A stretch of DNA of 64,000 nucleotides. It comes from Vogesella urethralis. GTDB taxonomy: Bacteria > Pseudomonadota > Gammaproteobacteria > Burkholderiales > Chromobacteriaceae. Under the pieces are notes generated by a model that saw only the letters and a program-made list of their open reading frames with translations, searched no databases and was not told the origin of the DNA. The stretch spans positions 1 through 64,000 of the forward strand of contig NZ_VMDW02000057.1 in NCBI RefSeq assembly GCF_007644045.2. The letters run 5' to 3'. The position numbers were made by a program, and so were the translations under genes. Of this stretch, positions 1 to 64,000 are shown one piece after another. Positions within the stretch are counted from its first letter, which is position 1; every line of letters begins with the position of its first letter.

Positions 1-11
1 GGCTTGCTCAT
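1..11 (-). CDS. Start of an unknown gene running off the left edge
   Basis: On the minus strand a strong ribosome binding site (AAGGAGGTGTC) sits just before ATGAGCAAG, which reads M-S-K and then leaves the window at position 1. Spacing and strength of the site are ideal, so a real translation start is likely, divergent from the restriction genes to the right. Only three codons are visible, so no product can be named. An 11-base palindrome (GTGAGGCTCAC, 35-45) lies between this start and the hsdS fragment and could be an operator or a recombination scar. Confidence 0.4.
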
Positions 12-60
12 GACACCTCCTTGTAGGGCCTAGTGTGAGGCTCACGAGGTATCTAGGAAA

Positions 61-735
61 GTGAGGGCGATTCAGCGCACCAAGCGCCGCGAGGCCTTGG
101 CCCAACTCGACCGTCTCGCGCAGTCAATTTTTGTGGAGATGTTTGGGGACGCAAGTTCACACGAGCAGAAACCGCTCCAAGACTTGTGCGACCTAATCAC
201 GGATGGCACTCACCAGACACCGACTTACGCCGATGAGGGCGTAATCTTTCTATCTGCCAAGAACGTCACGAGCGGTGAAATTGATTGGGAGCAAATCAAG
301 TACATCCCGCAGTCCCTGCATCTTGAACTACACCGCCGATTGGCCCCGAAGGTTGGCGACATTCTCTTGGCTAAGAACGGCACCACTGGCGTCGCCGCTG
401 TTGTTGACCGTGACTGCATCTTTGACATTTACGTCAGTCTTGCGCTGCTCCGACCACGTGCCGATGTGCTGCCCAAATACCTGCTTGCGGCCATCAATTC
501 ACCAGCCTGCAAGAAACAGTTCAATGGCTCATTGAAGGGTATTGGTGTGCCAAATCTCCATCTTAAGGAAATTCGACAGGCACTCGTTCCAAACCCATCA
601 CAGGATGAACAACGCGAGTTCGTAAGGCGGATGGATGCGCTAGCCACGCTAAAGACAAATGGGCGCGCCGCACTTACCGAGGCGGAGTCACTATTTTCCT
701 CCCTCCAACACCGCGCCTTCCGGGGAGAACTCTGA
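61..735 (+). CDS. hsdS: Type I restriction specificity subunit HsdS, C-terminal half only
   Basis: HsdS recognises the DNA target of a type I restriction-modification complex. A normal HsdS of about 400-450 residues has two target recognition domains separated by helical spacers. This frame (224 residues) begins in what is normally the central spacer (RREALAQLDRLAQSIFVEMF), continues with one recognition domain (about 38-185, with the family-like ITDGTHQTP and LLAKNGTTG) and ends in the usual tail QHRAFRGEL. A stop at 31-33 closes the frame upstream, so the first half is not fused to it. GTG at 61 is the first possible start and has only a weak binding site (AGGAAA directly abutting). It may be a truncated relic, a half-size subunit acting as a dimer, or a spare cassette of a shuffling hsdS locus. 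hsdM is not in the window. The stop lies 2 bases before the next gene, so they are co-transcribed. Confidence 0.75.
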   Translation: MRAIQRTKRREALAQLDRLAQSIFVEMFGDASSHEQKPLQDLCDLITDGTHQTPTYADEGVIFLSAKNVTSGEIDWEQIKYIPQSLHLELHRRLAPKVGDILLAKNGTTGVAAVVDRDCIFDIYVSLALLRPRADVLPKYLLAAINSPACKKQFNGSLKGIGVPNLHLKEIRQALVPNPSQDEQREFVRRMDALATLKTNGRAALTEAESLFSSLQHRAFRGEL

Positions 736-737
736 CC

Positions 738-2483
738 ATGCAGCAGCAAAACATCCCCATCGGCACCTTGGTGGACATGTACAAGCGCGGTGAACTACGC
801 CTGCCGGAAATCCAGCGCCATTACGTCTGGCAGGGAACGCGGGTGCGTGACTTGCTGGATTCGCTCTACCGGGGCTACCCCAGCGGCTCCATCCTGATGT
901 GGGAGACCGACGAACCGGTGCCGACCCGTGACTTCGCGATTGCACAGGAGTCCAACGCCTTTGCTGGCCGCAAGCTGTTGTTGGATGGTCAGCAGCGCCT
1001 AACCTCGCTGACGGCGGTGCTGAATGGTGAGCCGGTCTCGGTGCGCGGGCGCAAGCGGCCCATCGACATCCTGTTCAATCTGGAACACCCGGACGGGCCG
1101 CCGACCGACATCGTGGAGGTGGAGAGCGACGAACCTTCGCCCGTTACACCCGACGATGAGGTCAGCGACGAAGGTGACGAGGCGGAAGACGGTGAGCAGG
1201 GCCTGCAGGAGAAGCTGAACCGGCGCACTTTCGTGGTGGCCAGCAAGAACTTGGCTTCGCAACCGCAATGGGTGTCGGTCAGTGAGGTGTTCCGCACCGC
1301 CAACGATGCGGAAATCTTGGAGAAGGCCGGCATCGAGTCGTTCAAGGACCCGCGTTTCCAGAAGTATTCCGACCGGCTGAAGAAGCTGCGGGCCATCAAG
1401 GACTACCAGTACGTGGTGCATGTGCTGGAGAGGGCCATGAGCTACGAGGAAGTCACCGAAATCTTCGTGCGGGTTAACTCGCTGGGGGCCAAGCTGCGTT
1501 CGTCCGACCTTGCGCTGGCCCAAATCACCTCGCGCTGGCCCAATCTGCTGAAGGAACTGGAAGCCTTTCAGGAGGAATGCGAGCAAAGCTGGTTCACCAT
1601 CGAACTGGGCCACTTGGTGCGCGCCATCGTGGTGTTCGCAACCCAGCAGTGTCTGTTCCGCACGGTGGCCAGCACGCCGGTCGAGAAGCTGAAGGAAGGC
1701 TGGAAGCAGGCGCAGGAGGGGCTGCGTTTCGCCATCAACTTCCTGCGCACCAATGCCGGCATCGAGGACGAATCGCTGCTGTCCTCGCCCATGTTCATTC
1801 ATGTGCTGGCAGCGGTGAGCCGCATCAAGGACAACAAGCTGACGGCGGATGAACAGAACGCGCTGCTGCACTGGTTGCTGGTGGCGAATGCCCGTGGCCG
1901 GTACTCACGCGGTTCGACCGAGACCTTGCTGAACGAGGACTTGGCCATCCTGTTCCGGGGTGATGGCATTGGAGCGCTGATGGAGCCAGTGAAGCGCCAG
2001 TTTGGACGGCTGCACATTGAAGTGGGCGATTTGGAGAAGCGCGGCGTGAACAGCCCGCTGTTCTCGCTGGCCTATCTGGCATTGAAACATGCCGGCGCGA
2101 AGGACTGGTACAGCGGGCTGGGCCTGTCGCTCACCCATCAGGGCAAGCTGCACTTCATCCAGTGGCACCACGTCATCCCCAAGTCGCTGCTGAAGGAGCG
2201 CAGCTACGAGACCGGTGAAATCAACGAAATCGCCAACATGGCCTTCATCACCGGCCAGACCAACCGCCGCATCAGCAACAAGGAAGCGACCCAGTATCTG
2301 GTGGACATCGTAGAGAAGCAGGGCAAGGAAGCGCTGGAAAGCCAGTGCGTACCGACCGACCCTGCGCTGTGGTCTACCGAGGCTTACCGGGACTTCTTGG
2401 TGGTTCGGAGGGCGGCACTGGCAGCACGTATGAATGCATTCATACAGGAGAAGGCAAAGCTGCCTAGCTACCAAAAAGGATAA
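738..2483 (+). CDS. DUF262 / HNH (GmrSD-like) defence protein
   Basis: The 581-residue protein has an N-terminal DUF262 domain with the LPEIQRHYVW and DGQQRLTSL motifs (the latter near residue 81), which in GmrSD and BrxU relatives is a ParB-like nucleotidase module. The C-terminal part near residue 475 has WHHVIPKSLL followed by N-rich residues (NEIANMAF, TNRRISNKEA), an HNH-type nuclease arrangement like the DUF1524 part of GmrD. Residues about 125-155 are a very acidic linker. Family knowledge links such fusions to type IV restriction of modified DNA. The gene starts 2 bases after hsdS with GGGGAGA as binding site and precedes hsdR, so it is embedded in a type I restriction operon. Role in this locus is inferred; it could instead be an accessory anti-phage gene unrelated to HsdR. 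Confidence 0.8.
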   Translation: MQQQNIPIGTLVDMYKRGELRLPEIQRHYVWQGTRVRDLLDSLYRGYPSGSILMWETDEPVPTRDFAIAQESNAFAGRKLLLDGQQRLTSLTAVLNGEPVSVRGRKRPIDILFNLEHPDGPPTDIVEVESDEPSPVTPDDEVSDEGDEAEDGEQGLQEKLNRRTFVVASKNLASQPQWVSVSEVFRTANDAEILEKAGIESFKDPRFQKYSDRLKKLRAIKDYQYVVHVLERAMSYEEVTEIFVRVNSLGAKLRSSDLALAQITSRWPNLLKELEAFQEECEQSWFTIELGHLVRAIVVFATQQCLFRTVASTPVEKLKEGWKQAQEGLRFAINFLRTNAGIEDESLLSSPMFIHVLAAVSRIKDNKLTADEQNALLHWLLVANARGRYSRGSTETLLNEDLAILFRGDGIGALMEPVKRQFGRLHIEVGDLEKRGVNSPLFSLAYLALKHAGAKDWYSGLGLSLTHQGKLHFIQWHHVIPKSLLKERSYETGEINEIANMAFITGQTNRRISNKEATQYLVDIVEKQGKEALESQCVPTDPALWSTEAYRDFLVVRRAALAARMNAFIQEKAKLPSYQKG

Positions 2484-2598
2484 GCCACGATATATGCCTA
2501 CGCTCTGCTGCTATGGCAAAAATAGACAGAGCCTCGGCCATGAAGTTAAAGCTAGCAACTCACATAAATTGCAATGGCATTAATTATGCTTTGGCAAT

Positions 2599-2613
2599 AG
2601 AATTTCCAATTCT
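2599..2613. promoter_or_regulatory. Palindrome upstream of hsdR
   Basis: AGAATT-TCC-AATTCT is a perfect 6+6 palindrome with a 3-base spacer, ending 26 bases before the hsdR ATG in the AT-rich 156-base gap after the DUF262 gene. The size and place would suit an operator for a small controller protein, but no such protein is identified and I cannot point to a convincing -35/-10 pair. Confidence 0.25.
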
Positions 2614-2639
2614 CAGCATAATCGTTGTCTGGAAAACTT

Positions 2640-5600
2640 ATGAGCAACTTCAGCTTCCTACGGGCCGAGTGGACCTTCTTGCATGAGGCCGCCTACAAGG
2701 CTGAGCAAACAGTCCATAGCGACCCACGTACCGCCTGCTTTTACGCCCGTCGAAGCCTGGAGCTTGGTGTTGCTTGGCTGTTCGCCCACGACAAAGCCTT
2801 CAAGGTGCCTTATCAAGACAACCTGAGTGCCTTCATCTTTGAACCAAGCTTCCGCAAGCAAGTTGGTGAAGCTCTGTTTGCCAAGGCCAAGCTCATCAAA
2901 GACCTTGGCAACATGGCCGTGCACAGCAACAAGAAGGTATTGGAATCCGATGCGCTGTCTGCCACTCGTGAGTTGTTTCACTTCTGCTTCTGGCTAGCAC
3001 GCAACTATGGACGTACAACACGTCCGGCCCCAGGACTAAGCTTCGCACCTGAACTATTACCCAAAGCAGCTAGCGTTCCGGCATTAACCCAGAGCCAGCT
3101 TCAGAAGCTGTCTGATGAACTCGCAGAACAGAATGCAGCGCTGTCCATCCTACGCAACGAGAAAGCTGAGCTCGATGCAGAGTTGCAGCAACTTCGTGCC
3201 GAGTTAGCCAAGGCCAAACAAGCTAATGCGGCAGAACCAGACAATCACGACTACTCCGAAGCAGAGACTCGCAAGGCATACATCGACCTGCTGTTACGCG
3301 AAGCCGGCTGGAGCCTCGACCCAGAAACAAACTTCGAGTTTGAAGTTATCGGGATGCCCAATAACGAAGGTAAGGGCTACGTCGATTACGTACTCTGGGG
3401 CAATGACGGCAAGCCGTTGATGTTGGTCGAAGCCAAACGTACCACCAAAGACCCGAATGTCGGTCAGCAACAGGCCAAGTTGTATGCCGACTGTCTGGAG
3501 CAGACGTTTGGCCAACGCCCCATCATCTTCTACTCCAATGGTTACGAGCATTGGATGTGGGATGATAAGTCTTATCCACCACGAGCAGTGCAAGGCTTCT
3601 ACAAAAAAGACGAGCTGGAACTCTTGATTCAGCGCCGCAGCAGTCGCAAGAAGCTGGCGGAAGCTGTTATCAACTCCAACATCATCGAGCGTTATTACCA
3701 GACCCGTGCCGTGCGACGCGTCGGTGAAACCTTTGAAGTAGATAACCAGCGCAAATCACTGCTGGTGATGGCTACAGGCTCCGGCAAGACGCGTACGGTG
3801 ATTGCATTGGCAGATGTACTGATGCGCAGCAACTGGGTCAAACGTATCCTGTTCCTGGCAGACCGTGTTGCGCTAGTCAATCAAGCGGTCAATGCTTTCA
3901 AGACGCATCTGCCTGATGCAGCACCCGTCAACCTGGTGACCGAAAAGAATACGGATGGCCGGGTCTTTGTTTCGACCTACCCCACGATGATGGGGCTTAT
4001 CGACGAGACACTGAATGGGCAGCGCCGTTTCGGCGTAGGCCACTTTGACCTCATCGTCATTGATGAGGCACACCGTTCGGTCTACCAAAAGTACCGAGCC
4101 ATCTTCGACTACTTCGACAGCATGCTGGTGGGGCTCACCGCCACACCCAAAGATGAAATCGACAAGAACACCTATGGGCTGTTTGACCTAGAAACCGGCG
4201 TGCCAACCGATGCCTACACTCTGGAGCAAGCGATTGCCGACAAACACCTGGTCAAGCCTGTTCCCATCTCGGTACCACTGAAGTTCCAACGCGAGGGCAT
4301 CAAATACAGCGACCTGAGCGATGAAGAAAAGGAACAGTGGGACTCGTTGGATTGGAATGATGAAGGCACGGTGCCCGCTGAGGTAGACCCGGCGGAACTG
4401 AACCAGTGGCTGTTCAACATCGACACCGTAGACAAGGTACTCGAATTGCTGATGACCAATGGCCGGAAAGTGGCCGGCGGCGACTGCTTGGGCAAAACCA
4501 TTATCTTTGCCAAGAACAACGACCATGCCAATTTCATTGCTGAGCGCTTCAACGCTAATTACCCGCAGTACAAAGGCCATTTCGCGCGCGTGGTGACCTA
4601 CAAGACCGAGTACGCGCAAAGCCTCATCGATGATTTTTCGAAGAAAGACAAGATGCCGCACATTGCCGTTTCCGTCGACATGTTGGATACGGGTATTGAT
4701 GTGCCGGAAGTGGTCAATCTAGTTTTCTTCAAGTCCGTCCGCTCAAAAACCAAGTTTTGGCAGATGGTCGGCCGTGGTACCCGGCTATGCAAAGACTTGT
4801 TCGGCCCCGGCGAAGACAAGAAGGACTTTTACATCTTCGACTTCTGCAGCAATTTGGAATTCTTCGGCCAAAATCCTGATTTCACCGAAGGTTCTACAAC
4901 TGAATCACTATCTGCCCGGCTGTTCAAAGCTCGACTGCAGGTCATCCTTGAACTCGACAAGAAACTCAAGCTAGCCCAGAGCCCATCAGAAGACGAGCAA
5001 CATCAGGATGCCTACTCTTTTACCGAGGAACAGCTGCGTAAAGATATCGCCGAGATGCTGCACGAGAAAGTCCAAACCATGAATGTGGACAACTTCGTCG
5101 TACGACCGCAGCGTCGTTATGTGGAGAAATTTGCAGATGCCAAGGCATGGACCCAGCTGGGTCCCAATGAAGTTGAAGAACTGAACTCCAAATTGGCAAA
5201 CCTGCCATCCACCGTCAACGATGACGATGAAGAAGCCAAGCGTTTCGACATGCTGGTATTGCGTACCCAATTGGCCATCTTGCAGGCCAAACCGGAGTTC
5301 GCATCGCTACGTGAACGCATCCAGCGCATCGCCATCGAGCTGGAGGGGCAGATGGCTATCCCTGCCATCAAGACAGAAGCCGAACTGATTCAGGCACTGG
5401 CTAGCGATGAATGGTGGGAAGGCGTAACCGTTCCCATGCTGGAAACTGTTCGCAGGCGGTTGCGGGCGCTAATCAAGCTTATCCCGAAAGGCCAGAAGAA
5501 GGTCGTCTACACCGACTTTCAGGATGAGCTAGGCGACGCCGCCATCATCGACTTGCCGCAGGTAACTGCCGGTCTAAACATGAGTAAGTTCAAGGAAAAA

Positions 5601-6044
5601 GCACGCGTTTTCCTGAAGTCACATGAATCGCACCTGTCGCTGCAGCGCCTCCGTCGAAACCAGCCAATGACGGAAACCGATTTGAGTGAGTTGGAAAAAA
5701 TGCTACTGGATGCAGGGGGCACACCGGCGCTGATTACAGAAGCTAAAGAGCAATCGCACGGCCTTGGGCTGTTTGTACGCTCCCTGGTTGGACTTGACCA
5801 TGAAGCTGCTATGAATGCTTTCAGTGACTTCATCAGCGGTTCAACAGCAACCCCGAATCAAATTGAGTTCATCAACCTGGTGGTACAGGAACTGACCCAG
5901 ACCGGTGTAATGGAGCCGGAACGCTTGTTCCAGTCGCCATTCACCGACATGAATGCCCAGGGGCCAATGGGTATTTTTCAACCAACCAAGGTAACGCAGC
6001 TTGTTGATGTGCTAGCTGAAATTAAGATGAGGGCAACTGCATAG
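2640..6044 (+). CDS. hsdR: Type I restriction endonuclease subunit R (EcoEI/HsdR family)
   Basis: HsdR translocates and cuts DNA for the type I complex. In order, this 1134-residue protein has an N-terminal DUF4145-like helical domain (about 10-115), a coiled coil (about 160-200), a PD-(D/E)xK nuclease core (GYVDYVLWG and LVEAKRT, about 245-265), a superfamily 2 helicase with Walker A TGSGKTRT near 380 and DEAH box IDEAH near 474, the helicase C-terminal QMVGRGTR motif near 707, and a long EcoEI-type C-terminal region. ATG at 2640 is preferred; a TTG 15 bases upstream would add MSGKL but has no better binding site. Base composition is clearly more AT-rich than the core genes after 9 kb. It is the last gene of the restriction operon and is followed by a hairpin at 6122-6146. 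Confidence 0.93.
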   Translation: MSNFSFLRAEWTFLHEAAYKAEQTVHSDPRTACFYARRSLELGVAWLFAHDKAFKVPYQDNLSAFIFEPSFRKQVGEALFAKAKLIKDLGNMAVHSNKKVLESDALSATRELFHFCFWLARNYGRTTRPAPGLSFAPELLPKAASVPALTQSQLQKLSDELAEQNAALSILRNEKAELDAELQQLRAELAKAKQANAAEPDNHDYSEAETRKAYIDLLLREAGWSLDPETNFEFEVIGMPNNEGKGYVDYVLWGNDGKPLMLVEAKRTTKDPNVGQQQAKLYADCLEQTFGQRPIIFYSNGYEHWMWDDKSYPPRAVQGFYKKDELELLIQRRSSRKKLAEAVINSNIIERYYQTRAVRRVGETFEVDNQRKSLLVMATGSGKTRTVIALADVLMRSNWVKRILFLADRVALVNQAVNAFKTHLPDAAPVNLVTEKNTDGRVFVSTYPTMMGLIDETLNGQRRFGVGHFDLIVIDEAHRSVYQKYRAIFDYFDSMLVGLTATPKDEIDKNTYGLFDLETGVPTDAYTLEQAIADKHLVKPVPISVPLKFQREGIKYSDLSDEEKEQWDSLDWNDEGTVPAEVDPAELNQWLFNIDTVDKVLELLMTNGRKVAGGDCLGKTIIFAKNNDHANFIAERFNANYPQYKGHFARVVTYKTEYAQSLIDDFSKKDKMPHIAVSVDMLDTGIDVPEVVNLVFFKSVRSKTKFWQMVGRGTRLCKDLFGPGEDKKDFYIFDFCSNLEFFGQNPDFTEGSTTESLSARLFKARLQVILELDKKLKLAQSPSEDEQHQDAYSFTEEQLRKDIAEMLHEKVQTMNVDNFVVRPQRRYVEKFADAKAWTQLGPNEVEELNSKLANLPSTVNDDDEEAKRFDMLVLRTQLAILQAKPEFASLRERIQRIAIELEGQMAIPAIKTEAELIQALASDEWWEGVTVPMLETVRRRLRALIKLIPKGQKKVVYTDFQDELGDAAIIDLPQVTAGLNMSKFKEKARVFLKSHESHLSLQRLRRNQPMTETDLSELEKMLLDAGGTPALITEAKEQSHGLGLFVRSLVGLDHEAAMNAFSDFISGSTATPNQIEFINLVVQELTQTGVMEPERLFQSPFTDMNAQGPMGIFQPTKVTQLVDVLAEIKMRATA

Positions 6045-6121
6045 ATAATGCTGATAAGCATATCGGAAAACTGACTGGCAATATTTGGGTGGGGCCGGCT
6101 CCTTCAGGGGAGGACACCAAG

Positions 6122-6146
6122 GATACAAACCCCTGCCGTTTGTATC
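6122..6146 (+). terminator. Hairpin after hsdR
   Basis: GATACAAAC and GTTTGTATC form a perfect 9-base stem around a 7-base loop (CCCTGCC), 78 bases after the hsdR stop. The following GAGAATTTTATC has only a short T run, so termination may be weak. Confidence 0.5.
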
Positions 6147-6340
6147 GAGAATTTTATCAAGCAGTCCGGCCCAGCCTGCTCCTGTTTTCCTTTACTTACC
6201 TGATAATTTCCACACCACAGTATAGGCACGACTAACGCCTACTTCTTGCCGTGGTAAATTTTTTTCACAAAATTGGTAGACAGCACATTCTTACCACAGC
6301 TCAGAACACATCTTGGTGCTTCAAGGGCAGCACCTAAACA

Positions 6341-6359
6341 GCCCGGGCATATCCCGGGC
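6341..6359 (-). terminator. GC-rich hairpin after the 84-residue gene
   Basis: GCCCGGG-CATAT-CCCGGGC is a perfect 7-base stem, 14 bases after the stop of the minus-strand gene at 6373. On that strand it is followed by TGTTTAGG, a poor T tract, so this is a probable but weak terminator. Confidence 0.5.
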
Positions 6360-6372
6360 GATAGAGACCATG

Positions 6373-6627
6373 TTACCTGCCCATCTTTTCCCAAAGTCTC
6401 TCGTACACGAAATCGACACTTTTGATTCGCTGACTGACTGGCATGTTATAGCCTAGCGATACTAGGCGGGTATGTACTTTCAACACCTGGTCAAGGGTCA
6501 GGCAACAATGCGAGTCATGCAAAAATAGGTCTTGAACCTCTGACCAGATATTCTCCAACTCGGTTTCTAAGTAATTACTTCCTGATACGACGGTCTCAAT
6601 ACGAGACAAGTAGTCTGAAACACTCAT
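6373..6627 (-). CDS. Hypothetical protein, 84 residues
   Basis: I do not recognise this protein. It starts MSVSDYLSRIE, is acidic and helical in its first half (SNYLETELENIWSEVQDLF), has a cysteine pair (HCCLTL) in the middle and ends with VYERLWEKMGR. A start 123 bases further upstream is possible, but ATG at 6627 has a good binding site (AGAGGA, 9 bases away), whereas the extra N-terminal residues look like random hydrophobic sequence. It lies in the acquired island downstream of the small RGRPAKY protein on the same strand, separated by 144 bases. Such orphan genes are usual island cargo. No function is inferred. Confidence 0.5.
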   Translation of the reverse strand: MSVSDYLSRIETVVSGSNYLETELENIWSEVQDLFLHDSHCCLTLDQVLKVHTRLVSLGYNMPVSQRIKSVDFVYERLWEKMGR

Positions 6628-6771
6628 CGATTGATGTCCTCTTGAGGCAGCACATGCTGCATCAAGGTATAGCGCACCAATGGCAATTGTTTCTACTGCA
6701 GCCAAAGCAATCAAGATATCTACACAGACAAAAGCCCAAGGCACGTTCAAGGTTCATGCACATGGACCCAT

Positions 6772-7017
6772 CTACAAGCGGAAACGATTGACCCTTACCT
6801 CAGACAAGTCAATGATGTCCGACTGCAACGTCTGTTCTTCATCGCGAACATCTCTCGTCCAGACTTTAACTTCACGCATTCCTTCATCCTTCTTACGCTC
6901 TCGATAAGCTTTCTGACGTGCCGCTGCATTAGCATATTTGGCCGGGCGACCACGTTTTTTGGCTGGCAACTGCATACCAGCGAGTTCAAGGGTCTGATTG
7001 TCATGCAAGTCTTTCAT
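6772..7017 (-). CDS. Small basic DNA-binding-like protein, 81 residues
   Basis: The N-terminal half carries an AT-hook-like KKRGRPAKY followed by a very basic helix (RQKAYRERKKDEG), a combination seen in small plasmid and island regulators, including CopB/RepB-like repressors where a similar QRAYRERKK run precedes a short beta strand. The second half (REVKVWTRDV, then an acidic helix) could be a shortened ribbon-helix-helix fold. The start at 7017 is fixed by AGGAG seven bases upstream. Its upstream region carries a set of palindromic repeats (7101-7233), so autoregulation is an attractive inference. Homology is weak and the assignment as a DNA-binding protein rests on composition and motif only. 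Confidence 0.6.
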   Translation of the reverse strand: MKDLHDNQTLELAGMQLPAKKRGRPAKYANAAARQKAYRERKKDEGMREVKVWTRDVRDEEQTLQSDIIDLSEVRVNRFRL

Positions 7018-7371
7018 TGTGCTGCTCCTAGCAGTGGGGATGCTAGGTATAGCTCCACAAAACGTGCATGTTCGTGACCAAATGGCCAGCCCTACTTTTT
7101 GTTACGAAATTACCGTAAAAACGTAACGCCGTTACAGATATCATAAAAATTTCACAACGGCGTTACGAAATTAGTCGGCAATAGATAACACCACCAAAAA
7201 TCAAGCAGAATTAGATAACGGCGTTATGCAATTCTAAACAGCTGACCAGTCACACACCTCCTCATGACCTTCTGCAATTTTATAATTTATTTTCACGCCA
7301 TTGCCTTAAAAATCACACCACCTCCCAATAGCCGCACAAAATATTCTCAATTCTATCAAAGATTAAACTTA
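7018..7371. other. AT-rich regulatory gap between integrase and the small basic gene
   Basis: This 354-base gap has no credible gene. Its central part contains the operator-like repeats described separately. The remainder, 7240-7371, is AT-rich and shows nothing I can name; it lies just downstream of the integrase stop. Confidence 0.5.
7101..7233. promoter_or_regulatory. Array of TAACGGCGTTA palindromes (candidate operators or iterons)
   Basis: Three copies of the palindrome TAACG(C/G)CGTTA lie at 7124-7134, 7155-7165 (first base C) and 7216-7226, and a half copy GTTACGAAATTA lies at 7101-7112. Copies two and three, and the half copy, are followed by CGAAATTA or TGCAATTC, so the repeated unit is longer than the palindrome. 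The array stands 84-200 bases before the start of the small basic protein. It could bind that protein, a repressor or an excision factor of the island. Confidence 0.6.
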
Positions 7372-8565
7372 TCAATCGCTGCTTTTTAGAAGATAGTCAG
7401 CCCATTGCTGAAGTAACTTTCGACGCTCAGGCGCATAATCCCAACGATTATAGGCAGCACGTACTTTATTACCAGGCTCGTGTGCAAGACAGCGCTCAAT
7501 TACATCTTTATCTTCGTTTCGCTTATTGAAGTAGGTGCTAAATCCGGACCTGAGCCCATGTGGCGTGCCCTCTCCTTTTAGTCCATGCCGGTTCATAAGA
7601 TTATTTAAAGTATTACCCGCCATTGGTCTCATCGGATTTCGGCGATTAGGGAAAACATATGGAGAGGCATTATTGGAGTAGATTCGCCAATCCTTAAGTA
7701 ACGCTACTGCTTGAGTAGATAATGGAACCCAGTGCGCCACCCCGGATTTCATTCGCACGCCCGAAATAAACCATTCGCCCTCATCCAAATCAAACTCATT
7801 CCAACGTGCAGATGTCGCTTCTGATTTACGACACACCGTCAACATAACCAGTTTAGTAGCAACGATAGTTTTCATCTCGCTATTTTTATCTTGAGAAAGA
7901 CTTGTCATAAATTCGACAAGCGCATCTTCAAATATCGCAGGGTGATGCCTTACTGGCCTTCTCTTGATATTCCGGCGAGTCGGGCAAGGATTGCTTTCCA
8001 AAACTCCATCATCAATAAGCGACTCAAAAATTGCCATAAAATATTGACGCAAGTTACGCGCCACTTCCACAGCAGTTTTTTCTACCGGTTCAATAATTTC
8101 TACAATATTCCTCCGAGTAATCTCAGTTACTGCCTTAGGGAGGAGTGATTTCGCATACTTCTCAATTTCTCTTTTGCGCTGAGAGACTGTTTTTGAATCA
8201 AGGCCATTTTCGGTAGCTGCCATCCACTTTTCATACGCAGCTTTGAAAGTGTCAGTCTTCTTGCGGAGCTCATCTTGAGCGACTTTGCGACGCTCGTCCT
8301 GGCGCACTAGGTTGGGATTGAATCCTTGACGCACGAGGTCACGGGCAACATTGCGACGGCGCCTTGCTTCGCGCAGCGAAAGCGTCGTTGGATGGTAAAC
8401 ACCTATAGCATGCGTGCTTTCTTTCCCAAGTATCTTGAAGCGGTAGTGCCATAGCTTCGTACCGTTCGGCTTAACAACCAGATAGAGGCCGCCGCCATCC
8501 GAGAGCTTATCTCCAGGCTTGGCTTGCTTGACTTGAATGTCAGTGAGGTGATTTTCGCTTCTCAT
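7372..8565 (-). CDS. P4-type tyrosine integrase
   Basis: The site-specific recombinase (397 residues) inserts and excises the island. The N-terminal DUF4102 arm-binding domain (SDGGGLYLVVKPNGTKLWHYR, ending in ATLSLREARRRR-like sequence) is typical of P4-family integrases, followed by a core-binding SAM-like domain and the catalytic domain with arginine in TVCRKSEA (near R245), the HGLR box (H335, R338) and the tyrosine in AAYNRW (near Y372). All visible catalytic positions are present, so the enzyme should be active. The usual second histidine/tryptophan position is within LAHEPGNK. The gene reads inward from the right end of the island, the usual orientation when the attachment site lies just beyond its start. 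A weak binding site precedes ATG at 8565. Confidence 0.92.
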   Translation of the reverse strand: MRSENHLTDIQVKQAKPGDKLSDGGGLYLVVKPNGTKLWHYRFKILGKESTHAIGVYHPTTLSLREARRRRNVARDLVRQGFNPNLVRQDERRKVAQDELRKKTDTFKAAYEKWMAATENGLDSKTVSQRKREIEKYAKSLLPKAVTEITRRNIVEIIEPVEKTAVEVARNLRQYFMAIFESLIDDGVLESNPCPTRRNIKRRPVRHHPAIFEDALVEFMTSLSQDKNSEMKTIVATKLVMLTVCRKSEATSARWNEFDLDEGEWFISGVRMKSGVAHWVPLSTQAVALLKDWRIYSNNASPYVFPNRRNPMRPMAGNTLNNLMNRHGLKGEGTPHGLRSGFSTYFNKRNEDKDVIERCLAHEPGNKVRAAYNRWDYAPERRKLLQQWADYLLKSSD

Positions 8566-8573
8566 ACTGAAAC

Positions 8574-8594
8574 GATACCCGCTTTGATACCCGC
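8574..8594. repeat. Tandem GATACCCGC repeat at the integrase start
   Basis: GATACCCGC occurs twice with a period of 12 bases (8574-8582 and 8586-8594), immediately before the integrase start and at the point where the AT-rich island passes into other sequence. It is a candidate integrase arm-binding site or part of the attachment site. No matching copy is visible elsewhere in the window because the left end is outside, and no tRNA gene is adjacent. Confidence 0.35.
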
Positions 8595-9297
8595 CATCAA
8601 CCTTGGCTGCAGTTAGACAACGGCGGACTTCATCAGACTAAAAACAAACACAACCAATTGTTTTTTAAACAAATAAAACGAAAATCCATACAACAACAGA
8701 GTTCACCAGACATCAATTGACGTTCCAGGTGGCAAGTTGCATGGCAGGTACTCCGGTAGATAACAGGCCGACACCTTAGCGCGCAGGCGGCTGGCTGGCA
8801 ACGCGGCTAAAATCACAAACACCCCATCACAAAACAACGCCTTAAAACCGGCACTTAGCGCGACGCAGTGATTAATAAATTAGACACAAAACTTGCCAAG
8901 CCGCTGTTGGCCCCCCTAGAATGGCCAGGTCGTCATTACCGGATGTTCAAATTGCTTTCCCGCAAACCGCGTGTCAACGCGCCCCAAATGGGTACTCAGT
9001 GCCCGACCCAAGCCGCTCATCGCGGTCGCCTGGCCCCCCTGGCCCAAAGCTTTGCCCTGCGCACCCCAAGCTACGCCCATCGTCATAGCCTGAATGCTGC
9101 CGCCGAACCGGACACCCAGTCCGAACCGCCGCGTTAGCGCCCCTCGCTGCCTGCCTCGCTGTCAATACCCGATTTCTGTCTGCCACCGGCCCTGACCGGT
9201 AGCAGCGCATCGCCTTGCCGCCGCCCGCTTGCCCTGCTTGCAACCGTCCCCTGACGTTTGCCGCCTGCCTGCGCGTGGCGCCGGGGCAGAACGAGAC
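8595..9297. other. Non-coding junction between island and core
   Basis: The first part (8630-8720) is AT-rich with runs of A. From about 8740 the composition becomes GC-rich like the core. Several short frames exist but none has family features, a convincing binding site or matching codon use. I see no tRNA here. A minus-strand frame of about 60-75 codons ending near 8920 with Gly/Ala-rich sequence is discussed under rejected items. Confidence 0.45.
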
Positions 9298-9921
9298 ATG
9301 ACCATGGATTTTCACAACTGGATGATGTACCTGGGCACCATCGTGCTCTTGATGCTGGCGCCGGGCCCCGGCCCGCTGCTGACCCTGTCGCACGGCGCAC
9401 AACACGGTGCCCGCGGCGGCATTCCCAATGCGCTGGGCTTTTCTGCCGGCGCGCTTACCCTGATGGCGCTATCGGCGCTGGGCATCAGCGCCCTGCTGTT
9501 CGCGTCGCCTACCGCGTTCAATATCGTCAAGATGTTGGGCGCCGGCTACCTGGTGTGGCTGGGTGTCACACTGTGGCGCAAGCCGTTCAGCCTGCAAGAT
9601 GGTAGCGGCCAAAGCAGCACCCGGCTGTGGAGCGGCTTCCGCCCGGCCTTCCTGCTGGCCGTCAGCAACCCGGAAGACACCGTGTTCTTCTCGGCGCTGC
9701 TGCCACGCTTTCTCGACCCGGCGCGCGAGCTGTGGCCGCAGTACCTGACGATGGCCGCAACCTGGGTGGTGGCCGACATGGTCATCGCCGTGATGTTGGC
9801 CGCCGCCGGTGGCCGCCTCGGTGGCTGGCTGGCACACGGCCAGCGCCTGCAGCGCTTTTCGCGCACCTCGGGCGGCCTGTTCGTGCTGGCCGGCGTGATG
9901 CTGGCCGCCGTACAGCGCTGA
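9298..9921 (+). CDS. LysE/RhtB family amino acid exporter
   Basis: This inner membrane protein (207 residues) belongs to the LysE/RhtB exporters, which expel amino acids such as threonine, homoserine or leucine. The hallmark APGPGPLLTLSHG near residue 20 lies in the first membrane segment, followed by GFSAGAL, the GAGYLVWLGVTLWR segment and the conserved SNPEDTVFFSALLP that in the family usually reads NPKA-FF. About six hydrophobic segments are visible and length is normal for the family. Of the possible starts, ATG at 9298 gives MTMDFHNW and normal length; the in-frame region upstream is Pro/Arg-rich and unlike a membrane protein start. The substrate cannot be told. It is a single gene, bounded by the island junction and a convergent VOC gene. 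Confidence 0.88.
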   Translation: MTMDFHNWMMYLGTIVLLMLAPGPGPLLTLSHGAQHGARGGIPNALGFSAGALTLMALSALGISALLFASPTAFNIVKMLGAGYLVWLGVTLWRKPFSLQDGSGQSSTRLWSGFRPAFLLAVSNPEDTVFFSALLPRFLDPARELWPQYLTMAATWVVADMVIAVMLAAAGGRLGGWLAHGQRLQRFSRTSGGLFVLAGVMLAAVQR

Positions 9922-9947
9922 TCGCGGCACTGCGGCCAACTTGCAGT

Positions 9948-9977
9948 AAAAAAAATGCCCCCGCGCTGGCGGGGGCA
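9948..9977 (-). terminator. Terminator after the VOC gene
   Basis: TGCCCCCGC and GCGGGGGCA form a 9-base stem with a 4-base loop. Eight A residues at 9948-9955 give a T tract on the minus strand, so it ends the minus-strand VOC transcript and may also stop read-through from the exporter gene. Confidence 0.85.
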
Positions 9978-10075
9978 AACACAGTCAAGTTCGCTCGCTG
10001 TCGTGTCTGGGTGACATACAGGTAAAGCTGGGAGCACCGCAGGCGGAACTTGGTTCCCGCCGCACCGGCTTTTTG

Positions 10076-10450
10076 TCAGGCCACTGGGTAGACGCTGACC
10101 TCGATCAGGTTCTGGTCCGGATCGAGGAAATACACCGACTGGATCGCGCCTTGCGCACCGGTCTTGGCCACCGGCCCTTCGACAATCTCCACGCCCTCGG
10201 CCTGCAGATGGGCCACCACCTGCGACAGTGGCCAGTGCGTAATCAGGCATAAATCGCCTGACCCCACCCCAGCACGGTTGCGTGGCTCCTGCCCAAGCAG
10301 CTGCAAATTGATCTTCTGCTGGCCAAAGTGCAATGCGCGGCGGCCGTTGGCAAAGGTCACCGCCTCCATCAGCAATACTCGGCTGTAAAAAGCAACCGAT
10401 GCTTCGATATCGGTAACAGTCAGTACCACGTGGTCGATATGGCTGATCAT
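10076..10450 (-). CDS. VOC-family (glyoxalase-like) protein
   Basis: The 124-residue protein has the vicinal oxygen chelate fold of glyoxalase I, dioxygenases and fosfomycin-resistance enzymes. Visible features are the metal-ligand histidine in HIDHVVLTVTD at the N-terminus, SVAFYSRVL, the second half motif SVYFLDPDQNLIEVSVY with the C-terminal glutamate ligand, and length typical of single-module VOC proteins. ATG at 10450 is chosen because GGAG lies six bases before it; the upstream ATG at 10465 lacks a site. The substrate cannot be inferred. It is monocistronic, with a strong terminator downstream. Confidence 0.82.
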   Translation of the reverse strand: MISHIDHVVLTVTDIEASVAFYSRVLLMEAVTFANGRRALHFGQQKINLQLLGQEPRNRAGVGSGDLCLITHWPLSQVVAHLQAEGVEIVEGPVAKTGAQGAIQSVYFLDPDQNLIEVSVYPVA

Positions 10451-10747
10451 GACAGGCTCCGGCATGGGTAACGATGCCCCATGCTACACGCACGGCCACC
10501 GCGACAGCCAGCTTCACGCGCCCCTCCTCCCACCCCGCACTTGCCCCGACGCCACCAGCGCCCCTGGCCTGCCCGCCCGCCACAGTTTGCGCTAACGCAA
10601 ATGCCAGCCATCTCACACTGGCCTGTGTGCCCAAACTGGGTAAAATAAAATTAACTTTCAAATGAACACCATCATCTAAAAGTTAGCGTTTAATATAAGA
10701 CATGGCACCGTCACGGCGACAGGTGCCGTCCCCTTGGGAAGACCATC
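10451..10747. other. Intergenic gap with two palindromes
   Basis: The gap separates divergently transcribed VOC and lipoprotein genes. TTTGCG-CTAA-CGCAAA (10586-10601) and TAACTTT/AAAGTTA (10652-10658 and 10679-10685) are inverted repeats that may be operators. The AT-rich stretch 10640-10700 is the likely promoter zone of the lipoprotein gene, but I cannot fix -35 and -10 boxes with confidence. Confidence 0.35.
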
Positions 10748-11533
10748 ATGCGCGCCTTGTTTACCGCCCTCCTGCTGCCGCTGCTGCTTAGCGCCTGCCT
10801 GGGCGCGGGCGGGGCCGGCAGTCAGTGGCAAGCGCCAGCCTCCCCCGTAGCGGCCAGGAGCCGGGTGGCAGAAGACCTGCCGCGCCTGCTGACGTTCTCG
10901 CTGGAACAGCCTGCCGTCAGCGCGGTGATCGATGACGCGCGACGCACGGTCATCGTGACGGTACCTGCCTATACCTCGCTGAATGGCCTGGTGGCCAACT
11001 TCCGCGCCAGCACGGACAAGGTGCTGGTAAACGGTCAGCCGCAGTTCAGCGGCCAGAGCGCGCTCGATTACCAGCTGGCGCAGGAGTTCGAACTGCGCAG
11101 CGCGCAGGACAGCAGTTACTACCAGGTACAAGTACGCGAAGCCAGCCGGCTGACCCTGCAGCGGGCCACGGGAACCCTGAAACTGGGGAGTGAACAGGCG
11201 ATGATCCAGGTACAGGACCTGGGTGGCGGCGCGCTCAGCGTGGACGTGAGCGGCAGCAGCCAGTGGCACGGCGATTTCCAGTTGCCGGCGCATACCCCGC
11301 GCCTGAGCCCCGGCAGCTACCCGGATGTCGCCCCCTACGCCCAGCAGGACGCGGCCGGCGGCATGAGCTGGCACGAAAACGGCCGCAGCTGCCAGCAAAC
11401 CGGGGCCAGCTTCAGCATCCAGCAGGCGGTTTTCCAGCAACAACAACTGGTGCAACTGGACCTGCGCTTTGACCTGCATTGCGCCGATGACAGCCAGTCG
11501 CTCAGCGGCGAGCTGCACTGGCTGGCAAGCTAG
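10748..11533 (+). CDS. Secreted lipoprotein with DUF5018-like N-terminal region
   Basis: The 261-residue product starts with a lipoprotein signal (MRALFTALLLPLLLSAC, cysteine 17 being lipidated) and is therefore expected at the inner or outer membrane. Residues about 45-110 (LTFSLEQP, VIDDARRTVIVTVPAYTSL, NFRAS) resemble the beta-sandwich DUF5018/Ig-like repeats in which an unknown protein lists nonzero values and truncates them with a VTVP strand. The second half (about 130-260) is beta-rich and ends with a short sequence containing two cysteines (RSCQQT and LHCADD) that could form a disulfide. No enzymatic motif is seen. The gene converges with the esterase gene, their stops being 9 bases apart. 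Confidence 0.7.
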   Translation: MRALFTALLLPLLLSACLGAGGAGSQWQAPASPVAARSRVAEDLPRLLTFSLEQPAVSAVIDDARRTVIVTVPAYTSLNGLVANFRASTDKVLVNGQPQFSGQSALDYQLAQEFELRSAQDSSYYQVQVREASRLTLQRATGTLKLGSEQAMIQVQDLGGGALSVDVSGSSQWHGDFQLPAHTPRLSPGSYPDVAPYAQQDAAGGMSWHENGRSCQQTGASFSIQQAVFQQQQLVQLDLRFDLHCADDSQSLSGELHWLAS

Positions 11534-11542
11534 GGCATACCG

Positions 11543-12541
11543 TCACGGACGCGGCGGTAGCTGGCTGAAGAAAGCCCAGAACGTGGCATTGGCATCCAGC
11601 GCCTGGCTGGGGCCAGCCTTGCCGCGCCGCGTGGTACCACCCCCCGGCCAACTGTGGCCACCGCTAGCTGTCACACACAGCTGCACAGCACCACCCGCCG
11701 CACAGCCGTCATAGCGCTCGCAGTAGGCGCCGGGCACCGCCAGGCTGCGCTGCGCATGCGGCAGGCACCGGTTGTACTGTTGCCAGTGCTGGACAGTAGC
11801 AGGCACCGAGCGGAAGTCGGTCACCTTGCTGTCGTCGCGAAAGGCACCCGGCCCGGCCCCACCGTCAAACAGCACATGGTCATCGTCCTGCGCATGGATA
11901 TGCAGCACGGCCAGCGGTTGTGATGGCTGGCAAAGCCGGGTATTGTCGGTGCCGGCGACCGACGCGATACCGGCAAACACATCGGCGGCCTCGCACGCCA
12001 GCCGGTACGCCATCATGCCGCCGTTGGACATGCCCACCGCGTACACCCGGCCTGGCGTCACCGCGTAATGCTGCTGCACCCAGGCCACGACGGCACGCAG
12101 AAACGCCACGTCGTCCACCGCTTGGTCGCGGGCCTTGCCACAGCAACGCCCGGCGTGCCAGGTAGCCAGCTTGTCGCCCACGGCGCCGGTACCGTTGGGC
12201 AACACCAGCAGGTAGCCACTGGCGTTGCTGTGGCGGATCAGCCCGTAGCGACGGTCATCCGCCATCCAGTCCATGCTGCCGCCGCCACCATGCAGGGCCA
12301 TCACCAGCGGCATCGGCTGTTGCGGCTGGTAACCGGGTGGTACGTGCAGCAGAAAGCGCCGCCCGTTGACGGTTAGCGACTGCGTCTGCCCTGCCTGAGA
12401 CACCGTGGCAAGCGGCGGCGGCGCTTGGCGGAACGCCTCCCGCAGCGGGCCGGCACGCACCTCGTCAACGCCCAACACGCCATAGCACCAGGCCAATGCC
12501 AGGCTCAGCGTCAACAACAGGAAACGGACAAAACGCAGCAT
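11543..12541 (-). CDS. Secreted polyhydroxybutyrate depolymerase / LpqC-type esterase
   Basis: This 332-residue alpha/beta hydrolase belongs to the LpqC/PHB depolymerase (feruloyl esterase type) group. A signal-peptide-like segment (MLRFVRFLLLTLSLALAW) begins the protein. The oxyanion-hole ALHGGGGS, the nucleophile motif GMSNGGMMAYRLACE and the late histidine in GGHSWPGG are all visible; an aspartate near HAQDDDHV is the probable third member or part of the acid loop. Several cysteines (CCGK, CLPH, CERYDGC) suggest disulfides outside the cytoplasm. ATG at 12541 with GAGG nine bases away is chosen over an upstream start that would bury the signal. Substrate (short-chain polyester, phenolic ester or carbohydrate ester) is uncertain. 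Confidence 0.85.
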   Translation of the reverse strand: MLRFVRFLLLTLSLALAWCYGVLGVDEVRAGPLREAFRQAPPPLATVSQAGQTQSLTVNGRRFLLHVPPGYQPQQPMPLVMALHGGGGSMDWMADDRRYGLIRHSNASGYLLVLPNGTGAVGDKLATWHAGRCCGKARDQAVDDVAFLRAVVAWVQQHYAVTPGRVYAVGMSNGGMMAYRLACEAADVFAGIASVAGTDNTRLCQPSQPLAVLHIHAQDDDHVLFDGGAGPGAFRDDSKVTDFRSVPATVQHWQQYNRCLPHAQRSLAVPGAYCERYDGCAAGGAVQLCVTASGGHSWPGGGTTRRGKAGPSQALDANATFWAFFSQLPPRP

Positions 12542-12672
12542 GGTAGCAACCCTCACGCTCAGTATCGATCCCAGCCATGCTGGCGCGAACGCACGCACAT
12601 TTCAAAGGGCTATTGGTTAACAAATGCAAAGCTGCCCCCGCCGCTGGCAACAGCGCCGCGTGGTAACGCCGG

Positions 12673-12706
12673 CAAAAAAAACACCCCGCCGGCTAACGCG
12701 GCGGGG
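12673..12706 (-). terminator. Terminator after the small lipoprotein gene
   Basis: CCCCGCCG and CGGCGGGG form an 8-base stem with a 7-base loop, preceded on the plus strand by AAAAAAAA (a T tract on the minus strand). It ends the transcript of the gene at 12740-13048. Confidence 0.85.
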
Positions 12707-12739
12707 TTGGACAACAGCAGGCCGTAGCCTGGCAGGCGT

Positions 12740-13048
12740 CTAACGCGGTACGCAGTAAAAACCGCCATCCGCAAAAGGCTTGCCTTGCAGGTCCAGCGCT
12801 TGCGGGTGATAACCCAGCGCCCGGTAATGCACGCTCGCGCTATCGAGCGAGCCGCACACTGCTGCGCCTTTTGCCGCCACCGCCGCCGGCACCGGGCCAA
12901 ACGCGGATGGCCGATCCCAGCCGATACGGCCGTCGTCACTACGCACCAGACGCGGCGGGATATCGCCAGGTTTATCACCCACACTCATCATGCTGGCGCA
13001 AGCCGTTGCCAGCAGCGTGGCAGGCAGAAGCATCCAAATCGATTTCAT
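12740..13048 (-). CDS. Small lipoprotein, 102 residues
   Basis: The product begins MKSIWMLLPATLLATACASM, a lipoprotein signal with the lipobox LATAC, so the mature protein of about 83 residues is membrane-anchored. It has one more cysteine pair (AAVCGSL and FYCVPR) that could form a disulfide in the periplasm. I do not recognise the family. The start is decided by the binding site: AGGAG lies seven bases before ATG at 13048 but overlaps the alternative ATG at 13054. It stands alone with its own terminator. Confidence 0.65.
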   Translation of the reverse strand: MKSIWMLLPATLLATACASMMSVGDKPGDIPPRLVRSDDGRIGWDRPSAFGPVPAAVAAKGAAVCGSLDSASVHYRALGYHPQALDLQGKPFADGGFYCVPR

Positions 13049-13245
13049 CGTCATTCTCCTTTGCGGCTATTTCCTCCGACCCATGCCCGAGGAACGTATC
13101 GCACCGTAACGTCATAAAAGAATTTCGATAAAACAATTCCCTTTTGCGCAGCATTGGATTATTAAATAAATACAAGGCTTCAATAATAATTAAAACCAAT
13201 CACCAAACCATTTACGCTCACCAGCCACTGGTCGTGGTGTGGTGC

Positions 13246-13794
13246 TCAGTCGTTTTTCACCGGCTCTTTGCTTTTAACCTGTAACTTCACCACCCGCACA
13301 TTGGACGGCTGCACCTTGTAATCGGGCCGCCGCGCCGTATACAGCCGGCTTTTGGCTTGCCGCGCGATACAGACCTTATCGTTCTGGTTGCCGCCAAGTA
13401 CCAGATAATGGGTATCCGTTTCCCCGATGTACAAGCCCACGTGCCCGGCCCTGCTGCCGCCTGGCGTGGTGCGGGTGAACACCAGCACGTCCCCCAGCAT
13501 CGGCGTGCTGACATGGTGGCCGAAACTGCCCCAGTTCAAGGCCCACAGCGGCTCCTTGACCACAACCTTGCCTGCCCGCTTGGCCACCACCGCCATGAAC
13601 AGACCGCACCACGGCACCGCGTCGGCGTAGTAGACGCGGACCACGTCCTCACCCATTTCCTTGGCCCAAGCCATGATTATCGGGTTATTTTTATCCCCAG
13701 GCTGCTCGAAAACACCATACTCCTTGATCGCTTCTTTCACCATTTTCGGGCCGGGCTCGGCATTCAGCCATTGGTATTCTGCTGGAAGAGTCAT
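13246..13794 (-). CDS. TIGR02594-family cysteine hydrolase (CHAP/NlpC-like)
   Basis: The 182-residue protein matches the TIGR02594 type of papain-like cell-wall hydrolases: catalytic cysteine in VPWCGLFMAVVAKRAG, the TPMLGDVLVFTR segment, catalytic histidine in SRAGHVGLYIGE, and GGNQNDKV followed by RLYTARRPD. The start at 13794 is set by AGGAGG five bases upstream. No signal peptide or membrane segment is visible, so export would need a holin, a secretion system or lysis; related proteins occur in prophages, type VI effector loci and as chromosomal orphans. No phage or secretion genes lie next to it here. The basic C-terminal tail (VKLQVKSKEPVKND) is unusual. Role is inferred from the family only. 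Confidence 0.75.
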   Translation of the reverse strand: MTLPAEYQWLNAEPGPKMVKEAIKEYGVFEQPGDKNNPIIMAWAKEMGEDVVRVYYADAVPWCGLFMAVVAKRAGKVVVKEPLWALNWGSFGHHVSTPMLGDVLVFTRTTPGGSRAGHVGLYIGETDTHYLVLGGNQNDKVCIARQAKSRLYTARRPDYKVQPSNVRVVKLQVKSKEPVKND

Positions 13795-13986
13795 TACCGC
13801 CTCCTGAATCAATGCTGCCAATTGCAGCTTATTCAGGCATACGCAGTCAGAGGCCAATACGCCAGCTGCATTTTGATGATTCCGGCAATAAAGCAGCATT
13901 TAATATCGATACTATTAAAACACGGTAATTTCTAAATATTGAATTAGCCGGTTTGCTGCCACGCGCCCATCCTGCCCCCGCTGAAA

Positions 13987-14018
13987 TGAAAAACCCCCGC
14001 TTGCAATGCAAACCGGGG
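13987..14018 (-). terminator. Probable terminator downstream of prlC
   Basis: CCCCG-C-TTGCA and TGCAA-AC-CGGGG form an imperfect hairpin, with GAAAAA before it on the plus strand giving a T tract on the minus strand. It would end minus-strand transcripts coming from prlC, about 130 bases after its stop. Confidence 0.55.
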
Positions 14019-14105
14019 ATGGCAAACCTGCCGGTACGGCTAGCGTCAGCCCAGGTCCGGCAGGCAAGCCGCCAGCCTGCGCCAGGCAGTGCGGCCGTGC
14101 GGCCG

Positions 14106-14135
14106 TGCGGCCAACCTTGCCCGGCGTTGGCCGCA
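14106..14135. repeat. Inverted pair of the GTTGGCCGC motif after prlC
   Basis: TGCGGCCAAC (14106-14115) and GTTGGCCGCA (14126-14135) are perfect 10-base inverted copies separated by 10 bases, 9 bases after the prlC stop. Together they form a stable hairpin. Inverted pairs of DNA uptake sequences placed just after genes, where they double as transcript ends, are a known habit in Neisseria and Haemophilus. No T run follows. Confidence 0.8.
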
Positions 14136-14143
14136 GCAGCGCG

Positions 14144-16186
14144 TCAGGCAGCCACGGGCGTGCTCATGCCGCTATGGCGCAGCAGCGCGTCGATCTGCGG
14201 GTCGCGGCCGCGGAAAGCACGGAACGATTCCAGTGCCGGGCGGCTACCGCCCACTGCCAGCACTTCGTCCCAGAACTTGTAGCCCACCGCCGGGTTGGCG
14301 CCGCCGGCTTCCTCGAAGGCGGCGTAGGCATCAGCCGACAGCACTTCTGCCCACTTGTAGCTGTAGTAGCCCGCAGCGTAACCGCCGGCAAAGATGTGGC
14401 TGAAGCTGTTGGGGAAGCGGTTGTACGCCGGCGGGCGGTTGACCGCCACTTCGTCGCGCACCTGCTCCAGCAAGGCCAGCCAGTCGATGCTGTCGGGGTT
14501 GGCCGCGCTGTACAGCAGCATGTCGAACAGCGAGAACTCCAGCTGGCGCACAGTCTGCATGCCGCTCTGGAAGTTCTTGGCGGCCAGCATCTTGTCGTAC
14601 AGCGCGCGCGGCAGCGGCTCGCCGCTATCCACGTGGGCGCTCATGCCTTGCAGCACGTCCCATTCCCAGCAGAAGTTCTCCATGAACTGGCTGGGCAGTT
14701 CCACCGCGTCCCACTCCACGCCGCTGATGCCGGATACGCCCAGCTCGTCCACGCGCGTCAGCAAATGGTGCAGACCGTGGCCGAATTCGTGGAACAGCGT
14801 GGTCACTTCGTCGTGGCTGAAGGTGGCCGGCTTGTCGCCCACCGGGCGGGTGAAGTTGCACACCAGGTAGGCTACCGGCGTCTGCACCTGGCCCCCTTTT
14901 ACGCGACGGCCGCGCACGTCGTCCATCCAGGCGCCGGGGCGCTTGCCGTCACGGGCGTACAGGTCGAGGTAGAAACCGCCCAGCAGCGCGCCGTCCTTGT
15001 GGATCTGGTAGTAGCGCACGTCCGGGTGCCAGGTTTCGGCGTCGCGGGCTGCTACGCTGATGCCGTACAGCTTGTGTACCACGCTGAACAGGCCGGCCAG
15101 CACCTTGTGCTCGGGGAAGTACTGTTTCACTTCATGCTCGGAGAACGCATAGCGCGCCACGCGCAGTTTTTCGGCGGCGTAGCTGATGTCCCACGCTTCC
15201 AGCGTGTCCAGGCCTAGCTCGGTGCGGGCGAAGGCTTCCAGCTCGGCGCGATCCTGCTGCGCGTAAGGCTTGGCGCGGGCGGCCAGGTCGCGCAGGAAGT
15301 CGATCACCTGTTGCGGGCTTTCGGCCATCTTGGTGTACAGCGACAGCTCGGCGTAGTTGGCAAAGCCCAGCAGCTGCGCCTCTTCGGCGGCCAGCACCAG
15401 GCGCTCGCGGATCAGCGCGGTGTTGTCCTGCTCGGCCGGGCCGAACTCGCTGGCGCGCTTGGCGTTGGCTTCGTACAGTTGCTGGCGCAGCGCGCGGTTG
15501 TCGGCGTACTGCAGCACCGGGAACAGCACCGGGAACTGCAGGCCCAGCTTGTACTTGCCCGGCTGGCCGTCGGCCTCGGCCATGGCGGCGTACAGCGCCA
15601 GCGTGTCTTCCGGGATGCCGGCCAGCTCGGCCGCATCATCGATATACAGGCTGAAGCTGTCGGTAGCGTCCATCACGTTTTGCGAGAACTGGCTGGACAG
15701 CTCGGCCAGGCGGCTGGACAGCTCGGCAAAGCGCGCTTTCTGGGCGTCCGGCAGCTCGGCGCCAGACAGGCGGAAGTCGCGCAGGTCGTTGTCGATGATC
15801 TTCTTGCGCGCAGCGCTGGCGTTGGCAAAGGCCGGGTTGGCCGCCACCGCCTTGAAGCGCGCGTATAGGTCGAGGTTTTGCCCCAGCTCGGTAAAGAAGG
15901 CGGAAATGCGCGGAATTTCGGCGTTGTACACCTCGCGCAGGCCTTCGGTATTGCCCATCACGCTATTGAGGTGGCCCACCACGCCCCAGGCGCGCGACAG
16001 GCGCTCGGTGGCGTCGGACAGCGGCTCGGATACCGAGTCCCAGTCGTCGCCGCCGGCGGCGATCACCTGCGCTACCGCAGCGCGCGCTTCGGCCAGCAGC
16101 ACGTCCAGCGCCGGGGTAACGTGTTCGGGTTTGATCGCGGCAAAGCGCGGCAGATCGCTAAAGTCCAGTAGCGGATTGGTGGTCAT
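14144..16186 (-). CDS. prlC: Oligopeptidase A (M3 metallopeptidase)
   Basis: This 680-residue cytoplasmic zinc peptidase degrades short peptides, including cleaved signal peptides. The length and N-terminus (NPLLDFSDLPRF, IKPEHVTPAL) are typical of PrlC/OpdA. The zinc site is LFHEFGHGLHHLL (HExxH near residue 467), followed by the family sequence ending in PSQFMENFCWE where the glutamate is the third ligand. ATG at 16186 (MTTNPLL) is preferred because AGGA lies eight bases upstream; the alternative ATG at 16195 overlaps that site. The gene is divergent from the gamma carbonic anhydrase gene with only 69 bases between starts, so promoters overlap. An inverted repeat pair and a terminator follow. 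Confidence 0.95.
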   Translation of the reverse strand: MTTNPLLDFSDLPRFAAIKPEHVTPALDVLLAEARAAVAQVIAAGGDDWDSVSEPLSDATERLSRAWGVVGHLNSVMGNTEGLREVYNAEIPRISAFFTELGQNLDLYARFKAVAANPAFANASAARKKIIDNDLRDFRLSGAELPDAQKARFAELSSRLAELSSQFSQNVMDATDSFSLYIDDAAELAGIPEDTLALYAAMAEADGQPGKYKLGLQFPVLFPVLQYADNRALRQQLYEANAKRASEFGPAEQDNTALIRERLVLAAEEAQLLGFANYAELSLYTKMAESPQQVIDFLRDLAARAKPYAQQDRAELEAFARTELGLDTLEAWDISYAAEKLRVARYAFSEHEVKQYFPEHKVLAGLFSVVHKLYGISVAARDAETWHPDVRYYQIHKDGALLGGFYLDLYARDGKRPGAWMDDVRGRRVKGGQVQTPVAYLVCNFTRPVGDKPATFSHDEVTTLFHEFGHGLHHLLTRVDELGVSGISGVEWDAVELPSQFMENFCWEWDVLQGMSAHVDSGEPLPRALYDKMLAAKNFQSGMQTVRQLEFSLFDMLLYSAANPDSIDWLALLEQVRDEVAVNRPPAYNRFPNSFSHIFAGGYAAGYYSYKWAEVLSADAYAAFEEAGGANPAVGYKFWDEVLAVGGSRPALESFRAFRGRDPQIDALLRHSGMSTPVAA

Positions 16187-16255
16187 GTTTGGCATCCTGT
16201 GGAAAGTGGCGCAGCATCATCCGCGCATAGACAGACTGAAGATAAGGACAATTCC

Positions 16256-16813
16256 GTGAATCGCAATATCCGTTCCTACGACGGGCACCGCCCGCAAATC
16301 GACCCCAGCTGCTATATCGACGACGCCGCCGTGGTGATCGGCGAGGTAGCGCTGGCGGCCAACGTGTCGGTGTGGCCGTGTGCGGTGGTACGCGGCGACG
16401 TCAACCGCATCAGCATCGGCGAAGGCAGCAATGTGCAGGATTTTGCCATGCTACACGTTAGCCATCGCAAGGAAAGCGACCCGGAAGGCGCGCCGCTGAT
16501 CATCGGCCGCCACGTCACCATCGGCCACCACGTCACGCTGCACGGCTGCACCATCGGCGACGAAGTACTGATCGGCATCGGCAGCATCATCCTGGACCGC
16601 GCCGTCATCGAAGACCGCGTGCTGATCGGTGCTGGCAGCCTGGTACCGCCCAACAAGCGCCTGGAAAGCGGCTACCTGTACCTGGGCAACCCGGTCAAAC
16701 AAGTACGCCCGCTCACCGACGGCGAACTGGCCTACTTCAAGTATTCGGCCGAGCACTACGTGAAGGTAATGGACAAGCACAAGGCAAGCGCCGCCGCCGA
16801 CGCAGCGCTGTAA
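16256..16813 (+). CDS. yrdA: Gamma-class carbonic anhydrase-like protein YrdA
   Basis: The 185-residue protein is a left-handed beta-helix of hexapeptide repeats (VVIGEVALAANVSVWPCAV, IGEGSNVQDFAMLH, VTIGHHVTLHGCTIGDEV, IGIGSIILDRAVI). Metal-ligand histidines are visible in MLHVSH and IGHHVTLHG, as in Cam/CamH and YrdA trimers; whether it has carbonic anhydrase activity in vivo is not known for most YrdA proteins. The GTG start at 16256 has AAGGA seven bases upstream, and upstream in-frame residues are not conserved-looking. It is cytoplasmic and monocistronic, followed by a terminator hairpin. Confidence 0.92.
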   Translation: MNRNIRSYDGHRPQIDPSCYIDDAAVVIGEVALAANVSVWPCAVVRGDVNRISIGEGSNVQDFAMLHVSHRKESDPEGAPLIIGRHVTIGHHVTLHGCTIGDEVLIGIGSIILDRAVIEDRVLIGAGSLVPPNKRLESGYLYLGNPVKQVRPLTDGELAYFKYSAEHYVKVMDKHKASAAADAAL

Positions 16814-16836
16814 CGCATCTTTCACCGCACCTTAAC

Positions 16837-16876
16837 AAGCGGCACCTAGGCTGGAAAGCGGGTGCCGCTTTCTATT
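16837..16876 (+). terminator. Terminator after yrdA
   Basis: AAGCGGCACC (16837-16846) pairs with GGTGCCGCTT (16861-16870) in a 10-base stem, followed by TCTATT, 24 bases after the yrdA stop. Confidence 0.65.
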
Positions 16877-16991
16877 GCCAAACGGATAGACTCCGCCTTG
16901 GTTACAAGCCTGCGTCATTCAGGTTAAGTGTCATCTGCCAGTAACGTTGGCCGCCTACACTGCGCCCAGCTTTAATAAGGATGGATTTAAA

Positions 16992-18644
16992 ATGACGCTG
17001 GTCAAACGCTTGTGGCTTACGGTAATCCTCACCCTCGCCTGCCTGCTGGCGGTGATGCTGTTGAGCAGCCAGCAGCTGTGGTCGCTGCGCGCCGACTTCG
17101 AGCAATACCGCAGCCGGCAGCTGCTGTCGGCCAACCTGCAAACCTTGAAAGCCGACGTGCTGTCGCTGTCGCGCGCCGACCCGCTGCTGCCCGATACCGC
17201 CAGCCGCCTGGCCGCCGTCAACGGCAGCAGCCGCCAGCTGATTGCCGCCATCGTGGCCGCCCTGCCCGCCGCCGAGCGCGACAGCTTCGGCAAGCAGGCC
17301 AGCCAGCACTGGCAGGCCTACCACCAGAACCTGCAATCGGCGATCAAGATTGCCGAGACCTCGCCGGAAGACGCGCTGTCCATCCCCGAAGAAGCCTACA
17401 AAATGAGCCTGCAGCCGCTGGCCGGGCTGATCGACCAGCGCCTGGCGTCCGAACGCCAGCTGCTGGCGCAAGCCGAAACCGCCATGCAGGCCGCGCTGGG
17501 GCGGCTGGTGCTGCTGGTACTGGGCCCGCTGGGCCTGGCCAGTGCCATCGTGGTGCTGTCGCAAGTACTGTTGGCACGACGCCTGAAACAGCAGATTGCC
17601 GCCATGCAGCGCGCTGCCGACCAGCTGGGTGAAGGCGAACTGGCGGTACGGCTGCCGGTAGCCGGCGCCGACGAGCTGTCGCAAGCCGCCCGCCACATCA
17701 ACCGCTTCCTCGACCAGCTGGCCACGCTGCTGGGCACCGTGCGCCGCACCGCCGCCGACAGCGAACGCGAAGCGCGCGGCATTCTGGCGCTGACCGGCCA
17801 GGTGATCCAGGTTACCCAGCAGCAGGCCGACAAGGCCGAAAACACCCGCACCGCCGCCGGGCAGATTGCCGACAGCAACCAGCGCATCAGCCAGGCACTG
17901 CAGCGGGCGATGCAGGACGCCGACCACGGCAGCGAGCGCACCGGCCACGCGCGCGGGCTGGCGACCGCCACAGCGCACACGCTACAGAACCTGTCCGGCC
18001 GCCTGCGCGGCGCCGTCAACGACGCCGAGCAACTGAAAACCGCCATCCGCGACATTGCGCAGATCAGCACGCTGATCCGCGACGTGGCAGAGCAAACCAA
18101 CCTGCTGGCGCTGAACGCCGCCATCGAAGCTGCCCGTGCCGGCGAGCAAGGGCGCGGCTTTGCCGTGGTGGCCGACGAGGTACGAAAGCTGTCGGAGCGC
18201 ACCGAAAACGCCACCGCCCGCATCTTCGACACCCTGCTGCGGGTAGAGTCGGCCAGCCAGGCGTTGGCCGCCACCATGGAAGAAGCCCACCAGGCGGGCG
18301 AGCACAGCATCGGCGCGCAAGAAACGCTTAACCAGGCGCTGCTGCAGGCCGACGACGCCATGGCCGCCTTCCGCCTGGCCATGCGCGACATCGAAGACGC
18401 GCGCCAGGCGCAGCACGCCGCCAGCGACAATATCGTTGGCCACGGCGACGAAGTGGCGGCCATGGCGGCCAGCATCTTCGGCCAGATGCAGACGCTGGCA
18501 CCGGCCATGAGCCGGCTGACCGACGCCTCGCAACAGCTGAACCGCGACCTGGCCTGGTTCCGCACCCAGCCGCAAACCAAGGTTGGCCGCACCCCGCCCC
18601 CGGCCTTGCCCGGTGCCGGTGATGTACTGCCGTCGGCAGCCTGA
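16992..18644 (+). CDS. Methyl-accepting chemotaxis protein
   Basis: The 550-residue chemoreceptor has an N-terminal membrane helix (about 8-28), a helical periplasmic sensing region (about 30-165, Gln/Ala/Arg-rich, resembling a four-helix bundle), a second membrane helix ([20 protein letters not shown]), a HAMP domain and the signalling domain. The highly conserved tip [20 protein letters not shown] is near residue 360, and [10 protein letters not shown] follows, so it can contact CheA and CheW. ATG at 16992 has AAGGA ten bases upstream. The ligand is unknown. It stands alone, not in a chemotaxis operon, as most receptors do. The 12-mer AAGGTTGGCCGC lies near its 3' end, read as KVGR. Confidence 0.93.
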
Positions 18645-18675
18645 GCCACCACCCACTCCCCTGCCGTACCCATAA

Positions 18676-18703
18676 AAAAAACCGGTCTGATGACCGGTTT
18701 TTT
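18676..18703. terminator. Bidirectional terminator between the chemoreceptor gene and tpx
   Basis: AAAAAACCGGTC and GACCGGTTTTTT form a perfect 12-base stem with a 4-base loop (TGAT). A and T tracts flank the core on both sides, so it ends both converging transcripts. Confidence 0.95.
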
Positions 18704-18723
18704 CATGGCGGGCGCAGCAGTAC

Positions 18724-19221
18724 TTACAGCACGGCCAGCGCAGCGTCGTAGTTCGGCTCGTCGGCGATCTCGGCCACCAGCTCGCTGTGCAGCACCTGAT
18801 CGTTTTCATCCAGTACCACCACCGCGCGGGCGGTCAGACCGGCCAGCGGGCCGGACGCCAGCTTCACGCCGTAGGCTTCGGCAAAGCCCGGGTTGCGGAA
18901 GGTGGACAGGTTGGCCACGCCCTCGATGCCTTCGGCGCCGCAGAAGCGCTTTTGTGCGAACGGCAGGTCAGCGGAAATGCACAGTACGGCCACGCCGTCA
19001 CGGGCAGCGGCTTTCTCGTTGAACTTGCGTACCGAGGTAGCGCAGGTCGGGGTATCCACCGACGGGAAAATGTTCAGGATCTTCTTCTTGCCGGCAAAAG
19101 CGGCCAGGCCCACGTCGGACAGGTCGCCAGCGGTCAGGGTGAAAGCCGGGGCAGCAGTGCCAACGGCCGGCAGGGTGCCAGCCACGTCTACGGGGTTGCC
19201 TTTCAGGGTTACGGTTGCCAT
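18724..19221 (-). CDS. tpx: Thiol peroxidase
   Basis: This 165-residue atypical two-cysteine peroxiredoxin reduces lipid and hydrogen peroxides with thioredoxin. The peroxidatic cysteine is C60 in [17 protein letters not shown] and the resolving cysteine is C94 in KRFCGAEG, the same spacing as in Escherichia coli Tpx. Length and N-terminus ([15 protein letters not shown]) are typical. AAAGGAA lies seven bases before the ATG. It is probably monocistronic, with a shared bidirectional terminator downstream. Confidence 0.96.
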
Positions 19222-19324
19222 TGCAGGGTTCCTTTGGATAACAACAGTGGGTAATGCGCTGAGTGTGAGGCATGGCGGCGAAAATTCAACCCCGTTGCTA
19301 ACAGGGTTGGCCGCCAGTGCCGCC

Positions 19325-19726
19325 TCAGGGCTGGCCTTCGTCCGGTAGCGACAACCCCAGCTCGGCCAGCACCTCGCGTGCGGCGCGGAACGCTTCTACC
19401 GCCGCCGGCGCGCCGGCGTAGACCGCGCAGTGCAACAGCGTTTCGCGGATTTCCACCAAGCTGGCGCCGTTGTTGATGGCGCCGCGGATATGGCCTTTCA
19501 GCTCCTGGCTACGCCCCAGCGCGGCCAACATGGCACAGGTCAGCAGGCTGCGGGTTTTCAGGTCGATACCGTCGCGCTGCCAGGTGCTGCCCCAGGCGTG
19601 CTCGTTCAGCCAGTCTTGTAGCGGGCGGCTGAAACCATCCAGACCGCTCATCGCCCGCGTGGCAAACGCCTCGCCCATCACTTGCGTGCGCCGCGCCAGC
19701 CCGGCCTGTTTGTCTTGTTCGCTCAT
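19325..19726 (-). CDS. Carboxymuconolactone decarboxylase family protein (PcaC-like)
   Basis: The 133-residue protein follows the pattern of 4-carboxymuconolactone decarboxylase: [43 protein letters not shown], and [23 protein letters not shown]. True PcaC enzymes of the protocatechuate pathway have this size and sequence order. No other protocatechuate genes are nearby, so a role in aromatic degradation is uncertain, and related small proteins serve as antioxidant or unknown enzymes. AGGAG lies seven bases before the ATG. The gene reads in the same direction as tpx, 100 bases upstream of it, and follows the EamA gene by 23 bases, so it may share a transcript with the latter. Confidence 0.85.
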
Positions 19727-19749
19727 CGTTTATCTCCTGTGGGAATAGG

Positions 19750-20643
19750 CTATTTACCCGCCCGCGTCGCCAGCACCACGCCCGACAGGATCAAGCCGAT
19801 ACCGGCCAGGTGGTACCACTGCAGCGCCTCGCCCAGAAACAGCATCGACAGCACGGCGCCAAAGCCCGGCATCAGGTGGATGAACATGCCGGCGCGCGCC
19901 GCGCCGACACGGGCCACGCCCAGGTTGTAAAAATAGTACGCCGCCACCGACGGCAAGGTGCCGACGTAGGCAAAAGTAGCCAGCGTGCCGCCGCTAAGCG
20001 GGGTATGGCGGCCGCTGGCCAGCTCGGCCACAAACAGCGGCACGATGCCCAGCAGGCCGATGGCCACCAGTACCGTCAGCAGGCCGATGCGGTCAAGCGC
20101 CGGCGGCAACGGTTTGAGCAACAGGGTATACAGCGCCCACGCCACCATGGCCAGGAACACCACCGCGTCGCCACGGTTAATGTCCAGTGCGGCCAACCTT
20201 TGCCAGTCGCCGTGCGCCACGATAAACAGCACGCCGATAAAGGAAATGCCCACTGCCAACGCCTGGCGCAGGCCGATTTTCATGCCGAAAAACAAGGCGC
20301 CAAACAGCACGATCAGGATGGGAATGAAGGAGTTGAGCAGCACCGCGTTGGTGGCCGCGGTGTACTGCAGCCCCCAATAGGCCAGCGAGTTGAAGCCGGT
20401 GACGCCCAACAACGCCAACAGCAGCAGGCGCCGCCAGTACGGCAGCCACAGCGCACGCTGTTGCCAGGCCGGCCGCAGGCCGAACGGCAGCAGCAGGCAC
20501 AGGGCGATGGCCCAGCGGGCGAAGGAAAGCGTCATCGGGGCCACGCTGGCGTGCATGGCGCGCGCCAGCACGAAATTGCCAGACCAGAACAGCGCGGTCA
20601 GCGTCAGCAGCAGATAAGCAAGACGGGGGGAGGCGGTTTTCAT
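19750..20643 (-). CDS. EamA/DMT-family transporter
   Basis: The 297-residue inner membrane protein has ten hydrophobic segments in two EamA repeats, with LTALFWSGNFVLARAMH at the start (the typical FWGSNF-like motif) and LLGVTGFNSLAYWGLQYTAA, then the second repeat near VGTLPSVAAYYFYNLGVARVGAARAGMFIHLMPGFGAVLSM. Drug/metabolite transporters of this group often export amino acids or metabolites; the substrate is unknown. The start at 20643 (MKTASPRLAYLLL) gives a normal-length N-terminus, though the binding site is weak. It is the first gene of a possible two-gene unit with the PcaC-like gene. Confidence 0.87.
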   Translation of the reverse strand: MKTASPRLAYLLLTLTALFWSGNFVLARAMHASVAPMTLSFARWAIALCLLLPFGLRPAWQQRALWLPYWRRLLLLALLGVTGFNSLAYWGLQYTAATNAVLLNSFIPILIVLFGALFFGMKIGLRQALAVGISFIGVLFIVAHGDWQRLAALDINRGDAVVFLAMVAWALYTLLLKPLPPALDRIGLLTVLVAIGLLGIVPLFVAELASGRHTPLSGGTLATFAYVGTLPSVAAYYFYNLGVARVGAARAGMFIHLMPGFGAVLSMLFLGEALQWYHLAGIGLILSGVVLATRAGK

Positions 20644-20704
20644 GAAAACACCATGCCACGGCGCCGGCGTTGCCGGCAAGCGGCTGACGGCAACAAACTG
20701 TTCA

Positions 20705-20733
20705 CGCAAAAAAACCGGGGCAGGTGCCCCGGT
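20705..20733 (-). terminator. Terminator after the sodium symporter gene
   Basis: ACCGGGGC and GCCCCGGT form an 8-base stem with a 4-base loop. The AAAAAAA run before it on the plus strand gives a T tract on the minus strand, ending the symporter transcript. Confidence 0.85.
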
Positions 20734-20796
20734 ATCAGCATGACCCTGCTGCCCGACCCAAAGTCATGGTCCCCTGTCCGGCAGCAGGCAGAGCGA

Positions 20797-22257
20797 TCAA
20801 CCCGCCTGGGTCTGGGCGGCCGGCGCATGGCCGGCTTTCTGGCTTTGCTGCGGTGTCACCCGTTGTGGCAGCAGCGACCCCAGCAGCATGCCCAGCGCGC
20901 TCATCAGCAGGCCGGCCAGTTGCGGTGGCCAGAAGTCTGCGTCGGTAGCGGTCAGCTCCAGCGGAATCCAGGTACCTACGCCCAGCGCAATCGCCAGCAT
21001 GGCACCTTGGGTAGTGGCACGCTGCCAGAACAGGCCGGCGGCCAAGGGCACAAAGGCTGCCACCAGCGTCACCTTGTAGGCATTGCCCACCATCTCGTAG
21101 ATGGAGGCGTCGGAATACAGCGCAAACAGCGTGGTACCCACAGCGCAGATCAGGATCGCCGCACGGGTAGCCAGCAGGAATTCACGGTCGCTCATCTTCG
21201 GCTTGAAGTGTTTGAAGATGTTTTCCACGAAAATGACCGACGGTGCCAGCAGGGTGCCCGACGCGGTAGACATGATGGCGGACAGCAGCGCGCCAAAGAA
21301 CATCACCTGGGCAAACAGCGGCGTTTCTTCCAGGATCATGCGCGGCAGGATCATCTGCGAGTCTTCCGCCAGCCATTTCTGTACCAGCGCCGGGTTGATC
21401 ATCGACGCGGCGTAGATCAGGAACACCGGCAGCAGGCAGAAGGTGAGGTAGAACACGGCGCCGACGATGGTGGCACGCACCGCGATTTTCTCGCTCTTGG
21501 CCGACATCACGCGCTGGAACACGTCCTGCTGCGGGATGGAGCCGAACATCATGGTCACCGCCGCGCCGATGAAGGCCACCAGGTCACGTGGTTCGGTACT
21601 GGTAATGAAGGTGAACTTGCCCTCCCCCGCAGCCTTGGCAATCACCTTGTCGGCACCACCGGCCATGCCGCTGAACAGCCACACCAGATACAGCAGGCCG
21701 CCAACGATGATCACCATCTGGAAGAAGTCGGTCAGCGCCACCGACCACATGCCGCCAAACAGCGTGTAGACCAGGACGATGCCAGCACCGATCAGCATGC
21801 CTTGCGTGGTGGTGATGCTACCGTCGGACAACACGTTGAATACCACACCCAAAGCGGTGAGCTGGGCGGCAATCCAGCCCAGATAAGACATCATGATCGC
21901 CAGGCTGGTGATCACCTCGACGGTGCTGCCGTAACGCTGGCGGAAGAAGTCGCCCATCGTCAGCAGGTTCATGCGGTATAGCGGGCGGGCAAAGAACAAG
22001 CCCACCAGCATCAGGCAGGTAAACGAACCGAACGGGTCTTCCACGATGCCGTGGAAACCTTCTTCGATGAAGGTGGAAGGGATGCCCAGCACCGCCTCCG
22101 AACCGAACCAGGTCGCAAACACCATGGCCGCCACAATGTGGAACGGCATGCTACGACCACCGGCCGCAAAATCTTTCGCGTTTTTCACGCGTGTAGACGC
22201 GTACAGGCCAATCCCCACGGTCACGGCCAGATACATGACGACGAACCAGACAAGCAT
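20797..22257 (-). CDS. Sodium:solute symporter family protein
   Basis: The 486-residue protein has about 13 membrane segments and the features of the solute:sodium symporter (SSS) family: VVMYLAVTVGIGLYASTRVKNAKDF at the N-terminus, FATWFGSEAVLGIPS, the MWSVALTDFFQMVIIVGG segment with the family signature, and GALLSAIMSTASGTLLAPSVIFVENIF. The N-terminus resembles high-affinity choline or PutP-like symporters, but the substrate is not determined. The start at 22257 is supported by AAGGAG eight bases away; an upstream start would place extra charged residues before the first membrane segment. The tail is Gln/Ala-rich. It is monocistronic. Confidence 0.88.
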   Translation of the reverse strand: MLVWFVVMYLAVTVGIGLYASTRVKNAKDFAAGGRSMPFHIVAAMVFATWFGSEAVLGIPSTFIEEGFHGIVEDPFGSFTCLMLVGLFFARPLYRMNLLTMGDFFRQRYGSTVEVITSLAIMMSYLGWIAAQLTALGVVFNVLSDGSITTTQGMLIGAGIVLVYTLFGGMWSVALTDFFQMVIIVGGLLYLVWLFSGMAGGADKVIAKAAGEGKFTFITSTEPRDLVAFIGAAVTMMFGSIPQQDVFQRVMSAKSEKIAVRATIVGAVFYLTFCLLPVFLIYAASMINPALVQKWLAEDSQMILPRMILEETPLFAQVMFFGALLSAIMSTASGTLLAPSVIFVENIFKHFKPKMSDREFLLATRAAILICAVGTTLFALYSDASIYEMVGNAYKVTLVAAFVPLAAGLFWQRATTQGAMLAIALGVGTWIPLELTATDADFWPPQLAGLLMSALGMLLGSLLPQRVTPQQSQKAGHAPAAQTQAG

Positions 22258-22651
22258 GTCTGAGTCTCCTTCTCCTAATGCAGTGTTTCGGCAAGTGCGG
22301 CCAACTATCCGGCAGGACACCGGGCCGCCCTCAATCAGCGTGTTGCTTTTGTTGTGCGGGCCATTATAGCCAGCAGCAGCAACAAGCCGAGCAATTTATT
22401 AAACACGACAAAAACCAAGCGGCAGCCAAGCTGCCGCCGATCCTGCCACTAAACCGCCAAAGCGCTGCTTAACACCCCCGTCATAAAGACTTAAAAAACA
22501 AGGCAATAAGCCAGCCAGAACAACAAGAAAGCCACCGTTTCACCCCTGGTAAACAGGGGGCAAAACGGTGGCTTATTGTGCCGCAAACAAGCGTTTACGT
22601 GTCGTAGAATATGTTAAACATACGCCACACTTTTGCCGGCAAGACGGGTTT
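22258..22651. other. Intergenic gap with a long hairpin
   Basis: The region upstream of the symporter contains one copy of the GTTGGCCGC motif (minus orientation, 22297) and probably the symporter promoter. Between 22380 and 22500 I see nothing coding. At its right end lies a long hairpin, listed separately. Confidence 0.45.
22529..22574 (-). terminator. Long two-part hairpin after the metallo-hydrolase gene
   Basis: AAGCCACCGTTT pairs with AAACGGTGGCTT in a perfect 12-base outer stem, and CCCCTG with CAGGGG in an inner stem around GTAAA. On the minus strand TTCTTGTTG follows. The length and dual stem are larger than those of ordinary terminators in this window. Confidence 0.65.
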
Positions 22652-23521
22652 TCAGTGAGCCAATTGCCGTAACTGCGGCAGCGGCCCCAGCGTACCGAAA
22701 CGCTGCTTCTCGCCGTCCAGCCATACCGTGGCACAGGCCGTGGCCGGGTCGTGGGTAAAGAACAGGCGCCCGCCCGCAGCGGCCAACCGTTGCAGCAGCG
22801 CGCGCTTTTCGTCGATCAACAGTTCGGGGAAACGGTCGTAGCCCATAGTAATCGGCACGTGTACCCACGGCACGCCGGGGATCAGGTCGGCGGCAAACAG
22901 CAGCGGGCCGTCCGGCATCGGGATCTCGGTCAGCAGCATGCCCGGCGTGTGGCCGTGCGACACGGTAAAGCGCCAGTCCTGCGGCAGGCACGGCGGCGGC
23001 AGTTCGCCGTCCACCAGCACCAGGCGGCCGCTGGCCTCCAGCAAGGCGACCAGCTCCGGCACGAACGACGCCCGGTCGCGCGGATGCGGGTTCAGCGCCC
23101 GCTGCCAGGCTTCGCGCCCCACCACGAACTGCGCATTGGGAAACAGCAAGCGCGCCGGCCCGCCATCCCACGCGGCCAGCAGGCCGCCGGCATGGTCGAA
23201 GTGCAGATGCGACAGCACCACCACATCGACATCCTCGTGGCGTACGCACTGCTCTGCCAGCGCATCCAGCAGCACGTGGCCGTCCTGCTGCACGCCGTAG
23301 CGGGCGCGCAGCTTGGGGTCGAAGAAGGCGCCGATACCGGTTTCCAGCAAAATGCGGCGGCCATCGGCCTCTTGCACCAGCAAGCAACGACAGGCCAGCT
23401 CCACACGGTTGTCGGCGTCCGGCGCCAGCCAGCCGGCCCACATCGCGCGTGGCGCGTTGCCGAACATGGCACCGCCGTCCAGTTTTTGTGAATTGCCCAG
23501 CAAGGAAGTCAGGGTACGCAT
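22652..23521 (-). CDS. MBL-fold metallo-hydrolase
   Basis: The 289-residue protein is a metallo-beta-lactamase-fold hydrolase. The HxHxDH metal motif is [14 protein letters not shown], with further ligands in [18 protein letters not shown] and the C-terminal FTHDP. The N-terminal part ([24 protein letters not shown]) and the gap structure resemble quorum-quenching or YtnP-like lactonases, but this is only a resemblance. No signal peptide is visible, so a cytoplasmic enzyme is expected. ATG at 23521 has GGAG six bases upstream; a longer frame exists but lacks conserved-looking sequence. The gene is monocistronic with its own hairpin terminator. Confidence 0.85.
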
Positions 23522-23589
23522 CGGCTTCTCCCGGAAAGATGACGCCACATTGTCGAGCAAGTGCTTGAATATGTCATGCCGCAGGGCAA

Positions 23590-23620
23590 CAAAAAGCCGA
23601 CCCGGCAAGCAGGGTCGGCT
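23590..23620 (-). terminator. Terminator after the M48 peptidase gene
   Basis: AGCCGACCC and GGGTCGGCT form a 9-base stem, with AAAAA before it on the plus strand giving a T tract on the minus strand, just after the M48 gene stop. Confidence 0.85.
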
Positions 23621-23640
23621 ACTGTCCGCCACAGCCTGGC

Positions 23641-24378
23641 TTACTTGATCAGCTTTTCTACCTTGTCGGCACGGTCGCCGGCAGCCGGGTGGCTGGACAG
23701 CACGCTGCTGTCGTTGCCGTACAGGGCGGCCAGCTTGCGCAGCGCGGCCGGGGCTGCGTCCAGCTTGTAGTTGTGGCGCTTGAGGAAGTCCACTGCATAA
23801 GCGTCGGCGTCGCTTTCCTGCGATTGCGAGAACTGCGCGTGCAGCACTTGCTCGGCCAGATCGCCCATCTCGCTTTCCGAGAACGCAGCCAGCTTGGCGT
23901 TGCCGCTATCGGCCGCCGCCTTGCGCGCTGCCGACGCAGCGTAGGCCACCTGCATCGCCTTCTTGGTGTGGCCCAGCTTCACGTGGCCGATTTCATGGCC
24001 GATGACGTAGCGCACTTCGTCGTCGGTCATCTTGTCCAGCAGACCGCTGTACACGCGTACGGTGCCGTCGGCCATGGCGAAGGCGTTCACCTCTTTATCC
24101 TGGTACACCTTGAAGTTCAGTTTCAGGCCGTCTTCGTTATTGAGACCGGCAACAATCTTGGCCAGACGCTTGCCGTAGGCGCTGCCTGCCGGTGCCACCT
24201 TGGCTTGTTTGTCCAGCACCTTGCTGGATTCGGCGGCCATGGCCTGTACTTCGCTGTCAGACAGCGTAGCGGACTTCACCAGATCGGTACCGGCGCTCAA
24301 CAGGTTGTTGAGGCCAAAAGCGTTGACCGGGCCGGCCACAGCCAGCGAAACCAGGGAAACCAGCAGCAGTTTTTTCAT
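23641..24378 (-). CDS. Periplasmic M48 zinc metallopeptidase
   Basis: The 245-residue protein begins with a cleavable signal ([20 protein letters not shown]) and has the M48 motif [19 protein letters not shown]; a downstream [15 protein letters not shown] supplies the third ligand. [18 protein letters not shown] is the usual substrate-strand motif of LoiP/YcaL/BepA-like proteins, which are periplasmic or outer membrane quality-control proteases. The signal lacks a lipobox cysteine, so it is more likely soluble or inner-membrane released than LoiP-like lipoprotein. The start at 24378 is the only one that gives the signal peptide. It follows the SMC operon on the same strand, with a terminator between. 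Confidence 0.9.
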
Positions 24379-24493
24379 TTTCGATATGCCGTATGCAAAA
24401 AGAGCCGGCATTCTAGGCGCCACCCGCAGCGATGTCCATAGCATAAAGCGGCAAGCCGCGCAGCAAACTGCACAAAACGGGTAACGCCAGCAA

Positions 24494-24525
24494 CAAAAAA
24501 CCGCCGCAGCACAGGCTACGGCGGT
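24494..24525 (-). terminator. Terminator after the SMC operon
   Basis: ACCGCCG and CGGCGGT form a stem, with AAAAAA before it on the plus strand giving a T tract on the minus strand. It lies 26 bases after the stop of the SMC ATPase gene. Confidence 0.8.
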
Positions 24526-24550
24526 GAGGGGGCGGCAGCGCTGACGCGCC

Positions 24551-27361
24551 TTACTCTGCCTGCGGCTGCTTGCGCCGCGTCTGCAGGATGGCCGGCGCCC
24601 ACTGCTCGCCCGGCCGCTTCTTGCGCGTGGCCAGCGTCAGGCCGGATGGCGCAAAGATGTTGATGTTGTGCGTGTTGGGCGTGGTGATCAGGTACTGCGC
24701 CTCGGTGGCTTTCAGGAAGCCGGCCACGCGATCGATGTTGAAGATGTCGAGGTGGGCGAACGGCTCGTCGATGAACACGAAGCCGGACGGGTTGGCCTCG
24801 TCCATCATCAGGCCGATCAGCATGATCAGCGACTTCATCACCTGCTGGCCGCCGGATGCCTCGCCGTCGTTCAGGCCCATCAGGCCTTTCTGATCGAAGT
24901 TGAACTTCAGCACCAGGCCGGCCTGCGCCAGCACCGCGTCGTCGTTGCTGAGCGTCGGCAGCTCCACCTCCACGCCGATGCCGGCCAGCTCGCCCAGCCG
25001 CTTCACGTTGTGGCCGTAGGCCCGCACCGTGGCGCGCAGCTTGCCCAGATAGGCCTCGCGGGCGTCGCTGGTCAGGCCGGCGGCGCGCTCTACCTCGGCC
25101 TGGCGGCGCTGGCATTCGCGGGTGAGCGAGGTGAGGTCTTCCTGCAGCTTGTCTTTCAGCTGCAGCACCGCGTCGTCGCGCTCCCAGTCGCCGGCGGCCA
25201 ACCTTTCTTCCAGATAGTTGATCTCGTGGCGCACGTCGGCGGCCGATTCGAACTCGTCGGCCAGCTGCGCCACAAAGGCGGCGTCCTGCGCGGCGGCTGG
25301 CAGATGGTTGCGACAGTCGCGCAGCTCGGCCAGATGGCGGCGCAGCGCACGGCGCGCCTGCTCCATGTCGGCGCGTGCCTTGTGCTCGCGCTGCAGGCTA
25401 TCCTGCTCGCGCTGGCACACGCGGTCGTGGGCGATGCGAGCGTCGCTGTAACGCTGCTCGGCAGCGTCGCGCTCGGCCTGGGCTGCGGCCAACCTTTCGC
25501 CAGCCTCGGCCACCGCCTGCTTCAGGCTGTCGGCTTGCGCCGCCAGCGCGGCAAACTCTTCGGCACGGCTATCCAGCAAACGGATGGCGTCCATACCGGA
25601 CAGGTACTCGGCCAGCTGCGCCGCGTCGCGGGTGCCGGCCACCAGCTGTTCCTCGTGGCGCAGGATGGCCACGTTCAGCGCTTTCAGCGCGTCGCGCAGC
25701 GCCTGCAAGCGGGCCTGGCGCGCGGCTTCGCCAAAGGCGAAATCGTGCGCAGGCACGCCGATGTGGCGCGCACCGCGGCGCTCGCGGAAGTAGCCTTCCG
25801 GCGTGATCCAGTCGCCGTCTTCGGCGGCACCGTCGGCCACGCTGGCCACGCGGCTGACGCGGTTCATCTGCTGGTACAGCCAGTCCGGCGCGTCGGCGGC
25901 AAAGCGCACCACTTCCAGCAGGCTGCCGCTGCGCGCCCGCGGCGCGCTGGCGGTTTCCGGCACCACGAAGTGGCGGTAGCGCAGCTTCTCGCCCAGCTGC
26001 CAGGCGGCGCGGCGGTCGGCGGCGTCTTGCAGCAATACCACGTGGCGGTACGGTTTGAGCAGTGCCTCGACTGCGCCTTGCCAGCGGCTGTCGGTCACTT
26101 CCACGATGTCGGCCAACATCTGGTGGCCGATGCCGGCTTCGTCCAGCGCGGCGCGGAAGTGACGCACGTCTTCCGGTGCCCGCGGCTTGCCGCCTTCCAG
26201 CGCGGCCAACTCGGCGCTGTAGCCATCGCGTTCGATCTTTTGCGCTTTCAGCGTGTCGCGCAGGCGCTCGTTGCCGTCGCGCAGCGCGGCCAGCTTGTGG
26301 CCGAGCGTGGCAGCGTCTTCGCCGTATTCGCGGCTGGCCAGCGCTTGCAGGCGGTCGCGCTCTTTCAGCTGGCTGGCGATGTCGCGTTCGGCGTCGCGCG
26401 CCTGCATGAAGGCGTCCTGCGCCTGCTTGCGTACGGTCTCGGCGGCGTTACGCGCGGCCAGCGCGCCGGCCTCGGCGTCGCGCAGCGTGGCCACCAGCTG
26501 CAGCGTGTCGCGGTGCTGGCGGCTGACGCCGAGGTAATCGGCCTGCAGGCGGCGGTAGTCCTGCCACAGCTTGCCGGTGGCGGCGCGGCCATCGATCAGG
26601 CCCAGCACCGGCAGCGCCTCGTCGCGCAGGCGGGTGATGCGCTTGTTCAGGCCCACCCACTCCAGGTAGCGGCCGGCGCGGCTTTTCATCATCTCGACGC
26701 GGCCTTGCAGCGCCTCTTCCTGCCGTGCCAGCGCGGCCAACTCGGCCTCGGCGGCTTTCTGCTCGTCGCGGGCGTGCTGGTAGTTGGCCAGCACGTCTTT
26801 ATCGCCAAACACCTGGAACACCAGGTCCAGCAGCTGGCGCGGGCTGTATTCGGTGAGCTTGTCGGTATCGCCCTGCTCCAGCGCCAGCACCTCGGCCACG
26901 GCGGCGGTGAGGCCGGCGCCTTCCAGCCGGCGGCGGTACTCCTGCACCCCCAGCCACTGTACGCTGCTGTCGCCGATGGCCTGGTCCAGCGGCAGGTCGC
27001 CCTCGACGATGGCGTAGTGGCGCACCCAGTCGCCACCTTGTTTCTTGATACGGCACAGCAGGGTGACTTCCGGCTGCAGCAGCGGGAAGAACGGCGTCGG
27101 GTACAGTCCGCCCTGCAGGCTGCGCGGGTTGTCCACCACGCCTTTCAGGAAGGCGTACGGTTCGCGGTTGTTGCGCACGTAGCGCTTGTAGTCGCGCTTG
27201 CCGGAGCACTTGATGGCCAGCAGCGTACGCAGCGCGTCCAGCAGCGTGGTCTTGCCGGAGCCGTTGGGGCCGATGATGGTGACGATCTGCGCGTCCAGCG
27301 GCACGGTCAGGCGTTGCCAGAAGTCCCAGTGCACCATTTCTACCGATTTCATCTGGAACAT
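24551..27361 (-). CDS. SMC-like ATPase (MksB/JetC/MukB-type)
   Basis: The 936-residue protein has the SMC architecture: Walker A GPNGSGKTT (31-39), a first coiled coil, a globular hinge-like centre (about 400-545, containing WQGAVEALLKPYRHVVLLQD), a second coiled coil rich in Arg/Glu/Ala, and the C-terminal half ATPase with signature SGGQQVMKSL near 834 and Walker B FVFIDEPFAHLD near 862. Length matches MksB rather than MukB (about 1,480). With the two upstream genes it forms an F-E-B order operon, each gene overlapping or abutting the next (TGATG with the E-like gene). Such complexes compact or segregate DNA; JetABCD (Wadjet) and MksBEFG relatives restrict plasmids but need a TOPRIM partner, which is absent here. 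Expected action is on chromosome structure, but plasmid restriction cannot be excluded. It contains two copies of the AAGGTTGGCCGC repeat. Confidence 0.8.
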   Translation of the reverse strand: MFQMKSVEMVHWDFWQRLTVPLDAQIVTIIGPNGSGKTTLLDALRTLLAIKCSGKRDYKRYVRNNREPYAFLKGVVDNPRSLQGGLYPTPFFPLLQPEVTLLCRIKKQGGDWVRHYAIVEGDLPLDQAIGDSSVQWLGVQEYRRRLEGAGLTAAVAEVLALEQGDTDKLTEYSPRQLLDLVFQVFGDKDVLANYQHARDEQKAAEAELAALARQEEALQGRVEMMKSRAGRYLEWVGLNKRITRLRDEALPVLGLIDGRAATGKLWQDYRRLQADYLGVSRQHRDTLQLVATLRDAEAGALAARNAAETVRKQAQDAFMQARDAERDIASQLKERDRLQALASREYGEDAATLGHKLAALRDGNERLRDTLKAQKIERDGYSAELAALEGGKPRAPEDVRHFRAALDEAGIGHQMLADIVEVTDSRWQGAVEALLKPYRHVVLLQDAADRRAAWQLGEKLRYRHFVVPETASAPRARSGSLLEVVRFAADAPDWLYQQMNRVSRVASVADGAAEDGDWITPEGYFRERRGARHIGVPAHDFAFGEAARQARLQALRDALKALNVAILRHEEQLVAGTRDAAQLAEYLSGMDAIRLLDSRAEEFAALAAQADSLKQAVAEAGERLAAAQAERDAAEQRYSDARIAHDRVCQREQDSLQREHKARADMEQARRALRRHLAELRDCRNHLPAAAQDAAFVAQLADEFESAADVRHEINYLEERLAAGDWERDDAVLQLKDKLQEDLTSLTRECQRRQAEVERAAGLTSDAREAYLGKLRATVRAYGHNVKRLGELAGIGVEVELPTLSNDDAVLAQAGLVLKFNFDQKGLMGLNDGEASGGQQVMKSLIMLIGLMMDEANPSGFVFIDEPFAHLDIFNIDRVAGFLKATEAQYLITTPNTHNINIFAPSGLTLATRKKRPGEQWAPAILQTRRKQPQAE

Positions 27362-28089
27362 CAGGCCTGCTCCTCGTGTGGCTTGTCTGTTTCTGCGCTG
27401 TCTGCGGCCAACCCCGGCGGGCCGTCCTGCAGCTGCTGCGCGGTAAGGTGCTGCGATAGCTGGCCGCGGCGGGCAAGCACGTCGGCCAGCGCGCCTTCGA
27501 TGATGCGCGGCGCCAGCTGACTGTAGTCGATCAGTACGTCCAGCAGCGGGCCCTCTACCAGCCAGCGGTTACGCCGCTGCAGGAAGCCCAGGTTCACCAG
27601 CCGGCCCAGGTTGGCATTGAAGCGGGTACGGCCGCCCAGCTGCTTGCCGAAGTCGGCGTACAGCGCGTCTTCCGACACGCCCACCGACACGGTATCGCCG
27701 GTTTCCAGCGGCTTTTGCGCGCCGAACATGTCGTGCTGGCCTTCCTTGCCGGCTTCCACGCGCGATACCTGGCGTTCGCGCTTGGGCAGGATGATCAGCG
27801 CCCACACGATCACCAGCAGCGCCACGCCGTCGCGCGGCAGCGCCAGGTTGTTGTTGAGCCAGGCCTCGCCGCTGCCGAATACCGGCTCGGTGAGCGCCGG
27901 CAGCAGCGCCACGGTGATGTGCTCGGCGTAGGGGTTTTCTACCAGCTGCAAGCCGGCGGCGGCCAGGCGCTGGTCCAGCTCCTGGCGGAAGGTTTCGTCC
28001 AGCAGCGCGCGGCGCGCCAGCGCGTCGCTGCGCGGCAGCACGCGGTGCGCCAGCAGGCGCGCGATGAGGGTAGTGAGTTGTTGTTCCAT
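27361..28089 (-). CDS. MksE/JetB-like subunit of the SMC complex
   Basis: The 242-residue protein occupies the middle position of the three-gene SMC operon, where MukE, MksE or JetB sits in related loci. It is helical at the N-terminus (LIARLLAHRVLPRSDALARR) and has a middle hydrophobic segment (GVALLVIVWALIILPKRERQ), then a probable winged-helix part (FNANLGRLVNLGFLQRRNRWLVEGPLLDVLID). Sequence similarity to known MukE proteins is not obvious to me, so the assignment rests on gene order, size and helix-turn-helix character. ATG abuts the stop of the upstream gene (TAAATG). The hydrophobic stretch is unusual for a soluble MukE and deserves attention. Confidence 0.6.
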   Translation of the reverse strand: MEQQLTTLIARLLAHRVLPRSDALARRALLDETFRQELDQRLAAAGLQLVENPYAEHITVALLPALTEPVFGSGEAWLNNNLALPRDGVALLVIVWALIILPKRERQVSRVEAGKEGQHDMFGAQKPLETGDTVSVGVSEDALYADFGKQLGGRTRFNANLGRLVNLGFLQRRNRWLVEGPLLDVLIDYSQLAPRIIEGALADVLARRGQLSQHLTAQQLQDGPPGLAADSAETDKPHEEQA

Positions 28090-29361
28090 TTACGGTTTCA
28101 GCGCTATCAGCCGCGCATCGGACAGCGTGGCGACTTCGGGGTGATCGGGAGTGATGACGGCGTCGCCGCCGGCCAGTTGCAGCGGCAGACGGGCCAGCGC
28201 GGCCACCACGCTCTGGTCGCTGCTGCTTTCCGGGTCGCCCAGCAACGATAGCAGCGACAGGCGGTAGGCGGTTTCGTTGTAGCTGTCGGCCAGTACCGCG
28301 TCGGCAATGGGGAAGCCGTCGCCGGCCGGCTGCGCGTCCAGCCCCAGCTGCAGCAGGGTGTCGTACAGCGCTTCGGCTTCCAGCAGGCGTTCCATCTCGG
28401 GCGCGTCGGCGTCTTCGGCACGCGCCGCCTGCGGCAGTGCATTGTCGGCGGCGGCCAACCTTTCGCGGCCCAGCAGTTCGAACTCGGCCACGTCGCCCAG
28501 CTCGGGGGTGGTCAGGAACGCGGGCTCCACGCCATAACGCAACGCGCCATCCAGCAGGCCGGCCAGCGTGGCGCTGCCCAGGTGGCGCAGCCAGTCGGCA
28601 ATATCGGTAGAGGTGAGGCCGGAGCTGCCCAGGTGCACGCGCTGTGCGGCCAACTGCGCCAGGCGGCGCTCGAAGGTGCCGGCCAGCGCCAGCATGCGGC
28701 TTTGCGCCAGCGCAATGGCCTGCGCCTGTTTCAGCGTGGCCAGGCTGAGCGTGTCGTCGGCGGTGAGGCTGCGCACCACGTCGGTGGAACGCCCCACCCA
28801 GCGCCATACCGACTCCAGCCGGTGCTGGGCGGCGCGGATGCGGAATTCGGACTGGCTTTCCAGCGCATCGGCAAACTCGGCGTGCAGTTCGTTCAGGCGC
28901 GCCAGCAAATGCTGCATGGCCTCGTCCGACACCTGCCCCACCGACTGGCCGGCGGCCACCTGGCTGGTGAGGTAGCCCAGCTCCACGTCGTCGCCGGCAA
29001 AGTCGATCAGCGTGGCCAGCGCGGCCAAGGCCACGCGCGCGCCTTCGCTCAGCGCGTAGTGGCCGGCGTCGCTGTCGTAGACCAGCAGCTCGCCTTCGCG
29101 CAGGCGGCCGAGAATGGTGCCGAGTTTGGTGTCGTTCAGGTAGGCAAAGCGCTGGGCGATGTCTTGCGGCGTCCAGTACGGCGCGTCGGCACGGTTGCCA
29201 AGCTCGCGCAGCACCAGCAGGCGCATCAGCACTTCTTCGTCACCGCCGCGGAACAGTGTGACGAATACCGCCAGGTAGGGCCAGGCTGCGCTCAGGCGCG
29301 ATAGCGCCGGCAGGCTGTCCGGGGCCATGCCCGGGCGGAAGAAATCGGAGAGGGAATCCAA
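28090..29361 (-). CDS. MksF/JetA-like kleisin subunit of the SMC complex
   Basis: This 423-residue protein starts the SMC operon. The N-terminal part (about 20-115) looks like a winged-helix domain (PQDIAQRFAYLNDTKLGTILGRLREGELLVYDSDAGHYALSEGAR). The centre is long and helical (ARLNELHAEFADALESQ, FRIRAAQHRLESVWRWVG), and the C-terminus is acidic with a final wing-like part, as in MukF/MksF kleisins. No GTP or ATP site is present. The start is TTG at 29361; GGA of the preceding hairpin would be its binding site, which is unusual and may make translation dependent on RNA folding. An internal ATG (MAPDSLPAL) is a less likely alternative. It lies 50 bases after the obgE stop on the same strand. 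Confidence 0.6.
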   Translation of the reverse strand: MDSLSDFFRPGMAPDSLPALSRLSAAWPYLAVFVTLFRGGDEEVLMRLLVLRELGNRADAPYWTPQDIAQRFAYLNDTKLGTILGRLREGELLVYDSDAGHYALSEGARVALAALATLIDFAGDDVELGYLTSQVAAGQSVGQVSDEAMQHLLARLNELHAEFADALESQSEFRIRAAQHRLESVWRWVGRSTDVVRSLTADDTLSLATLKQAQAIALAQSRMLALAGTFERRLAQLAAQRVHLGSSGLTSTDIADWLRHLGSATLAGLLDGALRYGVEPAFLTTPELGDVAEFELLGRERLAAADNALPQAARAEDADAPEMERLLEAEALYDTLLQLGLDAQPAGDGFPIADAVLADSYNETAYRLSLLSLLGDPESSSDQSVVAALARLPLQLAGGDAVITPDHPEVATLSDARLIALKP

Positions 29362-29366
29362 GGAAA

Positions 29367-29396
29367 CAATCCGGTCTGCAGAAACAGACCGGATTG
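29367..29396 (-). terminator. Hairpin between obgE and the SMC operon
   Basis: CAATCCGGTCTG and CAGACCGGATTG form a perfect 12-base stem with loop CAGAAA (plus strand). On the minus strand it follows obgE and is followed by TTTCCTTGG, a weak T tract, and it covers the only candidate ribosome binding site of the SMC kleisin gene. It may be a terminator, an attenuator, or both. Confidence 0.65.
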
Positions 29397-29411
29397 TCAG
29401 AGCGGGATGAC

Positions 29412-30638
<1,227 letters not shown>

Positions 30639-30708
30639 TCAGGCGCAAACAGCCGCCAAGGTTGGCCGCAGCCGCTTGCGCCTCACACCTCAGTAAGGTA
30701 TGTCAAAC

Positions 30709-30740
30709 AAAAAAGCCCTATCACAGGATAGGGCTTTTTT
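30709..30740. terminator. Terminator after rpmA
   Basis: AAAAAAGCCCTATC and GATAGGGCTTTTTT form a perfect 14-base stem with a 4-base loop and A/T tracts on both sides. It lies 15 bases after the rpmA stop and probably attenuates read-through into obgE. Confidence 0.95.
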
Positions 30741-30754
30741 CCGTCAACGCGAGA

Positions 30755-31030
30755 TTACTCGGCGTCAACACCGGTGTACGGAACAACGGTAATGGTCTTG
30801 CGGTTGAAGGAGCCTTTAACGGCGAATTCAACGTAACCATCCACCTTGGCGAACAGGGTGTGGTCTTTGCCCATGCCGACGTTTTCGCCAGCGTGGAACT
30901 TGGTACCGCGCTGACGCACGATGATGGAACCTGCCGGGATCAGTTCGCCGCCGTAAACCTTAACGCCCAGGCGTTTGGCTTCGGAGTCACGACCGTTGCG
31001 GGAGCTACCGCCTGCTTTTTTGTGTGCCAT
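30755..31030 (-). CDS. rpmA: 50S ribosomal protein L27
   Basis: The 91-residue protein is bacterial L27, which stabilises tRNA at the peptidyl transferase centre. The N-terminus [20 protein letters not shown] with the basic tail and [19 protein letters not shown] are diagnostic. It follows rplU by 12 bases and shares its transcript, as usual. Confidence 0.98.
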
Positions 31031-31042
31031 GTCTGTTTATCC

Positions 31043-31354
31043 TTACTTGGAAATCGCGTCGATGCGGATTTCGGTGAAGTTTTGACGGTGACCTTGGTGC
31101 TTCTGGTAGTGCTTACGGCGACGCATCTTGAAGATACGTACCTTTTCGCCACGACCGTGGGCAACAACGGTAGCTTGTACTTTTGCGCCAGCTACCAGCG
31201 GGGCACCTACGGAAACCTGATCACCGTCCACAACCATCAGCACTTCTTCCAGTACGATTTGGCTGTCGATGTCTGCAGGTATCTGTTCTACTTTGAGTTT
31301 TTCGCCAACGGCAACTTTGTATTGTTTACCGCCAGTTTTTACGACCGCATACAT
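31043..31354 (-). CDS. rplU: 50S ribosomal protein L21
   Basis: The 103-residue protein starts [14 protein letters not shown] and ends [11 protein letters not shown]; it contains [16 protein letters not shown], typical of L21, which binds 23S rRNA. A longer reading frame exists upstream, but AGGAG eight bases before ATG at 31354 and the conserved start exclude it. A near-consensus sigma-70 promoter lies at 31407-31435. Confidence 0.98.
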
Positions 31355-31406
31355 TCGTATAGCTCCTAATATTCTGTCCACGCGCGGTGTGCGCGAGGAA
31401 CGCAGC

Positions 31407-31435
31407 ACTATACGCAAGTGCCTGTTTGCTGTCAA
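31407..31435 (-). promoter_or_regulatory. Sigma-70 promoter of rplU-rpmA
   Basis: On the minus strand TTGACA (31430-31435), a 17-base spacer and TATAGT (31407-31412) make a near-consensus promoter, ending 52 bases before the rplU start. This fits a highly expressed ribosomal protein operon. Confidence 0.9.
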
Positions 31436-31545
31436 TTTTTTCTGTAAAACTACACGCCGCAACAGGCCGGCAATGGCAAGACCAGCGTGATATCTGCTAA
31501 TATCGCGCGGTTTTCCAGCCAATTCCGATAAAGAACACGGTCGCG

Positions 31546-32517
31546 ATGTCTTCTACCCCGCACTTCCGCACGCTTGTAGCCGGCGACATGAACACGGTCG
31601 ATCAGGCCATCCGCCAGCGCCTGCACTCCGATGTTGTCCTGATCCGCCAGGTAGCCGAGTACATCATCTCGGCCGGCGGCAAACGCCTGCGTCCGATGCT
31701 GACGCTGCTGGCCGGCCGCGCGCTGGGTTACGGCGACAAGCACCTGTTCGAGCTGGCTGCGATGATCGAATTCATCCACACCGCCACCCTGCTGCACGAC
31801 GACGTGGTGGACGAGTCCGACATGCGCCGTGGCCGCCAGACCGCCAACGCGCTGTTCGGCAATGCCGCCAGCGTGCTGGTAGGCGACTTCCTGTACACCC
31901 GCGCCTTCCAGATGATGGTGTCCACCGGCAGCATGCGCATTCTGGAAGTGATGGCCGACGCCACCAACATCATCGCCGAAGGCGAGGTGCTGCAGCTGCT
32001 GAACATCGGCAATGTGGACGTCAGCGAAGACGACTACCTGAAAGTGATCCAGTACAAGACCGCCAAGCTGTTCGAGGCCGCTACCCGCGTCGGCGCCATC
32101 ATCGCCGCCGCCACGCCGGAACAGGAACAGGCGCTGGCCGAGTACGGCATGCACCTGGGCACCGCCTTCCAGATCATCGACGACGTACTGGATTACAGCG
32201 GCGACGCCGCCACCATCGGCAAGAGCCTGGGTGACGACCTGGCCGAAGGTAAGCCCACGCTGCCGCTGATTTACACCATGCGCCAAGGCCCGGCCGACGC
32301 CGCCACCGTGGTACGCGAAGCGCTGGAAGCGGCCAACCGCGAGCGTTTCAATGACGTGCTGGCTGCGGTACAATCCTGCGGCGCGCTGGACTACGCCCGT
32401 CACGAAGCCGAAAAAGCCGCCGAACGCGCGGTGGCCGTGCTGGCCCCGCTGCCCGACAGCGAACACAAGGCGGCGCTGGTGGAAATCGCCCGCCTGTCGG
32501 TAGCGCGCAACGCCTGA
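31546..32517 (+). CDS. ispB: Octaprenyl diphosphate synthase
   Basis: This 323-residue trans-polyprenyl diphosphate synthase makes the side chain of ubiquinone. The first aspartate-rich motif is [15 protein letters not shown] and the second is [21 protein letters not shown] is the allylic-substrate site. The N-terminus [19 protein letters not shown] is typical of IspB. It is divergent from rplU, the common arrangement in beta- and gammaproteobacteria. TAATAT near 31494 may be part of its -10 box, with no clear -35. Confidence 0.95.
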
Positions 32518-32537
32518 CCGGGCAACGTTTTCTGGCT

Positions 32538-32612
32538 GTCCCTGTAGTTAAATGGATATAACGGCCCCCTCCTAAGGGGCAGTTCTGGGTTCGATTCCCG
32601 GCGGGGGCGCCA
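32538..32612 (+). tRNA. tRNA-Arg (anticodon CCU)
   Basis: The 75-base gene starts GTCCCTG and ends CGGGGGC-G-CCA. The seven-pair acceptor stem includes one or two G-U pairs. The D arm is GTTA/TAAC, the anticodon stem GCCCC/GGGGC holds the loop CTCCTAA with anticodon CCT, and the T arm is CTGGG-TTCGATT-CCCGG. CCA is encoded. It reads AGG codons, which are rare in this genome except in the GTTGGCCGC repeat copies. It follows ispB by 20 bases. Confidence 0.97.
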
Positions 32613-32623
32613 CCCCGACCTGC

Positions 32624-32655
32624 ACGCCACCCCGCCGGGTGGCGTTTGTCTTTCC
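32624..32655 (+). terminator. Terminator after tRNA-Arg
   Basis: ACGCCACCC and GGGTGGCGT form a 9-base stem around CGCC, followed by TTGTCTTTCC, 12 bases after the tRNA. Confidence 0.8.
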
Positions 32656-32673
32656 GAACACGGAGTCATACAC

Positions 32674-32793
32674 ATGAACCTGCTGCAACGCCTTGCCCTG
32701 CTCGCCGTCATCGGCGTGGTACTGTCCGTCGCCATCCACCATTACACCCAGCCGCAAGCCGCGGCCAACGCTACCGCCAGCCAGGCGCAGTAA
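32674..32793 (+). CDS. Small membrane protein, 39 residues
   Basis: A 39-residue frame starts MNLLQRLALLAVIGVVLSV and ends with a polar Gln/Ala tail, i.e. one membrane helix with a short outer or inner tail. CGGAG lies eight bases before its ATG, and its stop is nine bases before the start of the DUF3025 gene, so they are probably co-translated. It is too short for usual gene callers. Its tail includes GCGGCCAACG, one copy of the repeat core. I know no function; the hydrophobic helix, the good start and the tight spacing support a real gene. Confidence 0.6.
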   Translation: MNLLQRLALLAVIGVVLSVAIHHYTQPQAAANATASQAQ

Positions 32794-32802
32794 GCCCGCG
32801 CC

Positions 32803-33636
32803 ATGCGCATGATCGCCCAGGGCTGCCTGCCGGCGGCCTTTCGCCCGTGGCCGGACCACCCGCTGTACCGCAGCCTGGCGCCGTGGCAGGCGCTGCAGCC
32901 GCAGGGTTGGCCGCAACAGGCCGACTTCGACCGCCTCACCGCCCACGCCCGGCAACTTGGCCAGCCGCTGCCGCCCGGGCTGCGCTTTGCCTGCGACCTC
33001 GACCCCGCGCTGTATTACGAGATGCACATCGGCGCCCACGGCGAGGTGCCTACCCGCACACAGAACTGGCACGACTGGTTTGGCGCGCTGGCGTGGCTAG
33101 CGTGGCCGCGCAGCAAGACCGAGCTGAACGCCCGCCACGTACGCGCCATCGAGCGCGGCGAGGTGGGCCGCGGCCCGTTCCGCGACGCAGCCACCTTGCT
33201 GGATGAATGCGGGGTGATCGTGCCGGTCGCCGACCCGGCGCTGGCTGCGGCGCTGCAGGGCATGGACTGGCAAACGTTGCTGGTGACGCACGCCGACGCC
33301 TGGGGCACGCGCATCGACACCCACGTGCTGGGCCACGCGCTGTTCGAACAGGGGCTGGCCATGCATATCGGCTGGTGCGGCAAGGCGCTGCTGCTGCCGG
33401 TAGACCCCGCCTTCTTTACGCTGGACTACACGCAGCGCCAGCAACAGCTGGACGCCCGCCTGGCCACCCTGCTGCAGGACGACAGCTGGCTGACCCGCCC
33501 GCGCGCACTGCTGCCGCTCCCGCTGCTAGGCCTGCCCGGCTGGTGGCCGCAACAGGATGCGGCCTTCTACGCCAATACGGCTTACTTCCGCCCCACGCGG
33601 CGGGCAAACGCCGCCACCGACACCTCGCCCAGCTGA
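32803..33636 (+). CDS. DUF3025 family protein
   Basis: This 277-residue cytoplasmic protein belongs to DUF3025, found across beta- and gammaproteobacteria with unknown function. The family core is visible: YYEMHIGAHGEVPTRTQNWH, DWFGALAWLAWPRSKTELNARH (Trp- and His-rich), then TLLDECGVIVPV and LFEQGL with GHALFEQ. An ATG or a second in-frame ATG (MRMIAQG) starts it, and the 39-residue gene precedes it by nine bases. Its last 55 bases overlap the end of the convergent YihY-type gene. Confidence 0.85.
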   Translation: MRMIAQGCLPAAFRPWPDHPLYRSLAPWQALQPQGWPQQADFDRLTAHARQLGQPLPPGLRFACDLDPALYYEMHIGAHGEVPTRTQNWHDWFGALAWLAWPRSKTELNARHVRAIERGEVGRGPFRDAATLLDECGVIVPVADPALAAALQGMDWQTLLVTHADAWGTRIDTHVLGHALFEQGLAMHIGWCGKALLLPVDPAFFTLDYTQRQQQLDARLATLLQDDSWLTRPRALLPLPLLGLPGWWPQQDAAFYANTAYFRPTRRANAATDTSPS

Positions 33637-34787
33637 GCCATTGCCGGGCCCAGCAAGGCCTCGACCTCGGCAGCGATGTCGTCGTCTTGCGCGTGCTGCT
33701 CCGGCCGGTACACAAACAGGCGGAACAATTCAGCCAGCGGAATCTGCTCGGCACGACGCAGCAGCGCCCAGCCATCGCGCGCGCCGCGCTGCACGTAACC
33801 GGCTTGCGCCAGCCGGTCCAGCACGCTGCCCAACTCGTCGTAGCCCACCTTCACCTCGCGGCGCAGGTCTTCCGGCCGCAGCGCGCGGCCTTCGTCCTGG
33901 GCGCGATCCAGCATCACCAGCACCTCCACCGCATCCAGAAAACGGCGGCGCGGCTCGTTACGGCGCTGCCAGGCCCCGCCTTCCCAGTACGAGAACGACG
34001 CCGTCAGCACCGCCCCCGCCAGCACCACCAGCCACAGGCAGAACAGCCACAGCAGCAGGATCGGCACGCTGGCAAAGGCGCCGTACACCAGCTGGTAGCT
34101 GGCGATCTGGCCGATGTAAAAGCCGAAGCCCAGCTTGGTGATTTCCAGCAGGATGGCGGTGAGCAGGCCGCCCAGCATGGCGTGCTTTACCGGCACGTAG
34201 CGGTTGGGCACGATACGAAACACCAGCGACAGCACCAGCATGGTCAGCGTGACGCTGCCCACTGACTGCAGGGTCTCGTCCAGCAGCGGCGAAATGCGCT
34301 CGATATGCGTCAGCTTGAACAGCAAGCGCCAGCCCAGCAGGCCGCCGCCCAGCGCCAGCGGCCCCAGCGTCAGCACCGTCCAGTACACCATGCTCTGCTG
34401 CAGCCACGGCCGCGCGCGGCGCACGCCCCAAATGCTGTTGAAGGTGCGCTCCACGGTAGCCATCAGCATCAACGAGGTGGCACCCAGCATCACGATACCG
34501 GCGGCGGTAAGCTTTTCGGCGTTGTCGGCAAACTGGCGCATGTATACCGAAATCACCTTGCCGGCGAATTCCGGCACCAGCGTGGATAGCAGCATCACCT
34601 TGAAGCGGGTGCTGTAGTCGGAAAACACCGGAAACGCCGACATCACCGTCAGCGCGATGGTCAGCAGCGGCACCAGCGCCAGCAGCGTGGTAAAGGTCAG
34701 GCTGCCGGCCACCTGCATCACGCGTTGTTGCGCCAGACGGCGGCGCAGGAAGGCGGCAAAGCCCCAGAACGACAATGGCTTGGTCAC
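33582..34787 (-). CDS. YihY family inner membrane protein
   Basis: The 401-residue protein belongs to the YihY/BrkB (formerly RNase BN) membrane family. The signature SLTFTTLLALVPLLTI is near residue 29, followed by about six membrane helices and a cytoplasmic C-terminal part with a winged-helix-like domain (LDAVEVLVMLDRAQDEGRAL, YDELGSVLDRLAQAGYVQR). The family is suspected of transport or flippase function but has no settled role. ATG at 34787 gives MTKPLSFWGF. Its 3' end overlaps DUF3025 by 55 bases tail to tail. Confidence 0.88.
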   Translation of the reverse strand: MTKPLSFWGFAAFLRRRLAQQRVMQVAGSLTFTTLLALVPLLTIALTVMSAFPVFSDYSTRFKVMLLSTLVPEFAGKVISVYMRQFADNAEKLTAAGIVMLGATSLMLMATVERTFNSIWGVRRARPWLQQSMVYWTVLTLGPLALGGGLLGWRLLFKLTHIERISPLLDETLQSVGSVTLTMLVLSLVFRIVPNRYVPVKHAMLGGLLTAILLEITKLGFGFYIGQIASYQLVYGAFASVPILLLWLFCLWLVVLAGAVLTASFSYWEGGAWQRRNEPRRRFLDAVEVLVMLDRAQDEGRALRPEDLRREVKVGYDELGSVLDRLAQAGYVQRGARDGWALLRRAEQIPLAELFRLFVYRPEQHAQDDDIAAEVEALLGPAMAQLGEVSVAAFARRVGRK

Positions 34788-34833
34788 GATAAGTCTGCAA
34801 TATCAGGTAAAATTTTGAGATCCGCAATGTTAA

Positions 34834-35439
<606 letters not shown>

Positions 35440-35447
35440 GCCTGCCG

Positions 35448-37679
35448 CTAACCAAAGCTAGCCGGGCGCTGCGTGCCCGGCTTGGCCACCGCGCCACGTA
35501 CCTCGAAACGCACCCGCTCCACCACCTTGCCGCGGCCGTCGCGCAGCTCCAGCACGTGGCGCCCCGGCCACGGGAACCACGGCAGGCGCTCGCCGCGCCC
35601 CAGCAGGCGGCCGTCCAGCCACCACTGCGCCGCTGCTACGCCGCGCGCCTGCAGCAGCAGGCGCTGGTTGGCTGGAGGCACGTCCGGGTCCACCGCGTAG
35701 ATGCTGCCGCCCAGCGGCGACACGATGCCCGGCGGCTGCGCGCTGCCACGCCGCTGGCCGGTAATCAGCGTGCGCTCGGTGCCAGCCAAAAAGTACTCCT
35801 GCCGCGTCGCCTCTTCGCCACCGGCGTAGCGCACGCGGCGCTGGCTCACCCCGGCCGGCGGCGTGGGCGGTAGCGATGGCCGGCCGCGCTGCAACCAGTC
35901 CATGACCCCCTGCCACACCGGCGCCGCCCCGTGCATGCCGGACACATCCCACATCGGTTCGCCGCTGGCGTTGCCCACCCACACCGCCACCGTGTAGTGG
36001 CGGCTGAAGCCGATGGCCCAGTTGTCGCGCATGTCCTTGCTGGTGCCGGTTTTCACCGCGCTCCAGTAGCGGGTGGACAGCACGCTTTCCAGCCCGAAGG
36101 TGCGCGCCCGCGCGCTGCGGTCGGCCAGCATGTCGCTGACGATGAAGCTGGACGCCGCGTCCAGCTGGCGTTGCAGCGTGGCCGGCGGCTGTGCCAGCGT
36201 CCAGCGCGGCGCGCTGTACAACCCGCCTTGCGCCAGTGTGCGGTAGGCGTTGGCCAGCTCGATCAGCCGCACGTCGGCCGCGCCCAGCGCCAGGCTGTAG
36301 CCGTAGTAGTCGCCGTCCTGCTGCAGGCTATGCAGCCCCAGCGCGTACAGGCGGTCGCGCAGCGCAGTGGGGCCGACCATGGTGATGGTGCGCACGGCAG
36401 GGATGTTGAGCGAAGCGCCCAGCGCGCTGCGCACCGACACCGGGCCCTTGAAGTCGCGGGCGTAGTTTTGCGGCGCGTACAGGCCGGCGGCGGTTTGCAG
36501 GTCCAGCGGGCTGTCGTCCAGCAGGCTGGCCGCGGTCAGGTAATGCTGCTGCAACGCCAGCTGGTACAGGAAGGGCTTCAGCGTGGAGCCGGCCTGGCGC
36601 AAGGCGGTAACACCATCCACGTTGGCCGCCGCCGACAAGGCCCCGCTGGAGCCCACCCAGGCCAGGATGTCGCCGCTGGCGTTGTCCAGCACCAGCAAGG
36701 CGCCATCCTGCACATTGCGCTGGCGCAGCGCCAGCAGGTGGCGCTGCAGCAAGGCGCCGGCGTAGCGCTGCAAGGCCGCATCCAGCGTGCTGCGCAGTAC
36801 GCTGCCGGCCGTCTGCGGCTGCTGTTGCAATAGTTTCTGGGCGAAGTGAGGTGCCAGCTGCGCCTGTGTATCCACCACCGGCAGCCGGCGCGCCAGCGCC
36901 TGGCGGGTCTGGATGCTGGCGCGGTCGCAATCGCGCTGTAGCGTGGCCTCCGGCGGCGGCGGGCGGCGCTGCTGGCGGGCGGTGTCCAGCGCCATGTCGC
37001 GCAGGATGCCGCAGGCGCGGGCGGCTACCCGCTCCGGCCCGGCGTTGGGACCGCGCAGCAGGGCCACGATGATGGCCGACTCCTGCCGGTTCAGCCCCTG
37101 CGGCCACTTGCCGAACAGCGCGCGCGACACCGCAGGCAGCCCCACCAGCTCGCCGCGAAAGCTCACCAGGTTCAAGTAGGCCTCCAGGATCTCGTCCTTG
37201 CGCCACTGTTTTTCCAGCGCGCTGGCCGACCAGGTCTGGCCCAGCTTCTGCCACAGGCTGCGCCCGCCGCTGCCGGCTTTCAGGTCGGCGTCCAGCAAGC
37301 CGGCCAGCTGCATGGTGAGGGTGGACGCGCCACGGGTGCGGCTATGCCACAGATTGCCCCAGGCTGCCGCCGCCACGCCGGACCAGTCCACGCCGCTGTG
37401 CTGGTAAAAGCGGCGGTCTTCCGACAGCAGCAGCGCGTAACGCAGCGGCGCCGAGGTGTCGGCCAGCCGCAGCCAGTCCAGCCGCAGCGCGCGTTTGTCC
37501 TGCCGCACACGCTGCAGCGGCGTGCCGTGGCGGTCCAGCACGATCACGTCCGACGGCCGCCACGCGGCGCGTACCTCGGCAAAGCCGGGGTTGGCCGCCA
37601 CCGGCTGGGCGGCGGCCAAGCCTGCCAGCCACAGCCCGATCGCCGCCTTAGCGCGCACCGGCCACCTCGAACGGCGCAT
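35448..37679 (-). CDS. pbpC: Penicillin-binding protein 1C
   Basis: This 743-residue class A PBP has an N-terminal glycosyltransferase 51 domain (LLSEDRRFYQHSGVDWSG with the catalytic glutamate, TRGASTLTMQLA), a transpeptidase domain with SxxK in AGSTLKPFLYQL, SxN in LGASLNIPAVRT and KTGTS, and a C-terminal BiPBP_C domain typical of PbpC (PPGIVSPLGGSIYAVDPDVP). The start overlaps the end of the alpha-2-macroglobulin gene: GTG at 37700, ATG at 37679 and GTG at 37658 are all possible. ATG is listed. GTG at 37658 has the best binding site (GAGG, six bases away) and gives a clean signal sequence. The PbpC/alpha-2-macroglobulin pair is a known conserved operon, proposed to repair wall and trap proteases after periplasmic breach. 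Confidence 0.93.
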   Translation of the reverse strand: MRRSRWPVRAKAAIGLWLAGLAAAQPVAANPGFAEVRAAWRPSDVIVLDRHGTPLQRVRQDKRALRLDWLRLADTSAPLRYALLLSEDRRFYQHSGVDWSGVAAAAWGNLWHSRTRGASTLTMQLAGLLDADLKAGSGGRSLWQKLGQTWSASALEKQWRKDEILEAYLNLVSFRGELVGLPAVSRALFGKWPQGLNRQESAIIVALLRGPNAGPERVAARACGILRDMALDTARQQRRPPPPEATLQRDCDRASIQTRQALARRLPVVDTQAQLAPHFAQKLLQQQPQTAGSVLRSTLDAALQRYAGALLQRHLLALRQRNVQDGALLVLDNASGDILAWVGSSGALSAAANVDGVTALRQAGSTLKPFLYQLALQQHYLTAASLLDDSPLDLQTAAGLYAPQNYARDFKGPVSVRSALGASLNIPAVRTITMVGPTALRDRLYALGLHSLQQDGDYYGYSLALGAADVRLIELANAYRTLAQGGLYSAPRWTLAQPPATLQRQLDAASSFIVSDMLADRSARARTFGLESVLSTRYWSAVKTGTSKDMRDNWAIGFSRHYTVAVWVGNASGEPMWDVSGMHGAAPVWQGVMDWLQRGRPSLPPTPPAGVSQRRVRYAGGEEATRQEYFLAGTERTLITGQRRGSAQPPGIVSPLGGSIYAVDPDVPPANQRLLLQARGVAAAQWWLDGRLLGRGERLPWFPWPGRHVLELRDGRGKVVERVRFEVRGAVAKPGTQRPASFG

Positions 37680-40600
37680 TGGCCAGTATGCCGAACACAC
37701 CCGGCGCGTACATCGCCTCGACCCGCGTCGGCGGCAGCTGGAAGCGGCCCGGCGTGTTCAGCCGTACCGTGTATTCCACCGTCAGCGCGCCGCGCGGCAG
37801 GTAGCGGTAGTAGGCGCGGTAGTTGCCCGGCAGGCGTTCGATAAAGTCGGCCCAGCCGTTGCCGCGCTCGCGCGCCTGCGCCACGGCGATGGCCGAGTCG
37901 TTGCCCAGTCCGCTGCCCAGAATACTGGCACCGGCCGGCACCGGGTCGTCCACCACCACCCAGCCCATGTCGGCCTGGGCGTCGATCTGCAGCGTCACCT
38001 TCATCACGTCGCCGGGGCGGTACTCGCCGGACACCTGCTGGCTGACCGGCGTCAGCGTCTTGCTGATGCGGTAGCCAGCGCTACGCTCGCCGCTGAACTT
38101 CACCGCGGCCAACGCTTCCACCGTGGCCCACGGCGCGCCGCTGCCCTGGTGCGCCAGCGTCAGCGTGCCCTTGCCGCCCGCCGGCCACGGCAATAGCGGC
38201 AATCGCTGCGGGGTATCGGTGGGGCTGAGGCTGACCTGACGCCCGCCCAGCGTGACGCTGCTGCTGCCGCTGACCGGCACGCTTTCGTACTGGCGCGAGA
38301 ACTGCGCTACCGCCAGGCTGCCCCACAGGTTGGCGGTGGTGCCCTGCCAGTGGCCGCGCTGCTGGCGCGCCAGCAGGCCGGTGAGCAGGCGCGGCACGTC
38401 GGCCTGCCAGTCCGGCAACGTGCTGGCCAGCAGCAGCAGGCGGGCGGCGTTCTGGTTGGCGCTGCCCATCAGCCACCAGGCGTTGTCGTCGGCCTCGCTG
38501 CTGAACACCAGCCGCGTGCCCTGGTAGCTGAGGCGGCTGCGCAGCAGCTGGCCGGCCTGCGCCATGGCGGCGGCGCGGTTGGCCGCCGCCGGCGTGCGCT
38601 GCAGCAGCTCCAGCCAGTCGATCAGCATGGCGGTGCTGTAGCGCTGCGTCTGGCCGTCCAGCACCTCCAGCATGGCCGGCTGCAGTTTGCCGTGGCGCGC
38701 CAATGCCAGCATGGCCGATAGCAGCCGCGAGTCGCGATGCTGGCTGGCCAGCGGCAGCGGGCGCTGCAAACGGCCTTCCACAAAGGCGGCCAGGCCGGCC
38801 AGCATGCGCTGGCGCGGGCCTTCCGGCAGCGCTTGCCCGGCCTGATGGCTCACTTGCAGCAAGTAGGCTGTGAGTACGTCGCTGCCCCACGGCCCGCTGC
38901 CTTCCGACAGCGGGAAGTACGCGGCCAGGCCGTCGCTATCGAGGTAGAGCGGCAGCTCCTTGCCCAGCGCGTCCCACTGCGCGGCATTGGCGGTGCCCAG
39001 CGCACGCGACGCACGTTGCTCCAGGCAGCTGTACGGGTATTGCTCGAACCAGCGCTGCACCCCCGGCAGGCTGCTGCCCAGCCGCGATTGCAGGCTCACA
39101 CTGACCCCGCCACGCCCCGGCAAGGCGCCGGCCGGCAGGCCCACCGGCAGCGTTTGCGCCGCGTCCAGCCGCAGCAGCGTGGCCTGTTCTACCGTCACCG
39201 GGACTGCCGGCGCCACCTGCTGGCGGAAGGCCAGCCGGTCGCTGCCCTTGCCGGCCACCGCCTGCGCACTGATCACCCAGTCCAGCGTGTCGATGCCGGC
39301 CGGTACCGTGAACGGCCAGCGCAGTTCGCGTGCCTCGCCCGCCGGCAGGCTGATGCGCTGCGGCGGCAGCTTCTGGCTACCGGCGCTGGCGGCCACGTCC
39401 AGCGTCAGCGCCTTGTCGCTGCCGTTGCGCACGGTGACGGTGGCGGCCAGCTGGTCGCCCTCGCGCACCAGCGCCGGCAGGCCGTTGCTGATCTGCACGT
39501 CTTGCACCACCTCCACGTCGGCCTGGCCGGTGCCAAAGAAATGACTGCCCACGTCGGCCACCGCCACCAGGCGGAAGCGGGTCAGCGCGTCGTTCAGCGG
39601 CACGTTAAGGTTGGCCGCACCGTTGGCGTCCAGCACCACCGACGGCCGCCACAGCAGCAGCGTATCCAGCAGCTCGCGCGTGGGCGCCTGGCCGCCACCG
39701 CCGCCCGGCGGCAGCGCCTTGCGACCGTAGTGGCGCTTGCCGACTACCTCCAGCTGCGCGGTGGCGGTGTCCACACCGTAGCTGCGGCGCTGGTACATCG
39801 CCTCCATCAGCTGCCAGCTGTTATTCGGTTGCAGGCGCAGCAGCGCTTCGTCCACCGCGGCAAACGCCACCTCGCTACCGGCGGGCGCCGGCTTGCCGTC
39901 CGGCATGCGTACCTGGATGCGCACCGGCACCGTTTCGCGAATGCCGTAACGGGTGCGCTGCGGCGTCACCGTTACCTGCAGCCGGCGCGCCTTGTCGCCA
40001 ACCTCGATCTCGGCCACGCCGTATTTGAACGCCGGCCGCGACAGGTCCACCATGCTGGACGGCGGCGTGTAGTCGCTGCCTTCGTGCCAGTAGGCGTCCC
40101 ACCACTCCACCGGCGTTTTCCAGCCCCAGGTAAAGAACGAGTACCACGGCACGTCGCGCACGCGGCCGCGCACCGCCAACACCGACACGTACACGTTCGG
40201 CCCCCAGCCCTCGCCCACTTTCAGTTCGACCACCGGCGACTTGCCTTCCAGCTGCAGCACGCGGGTGTCGATGATGCCTTCGCGCTCGATGGCCAGCCAC
40301 ACGGTGGCCTTGCGGAACGGCATGCGCACCTGGAAGCGCGCGGTATCGCCGGGGTTGTAGCTGCGCTGCTCCGGCAGCAGGTCGATGCGGTCGTTGTCGG
40401 CCACGTCGAACCACACCTCGTCGTGACGGCTGACCCACACCTGCTGCGCCGCGCGCGCGGTATGGCCCTTGTCGTCTTCGACTTCGGCAATCACTTCCAG
40501 ATTGCCTTCTTCCTTGGGCGACAGCTCGCAGATCAGCAGGCCGCTGGCGTCGGTGGTGCCGCTGCACAGCTTGCCCTCGTCGCTGCGCTCGTGCGTGTGC

Positions 40601-43326
40601 TCCCAGGCGTAAAAACCGCCCACCAGCCGTTTGCGGCTGGACAGGTAATGGTGGCTAGCCAGGCGCAGCGTGACCTTGCGGCCAACTTGCGGCTTGCCCA
40701 GCGTGTCCAGCACCACGGTTTTGACGCTCAGCGTGCGGCCCACCGAGACCCAGTCGTCCACCGCCACCCCCACCTGCAACGCCGCCGGCCACAGCGGCAC
40801 CATGCGCGACAGGGTCTGCGTTTCACCGGACGGGTCGCGCAGGCTGGCTTCGGCCAGCAACCAGTACGGGCGGTCCAGCACCGGCAGCTTGTCGATGGCC
40901 AGCTTGCCGTTGCCGTTGCCGTCCAGCTGCAGCGGGGCTTTGTCCAGCACCACTTTGCCGTCCAGCTTGTTGCGCTCGGCCTCGTCCTCGTCGCCGCCCT
41001 GCGGCGGGTTGAAGCTGAAACCGTTGTAGCCACGCGGCTGCTCGTAACGCGCTTGCAGCGTGGCGCTCACTTGCAGCGGCCAGTTGCGCGCCGCGCCGCC
41101 GTTGCCCCAGGCCAGGTTGACGCTGAGCGGTAGCCGCTCGGCAGCAATGCCGGCGCCGGCCGGGTAGCCGATGCGCCCGCTCATCACTGGCAGGCGGAAC
41201 GCCTCCACGCGGAAGTTGCCGCTGTACAGCTCGTAGCCGTCCAGCGCCAGCGATGCGGCTTGATGGTCGCCGCTGCTGCGGCTGCCCTTGCGCAGCAGGT
41301 AAATGCTGTATTCGCCCAGCTTGGCGGCCTTGGGCAGGGTGAAGCTGGTCTCGGCGTAGCGGCCACGGCGCCATTGCAGCGGCAGCACGAACTCGTCGTC
41401 GCTGGCGTCGTGCTTGATGCGCACGCTTTGCGGCAGCTCGCCGGCTTTCAGCAGCGCCAGGCCGCGGCTGTTCTGCACCCGCAGCAGGTGCTTCATCGAT
41501 ACCGTCTCGCCGGCACGCAGCAGGCTGCGGTCCAGAATGCTGTGCGCCACCACCGACGGCTGCTCGCCGCTGCTGGTGGGGAACGGGAAGCGCCAGCTTT
41601 CGATGCCCCGGTTCCAGCCGCTACGCACGAAGGACACGTCCTCGCTGCCGTCGGCCAGTTTCAGGCGTGCGGTGACAAACAGGCCGTCCAGGCTTTCCGG
41701 CCCGTCGCACTGGGCTTCCGGCAGCGGCTTGGCGATGCGCGCCACGCCGTCCTTGCCGGTGCGGCCCTGCCACAGCAGCGTTTCGCGGCAGTCGTAGACG
41801 CTGACCAGCGCGTCGGCTTGCGGCACGGCGCGGTCCAGCGAGGTGACCCACACCGCGGCGTTTTCCGGCGAGCGCTTCAGGTGTACCGCCAGGTTGGTCA
41901 CCAGCGCCGCGCTGCGCACGTACATCGGCGCCGCTTTGCCCAGCAAGGCGCGGCCCAGCAGCCGCGATTCGATTTCCACCACGTGCAGGCCACGTTGCGG
42001 CAGCGGAATGCCCACTACCTCGAACGGCCAGCGCCCTTTGGCGTCCGGCTGCGCTGGCAGCGACAGCTTGTGCGCCTGCGGCAGTTTTTTCAGCAGCGAC
42101 AGGCGGCGGCTTTCCACCTCTTTGCCCTGGCCTTGCGGCAGCGTGCTTTCGTGGTAGCGCAGCACCTTGCCCAGCCAGCGCATCATGTTGCGGTCGTCGC
42201 GCGCCAGCACGCCCTGCCCGCTCAGCGATACGCTGCGCAGCGGCAGCGCGGCTTCCACGCCGCGCAGCGTCACCGGCAGGCTGGCGTCGCTGCCGGCTTC
42301 GATAATGCCGAACGGCGCGGCGGCAAACTTGGCCAGCGGCGGAAAGTCGCCAATGCGCACGGCCAGCGGAAACTTGGCGGCGTTCACCAGCTTGCGGCCA
42401 ACCTCGTCCACCAGGCCGTCGGGCAACTGCAGCTGCAGCGTCTGCTGCGGGGTAAACGGCGGCTTGAACTGGATGCTGTCTACCGGCTCGCCGCGCTGGC
42501 CGTCCAGCTGCGGCGTACGGGCCTTGGCCTCGCCCTCCCCTTGCAGGCGGATGGCGGCGGCCTGCGCCGCCGGCACCGGCGAGCTGAACACCAGGCTGAT
42601 CGGTTTGAACGGGATGCAGGCTCCGCGTGTGTTTTCGCGGGTGCAGCTGAGGGTGGCGCTAAACGGCGGGCGCACGCGGAAATCCAGCCGCTCGGCTTCG
42701 CCGGGGCGCGGGTTGTGCAGCGACACCTTGCTGTCGGCCGACAGACGTTGGCCGCAACGCAGCGTCAGCACGCTGGCAGCGTCTTTTTCCAGCTTCAGGT
42801 GCTGCAGCAGGCGCTGGCGCTCGGCGGCGGGCAGCGGCAGCAGCGGCAGGCGTTCGGCCAGCGCCGAGCTCTGGCAGTACAGGCCGGGCAGGCTGCTGCG
42901 ACGGGCGTTCAGGCGCAGCACGAAAGCCTGGTCTTCCTCGATGCGCTCGCCATCCTGCGGCCAACTCTGCACGATGCTGGGCGCGCCGGTGGCAAACTGG
43001 TAGCTGGCCGGCGCCAGCGCCTCGCCCTGCGCGTCCTTCAGCCCGCTCTTGAGGCTGAAGCGGCAGCGGGTGTCGGCGTCCGGCACCGTGCGCAAGTCCA
43101 GCACCCAGCTCTTGTCGTCTACCCAGTGGCCGCTGCCGTCCAGCCGGCAGTCCCACTGCAGCGGCGCCGCGGCCTGGCTGTCGCCCAGGCGCACCATGGG
43201 GGTGCTGAAGCTGATGCGCACCTGTTGCGGCGCCTTCACCTCGCCTTGCGGGCTGAAGGTGGCCACGCTGGCGGCGTGGCTGAACAAGGAGGCCAGCAGC
43301 AGCGCGCCGGCAAGCAGGGTTTTCAT
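37648..43326 (-). CDS. yfhM: Bacterial alpha-2-macroglobulin (YfhM type)
   Basis: This 1892-residue periplasmic protein traps proteases by a thioester. The start at 43326 gives a cleavable signal (MKTLLAGALLLASLFSHA) with no lipobox cysteine, so unlike E. coli YfhM it may be a soluble protein or anchored otherwise. MG-domain repeats fill the N-terminal half, and the thioester motif is YPYSCLEQRAS near residue 1433, followed by the alpha-helical TED domain and a receptor-binding-like end. GGGGG (PPGGGGG near residue 1200) precedes the LLDTLLLWRP segment of the bait region neighbourhood. It is cotranscribed with pbpC, overlapping it. One copy of the 12-mer repeat is at 39607-39618. Confidence 0.93.
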   Translation of the reverse strand: MKTLLAGALLLASLFSHAASVATFSPQGEVKAPQQVRISFSTPMVRLGDSQAAAPLQWDCRLDGSGHWVDDKSWVLDLRTVPDADTRCRFSLKSGLKDAQGEALAPASYQFATGAPSIVQSWPQDGERIEEDQAFVLRLNARRSSLPGLYCQSSALAERLPLLPLPAAERQRLLQHLKLEKDAASVLTLRCGQRLSADSKVSLHNPRPGEAERLDFRVRPPFSATLSCTRENTRGACIPFKPISLVFSSPVPAAQAAAIRLQGEGEAKARTPQLDGQRGEPVDSIQFKPPFTPQQTLQLQLPDGLVDEVGRKLVNAAKFPLAVRIGDFPPLAKFAAAPFGIIEAGSDASLPVTLRGVEAALPLRSVSLSGQGVLARDDRNMMRWLGKVLRYHESTLPQGQGKEVESRRLSLLKKLPQAHKLSLPAQPDAKGRWPFEVVGIPLPQRGLHVVEIESRLLGRALLGKAAPMYVRSAALVTNLAVHLKRSPENAAVWVTSLDRAVPQADALVSVYDCRETLLWQGRTGKDGVARIAKPLPEAQCDGPESLDGLFVTARLKLADGSEDVSFVRSGWNRGIESWRFPFPTSSGEQPSVVAHSILDRSLLRAGETVSMKHLLRVQNSRGLALLKAGELPQSVRIKHDASDDEFVLPLQWRRGRYAETSFTLPKAAKLGEYSIYLLRKGSRSSGDHQAASLALDGYELYSGNFRVEAFRLPVMSGRIGYPAGAGIAAERLPLSVNLAWGNGGAARNWPLQVSATLQARYEQPRGYNGFSFNPPQGGDEDEAERNKLDGKVVLDKAPLQLDGNGNGKLAIDKLPVLDRPYWLLAEASLRDPSGETQTLSRMVPLWPAALQVGVAVDDWVSVGRTLSVKTVVLDTLGKPQVGRKVTLRLASHHYLSSRKRLVGGFYAWEHTHERSDEGKLCSGTTDASGLLICELSPKEEGNLEVIAEVEDDKGHTARAAQQVWVSRHDEVWFDVADNDRIDLLPEQRSYNPGDTARFQVRMPFRKATVWLAIEREGIIDTRVLQLEGKSPVVELKVGEGWGPNVYVSVLAVRGRVRDVPWYSFFTWGWKTPVEWWDAYWHEGSDYTPPSSMVDLSRPAFKYGVAEIEVGDKARRLQVTVTPQRTRYGIRETVPVRIQVRMPDGKPAPAGSEVAFAAVDEALLRLQPNNSWQLMEAMYQRRSYGVDTATAQLEVVGKRHYGRKALPPGGGGGQAPTRELLDTLLLWRPSVVLDANGAANLNVPLNDALTRFRLVAVADVGSHFFGTGQADVEVVQDVQISNGLPALVREGDQLAATVTVRNGSDKALTLDVAASAGSQKLPPQRISLPAGEARELRWPFTVPAGIDTLDWVISAQAVAGKGSDRLAFRQQVAPAVPVTVEQATLLRLDAAQTLPVGLPAGALPGRGGVSVSLQSRLGSSLPGVQRWFEQYPYSCLEQRASRALGTANAAQWDALGKELPLYLDSDGLAAYFPLSEGSGPWGSDVLTAYLLQVSHQAGQALPEGPRQRMLAGLAAFVEGRLQRPLPLASQHRDSRLLSAMLALARHGKLQPAMLEVLDGQTQRYSTAMLIDWLELLQRTPAAANRAAAMAQAGQLLRSRLSYQGTRLVFSSEADDNAWWLMGSANQNAARLLLLASTLPDWQADVPRLLTGLLARQQRGHWQGTTANLWGSLAVAQFSRQYESVPVSGSSSVTLGGRQVSLSPTDTPQRLPLLPWPAGGKGTLTLAHQGSGAPWATVEALAAVKFSGERSAGYRISKTLTPVSQQVSGEYRPGDVMKVTLQIDAQADMGWVVVDDPVPAGASILGSGLGNDSAIAVAQARERGNGWADFIERLPGNYRAYYRYLPRGALTVEYTVRLNTPGRFQLPPTRVEAMYAPGVFGILANAPFEVAGAR

Positions 43327-43414
43327 GGTGGAGGCCCGGAAAATGCAGGCCGCCATTATCCCCGACATTCACCCGGCATGTGACATTTCGATAAGTAAAA
43401 GCCGGCTGGCGGGC

Positions 43415-43440
43415 AAGAAAATGCCGCCCGCAGGCGGCAT
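43415..43440 (-). terminator. Terminator after the AmpG-like gene
   Basis: ATGCCGCC and GGCGGCAT form an 8-base stem around CGCA, preceded on the plus strand by AAGAAA, which is a T-rich stretch on the minus strand. Confidence 0.7.
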
Positions 43441-43469
43441 CGCGCTTTGTTTGCCTGCGACAAGACGGG

Positions 43470-45149
43470 CTAATCGTCCAGCGCTACCGGCCCCTTGGGT
43501 ACGTCCAGCGCCTGCACCCGGGCTTTCAGCCGCGCCAGCATCAGCAGGCCTGGCAGCGCCGCAGCGGTGGAGAACAGGAAGAACGCCGGCCAGCCTATGC
43601 TTTCGGTCAGCACGCCGGACAGCGGCCCCACCCACACGCGGCCAACGGCGGCAAACGCCGACAGCAGCGCAAACTGGGTGGCGGTGAATTTCTGGTTGCA
43701 CAGCGCCATCAGGAAGGCCACGAAAGCGGCGGTGCCCATGCCGCTGGACAGGTTTTCCACTGCCACCGCGAACAGCAGCAGGTAGTCCACCTGGCTGCTG
43801 TCTTTCAGCGCCACGATCAACCAGTCGAAAGCCGGTAAGGTAAAGCTGCCCCACGCGCCCTTGCCCGACACCGCCACCAGCCAGAAGCCCAGGTTGGACA
43901 GCAGCTGCAGCACGCCGAACGCCATCAGCGAACGGTACAGGCCCAGACGCAGCATCAGCGCGCCACCGGCCAGCGCGCCGACGATGGTGAGCCAGATACC
44001 GATCACCTTGTTCACCACGCCGATCTCGGCCTGGGCAAAACCGGCCCCCTTCAGCAGAAAGGTGGTGGTCAGCGCGCCGGCAAAGGCGTCGCCCAGCTTG
44101 TACAGGATGATCAGCGCCAGGAAAGCGCCGGCGGCTTCCATGCTGAAATAGTTGCCCAGCGAGCGGTTCAGCGTATCGAAGCGCGCCTTCTGCGCCGCCC
44201 ACCACGCCAACGGCAGGGTGAAGGCCATGCCCAGCAGCAGCGACAGCAGGTCTACCCATTTCTTCTGGTTAGGGTTGCCTTTCTTGTCGCCCTTGTCCGT
44301 CGCAGGCTTGGCTACCTCGGCGGCCTTGGCAGCCACCGCGCTGGCGACCGGCGTCGCAGGCACAGGGTTGGCCGCAGGGCCTGCCGGCGCTTCGGCCACC
44401 GCCGGGTAGAACGGTGCCACCACACGTTCTGCCAGCGGCGCCGCCACGTGGGCGGTGCACTGGTAACCGATGACCACCGCCAGCAACACGGCGGCAAAGC
44501 CCTTCAGGTCGTTGCGCGCGTCGCTGACCGGCGCCACATTGTCCTTGGGTACCGGCGGTACAAACAGCAGCGAGATGACGGCGGCGGCCAGCATGATGGC
44601 GGCCATCACCTGATAAACGGTGCCCCAGCTCCAGCCGTTGCCGTTGAGCGGGTCGGCCCACACCATGGCGATACCGCCGGACAGCACCATGGCCAAACGG
44701 TAGCCAAACACGCCCAGCGACGACGCCAGGCCGCGCTCGGCCGGCTGCACCACGTCGGTACGGTAGGCGTCGATCACCACGTCTTGCGAGGCGGACAGAA
44801 AAGACAGCAGCACCGCCAGCAAGGCAAAACCCTGCACGTCGCGGGCCGGCTGCATGCCGGACATGGCCAGCAGCACGGCGGCCAAGCCCAGCTGGGTAAG
44901 CACCAGCCAGCCGCGACGGCGGCCCAGCCACGGCGGCTCGAAGCGGTCCATCAGCGGCGCCCACAAGAACTTAAAGGTATACGGCAAGCCCACCAGGCTC
45001 AGGAAGCCGATGGTGGCCACGTCGATGCCGTCCAGCGTCAGCCACGCCTGCATGGCGGTGCCGGACAGCGCCAGTGGCAAGCCGCTGGCAAAACCCAGCA
45101 CCCAGATCATCAGCATGCGCCACGCGCCCTGCTGCCGGATATCGCGCAT
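43470..45149 (-). CDS. ampG: AmpG-like muropeptide permease (MFS)
   Basis: The 559-residue protein matches AmpG permeases, which bring anhydro-muropeptides from the periplasm into the cytoplasm for cell wall recycling. Typical parts are GFASGLPLALSGTAMQAWL, LVGLPYTFKFLWAPLMDRF, QDVVIDAYRTDV, and in the second half GDAFAGALTTTFLLKGAGF and NLSSGMGTAAFVAFLMALCNQ. About 14 hydrophobic segments are visible. Between the two halves lies a Pro/Ala/Lys-rich insert (about 235-300, with NPNQKKW at the end), which is longer than usual. It neighbours alpha-2-macroglobulin and PBP1C, forming a cell-wall-related cluster, but is preceded by its own terminator. Confidence 0.92.
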   Translation of the reverse strand: MRDIRQQGAWRMLMIWVLGFASGLPLALSGTAMQAWLTLDGIDVATIGFLSLVGLPYTFKFLWAPLMDRFEPPWLGRRRGWLVLTQLGLAAVLLAMSGMQPARDVQGFALLAVLLSFLSASQDVVIDAYRTDVVQPAERGLASSLGVFGYRLAMVLSGGIAMVWADPLNGNGWSWGTVYQVMAAIMLAAAVISLLFVPPVPKDNVAPVSDARNDLKGFAAVLLAVVIGYQCTAHVAAPLAERVVAPFYPAVAEAPAGPAANPVPATPVASAVAAKAAEVAKPATDKGDKKGNPNQKKWVDLLSLLLGMAFTLPLAWWAAQKARFDTLNRSLGNYFSMEAAGAFLALIILYKLGDAFAGALTTTFLLKGAGFAQAEIGVVNKVIGIWLTIVGALAGGALMLRLGLYRSLMAFGVLQLLSNLGFWLVAVSGKGAWGSFTLPAFDWLIVALKDSSQVDYLLLFAVAVENLSSGMGTAAFVAFLMALCNQKFTATQFALLSAFAAVGRVWVGPLSGVLTESIGWPAFFLFSTAAALPGLLMLARLKARVQALDVPKGPVALDD

Positions 45150-45213
45150 CCGCGCCTCCCGTTTTTGTTGTTATCGATGAAAAATGGCGCCGAAGCGCCA
45201 TGTCGGTTGCTGC

Positions 45214-45813
45214 CTAGCCGCGCGTGACGCGGTAAAACGCCAGACTGCCACGCAGATTGGGCAGGAAGGTCACGCGGCGGCCGCCGGTCATCACCACCCG
45301 CTCCAGCACACGCAGACCGTTCTTGGCGCACAGTTCGTCAAAGTCGCCGAGCATACACCAGTGGATGTTGGGGGTGTTGTACCACTGGTAGGGCATGTCG
45401 TCGGACACCGGCATGCGGCCCTTGAGGATCTGCCAGCGGTTTTCCCAGTAACCGAAGTTGGGGAAGGTAACGATGGCTTCGCGGCCAACGCGCAGCATTT
45501 CCAGCAGAATCTGCTCGGTGTTGTGCATGGCCTGGATGGTTTGCGACAGCACCACGTGGTCGAAACGCTGGTCGGCAAACTCGGCCAGGCCGGCTTCCAG
45601 GTCGCCCTGGATGGCGTTGACGTTGGCCGCCACGCAGCGCACCACATTGTTGACGTCGAAATCCACACCATAGGCGGATACCTGCTTGTGGGCCTGCAGC
45701 CAGGCCAGCAGGTCGCCCTCGCCGCAGCCCAGGTCGAGCACGCGGCTGCCGGGGCTGACCCAGTCGGCGATCAGTTGCAGGTCGGGACGCAGGGCGGAAA
45801 CGGGCTGGCTCAT
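45214..45813 (-). CDS. metW: Methionine biosynthesis protein MetW
   Basis: The 199-residue protein has a class I methyltransferase-like fold: [17 protein letters not shown] is the nucleotide-binding motif I, followed by [17 protein letters not shown] and [17 protein letters not shown], the last typical of MetW. MetW forms a functional pair with MetX in Proteobacteria, enhancing homoserine acylation. It overlaps metX by four bases (ATGA), so translation is coupled. Confidence 0.95.
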
Positions 45814-46952
45814 GCGGCAACCTCCACGGCAACGCGCTGCAGGTAGGCACGCATCAGGTTCATATACGGTTCGTCGGTCATCAGGAAGGCATCGTGGCCG
45901 TGTACGGATTCGATTTCGGCGTAGGCCACGCGCTTGCCGGCGGCGATCAGCGCCTTCACCGTCTCGCGCGAGCGTTCAGGCGAGAAGCGCCAGTCGCTGG
46001 TAAAGCTGGCCACCAGGAAGTTGGCGGTGGCGCGCTGCAAGGCGGCCACCAGGTCGCCGCCGTAATCCTTGGCCGGGTCGAAGTAGTCCAGCGCCTTGGT
46101 CATCAGCAGGTAGGTATTGGCGTCGAAGTAGTCGGAAAACTTGTCGCCCTGGTAGCGCAGGTAGCTCTCGATCTCGAACTCGACGTCGTAGCCGAACTTG
46201 TACTCGCCGGAGCGCAGCATGCGGCCGAATTTCTCGCCCATGCCGTCGTCGGACAGATAGGTGATGTGGCCCAGCATGCGCGCCAGGCGCAGGCCGCGGC
46301 GCGGGATGGTGCCCTGGGCGTAGAAGTCGCCGCCGCAGAAATCGGGGTCGGTGATGATGGCCTGGCGGGCCACGTCGTTGAAGGCGATGTTCTGCGCCGA
46401 CAGCTTGGGCGCCGAGGCGATCACCAGCGCGTTGGCCACGCGGTCGGGGTAGTTGATGCTCCACTGCAGCGCCTGCATGCCGCCCAGGCTGCCGCCGATC
46501 ACCGCCGCCCAGCGCTCCACGCCCAGACGGTCGGCCAGGCGCGCCTGCGCCGTGACCCAGTCGGGCACCGTTACCACTGGAAAGCGCGAGCCCCACGGCT
46601 GGCCGCTGGCCGGGTCGATGCTGGACGGGCCGGTACTGCCGTGGCAGCCGCCCAGGTTGTTGACGCCCACCACGAAAAAGCGGTTGGTATCGATGGGCTT
46701 GCCGGGGCCGATCATGTTGTCCCACCAGCCGGCAGCTTTATCGTCGTCGCGATAACGGCCGGCGACGTGATGGTGGCCGGACAGCGCGTGGCAGATCAGG
46801 ATGGCATTACTGCGCGCCGCGTTCAGCTCGCCATAGGTTTCAAACACCAGCTCGTAGCTGGGCAACACCGTACCGCCAGCGAGCGGCAGCGGTGTTTCGA
46901 ACAGCGCGCGCTGCGCGCTGACAATACCGACAGAGGATGCATTACTGGACAT
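45810..46952 (-). CDS. metX: Homoserine O-acyltransferase MetX
   Basis: MetX (380 residues) acylates homoserine in the first committed step of methionine synthesis. The alpha/beta hydrolase core has the nucleophile in [15 protein letters not shown], the oxyanion [11 protein letters not shown] region, and the catalytic histidine in [15 protein letters not shown]. Whether it uses succinyl-CoA or acetyl-CoA cannot be read with confidence; MetX paired with MetW is often succinyl-specific. The start [19 protein letters not shown] has a GAGA-type site. A TATAAT-like -10 box lies near 47054-47059 on the minus strand, without a clear -35. Confidence 0.94.
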
Positions 46953-47132
46953 GGTTGTCTCTTTGATAGTCGGCCAGGGGCGGGTAGCTTGGCTACAGGC
47001 GGCCTTTGCGGCTCTGCCACCCCTTGTTCAAGGCTTCTCCGGGCAATGCGTCGATTATATAGGCAACACCGGCTTGCGCACCTGTCCTGTCGCTGCCGAT
47101 AATCGTGGCCTTCCTTTTACGGACCGTTCCCG

Positions 47133-47312
47133 ATGATAGGCCGCCTGTTCCGCCTTGCCCTGCTGTGCCTGGTGCTAGTGATGGTGGTGCGCTGGCTGTT
47201 CAACCGCCGCCAGCGCGCCACGCTGCACGAGTTCGTGCATACGCTGGCCATTGCGCTGGTACTCAGCTCGGTACTGTTCTTTGTGCTGAACATGGCGGGC
47301 ATCCATTTGTAA
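47133..47312 (+). CDS. Small membrane protein, 59 residues
   Basis: The frame starts MIGRLFRLALLCLVLVMVV, has a polar loop (NRRQRATLHEF) and a second hydrophobic segment (LAIALVLSSVLFFVLNMAG), ending IHL. So it is a two-helix membrane protein with the loop probably inside. CCGTTCCCG separates ACGGA from the ATG. It lies between the divergent metX and msrP, 77 bases before msrP, on the same strand as msrP. I recognise no function. Conserved small membrane proteins of this size are common in the Neisseriales; its good hydrophobic pattern argues for reality. Confidence 0.6.
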   Translation: MIGRLFRLALLCLVLVMVVRWLFNRRQRATLHEFVHTLAIALVLSSVLFFVLNMAGIHL

Positions 47313-47388
47313 GAATCTTTTGCACGGGTAGCTGTCAGATCGCCCTCTCTGGCACGACTGACGTGCATGCCTACCCGGAGCCCGCCCC

Positions 47389-48297
47389 ATGCTGATTCGT
47401 CGCCCCCCCGATATTGCGCCGTCGGAGATTACCCCGCACAGCGTGTACCTCAACCGCCGCCAGTTCATGGCCGGCAGTGCCGGCTTGCTGCTGCCGGTGG
47501 CGTCCATCGCCGCCTTGCCGGCCAGCAAAAGCCCTTACTCCGCCAGCGACAAGCCCAATAGCCGGCAGGAGATCACCAGCTACAACAACTTTTACGAGTT
47601 CGGCACCGGCAAGGACGAACCGGCGCTGTACGCCGGCCGGCTGAAGACGCGACCGTGGTCGGTGGCCGTGGGCGGCGAAGCGGCCAAGCCGCGCAGTTTC
47701 AGCATCGAGGAGCTGCTGAAGTTTCCGCTGGAAGAACGCATCTACCGCCTGCGCTGCGTCGAAGGCTGGAGCATGGTGATTCCGTGGGTGGGCTTTCCGC
47801 TGGCCAGCCTGCTGAAACAGGTGGATCCGACCAGCCGCGCCAAGTACGTAGCCTTCGAAACCGCGCTGCGCCCTGGCGAGATGCCCGGCGTGGCGCGCCG
47901 CGTGCTGGACTGGCCGTACCGCGAAGGCCTGCGCATCGACGAAGCCATGCACCCGCTCACCCTTCTGGCCGTGGGCCTGTACGGCGAGCTGCTGCCGGGC
48001 CAGAACGGCGCGCCGGTGCGGCTGGTGGTGCCGTGGAAGTACGGCTTCAAGAGCATCAAGTCGATCAGCCGCATCACACTGCTGGAAAAGCAGCCGCCCA
48101 CCAGCTGGAATATGGCTGCACCAAACGAGTACGGCTTCTATTCCAATGTGAACCCGGCGGTAGACCACCCGCGCTGGAGCCAGGCCAGCGAGCGCCGCAT
48201 CGGCGAGTTCCTGAAGCGCAAGACGCTGCCATTCAACGGTTACGCCGATCAGGTGGCCGGCCTGTACCGCGGCATGGACCTGGTGAAAAACTTCTGA
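47389..48297 (+). CDS. msrP: Periplasmic methionine sulfoxide reductase catalytic subunit MsrP
   Basis: MsrP (YedY, 302 residues) is a molybdopterin enzyme that repairs oxidised methionine in periplasmic proteins. The twin-arginine signal [15 protein letters not shown] is at residues 22-36, and the molybdenum-ligand cysteine is C123 in [11 protein letters not shown]. Later motifs ([32 protein letters not shown]) are typical. CGGAG precedes the ATG by about seven bases. It is the first gene of the msrPQ operon, overlapping msrQ by one base (TGATG). Confidence 0.96.
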
Positions 48298-48346
48298 TGC
48301 GGCCAACCTTGCTCCACAACCCTTCGGCGGCCACGGTTGGCCGCAT
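48297..48346. repeat. Inverted pair of the repeat at the msrQ start
   Basis: ATGCGGCCAACC (48297-48308) and GGTTGGCCGCAT (48335-48346) are perfect 12-base inverted copies 26 bases apart, and the first includes the msrQ start codon. They can fold the beginning of the msrQ message into a hairpin. This is one of two close inverted pairs of the window-wide repeat. Confidence 0.85.
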
Positions 48347-48923
48347 CAAGGCGCTGCTGTTCGTGCTGTGCCTGCTGCCGCTGGCGGCCAGCCTGTGGCA
48401 AGCCTTGAGCGGCCAAGCGGTGAACCCGGTAGAAACGCTTACCCGCGACAGTGGTAGCTGGGCGTTGAACCTGCTGCTGGCCGGCCTCGCCATTACGCCG
48501 CTGCGTCGGCTGGGCGCGCCGGGCTGGCTGCTGCGCCTGCGCCGCATGCTGGGGCTGTACGCCTTTTTCTACGCCAGCGTCCACCTGCTGATCTACCTGT
48601 GGCTGGACCAGCTGTTCGACTGGGCCGCCATCGTGCAAGACATCATCAAGCGCCCGTTCATCACCGTGGGCATGGCGGCGTTTGCGTTGCTGCTGCCGCT
48701 AGCCATCACCTCTACCGACGGCTGGCTACGACGGCTGAAGCGGCGCTGGGGCCAGCTGCACCGGCTGGTCTACCCGCTGGCGCTGCTAGCTGTGCTGCAC
48801 TACCTGTGGCTGGTGAAGCGCGACCTGACCGAGCCGCTACTGTACGCCGCCGTACTGGCGGTGCTGCTGGGGATGCGGCTGTGGTGGCGCTTGCGGCCAA
48901 CCTCTGGGCCGCGGGTACAATAG
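48297..48923 (+). CDS. msrQ: Heme-binding membrane subunit MsrQ
   Basis: MsrQ (YedZ, 208 residues) is a b-type haem membrane protein that feeds electrons from quinones to MsrP. Six membrane helices and histidines in YASVHLLIYLWLDQL and GQLHRLVYPLALLAVLHYLW for haem binding are visible. The start [21 protein letters not shown] is fixed by the overlap TGATG with the msrP stop. The first 50 bases are covered by the inverted repeat pair, so the codons used there (CGGCCAACC, ACGGTTGGCCGC) are partly dictated by the motif. A third copy lies at the 3' end (48893). Confidence 0.93.
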   Translation: MRPTLLHNPSAATVGRIKALLFVLCLLPLAASLWQALSGQAVNPVETLTRDSGSWALNLLLAGLAITPLRRLGAPGWLLRLRRMLGLYAFFYASVHLLIYLWLDQLFDWAAIVQDIIKRPFITVGMAAFALLLPLAITSTDGWLRRLKRRWGQLHRLVYPLALLAVLHYLWLVKRDLTEPLLYAAVLAVLLGMRLWWRLRPTSGPRVQ

Positions 48924-48954
48924 CGCCCTGTCTTACCCTGCCCTATCGATAGCT

Positions 48955-49437
48955 ATGTCCAAGGAAAAAGCCCCGGTCACCCAGGCGGTGCGCATGCTGC
49001 GCGAACACCAGGTGGCCTATACCGAGCATCTGTACAAATACGAAGAAAAAGGCGGCACCCGCGTGTCGTCACGCGAGCTGGGCGTGGACGAGCATGCGGT
49101 GATCAAGACCCTGATCATGGAAGACGAGCAGCGCAAACCGCTGGTGGTGCTGATGCACGGCGACCGCGAAGTGGCCACCGGCATGCTGGCCAAGCAGATC
49201 GGCGCCAAGAAAATCACGCCGTGCGACCCGAAAACCGCCGACAAGCACAGCGGCTACCAGGTGGGCGGCACCAGCCCGTTCGGTACCAAGAGCAAGATGC
49301 CGGTGTACATGGAAGCCGGCATTGCCGAGCTGGCACGCATCTACATCAACGGCGGCAAGCGCGGCTTTCTGGTAGGCATGGCGCCGGCCGAGCTGCAGCG
49401 CGTGCTACAGCCGGTACTGGTGACGGCCAGCGCGTGA
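48955..49437 (+). CDS. ybaK: Cys-tRNA(Pro) deacylase YbaK/EbsC
   Basis: The 160-residue protein is of the YbaK type, which hydrolyses cysteine mischarged onto tRNA-Pro. Typical parts are TQAVRMLREHQVAYTEHLYKY, KTLIM with the conserved lysine, GDREVATGMLAKQIGAKK, DKHSGYQVGGTSPFGTK and YINGGKRGFLVGMAP. It follows msrQ by 31 bases and stands in convergence with the Bcr/CflA gene, with 7 bases between stops. Confidence 0.94.
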   Translation: MSKEKAPVTQAVRMLREHQVAYTEHLYKYEEKGGTRVSSRELGVDEHAVIKTLIMEDEQRKPLVVLMHGDREVATGMLAKQIGAKKITPCDPKTADKHSGYQVGGTSPFGTKSKMPVYMEAGIAELARIYINGGKRGFLVGMAPAELQRVLQPVLVTASA

Positions 49438-49444
49438 TAAGCGG

Positions 49445-50647
49445 CTACACCGGCCGCTGGATGCGGCGGCGATAGGCGCTGCGCAGCACAAAGCCGGCCA
49501 CCAGGAAGCCCAGCATGGTCAGCGCCAGGCTTTGCACGCTGCCCCACACCAGCGGTGAAATCACCCCGGCCAGCAGCGTGGAGAACATGGTCTGCACAAA
49601 GCCCTGCACCGACGACACCGTGCCGCGCAGGTGCGGGAACTGATCCATCAGCGTCAGCGTCATCGACGGCGCCGCCAGCGACATGCCGGTGGTGTACAGC
49701 GCCAGCGGCAGCACTGCCCACGGTACCGCCGGCGTGATCAGGAAGGCCTGCAGCAGGTTGGCCGCCGTGGCGGCAAACATCAGCGTGTAGCCGATATTGA
49801 CGATGGTGCGGGTGTCGCGCCGCCCGGCCAGCTTGCCGGACAAAAACGCGCCGAACATGATGCCGGACACGATGGGGCCGAACATCCACAGGAAGTCGTT
49901 ATGGCCCAGCCCCAGATGCTGCATGACAAACACTGGCGCCGACGGGATGTAGACAAAAAAGCCGGCAAAATTGCACGATACCGCCAGTGCCAGCAGCTGG
50001 AATTCGCGCTTGCGGCCAACCTCCAGGTAGTTGGCCAGCAACTGCCGCCAGGCAAACGGCGTACGTGCTGCCGGAGCGTGGGTTTCCGGCATCGCCCGCC
50101 AGCACACGGCAAACACCAGCAGCCCGAGCACAGCCAGAAACACGAAAATGGACCGCCAGCCCAGCGCGCCGAACAGCAAGCCGCCCACCAACGGGGCTAC
50201 CGCCGGCGACAGCGAAAACAGCATGGTGACCTGCGACATCATGCGCTGCGCATCATGACCGTGAAAGGTATCGCGGATGATGGCCCGCCCTACCACCAGC
50301 CCGGCACCACCACACAGCCCCTGCATGGCGCGGAACAGCAGCAGCGTGCCCAGATTGGGCGCCAGCGCACAACCGATCGAGGCCACGGCAAAGGTCAGCG
50401 TGGACAGCAAAATGACCGGCCGGCGGCCAACGGTGTCGGAAATGGCACCGTGCCACAGCATCATCAGCGCATAGCAGAACAGGTAGATCGACAGCGTTTG
50501 CTGCATTTCGATGGGAGAGGCGCCCAGCGACTGCCCCATATCGTGCATGGCGGGCAAGAAGGTATCGATAGAAAATGGCCCCAGCGAAGCCAGTGCGGCC
50601 AACAGCAGCGCCAATACGCCAAAGCGGCGGCCGGAAGAGTCTGTCAT
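49445..50647 (-). CDS. Bcr/CflA family multidrug efflux MFS transporter
   Basis: The 400-residue protein has 12 hydrophobic segments and the Bcr/CflA pattern: GPFSIDTFLPAM in the first helix, HGAISDTVGRRPVIL as the motif A loop, RAMQGLCGGAGLVVGRAIIRD for motif C-like helix 5, and a second-half GFVQTMFSTLLAG. Such proteins export bicyclomycin, sulfonamides or cysteine/peptides in E. coli; the substrate here is unknown. MTDSSGRRFGVL at 50647 is chosen; a longer frame upstream would add a hydrophilic extension with no binding site. It is divergent from the arsC-like gene, 70 bases apart. Confidence 0.9.
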   Translation of the reverse strand: MTDSSGRRFGVLALLLAALASLGPFSIDTFLPAMHDMGQSLGASPIEMQQTLSIYLFCYALMMLWHGAISDTVGRRPVILLSTLTFAVASIGCALAPNLGTLLLFRAMQGLCGGAGLVVGRAIIRDTFHGHDAQRMMSQVTMLFSLSPAVAPLVGGLLFGALGWRSIFVFLAVLGLLVFAVCWRAMPETHAPAARTPFAWRQLLANYLEVGRKREFQLLALAVSCNFAGFFVYIPSAPVFVMQHLGLGHNDFLWMFGPIVSGIMFGAFLSGKLAGRRDTRTIVNIGYTLMFAATAANLLQAFLITPAVPWAVLPLALYTTGMSLAAPSMTLTLMDQFPHLRGTVSSVQGFVQTMFSTLLAGVISPLVWGSVQSLALTMLGFLVAGFVLRSAYRRRIQRPV

Positions 50648-50717
50648 GAGAAAACTACTTTCTGAAACACGAAACTGCGATATAAAAGTGACACTCTCGC
50701 AGCCTACGGAAAGCATC

Positions 50718-51062
50718 ATGATTCGTTACTACCACAACCCGCGCTGCTCGAAATCCCGCGAAGGCCTGCAGCTGTTGCAACAGCACGGCGCCGAGCTGGA
50801 CGTGATCGAGTACCTGAAAACCCCGCCCACTGCCGACGAGCTGGCCGCCATCATCGCCTTGCTGGGCGGTGACCCGCGCAGCATGATGCGCAAGAAGGAA
50901 GAGGAATACACAGCCCTGCACCTGGACGATGTGACGCTGGAAGACAAGCACCTGATCCAGGCCATGCTGGCCCACCCCAAGCTGATCGAACGACCACTGG
51001 CCGTGACCGACGGCAAGGCAGCCATCGGCCGGCCGCCGGAAAACCTGCTGTCGCTATTATAG
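50718..51062 (+). CDS. arsC: ArsC-family (arsenate reductase/Spx-like) protein
   Basis: The 114-residue thioredoxin-fold protein has the ArsC motif NPRCSKSREGLQLLQ with the catalytic cysteine at residue 10, and KTPPTADELAAII then RPLAVTDGKAAIGRPPENLL, which carries the conserved arginine before P-x-AV. Glutaredoxin-dependent arsenate reductases have this pattern; Spx/MgsR-like or YffB-like homologues share it. No arsenite pump or ArsR regulator is nearby, so arsenate resistance is uncertain. The start ATG at 50718 is set by the family N-terminus MIRYYHNPRCSK. Confidence 0.9.
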   Translation: MIRYYHNPRCSKSREGLQLLQQHGAELDVIEYLKTPPTADELAAIIALLGGDPRSMMRKKEEEYTALHLDDVTLEDKHLIQAMLAHPKLIERPLAVTDGKAAIGRPPENLLSLL

Positions 51063-51159
51063 AGAAAGCAGGCCGCCCCACGCGGCGGCCACCAGCAGCC
51101 CGGCGTACCTGCCTGGTACGCCGCACGGCGTAAAACCCTGCCGCTTCAACAGGATAAAC

Positions 51160-51187
51160 AACAATCCCCGGCTAGCCGGGGATTGTT
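51160..51187. terminator. Terminator between arsC and mrcA
   Basis: AACAATCCCCGGC and GCCGGGGATTGTT form a perfect 13-base stem around TA. It can end both converging transcripts: TTCTTGC follows on the plus strand and TTATCC on the minus strand. Confidence 0.8.
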
Positions 51188-51218
51188 CTTGCTGACTGAT
51201 TTCTGTGTTTCCTGCCCG

Positions 51219-53594
51219 TCAGAACAGCTGATCCTTCACGTTCTCCACCGCATCTTGCACCGGAGCCGCCGGCTCGTCAGCCGTGGCACCGGACGCTTCC
51301 TCAGCAGGCCCCTGGCCGCTACCCGGCACCGAACCACGGTTATTGATGCGAAGTTCGGGGTTGGTACGCTGGAATTCTTCCAGGTAGTACTCGTCATTGC
51401 CACGCAAGCCCGCACCCGGTTTCACCACCACGCCGGCGGGCGGCGGCAGCTCGACATCCGGCACACCTTTCAGCGCATTGCTCATGTAGTTCACCCAGAT
51501 CGGCAATGCTGCGGTGCCACCATAACCGTAGCGGCCCAGGCTGCGCGGCTGGTCGAAACCGACCCAGGTCACCGCCACCAGATTGGGGTTGAAACCGGCA
51601 AACCAGGCATCGCGGAAATCGTTGGTGGTACCGGTCTTGCCGGAAAGGTCATTGCGGCCCAGCGCCATGGCACGGTTGGCCGTACCGTAGCGCACCACGT
51701 CTCTCATCATGTTGCTGATGATGAAGGCGTTGCGCGGGTCGATGGCCAGCGGCGCATTCTGGCCGGCAATCGCCGGCTGGGTACGCGCCAGCACGCGGCC
51801 GCTGGCATCCTCGATGCGATCGATGAAGTAGGCACGGGTGCGGAAACCACCGTTGGCGAACACCGAGTAGCCCTCGGCAATCTGCAACGGCGTGGCAGTA
51901 CCGGCCCCCAGCGCCATGGTGAGATAGGCCGGGATGCTCTTGCCGTCAAAACCGAAACGCTGTACGTACTGCTGGCCAAAGTCGGTGCCGATCGACATCA
52001 GGATACGGATGGACACCAGGTTCTTCGACAGCGCCAGCGCACGACGCATGGTGATCATGCCGGCGTAACGGCCATCGTCGTTCTTCGGGTCCCAGCTCTG
52101 GCCGCCGATGGTCTGCGGGTCAACCGTAATCGGGGCATCGTTGATCATGGTGGACGGCGTAAAACCACGATCCAGCGCTGCAGAATAAATGAATGGCTTG
52201 AAGGTGGAGCCCGGCTGACGGATGGATTGGGTCACATGGTTGAACGGGCTGCGATTGAAATCAAAGCCCCCCACCAGGGCACGGATGGCACCGGAACGCG
52301 GGTCCATCGAGACGAAACCGCCTTCTACTTCCGGCATCTGGGTAATCTGCCAGTTGCCTTTGGCGTCCTGTACCACGCGCACATGGGCACCTGGGCGCAG
52401 GCGCTGCGCCGGGGTCACGCGCTCCGACAAGGCCGAACGGGCAAAACTCAGGCCGGTACCGGTAATGGCCACTTTCTTGCCGCCACGCAAATACACCGTC
52501 ACCTTGCCGCTGTTGGCGGCCAGTACGATGGCCGGTTGCAGGTTGCCACTGTCGCGCACGGCGGCCAGGGCTTCGTCCAGCGCTTCTTCCAGCTCTTCTT
52601 GCGGAATGGCAGACAAATCGGTAAATGCTTCCGGACCACGGTAGGCTTGGCGGCGGTCGTAATCCATCAAACCGGCGCGCAAGGAATCGAATGCCCATTG
52701 CTGATGGCGGCTATCCAGCGTGGTATACACGCGATAGCCTTCGGTATAAGCCGCTTCTTTATAACGGCCATACATGGCCTGGCGCACCATTTCCGCCATG
52801 TATTGCGCCGGGAGGCTGGCTTCCAGTGTCGGCTTGGCCAATACCATGGGTGCCGCTTTCGCTTCTTCGTATTGCTCGGTAGTAATGAAACGCAGCTCGT
52901 GCATGCGACGCAATACATACAGTTGACGCAAGCGCGCGCGCTCCGGGTTCACCACCGGGTTGTAGCTGGACGGCGCCTTGGGCAGGCCGGCCAGCATCGC
53001 CATCTCGGCAATATTGAGGTTTGCCAAGGGCTTACCATAGTAAGCCTGGGCAGCGGCGGCAAAACCGTAAGCCCGCTGACCGAGATAAATTTGATTAAAA
53101 TACAGTTCTAAGATCTGGTCTTTCGATAAAGTATGCTCAATTTTGAAAGCCAATAAAGCTTCATTGAATTTACGGGTGAAAGTTCTTTCACTCGATAAAA
53201 AGAAATTTTTAGCTACCTGCATGGTAATGGTGCTTGCACCAGAGTGCGTGCGACCGGATACTATATTGCCCACTGCAGCGCGTAATACACCGAGGTAATC
53301 GATACCACCGTGTTGATAAAAACGCTCGTCCTCCGCCGCCAGCAACGCTTGCTTCATATGCTGCGGCACGTCCTGGATGCGCGTGAACGAACGGCGCTCT
53401 TCGCCGAACTCGCCAATCAGGACGTTATCCGCCGAGTAGACGCGCAACGGCATTTTGGGACGGTAGTCGGTCAGGACATCCAGACTGGGCAGACGCGGGT
53501 AGGTAATCACCACAGCGATCAGCACCAGGCCTGCCACGATGATGGCCAGACCGGCAAGCAGACCGGCTGTCAGGGTAATAAAACGCTGGAGCAT
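51219..53594 (-). CDS. mrcA: Penicillin-binding protein 1A
   Basis: This 791-residue class A PBP polymerises and crosslinks peptidoglycan. It has an N-terminal membrane helix (TAGLLAGLAIIVAGLVLIAVV), the GT51 motifs AAEDERFYQHGGID and SGASTITMQVAKN, the PBP1A-specific OB-like region, and a transpeptidase with SxxK PGSTFKPFIYSAALDRG, SKNLVSIRI and KTGTTNDFRDAWF. The C-terminal tail is Ala/Glu/Asp-rich and disordered. The gene is divergent from pilM, an arrangement conserved in beta- and gammaproteobacteria. About 129 bases separate the two starts. Confidence 0.96.
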   Translation of the reverse strand: MLQRFITLTAGLLAGLAIIVAGLVLIAVVITYPRLPSLDVLTDYRPKMPLRVYSADNVLIGEFGEERRSFTRIQDVPQHMKQALLAAEDERFYQHGGIDYLGVLRAAVGNIVSGRTHSGASTITMQVAKNFFLSSERTFTRKFNEALLAFKIEHTLSKDQILELYFNQIYLGQRAYGFAAAAQAYYGKPLANLNIAEMAMLAGLPKAPSSYNPVVNPERARLRQLYVLRRMHELRFITTEQYEEAKAAPMVLAKPTLEASLPAQYMAEMVRQAMYGRYKEAAYTEGYRVYTTLDSRHQQWAFDSLRAGLMDYDRRQAYRGPEAFTDLSAIPQEELEEALDEALAAVRDSGNLQPAIVLAANSGKVTVYLRGGKKVAITGTGLSFARSALSERVTPAQRLRPGAHVRVVQDAKGNWQITQMPEVEGGFVSMDPRSGAIRALVGGFDFNRSPFNHVTQSIRQPGSTFKPFIYSAALDRGFTPSTMINDAPITVDPQTIGGQSWDPKNDDGRYAGMITMRRALALSKNLVSIRILMSIGTDFGQQYVQRFGFDGKSIPAYLTMALGAGTATPLQIAEGYSVFANGGFRTRAYFIDRIEDASGRVLARTQPAIAGQNAPLAIDPRNAFIISNMMRDVVRYGTANRAMALGRNDLSGKTGTTNDFRDAWFAGFNPNLVAVTWVGFDQPRSLGRYGYGGTAALPIWVNYMSNALKGVPDVELPPPAGVVVKPGAGLRGNDEYYLEEFQRTNPELRINNRGSVPGSGQGPAEEASGATADEPAAPVQDAVENVKDQLF

Positions 53595-53723
53595 CTTGTT
53601 CTAGCCTATAAAAGTGATGGCGCATTATACCTGCAAGGCTGCGCCGCAAGACGATTAGCAACGCACAAGCCTGTGCCCTGCAACAAGGAGGTTGGTGGCC
53701 AACCCTAGCGTTGGTGCCAGATT

Positions 53724-54848
53724 ATGATGCCTGGAGAAACAAGACGTTTCGATAGAAACCGCCTTCAACAGCTGTTCAGCAGCTGGCTCCCCTCCTCCCG
53801 CCACTCCATGCTGGGGCTGGATATCAGTTCCACTGCCATCAAGATGGTCGAACTCAGCCGCCACGGCCGCACGCCGCAGCTGGAACGCTACGTGGTGGAG
53901 CCGCTGGCCAAAGACCTGATTACCGAAGGCAACATCAACAATATGGACGAGGTGGCCGACGCCATCCGTCGCGCCTGGCACCGCATGGGCTCGCCGACAA
54001 AACGGGCTGCGATTGCCCTGCCAACCTCCATGGCCATCTACAAGAAGATCCTGGTCCCGGCTGGCGCACTGGGCGATGACCTTGAGCTGCAGGTAGAAAG
54101 CGAAGCCAATCAGTACATACCGTTCCCGCTGGAAGAAGTAAACCTGGATTATCAGGTACTGGGGCCGGCAAGCAACAGCGCAGACGATCTGGACGTGATG
54201 ATCTGCGCGTCGCGCAAAGAAAAAGTGGAAGAACGCGTAGCAGTCGCGGAAATGGCAGGCCTGAAGGTGGAGATCGTCGATATCGACGCCTTTGCCATGC
54301 TGACGGCGTTCGAACAGATCCAGCAGCAACTGCCCGACCAAGGCATGAACCAGACCTTTGCCCTGTTCGATATCGGCGCCAGCAAGATCCACTGCTCGGT
54401 CATCCGCAACAACCAGCAACTGTACTACCGTGAGCAGGTATTCGGCGGGGTACAACTGACGCGCGATATCCAGCGCCGCTATGGCTATACCTACGAAGAA
54501 GCCGAAGCCGGCAAGCGCAGCATGTCGCTACCGGACGGCTACGAGGCAGAGCTGTTGTACCCGTTTGTCGATTCGCTGGCGCAAGAAATCCAGCGTGCAC
54601 TGCAGTTTTTCTACACCACGGTCAGTGTGTCGCAATACCTGCGTGTGGACTACATCCTGCTGGCCGGGGGATGCAGCATGTTGTCCGGCCTGGACGATGC
54701 CATCCTCAACCGTACCCAGATCAGCACCATGATTGCCAACCCGTTCACGACCATGACCCAGGCACCCGGCATCCAGCTCAAGGAGCTGCTACTGGATGCA
54801 CCGTCATTGCTGGTGGCCTGCGGCCTGGCTTTGCGGAGATTTGACTAA
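53724..54848 (+). CDS. pilM: Type IV pilus inner membrane platform protein PilM
   Basis: PilM (374 residues) is an actin-like cytoplasmic ATPase that links the pilus alignment complex to PilN. The core starts LGLDISSTAIKMVELSR after a longer N-terminus, and continues with PTSMAIYKKI, FDIGASKIHCSV and LLAGGCSMLSGLDDA, all typical of the FtsA-like fold. ATG at 53724 or the next ATG at 53727 starts it, because an in-frame stop TAG is only 16 bases upstream; AAGGAGG at 53685 is too far away to be used, so the true binding site is weak. It is the first gene of pilMNOPQ. Confidence 0.95.
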   Translation: MMPGETRRFDRNRLQQLFSSWLPSSRHSMLGLDISSTAIKMVELSRHGRTPQLERYVVEPLAKDLITEGNINNMDEVADAIRRAWHRMGSPTKRAAIALPTSMAIYKKILVPAGALGDDLELQVESEANQYIPFPLEEVNLDYQVLGPASNSADDLDVMICASRKEKVEERVAVAEMAGLKVEIVDIDAFAMLTAFEQIQQQLPDQGMNQTFALFDIGASKIHCSVIRNNQQLYYREQVFGGVQLTRDIQRRYGYTYEEAEAGKRSMSLPDGYEAELLYPFVDSLAQEIQRALQFFYTTVSVSQYLRVDYILLAGGCSMLSGLDDAILNRTQISTMIANPFTTMTQAPGIQLKELLLDAPSLLVACGLALRRFD

Positions 54849-55424
54849 ATGATCCGCATCAACCTGCTACCGCACCGCGAACAGAAAAAGGCAGCGCACC
54901 GGAAACGCTTCCAGACCCTGATGCTGGCCAGCCTGCTGGTAGCCATCGGCCTGACCTACCTGTGTTACTTGCAGCTAGAGGACGCCAAGGCAAGCCAACT
55001 GGCGCGCAACCAGCGGCTGGATGAAGAGATCGGCAAGATCAACGCCAAACTCAGCAATATCGAGTCGCTACGCCAGAAAAAAGCCGAGTTGCTGGCGCGC
55101 AAACAGCTGGTGGAACGCCTGCAGTACGATCGTACCCAGGCTGTGTACATTTTTGACGAGCTGATCCGCCTGATGCCGGAAGGCGTGTTTCTGAAGGACT
55201 TCCGCCAGACAGGCAGTAACATCGCCCTTAGCGGCGTCGCCCTGTCCAGTGCCCGTGTATCGCTGCTGATGCGCAGCTTGGCAGAATCGAATACTTTCGC
55301 CGACCCGGTGCTGATCGAAGTCAGCGCCACCAACGTCGACAAGATCCGTGCCAACCAGTTCAGCCTGAGCGTAACACTGAAGGCACAACATGCCGCCGCA
55401 CCGCCGCAAGGAGCCGCCAAATGA
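54849..55424 (+). CDS. pilN: Type IV pilus assembly protein PilN
   Basis: PilN (191 residues) is a bitopic inner membrane protein of the alignment subcomplex. It begins with the conserved PilM-binding INLLPHREQKK, then a membrane helix (TLMLASLLVAIGLTYLCYL), a coiled coil (QLARNQRLDEEIGKINAKLSNIESLRQKK) and a periplasmic ferredoxin-like domain. It abuts pilM and overlaps pilO by four bases. Confidence 0.96.
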   Translation: MIRINLLPHREQKKAAHRKRFQTLMLASLLVAIGLTYLCYLQLEDAKASQLARNQRLDEEIGKINAKLSNIESLRQKKAELLARKQLVERLQYDRTQAVYIFDELIRLMPEGVFLKDFRQTGSNIALSGVALSSARVSLLMRSLAESNTFADPVLIEVSATNVDKIRANQFSLSVTLKAQHAAAPPQGAAK

Positions 55425-56026
55425 CCCTGGACGAATTGCGCACCCTTGACTTCAAGGACATGCCCAACTGGCCGCTGCAAGGCCAGTTGGCCGCCCTGCT
55501 CGTGATGATCCTGATGGTACTGGGGGCAGCTTACCTGCTTGTGTTTTCGTCCATACAGGATGAAATTGCCCAGGCCAAACTGAAAGAAGAAGAGCTGCGG
55601 CAGACCTTCGTCGACAAGAAGCGTCAGGCCAGCAACCTGGCTGCACTGGAAAACCAGCTCAAACAGATCGAAACCTCGTTTGGCACGCTGCTCAAGCAAT
55701 TGCCCAGCAAGTCGGAAATGGACGCGCTGCTGACCGAAATCAACCAGGCCGGCATCGGCCGCGGTTTGCAGTTCGAGTTGTTTCGCCCGGCCACCGAAGT
55801 CAAAACCGACCAGATGGCCGAGATGCCGATCCAGATTCGCCTGACCGGCACCTATAACGAACTGGCAGCCTTTGCGACCGACGTTTCCCAGCTGTCGCGC
55901 ATCGTCACCATCGGCGACATCTCGCTGACACCCGCCGATGCCAAAAACAGCCGCCTGGTGATGATGGCCACGGCCAAGACCTACCGCGCGCTGGAAGCGG
56001 AAGAGAAAGTCGCCGCACCGAAATGA
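55421..56026 (+). CDS. pilO: Type IV pilus assembly protein PilO
   Basis: PilO (201 residues) pairs with PilN to bridge the inner membrane platform and PilP. A short cytoplasmic part (TLDFKDMPNWPLQGQ) precedes a membrane helix (LAALLVMILMVLGAAYLLVF), a coiled coil (AQAKLKEEELRQTFVDKKRQ) and a globular periplasmic domain with IQIRLTGTYNELAAFATDVS. It overlaps pilN and pilP by four bases each. Confidence 0.96.
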   Translation: MTLDELRTLDFKDMPNWPLQGQLAALLVMILMVLGAAYLLVFSSIQDEIAQAKLKEEELRQTFVDKKRQASNLAALENQLKQIETSFGTLLKQLPSKSEMDALLTEINQAGIGRGLQFELFRPATEVKTDQMAEMPIQIRLTGTYNELAAFATDVSQLSRIVTIGDISLTPADAKNSRLVMMATAKTYRALEAEEKVAAPK

Positions 56027-56556
56027 GCACAATCACGATGTCTAGACTGTTTCCTGTCTTGCTACTGCTGCTGTCAGCCTGCAGCCTGACCGAGCAGGAC
56101 GACCTGGAGCAATGGATGCAGCAGGCCGGTAGCGGCCTGCATGGTCAGGTCGAGCCATTGCCCCAGATCGAGCCCTACAAGCCCTACCAGTACCGTGGTC
56201 AGGACCTGGTCTCGCCATTCGACACCAACCGTCTGCAACTGGCACGCAAGAATGCCAGCAGCAACCTGCCTGACACCGGTCGCCCACGGGAAATACTGGA
56301 AAACTACGAACTGGACAAACTGAAGCTGGTGGGCACCATGCTGCTGCAAAAAGAACGCATCGGGCTGATCCAGACGCCGGAAGGGGGAATCTACCGGGTA
56401 CGCATCGGTAGCTTTATCGGCCCGAATTACGGCATTGTGCGTGCTGTCAGCGAAACCGAAATCAAACTGGAAGAAACTGTCGAAGATGTAAACGGCGAGT
56501 GGGTAAAGCAGGATAACAACCTCTACCTGCTTCAGGAACAAGGAAAAGCACCATGA
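56023..56556 (+). CDS. pilP: Type IV pilus lipoprotein PilP
   Basis: PilP (177 residues) is an inner membrane lipoprotein that connects PilNO to the secretin. The signal ends with LLLLLSAC. The mature protein has an unstructured Pro/Gln linker (PLPQIEPYKPYQYRGQDLVSPF) and a beta-domain (DKLKLVGTMLLQKERIGLIQTPEGGIYRVR). Four-base overlaps on both sides show tight coupling. Confidence 0.95.
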   Translation: MSTITMSRLFPVLLLLLSACSLTEQDDLEQWMQQAGSGLHGQVEPLPQIEPYKPYQYRGQDLVSPFDTNRLQLARKNASSNLPDTGRPREILENYELDKLKLVGTMLLQKERIGLIQTPEGGIYRVRIGSFIGPNYGIVRAVSETEIKLEETVEDVNGEWVKQDNNLYLLQEQGKAP

Positions 56557-58691
56557 AAACAATGACCCTGACGCAGCTGGCCGCCGCCCTTACCCTTGCC
56601 GGCCTTTCCGGCCTGGCCATTGCGGCCAACAGCATTACCCAGATCGAACTGCTCAAGAATGCCCAGGAACAGCAAGTGCTGGCGGTGACCTTCAGCAACC
56701 CGCTGCCCGTCTCGCCCAACAGCTTTGCCATTTCCAATCCGCCACGGGTGGCATTCGACTTTCCCGATACCCGCAACCAGACCGGAAAGACCCAGCTGCC
56801 CTTTGCCGCCAGCCTGCTCAACGCCGCCACGGTGGTAGAAGGCCAGGGCAAGGCACGCCTGGTACTGAACCTGAACAAATCGACTGCCTATACCAGCAAA
56901 CTGGAAGATAACAAGCTGCTGATCACGCTGAATGCCCCTGGCAGTGCCAGCCAGCCAGTCAGCGCGCCTGCCAGCCGCATCCAGGAAGCACCAACCGAAA
57001 TCCTGCCACCGGTCTTTGCTGCGGCACCGAATGCCATTGCGCCGAATGGCGTGGTCCAGAACGTGGACTTCAAACGCGGCGACAACGGCGAAGCTCGGGT
57101 ACTGATCGACCTCAACAGTGCCAGCACGCCAGTCGATATCAAGCGGGAAGGCAAGAACGTCGTGATCGACCTGGCAGGCGTCAAAGTGCCACGACATCTG
57201 GAACGCCGCTTGGACGTGACCGATTTTGCCACCCCTACCCGCCGCATTGATGCCACGAATCAGGGTGCGGGCAGCCGCATCGTGCTGCAATCCGAGGGCG
57301 ATTGGGCCTACTCCTCCTACCAGACCGACAAGCGCCTGGTGGTGGAGGTACGCAAAATATCGGCCGAAGAAGTGGAAGCCGCACTGCAAGCGCAGGGCAA
57401 AGCCAGCTACAAGGGAGAGAAGCTGTCGCTCAACTTCCAGAACGTCGAAGTTCGCTCCTTGCTGCAGGTAATTGCCGAATTTACCGGCATGAACATCATC
57501 ACCAGCGACTCGGTCAACGGTACGCTGACCCTGCGGCTGAAAGACGTGCCTTGGGATCAGGCACTGGACCTGATCCTGGCCCAGAAGAACCTGGAAAAGC
57601 GCCAGGTGGGTAACGTGGTGCGCATTGCGCCACGCGACGAATTGCTGGCGATCGAACGTCAGGCTGCCGAGTCGCAGAAGCAACGCGTCAATGCCGAGCC
57701 CATCATTACGGAAACCTTCCAGATCAAATACCGGGCGGCAGAAGAGATCCGCGAAGCACTCAAAGACCTGGCCGGCTTCTACAGCGAGAACGTCACCACC
57801 AGCCAGGGCAGCAGCAGCACGGGTACCAAAGCCGCTATTCTGGTCGACCCGCGCTCCAACAAGATCATCATCCGTGAGCGGGTGTCCGTCATTGAAGAAA
57901 TCCGCAAGGTGATCCAGACGCTGGATACCCCGCTGCGCCAGGTACTGATCGAAGCGCGCATTGTCGAGGCCAAGGACAACTTCCAGAAAGACTTGGGCGT
58001 ACGCCTGCAAGTTACCAAGGTAGGCGGGGACACCTCGGTCGGCAATCTGTCCAACGGCGGCAGCATACCCATCGGCCAATTGCCGTCTGGTGATGTCACA
58101 TTCAACCCAAACGTCAGCCTGCCTGCTTCGCTGAGCGGTGCCTCGATTGCAGCTGTATTCAAGGGGGCCAGCAGCATCATCGGGCTAGAGTTATCAGCCA
58201 TGCAGGCAGAAGACCGTGGCAAGGTCGTCTCCAGCCCGCGCATCCTGACTGCCGACCGTACCAAAGCCACCATTACCGAAGGTACCGAGATTCCGTATCA
58301 AACCACGGATAAAGACGGCAACTCGTCGACAACCTTCAAAAAGGCCAACCTGACCTTGGCCGTAACGCCGCAGGTAACGCCGGAAAACGACGTCGTCCTC
58401 AAGCTGAACATTACCAAGGACACGCCGAACACCAAGCTGAAAGTGGGCGAAAATCCTGCCATTGACAACAAGACCGTCGACACTGAGGTTCGGGTCGAAA
58501 ATGGCGGTACCGTGGTCATTGGCGGCATTTACGTGCAAGAACAAAACACGGTAGAGAACCGCGTGCCCTTGCTGGGCGACCTGCCAGTAGTCGGCGCCTT
58601 GTTCCGCAACAATTCCAATACCAACAACCGTCGCGAACTGCTGGTTTTCATCACGCCGCGCATCGTGGAGAATGAGTTCATTCCCCGCTGA
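56553..58691 (+). CDS. pilQ: Type IV pilus secretin PilQ
   Basis: PilQ (712 residues) forms the outer membrane channel for pili and for incoming DNA during natural transformation. After a signal peptide (MKTMTLTQLAAALTLAGLSGLAIAA) come two AMIN domains (about 30-120 and 165-265), an N0-type domain with SLNFQNVEVRSLLQVIAEFTG, a secretin N1 repeat and the secretin core ending in VPLLGDLPVVGALFRN. The final gate and beta-barrel follow LIEARIVEAKDNFQKDLG. It has one copy of the repeat core (56622). Confidence 0.97.
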   Translation: MKTMTLTQLAAALTLAGLSGLAIAANSITQIELLKNAQEQQVLAVTFSNPLPVSPNSFAISNPPRVAFDFPDTRNQTGKTQLPFAASLLNAATVVEGQGKARLVLNLNKSTAYTSKLEDNKLLITLNAPGSASQPVSAPASRIQEAPTEILPPVFAAAPNAIAPNGVVQNVDFKRGDNGEARVLIDLNSASTPVDIKREGKNVVIDLAGVKVPRHLERRLDVTDFATPTRRIDATNQGAGSRIVLQSEGDWAYSSYQTDKRLVVEVRKISAEEVEAALQAQGKASYKGEKLSLNFQNVEVRSLLQVIAEFTGMNIITSDSVNGTLTLRLKDVPWDQALDLILAQKNLEKRQVGNVVRIAPRDELLAIERQAAESQKQRVNAEPIITETFQIKYRAAEEIREALKDLAGFYSENVTTSQGSSSTGTKAAILVDPRSNKIIIRERVSVIEEIRKVIQTLDTPLRQVLIEARIVEAKDNFQKDLGVRLQVTKVGGDTSVGNLSNGGSIPIGQLPSGDVTFNPNVSLPASLSGASIAAVFKGASSIIGLELSAMQAEDRGKVVSSPRILTADRTKATITEGTEIPYQTTDKDGNSSTTFKKANLTLAVTPQVTPENDVVLKLNITKDTPNTKLKVGENPAIDNKTVDTEVRVENGGTVVIGGIYVQEQNTVENRVPLLGDLPVVGALFRNNSNTNNRRELLVFITPRIVENEFIPR

Positions 58692-58706
58692 GCTAGCAGA
58701 CATATC

Positions 58707-59276
58707 ATGAAGTCATCCGATACAATGCCTGCCATGGAACTGGCAGGCAATTTTTTTCTGGTGGGCCTGATGGGCTCGGGCAAGACCACGGTTGGCCGCA
58801 CGCTGGCAAAGCATACCGGCAAGACGTTTTATGATTCCGACCACGAAATCGAGCGTCGTACCGGGGTACGCATCACCACGATCTTCGACATCGAAGGCGA
58901 GCCACGCTTTCGCGAGCGAGAGCGCGATACCATCGCCGAGCTGTGCCAGATGCAGGGCATCGTTCTGGCCACCGGTGGCGGTGCCATCCTGGCACCGGAA
59001 AACCGCCAGGCGCTACGCAAGCACGGTACAGTCATCTACCTGCGCGCCCAGATCGACGACATCCTGGCGCGCACCCAGCACGACAAAAGCCGGCCACTGT
59101 TACAAACCGCCGACCCGCGCAGCAAGCTGGAAGAACTGTTCGCCATCCGCGATCCGCTCTATCGCGAGGTCGCCGACATCGTCATCGACACCACGCACCA
59201 GAACGTCAATGTGCTGGTCCACCGCCTGGAGCAGCGATTGCTGAGCCACCAAAGCAAGCACCCTGTCAAACCATGA
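58707..59276 (+). CDS. aroK: Shikimate kinase
   Basis: AroK (189 residues) phosphorylates shikimate in aromatic amino acid synthesis. The P-loop [17 protein letters not shown] is near residue 20, followed by [32 protein letters not shown] with the shikimate-binding DxD and GGGAIL. A later ATG (MELAGNFF, 58734) would suit the usual length; the first is listed. A 10-mer repeat copy (GGTTGGCCGC, 58790) overlaps the P-loop codons. It overlaps aroB by four bases and follows the pil operon by 15 bases. Confidence 0.95.
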
Positions 59277-60358
59277 TCACGCTCAACCTTACCCTGCCCG
59301 ACACCAGCTACCCCATCTACATCGGCGAACACTTGCTACCGCAAGCCGAGCTGCTATTGCCACACCTGAAGCAGAAAAAAGTGATGATCGTGACCAATAC
59401 CACGGTCGCACCGCTGTATCTGGAAACCTTGCGTCGTGGCCTGCAACAGCACGGCGTCAGCGTACTGAGCGTGACCCTGCCAGATGGCGAAGATTTCAAG
59501 ACCTGGGAAACGCTGAACCTGATCTTTGATGCACTGCTGGCCAACAAGTGCGAGCGCGGCACCACGCTGATCGCGCTAGGGGGTGGCGTCATCGGCGACA
59601 TGGTGGGGTTTGCCGCCGCCAGCTACCAGCGGGGTGTGCCGTTCATTCAGGTTCCCACCACGCTGCTGTCGCAGGTGGACTCCTCGGTAGGCGGCAAAAC
59701 CGCCATCAACCACCCGCTGGGCAAAAACATGATCGGCGCGTTCTACCAGCCCAAAGCGGTGCTGGCCGACATGACGCTGCTGGATACGCTGCCCGAGCGC
59801 GAGCTATCGGCCGGTCTGGCGGAAGTGATCAAATACGGCCTGCTGGGTGATGCCAGTTTTATCGACTGGCTGGAACAGAATATGGGCGCGCTGCGCGCCA
59901 AGAACAAAACCGTACTGGCCGAGGCCGTACGCCGCTGCTGTGCCATGAAAGCCGACATCGTGTCGCAAGACGAGCGTGAAAGCGGCATCCGCGCCCTGCT
60001 GAACCTGGGCCACACGTTTGGCCACGCCATCGAAGCCGGACTGGGCTTTGGTACTTGGCTGCATGGCGAAGCAGTGGCTGCGGGCATGATGCTGGCGGCG
60101 GAAGCCTCGCGGCTGCTGGGCTACCTCAGCGAAGACGAGGTTGGCCGCATCGAACGCCTGCTGCATGCTGCCGGCTTGCCGACGGTCAGTCCCGACCTTG
60201 GCGAGGCCGTCTGGCTGGAACACATGAGCCATGACAAAAAAGTGAGCGACGGCACCATCCGCTTTGTGCTGATGCAGCAATTAGGTCATGCCATTGTCGC
60301 AACGCTACCCGCAGCGGTGCTCAGCGCCACGCTCAACAGCCGCTTCGTGGCGAAGTAA
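59273..60358 (+). CDS. aroB: 3-dehydroquinate synthase
   Basis: AroB (361 residues) makes dehydroquinate from DAHP with NAD and a metal. The NAD-binding [19 protein letters not shown], the [21 protein letters not shown] motif, metal-ligand residues in EVIKYGLL and [11 protein letters not shown] are all present. ATG overlaps the aroK stop (ATGA), which fixes the start at 59273. The pilMNOPQ-aroK-aroB cluster is a well-known layout of this lineage. A copy of the repeat lies near the 3' end (60139, GGTTGGCCGCAT). Confidence 0.97.
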
Positions 60359-60388
60359 CTACGTAGATTTACTACGAAATTCTACGAA
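60359..60388. promoter_or_regulatory. CTACG(A/T)A direct repeats upstream of the mini-FimV gene
   Basis: CTACGTA, CTACGAA and CTACGAA lie at 60359-60365, 60372-60378 and 60382-60388, spaced 13 and 10 bases, i.e. about one helical turn. Direct repeats at this spacing are typical binding sites for response regulators. A small hairpin (GCCTGC-CGC-GCAGGC, 60395-60409) follows. No -35/-10 pair is clear. Confidence 0.35.
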
Positions 60389-60442
60389 TAGGCAGCCTGC
60401 CGCGCAGGCCTGACAATAGCGGTATCCGATCAGGAGACTGCC

Positions 60443-60829
60443 ATGCTAGGCCTCGTCAAACAGCTTACCGACAAGATCCACGCCAGCCAGGAAAGCGGGC
60501 TACTCAGCCACGCCATGAGCCCCTGGCGTTATGTGCCGCCCCAGGAACGCCTGATCGACCCGATTGGCGAGGCGGAAGTTTTCCTCGCCTACGGCAAACG
60601 CCAGGAAGCGGTACGCGTGTTGCGCCATACGCTACGTCAGCAGCCCGACAACCTGGAAGCCAAGGTATTGCTACTGCAAGCACTGGCCTATCTGCGCGAC
60701 AGCCAGGCCTATTGCACCCTTGCGCGCGAACTGGCGCCCATGCTGAGCGGAAAAGCCCTGTGGCACACCATTTGCCGCGAAGGGCAAGCGCTGGCCCCTG
60801 CCGACCCCCTGTTCCTGTACCAGGCCTGA
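60443..60829 (+). CDS. FimV C-terminal-like (TPR) small protein
   Basis: The 128-residue protein resembles only the C-terminal cytoplasmic part of FimV: PIGEAEVFLAYGKRQEAVRVLRHTLRQQPDNLEAKVLLLQALAYL is the tetratricopeptide-like pair with the FimV_C PLGEAEVYLAYG signature, and the rest is helical. True FimV proteins are large, with LysM and a membrane helix. Here no signal or membrane segment is present, so it would be cytoplasmic. AGGAG lies six bases before the ATG. FimV helps regulate type IV pili and twitching, so a link to the neighbouring pilus genes is a fair inference. Its stop abuts that of the pilin gene on the other strand (TGATCA). Confidence 0.75.
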   Translation: MLGLVKQLTDKIHASQESGLLSHAMSPWRYVPPQERLIDPIGEAEVFLAYGKRQEAVRVLRHTLRQQPDNLEAKVLLLQALAYLRDSQAYCTLARELAPMLSGKALWHTICREGQALAPADPLFLYQA

Positions 60830-61255
60830 TCACGGCCAAACCCGGCATTGCCATGTTCCGCCCTCCGGTACGCAATGGCGCATGATGCCGGTAGACAACA
60901 GTTCGATGTAGCCCTCCTCCGGCGTACTCGCCGTCGCCCGCAGTACGTAGTAATCGGGATCGGTATTGCGCGGCGTACTGCCGAATGCCAGTGTGTAACT
61001 GGGTTGCGTGCTGGCAGGGTAATAAACGTACGGCAAGGCTGGCCACTGGGTGGCTGACAGTTTGTAGCTGCCCCTCTCACTATAAAAGCGCTCCAGCACC
61101 GCTGCATTTTCCTGCAGCAGGGCAGCCACCGCGGCGCGCTCGGCTTGATGCAAACTGGCCCGGTATTCTTGCACCGCCAGACTGGTGATGATGGCCACCA
61201 AAGTCAGTACCACCACCATTTCCAGCAACGTGAAACCTTGCCGAGCTAGGTGCAC
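60830..61255 (-). CDS. PilE-like minor type IV prepilin
   Basis: The 141-residue prepilin has a short leader and class III cleavage site HLARQG|FTLLEMVVVL with the required E5, a hydrophobic N-terminal helix, the QENAAVLERFYSERGSY segment typical of PilE-type minor pilins, and a C-terminal disulfide loop between HCVPEGGTWQC. Minor pilins prime pilus assembly; in Neisseria the minor pilin ComP is the receptor for the DNA uptake sequence. This protein could be a ComP analogue or a PilE/PilX homologue; the sequence alone does not decide. It overlaps fimT by ten bases and is cotranscribed with it. Confidence 0.85.
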   Translation of the reverse strand: MHLARQGFTLLEMVVVLTLVAIITSLAVQEYRASLHQAERAAVAALLQENAAVLERFYSERGSYKLSATQWPALPYVYYPASTQPSYTLAFGSTPRNTDPDYYVLRATASTPEEGYIELLSTGIMRHCVPEGGTWQCRVWP

Positions 61256-61776
61256 GGTAGCACCTGTCGGCTGCCACTACCGAATAGCCGTAACTCCCGG
61301 CAGTACCCTTCCGCATTTCTCGCCGTATACCGTACCAACGGTACCGATAGCATGCCACTAGGCGTGATCCGGTACTGTAAGACATTGCTGTGCAGCGTCA
61401 CCGCCGATTGAGGCAACACCACGTCGCGTGCCTCCTTGCTGTCGTAACTGGCCACGCGGCCAGCAGGACTGTCGATGAAAAACAGCACGCCCTCTGCTGC
61501 CTGATAATGCCCACCTGAGGCCCTGGCAGGCAGACAACCTTGCACATCGAGATTGCGCTTCAGATTGGCCAGGCACACCTGCACGCTTTGGCTACGGGTA
61601 ATAGCTTCGCTACGCATGCGCATGATCGCCGTCGCGACACGGGATAACTGCCCATCAACCGCCTGCCGGGCCATGAACTGGCGGTAGCCATCCAGATTCC
61701 AAAGCAGCACCATTGCGATGATGGCGAGTACCACCAGCAACTCCAGCAGTCCGGCTCCACAGCTACGTAATGACAT
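61246..61776 (-). CDS. fimT: FimT/GspH-type minor prepilin
   Basis: The 176-residue prepilin begins SLRSCG|AGLLELLVVLAIIAM, with G7 cleaved and E12 at +5, then a GspH-like beta-domain with cysteines in SVQVCLANLKRN, VQGCLPAR, EGYCREL and VLPCT. FimT proteins are minor pilins of the transformation pilus, and FimT of Legionella binds DNA with its C-terminal tail. ATG at 61776 with GGGAG six bases upstream is chosen. The C-terminus here is FGSGSRQVLPCT, with one arginine, so whether it binds DNA is open. It is the first gene of the two-pilin unit. Confidence 0.85.
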   Translation of the reverse strand: MSLRSCGAGLLELLVVLAIIAMVLLWNLDGYRQFMARQAVDGQLSRVATAIMRMRSEAITRSQSVQVCLANLKRNLDVQGCLPARASGGHYQAAEGVLFFIDSPAGRVASYDSKEARDVVLPQSAVTLHSNVLQYRITPSGMLSVPLVRYTARNAEGYCRELRLFGSGSRQVLPCT

Positions 61777-61924
61777 GACAGACTCCCGATCACCATCGAC
61801 CAAGCATGCACTCGGCATGACCATGGGAGCTTAGGAACATTCGTTGTCACATGTCAAACAGGCAAATTCAGCTGAAAATCCAGCCTAAAAGCAGCCCCAT
61901 CCATTGATAGTAAAAGATTAAAAG

Positions 61925-61951
61925 CAATAAAAAACCGCCCTATCGGGCGGT
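61925..61951 (-). terminator. Terminator after msbA
   Basis: ACCGCCC and GGGCGGT form a 7-base stem around TATC, with AATAAAAA before it on the plus strand giving a T tract on the minus strand. Confidence 0.85.
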
Positions 61952-61975
61952 GTGTCTGTTGCCACAAGCCAACCG

Positions 61976-63724
61976 TCAGCCTTCGGCAAACTGCATGCTG
62001 TGCAATTTGGCGTACATGCCGTTTTCAGCCAATAGCGACTGGTGCGTCCCTACCTCGATGACTTCACCCTGGTGCATCACCACAATACGATCAGCCTGCT
62101 CGATGGTAGACAGACGATGCGCAATCACCAGCGTGGTCCGGTTTTTCATCAGGTTATCCAGCGCGGCCTGCACCAGACGCTCGGACTCGGTGTCCAGCGC
62201 CGATGTCGCTTCATCCAGAATCAGCAGCGGCGCGTTTTTCAGCAGCGCACGGGCAATAGCCAGGCGCTGGCGCTGGCCGCCCGACAGACGGGTACCGTTT
62301 TCGCCGATTTCGGTATCGAAGCCTTCCGGTAGCGCCTCGATGAAGTCCAGCGCGTTGGCCGCGCGCGCGGCCTCGACGATCTGCTCGCGGCCAACCTTGT
62401 CCAGCACACCATACGCAATGTTGGCCGCCACGGTGCCATTGAACAGCACCACGTCCTGGCTGACCAAGGCAATCTGCTCGCGCAACGCAGGCAGCGCGTA
62501 GTCAGCCAGTGGTACGCCATCCAGCAGTAAACGGCCACTGTCGGGCTCGTAGAAGCGCGGCACCAGGCTGGCCAGCGTGGTCTTGCCGGAGCCGGAGGAA
62601 CCCACCAGTGCCACCGTTTCACCCGCGTTCAGCGTCAGGCTAATCTGCTTGAGCGCCGGCCGCTCGCTGCCAGGGTAGCTGAATGACAGCTGCTGCAACT
62701 CGAGCTGGCCGCGCGTCTTGCCGGCCAAAGGCAAGCCGGCCTGCTTTTCTTCCGGCTCATCCAGAAACTGGAAAATGGTTTCTGCCGCCGCCAAACCGCG
62801 TTGCAGCGCCTGCGAGATGCCGGTGATGCGCTTGATCGGCGCAAACAGCAGCATCATGGCGGTGAGGAAGGACATGAAATCGCCAGCACTGAAACCGCCA
62901 TGCTGCGCACGCAGCGCGGCAAAGTACAGGATGGCGGCCAACGCACAGGCAATCATCAGCTGGGTCACGCCGGTGTTGGCGGAGCTGGCCGCACTCTGCT
63001 TGACCTGGTTACGGCGCAACGCATCCGCCGCCTCATGAAAACGCTCGGCTTCGTACTGCTCGCCACCGTAAATCTTCACCACTTTACGGCCATCGATAGC
63101 CTCGCTGACTACCTGCACCATCTGCCCCATGCGCAGCTGGTTCTCGCGGGCCAGACCACGCAAACGCTTGCCGACAAAGTGCATGCAGGCGGTGACCGCG
63201 GGCATGACGACGAAACAGATCAGCGTCAGCTGCCAGTCGGTGTACAGCAGCAGCGCCAGCAGGCCCAGCGTGGTCACGCCATCCTTGACCGCCACGGTAA
63301 TCACATTGAAACCGGCTTCGGTAACCTGATTGACGTCGCTCGCAATACGCGAAATCAGCCGGCCCGACTGCTCGCGATCATAAAAGCTCACCGGCAAGCG
63401 TAGCAGCTTGACGAACATCTCTTCGCGCAGGGTTTGCACCAGACGGCCGGTCAGCCAGCTGGCCGTATATTCGTTGATAAAGCTGGTCACGCCACGCAGC
63501 AGGAACACGCCGATAATCGCCAGCGGCACCCAGCGGATGGTTGCCGGGTCCTTGTCGACAAAGCCGCCGTCGATCAACGGCTTGAGCAAACGGGCAAACG
63601 CCGCTTCGGTTAGCGCGGCGATACACATCGAGACCAGCGACAGGCTCAGTACCTTCCAGTAGCGCTGGATGTAACGCAGCAGGCGGCGGTAAACCTGCCA
63701 GCTGTGCTTGAAGGAATCGTTCAT
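61976..63724 (-). CDS. msbA: Lipid A export ABC transporter MsbA
   Basis: MsbA (582 residues) flips lipid A-core across the inner membrane. It has an ABC exporter membrane domain with six helices (VLSLSLVSMCIAALTEAAFARLLK, with LASFYDREQSGRLISR-like coupling sequence) and an ATPase domain with Walker A GSSGSGKTTLAS near 375, LSGGQRQRLAIARALLKN near 478 and Walker B LLILDEATSALDTES. The start MNDSFKHSWQVYRRLLRYI is typical of MsbA. It overlaps the glycosyltransferase stop by four bases (ATGA), so they are cotranscribed. Confidence 0.96.
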   Translation of the reverse strand: MNDSFKHSWQVYRRLLRYIQRYWKVLSLSLVSMCIAALTEAAFARLLKPLIDGGFVDKDPATIRWVPLAIIGVFLLRGVTSFINEYTASWLTGRLVQTLREEMFVKLLRLPVSFYDREQSGRLISRIASDVNQVTEAGFNVITVAVKDGVTTLGLLALLLYTDWQLTLICFVVMPAVTACMHFVGKRLRGLARENQLRMGQMVQVVSEAIDGRKVVKIYGGEQYEAERFHEAADALRRNQVKQSAASSANTGVTQLMIACALAAILYFAALRAQHGGFSAGDFMSFLTAMMLLFAPIKRITGISQALQRGLAAAETIFQFLDEPEEKQAGLPLAGKTRGQLELQQLSFSYPGSERPALKQISLTLNAGETVALVGSSGSGKTTLASLVPRFYEPDSGRLLLDGVPLADYALPALREQIALVSQDVVLFNGTVAANIAYGVLDKVGREQIVEAARAANALDFIEALPEGFDTEIGENGTRLSGGQRQRLAIARALLKNAPLLILDEATSALDTESERLVQAALDNLMKNRTTLVIAHRLSTIEQADRIVVMHQGEVIEVGTHQSLLAENGMYAKLHSMQFAEG

Positions 63725-64000
63725 GAATCAGAAGTCTCGGACGACAGCCCCGCCAGCGCCAACAGGCTGGCGGTATTGCTGCGGGGGGAAAAACGGCGCT
63801 GGACGTCGGCCTGGCCGGCCAGCGCCTGCGCTTGCACGGTGGCCGGGTCGGACAAGGCCTGCTCGATGGCAGCGGCCCAGGCAGCCACGTCGCCCGGCGG
63901 CAACAACTGGCCGGTCACGCCATCATGAATGGTTTCCGGGATGCCACCGGTGCGACTGGCCAGCACCGGCACCGTCAGGCTCAACGCCTCGATCTGCGAC
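63721..64000 (-). CDS. Glycosyltransferase family 4 protein, C-terminal end (partial)
   Basis: Only the last about 93 residues are visible; the gene enters from the right edge. The visible start SQIEALSLTVPVLASRTGGIPETI is the conserved GT4 nucleotide-sugar site (EA-x-x-x-x-P-V-x-A-S-x-x-G-G-x-x-E) of lipopolysaccharide core glycosyltransferases, and the rest (GVTGQLLPPGDVAAWAAAIEQALSDP) fits the C-terminal Rossmann domain. Its stop overlaps the msbA start. The MsbA neighbour suggests a role in lipopolysaccharide synthesis; the sugar and acceptor are unknown. Confidence 0.85.
   Translation of the reverse strand, partial: SQIEALSLTVPVLASRTGGIPETIHDGVTGQLLPPGDVAAWAAAIEQALSDPATVQAQALAGQADVQRRFSPRSNTASLLALAGLSSETSDS

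Follow-up and report, generated by a model that had tools for sequence, protein, structure and literature searches.

Results

The window, that is, the whole 64-kb stretch of Vogesella DNA analyzed here, begins with a low-GC region (53%; positions 1..9794) that carries restriction genes of the GmrSD and HsdR types together with an integrase of phage type and is devoid of the 9-mer GTTGGCCGC. Further along lie type IV pilus assembly genes (53724..58691, plus strand), with PilM and the secretin PilQ identified by Pfam and three frames between them that, from operon order, we take to be pilN, pilO, and pilP. On the minus strand, a comP ortholog encoding a minor type IV pilin, the proposed receptor of the motif described below (60830..61255; 141 aa, GTG start), adjoins a gene for a FimT/GspH-like minor pilin (61246..61824; Pfam GspH, PF12019).

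The motif is scattered from 9795, where the first copy begins, to 62942, where the last one finishes, exactly the span given by the sequence-only reading. There are 55 copies of GTTGGCCGC (25 on the plus and 30 on the minus strand), 28 of the 10-mer GGTTGGCCGC, and 11 of the 12-mer AAGGTTGGCCGC (4 plus, 7 minus), as compared with dinucleotide-shuffle expectations for the window of 0.53 (10-mer) and 0.02 (12-mer). Earlier counts of 54, 27, and 11 thus stand for the 12-mer and rise by one for the two shorter words, and the near-even strand split of the 10-mer, previously 14 plus and 13 minus, is recounted as 15 plus and 13 minus. The 12-mers are found at 18579..18590, 30658..30669, 35424..35435, and 39607..39618 on the plus strand and at 14107..14118, 20189..20200, 25194..25205, 25485..25496, 28451..28462, 48299..48310, and 62387..62398 on the minus strand. 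Further copies of GGTTGGCCGC lie at 14497..14506, 15835..15844, 19305..19314, 32905..32914, 37589..37598, 38577..38586, 44366..44375, 48335..48344, 49756..49765, 58790..58799, and 60139..60148 (plus) and at 22779..22788, 27404..27413, 32329..32338, 42394..42403, 48893..48902, and 50012..50021 (minus), and further copies of GTTGGCCGC at 9795..9803, 14126..14134, 16946..16954, 18263..18271, 36621..36629, 42747..42755, 45622..45630, 55486..55494, 62354..62362, and 62420..62428 (plus) and at 9932..9940, 16355..16363, 19521..19529, 22297..22305, 26202..26210, 26733..26741, 28646..28654, 32761..32769, 38105..38113, 40678..40686, 42957..42965, 43638..43646, 45481..45489, 50423..50431, 50595..50603, 56622..56630, and 62934..62942 (minus). 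Opposed neighbors, of which two inverted pairs had been reported, occur at three places: the pairs 14107/14126 and 48299/48336 and the triple 62354/62387/62420. By our own gene model, 45 of the 55 copies are entirely within predicted genes. The consensus, AAGGTTGGCCGCA, is one base longer than the 12-mer, the flanks of which are graded in conservation.

The enrichment extends over the whole Vogesella genome, which holds 1,867 copies of GGTTGGCCGC against 17 of the reversed word. In 861 kb of the genome, GTTGGCCGC is the commonest 9-mer (773 copies; the median of its 1,260 permutations is 17), at a density of ∼1 core per 1.1 kb, and the motif is conserved throughout the genus, with 1,406 to 1,867 copies of GGTTGGCCGC in all 13 Vogesella genomes examined. 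The argument from even strands against Chi- or KOPS-like motifs holds as well: no marked bias is seen over the genome (931 and 936 copies by strand) or in seven stretches of 60–260 kb, where no imbalance is significant (the largest being 58 versus 40, p = 0.085). The GGCC inside the motif and the restriction genes in the window might point to a restriction-modification or methylation site, a very improbable explanation: these genes lie in the motif-free region, restriction would lead to avoidance whereas the motif is the commonest 9-mer in the 861-kb sample, and a non-palindromic 12-mer with graded flanks is unlike the usual methylase site. The complete absence of copies from the 9.8-kb island agrees only weakly with the proposed depletion in islands (P ∼ 0.015 once GC is scaled for); 5-kb bins below 58% GC have fewer copies, a trend confounded by GC.

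Proteins do not explain the motif, as the sequence-only reading had argued from its different reading frames: copies occur in all six frames and run against codon bias. At AAN sites, GCG GCC AAC is used in 211 of 248 cases (31 expected), and TTG makes up 10% of Leu codons in sampled genes. The share of copies not wholly within a predicted gene is 24% for the 9-mer, 30% for the 10-mer, and 36% for the 12-mer, as compared with 14% non-genic bases. Among 417 copies of the 10-mer there are 18 convergent pairs, 17 of them outside predicted genes and 14 located 5–45 bases past a facing stop codon, as had been anticipated for inverted pairs after genes; from this position, the pairs would sit at putative terminators, and some have A and T runs at their flanks. 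Such pairs and runs could suggest that the copies were left behind by a dispersed repeat or terminator element, but with just 18 pairs in 417 copies, 70–76% of the 10- and 9-mers inside predicted genes, and next to no conservation beyond the 13-mer, this origin is extremely improbable.

Related words mark other members of the family Chromobacteriaceae. Dialects of the form GTTGGCCG-AA or -AG reach 183 to 2,168 copies in five further genera and, within a sixth, in one lineage: GTTGGCCGAG in 2/2 genomes of genus g5 and GTTGGCCGAA in 2/2 genomes of g6, 1/1 of g7, 1/1 of g9, 3/3 of g10, and 1/10 of g2. No such abundance is seen in 38 of the 61 Chromobacteriaceae genomes, including Chromobacterium, and the motif is likewise not abundant elsewhere in the order, among the genomes sampled. 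When sites were aligned between Vogesella and Gulbenkiania, 0/3 were shared one way and 0/2 the other way. A control search with the known DUS core GCCGTCTGAA gave 1,863 to 4,285 copies on near-equal strands in eight of nine g53 genomes and 247 copies in the ninth; the profile of the Vogesella motif is therefore like that of a known DUS.

In a comparison with seven of the eight DUS dialects (wadDUS excluded), made once the motif had already been seen, the Vogesella 12-mer matches AT-DUS at 6/12 bases and AG-mucDUS or AG-simDUS at 8/12 (7.8% of permutations get 8), and the sister-genera dialect AGGTTGGCCGAA matches both AG-mucDUS and AG-simDUS at 9/12 in register (0.9% of permutations get 9). 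The lack of resemblance to Neisseria noted in the sequence-only reading thus holds for AT-DUS, and the 9/12 match of the sister-genera dialect makes kinship with the DUS family likely, if not proved. CTG at +6 to +8, described as invariant across eight DUS dialects in PMC3630211, is absent: all seven motif-bearing lineages have CCG there in their words. A protein that organizes the chromosome or processes DNA (nucleoid, segregation, Chi/KOPS-like) and has its sites all over the genome, with no part in uptake, would suit the density of the core, and another binding protein is compatible with the sequence data. We consider such a role of the motif improbable: the seven stretches lack significant strand imbalance, the dialects in sister genera, the hairpins after genes, and the range within a single family fit a DUS and would be unexpected of Chi or KOPS, and one dialect resembles known DUS.

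The minor pilin of the window scores 35.8 bits against Pfam ComP_DUS (PF16732; cut-off 27.3), and its top PDB match is N. subflava ComP (2nba), which serves as a ComP query in PMC12061091. A profile of nine orthologs matches the ComP globular domain in 2nba, 2m3k, and 5hz7 at 1.4e-20 to 1.2e-18. In a tree of 43 pilins, the family of the window pilin, Neisseriaceae ComP, and the tandem paralog of the latter form one clade (100/96); a two-family ComP clade without the tandem paralog is neither recovered nor rejected (p-AU 0.19). These comparisons show the window pilin to be orthologous to Neisseria ComP. The ortholog is present in 23/23 motif-bearing genomes and also in 22 motif-free ones; ComP alone is therefore no sign of an uptake sequence. 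Despite an identical motif, the ComPs of Vogesella share only 41–52% identity with that of the window. All 46 family sequences aligned have exactly two cysteines after position 60, and none has the four-cysteine DD region, which, with its two disulfides, is held to bind DUS in Neisseria ComP (PMC4906244). ComEC is found in 59/61 family genomes, the two in which it was not found being the motif-bearing Vogesella G058 and G059 (98% complete in ∼330 contigs and 88% complete).

Some ComP residues follow the presence of the motif. At position 65, 22/23 motif-bearing and 0/22 motif-free orthologs have K or R (the one motif-bearing exception, G010, has T), T98 is found in 20/23 and K or R at position 96 in 19/23 motif-bearing orthologs, and neither occurs in motif-free ones. 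Eight of the ten best separating columns align to the alpha1-beta1 and beta1-beta2 loops, which are among the DNA contacts of ComP named in PMC4906244. Because this correlation reflects too few evolutionary changes (three on the tree, giving 1–3 independent pairs), it does not reach significance. With so few pairs, it could reflect clade history, the receptor of the uptake sequence being another minor pilin, for example a PilE-like or FimT-like one; several further pilins of the genome match ComP_DUS, one of them (C146) scoring above that of the window, and two-cysteine ComPs are present with and without the motif. This is nevertheless unlikely: C146 is PilE-like, with PilE (4noa) as its top PDB match and no ComP among the matches listed up to E = 1, and in the 43-pilin tree it is the window family alone that groups with Neisseriaceae ComP, the PilE-like rows falling elsewhere.

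Discussion

Genome-wide enrichment, conservation in the genus, inverted pairs after genes, and the lack of a codon or protein explanation all support the uptake-signal reading first made from the window, and we conclude that the motif, with consensus AAGGTTGGCCGCA and core GTTGGCCGC, is very probably the DNA uptake sequence of Vogesella and read by ComP. The genomic pattern and the orthology of the receptor come directly from the analysis; from these we infer binding, a bias in uptake, and a role for this particular pilin. In steps modeled on the established Neisseria scheme, the type IV pilus would display ComP minor pilins that bind free double-stranded DNA with the motif, the pilus would pull such DNA in via PilQ, and ComEC would hand one strand inward, so that uptake would favor DNA of the same genus. 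Copies would be spread and kept in the genome by biased uptake and recombination, and other genera of the family would use dialects distinguished by their final two bases (GTTGGCCG-CA, -AG, and -AA).

The Vogesella motif is best read as belonging to a sister dialect group to the Neisseriaceae DUS, one without the CTG core. We give roughly even chances to a scenario in which the ComP-DUS system predates the split between Neisseriaceae and Chromobacteriaceae: the ancestor would have used a ComP with two cysteines to read an AGG.....G-type 12-mer, and Neisseriaceae would have acquired the DD region and the CTG core later; in Vogesella, Gulbenkiania, and others the system would have persisted with CCG as its core and dialects of their own, whereas Chromobacterium and its relatives would have retained ComP but lost both the uptake sequence and the loop residues that contact DNA.

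The uptake sequences that are well established are known from two families, Neisseriaceae and Pasteurellaceae. If our reading is true, the system known from Neisseria reaches the neighboring family, and a third family, with several dialects, an altered core, and a ComP that lacks the DD region, would imply an earlier origin of sequence-specific transformation and would show that it needs neither the DD region nor the CTG core. Genome pairs with and without the motif, with ComP in both, would offer a way to find the DNA-reading residues, and the motif would predict DNA-exchange partners among these bacteria and provide a practical tag for transforming them.

The uptake signal sequence (USS) of Pasteurellaceae is likewise a short, abundant motif of competent bacteria, alike in genomic behavior and different in sequence. 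Its receptor is termed unknown, with ComN predicted, in PMC12616744. Relative to the Neisseriaceae DUS, the present motif has CCG in place of CTG and G at +5, its ComP has two globular cysteines and lacks the DD region, and it sits in Chromobacteriaceae, a family of which Frye et al. describe five genomes without obvious DUS and C. violaceum without ComP (PMC3630211). In other respects the two systems are alike: both have a 12-bp frame in which two weaker bases precede a strong core on its 5′ side, copies that number from hundreds to about two thousand, lie on either strand, are genic and intergenic, and form hairpins after genes, and a ComP ortholog, and in both the genera differ by single-base dialects, position +9 being A or C as described for kingDUS and king3DUS (PMC3630211).

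Genome-wide Enrichment of the Motif

The window contains 55 copies of the 9-mer GTTGGCCGC, 28 of the 10-mer GGTTGGCCGC, and 11 of the 12-mer AAGGTTGGCCGC, compared with dinucleotide-shuffle expectations of 0.53 for the 10-mer and 0.02 for the 12-mer. The genome-wide enrichment that the sequence-only reading had proposed as a check is present: in the source genome (4.03 Mb, 157 contigs), GGTTGGCCGC occurs 931 + 936 times on the two strands (i.e., 1,867 copies), versus 9 + 8 (17) for the reversed word. In an 861-kb sample of this genome, composed of the window plus 797 kb in 40 stretches, no other 9-mer is as frequent as GTTGGCCGC (773 copies). The motif consensus in this sample is AAGGTTGGCCGCA, and conservation outside it is almost nil, which argues against a dispersed repeat as the origin of the copies. 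A Chi- or KOPS-type motif is disfavored by the strand balance, as the imbalance is not significant in any of seven stretches (at most 58 versus 40). In the same 861-kb sample, GTCTTTCAG has 65 copies where 12.8 are expected, and an excess is also seen for words resembling CAGCGTCA.

Under an in-house gene model that predicts 733 genes (coding share, 86%), 24% of the 9-mer copies, 30% of the 10-mer copies, and 36% of the 12-mer copies lie at least partly outside genes; the genic copies occupy all six frames. In each frame, the codons of the motif exceed the codon-usage expectation (WP, 1.4-fold; VGR, 19-fold; RP, 81-fold, 32 sites), whereas six synonymous control spellings are found at 0.2–0.6 of expectation, in part because the motif replaces them. 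This frame-by-frame test rejects codon use as an explanation and, in line with the initial claim, protein conservation too. Inverted pairs placed after genes, also proposed as a check, were recovered: of the 18 10-mer pairs that converge within 60 bases, 17 lie outside predicted genes, and 14 have a facing stop codon 5 to 45 bases away; for the other four, the stop is at 88 bases in one and at 524 bases in another, one abuts a contig edge, and one is within a gene. A and T runs flank some of the pairs.

In comparisons between Vogesella genomes, motif sites persist at roughly two to three times the rate of an average 9-mer, although the numbers are small (11/18 versus 32%, 13/18 versus 28%, and 6/18 versus 15%; in smaller sets, 3/7 versus 16% and 3/10 versus 11%). 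Conserved sites with a switched dialect were not seen among the aligned sites, either between Vogesella and Gulbenkiania (0/3 and 0/2) or against two loci from the genus inferred to be Chromobacterium (0/3 and 0/2). Window positions 1-9794 (9.8 kb, low GC) lack GTTGGCCGC (chance ∼0.015 after GC scaling); among the genes there are an integrase of phage type and two restriction genes, one GmrSD-type and one HsdR-type. The motif behaves like a DNA uptake sequence (DUS).

Related Words in Other Genera

Vogesella is placed in the Chromobacteriaceae, Neisseriales, in the NCBI taxonomy. ComP proteins at named Vogesella loci are identical to those of g1 genomes, which makes g1 the genus Vogesella. Among 61 genomes of this family, GGTTGGCCGC is abundant in all 13 from Vogesella (1,406 to 1,867 copies), compared with 15 to 74 copies in the other 48, and in a sample of 399 genomes of the order high counts are confined to the six Vogesella drawn. 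Related words in other genera first came up through k-mer counts of stretches. In whole-genome counts, GTTGGCCGAG is found 1,940 and 1,590 times in two genomes of genus g5, and GTTGGCCGAA 579 and 2,168 times in g6, 1,245 times in Gulbenkiania, 1,851 times in g9, 1,104, 183, and 893 times in g10, and 1,368 times in G010, one of ten g2 genomes. Comparable abundance of either word is not seen in the other nine g2 genomes or in any of the 19 Chromobacterium, four g4, and six g8 genomes. Two of the g8 genomes, G040 and G043, show a slight excess (GTTGGCCGAA, 62 and 45; GTTGGCCGAG, 92 and 85), possibly an uptake sequence that is newly arising or in decay.

In the order sample, for which 13 family members were drawn, high GTTGGCCGAA counts are limited to G010 and G038, and the largest count seen outside the family is 47; the GTTGGCCGAG count covered the Chromobacteriaceae only. 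The known DUS core GCCGTCTGAA, counted as a positive control, occurs 1,863 to 4,285 times in eight of nine genomes of genus g53 (the ninth, 247), and because of this abundance we take its family, f44, to be the Neisseriaceae; two further f44 genomes have 2 and 4 copies, and six Vogesella 2 to 14. In 40 kb from each of the motif-free groups, namely g2, g3 (Chromobacterium), g4, and g8, no other uptake-like word stood out. A larger second word survey was confounded in two groups, the g2 loci being homologous copies and Chromobacterium being dominated by a CRISPR-like repeat; in one g3 genome (G018; L151, L152, L262, L263), 12-mers present 68 times together resemble a CRISPR repeat array.

A ComP Ortholog as Candidate Receptor

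The window codes for PilM and PilQ; among ten PilM loci from named genomes, the protein of Vogesella aquatica is 95% identical and that of V. oryzae 78%. A minor pilin of 141 aa, encoded on the opposite strand (60830..61255, minus strand), matches Pfam ComP_DUS. ComP is the minor type IV pilin that acts as DUS receptor in Neisseria, and N. subflava ComP is the best match of the window pilin among solved structures. A nine-ortholog profile matches three ComP structures over the globular domain (1.4e-20 to 1.2e-18), with PilE far behind (0.075); matches of other pilins to the profile rest mainly on the N-terminal helix. The strongest ComP_DUS match of the source genome (C146) was rejected as receptor because it is PilE-like (PilE is its best match, with no ComP up to E 1). 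Another divergent ComP_DUS-like pilin is found inside a minor pilin cluster (C72 8010-8303, L011).

ComP orthologs were taken from 45 of the 61 family genomes, namely all 23 motif-bearing and 22 of 38 motif-free ones; the window pilin draws at most weak matches (E above 1e-7) in the four g4 genomes. The shared neighborhood of comP, aroB, and pilQ is of no help in assigning orthology, since it is confined to Vogesella (4/4 loci; 0/19 in other genera). ComEC is present in 59 of the 61 genomes, the exceptions (G058, G059) being Vogesella assemblies that are fragmented or incomplete. In the g9 genome G045, two ComP-like pilin frames, one divergent, adjoin each other (L163 8642-9636).

In a pilin tree of 18 of the 45 family ComP orthologs, 10 f44 homologs, and 15 other pilins, the family ComPs form a single clade (support 97/90) and group with f44 ComP and a tandem paralog of f44 comP (100/96); a grouping of both ComP sets that leaves out the paralog does not appear in the tree, nor is it rejected (p-AU 0.19). 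At four f44 loci (L232, L233, L238, L242) ComP adjoins a second related pilin, and because three such neighbors cluster with ComP, the tree suggests a tandem duplication of comP in f44.

Position 65 is K or R in 22 of 23 motif-bearing but in 0 of 22 motif-free orthologs; T98 is found in 20/23 versus 0/22, and K or R at position 96 in 19/23 versus 0/22. These positions and their neighbors separate the two groups of orthologs best. For G045, the counts leave out its second ComP-like pilin, in which the lysine is missing. Eight of the ten best separating columns align to the α1-β1 and β1-β2 loops and two to the N-terminal helix; the DNA-binding surface of ComP, as described in PMC4906244, includes these loops and the DD region. 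An N-x-D in the loop does not serve as a mark of motif-bearing ComPs, being present in 22/23 of these yet also in 5/22 motif-free ones. Among the best f44 homologs, 10 of 11 share the lysine of position 65; the exception is from G147, which has no DUS-like word in 80 kb. Because the tree allows only one to three independent comparisons, the apparent tracking of motif presence by loop residues is suggestive and not proof.

Relation to the Neisseriaceae DUS

We conclude that the motif is very likely a DUS with dialects in the Chromobacteriaceae and that ComP is very likely its receptor. No report of an uptake sequence in this family came up in the open literature searched, PMC3630211 and PMC10715097 included, nor did any work there link the motif 10-mers to uptake or competence. 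PMC3630211 describes eight DUS dialects with an invariant CTG, reports that an obvious DUS is lacking from Laribacter, Lutiella, Pseudogulbenkiania, and two genomes of Chromobacterium, and states that ComP is absent from C. violaceum; the g3 ComP orthologs, from a genus inferred to be Chromobacterium, run counter to this last statement.

The f44 genome G224 (L229 1486-1911 and L251-L258) has kingDUS and simDUS words, with AGGCAGCCTGAA, AGGCTGCCTGAA, and AGGCAACCTGAA words abundant, and the best ComP homolog it encodes carries two cysteines rather than four; given this combination, the DD region may be dispensable even in f44, with the proviso that in an assembly of ∼140 contigs a second ComP is possible.

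The sister-genera 12-mer AGGTTGGCCGAA matches AG-mucDUS and AG-simDUS at 9/12 positions in register, a match equaled by 0.9% of permutations (seven dialects, both strands, shifts up to 3; compared after the motif was seen), and only its +5 G and +7 C are new relative to the seven dialects. The Vogesella form, likewise compared after the motif was seen, reaches 8/12, as do 7.8% of permutations. The motif lies outside the CTG-core DUS family as defined, sharing DUS behavior with this Neisseriaceae family but not membership of it, and is best named a sister dialect group.
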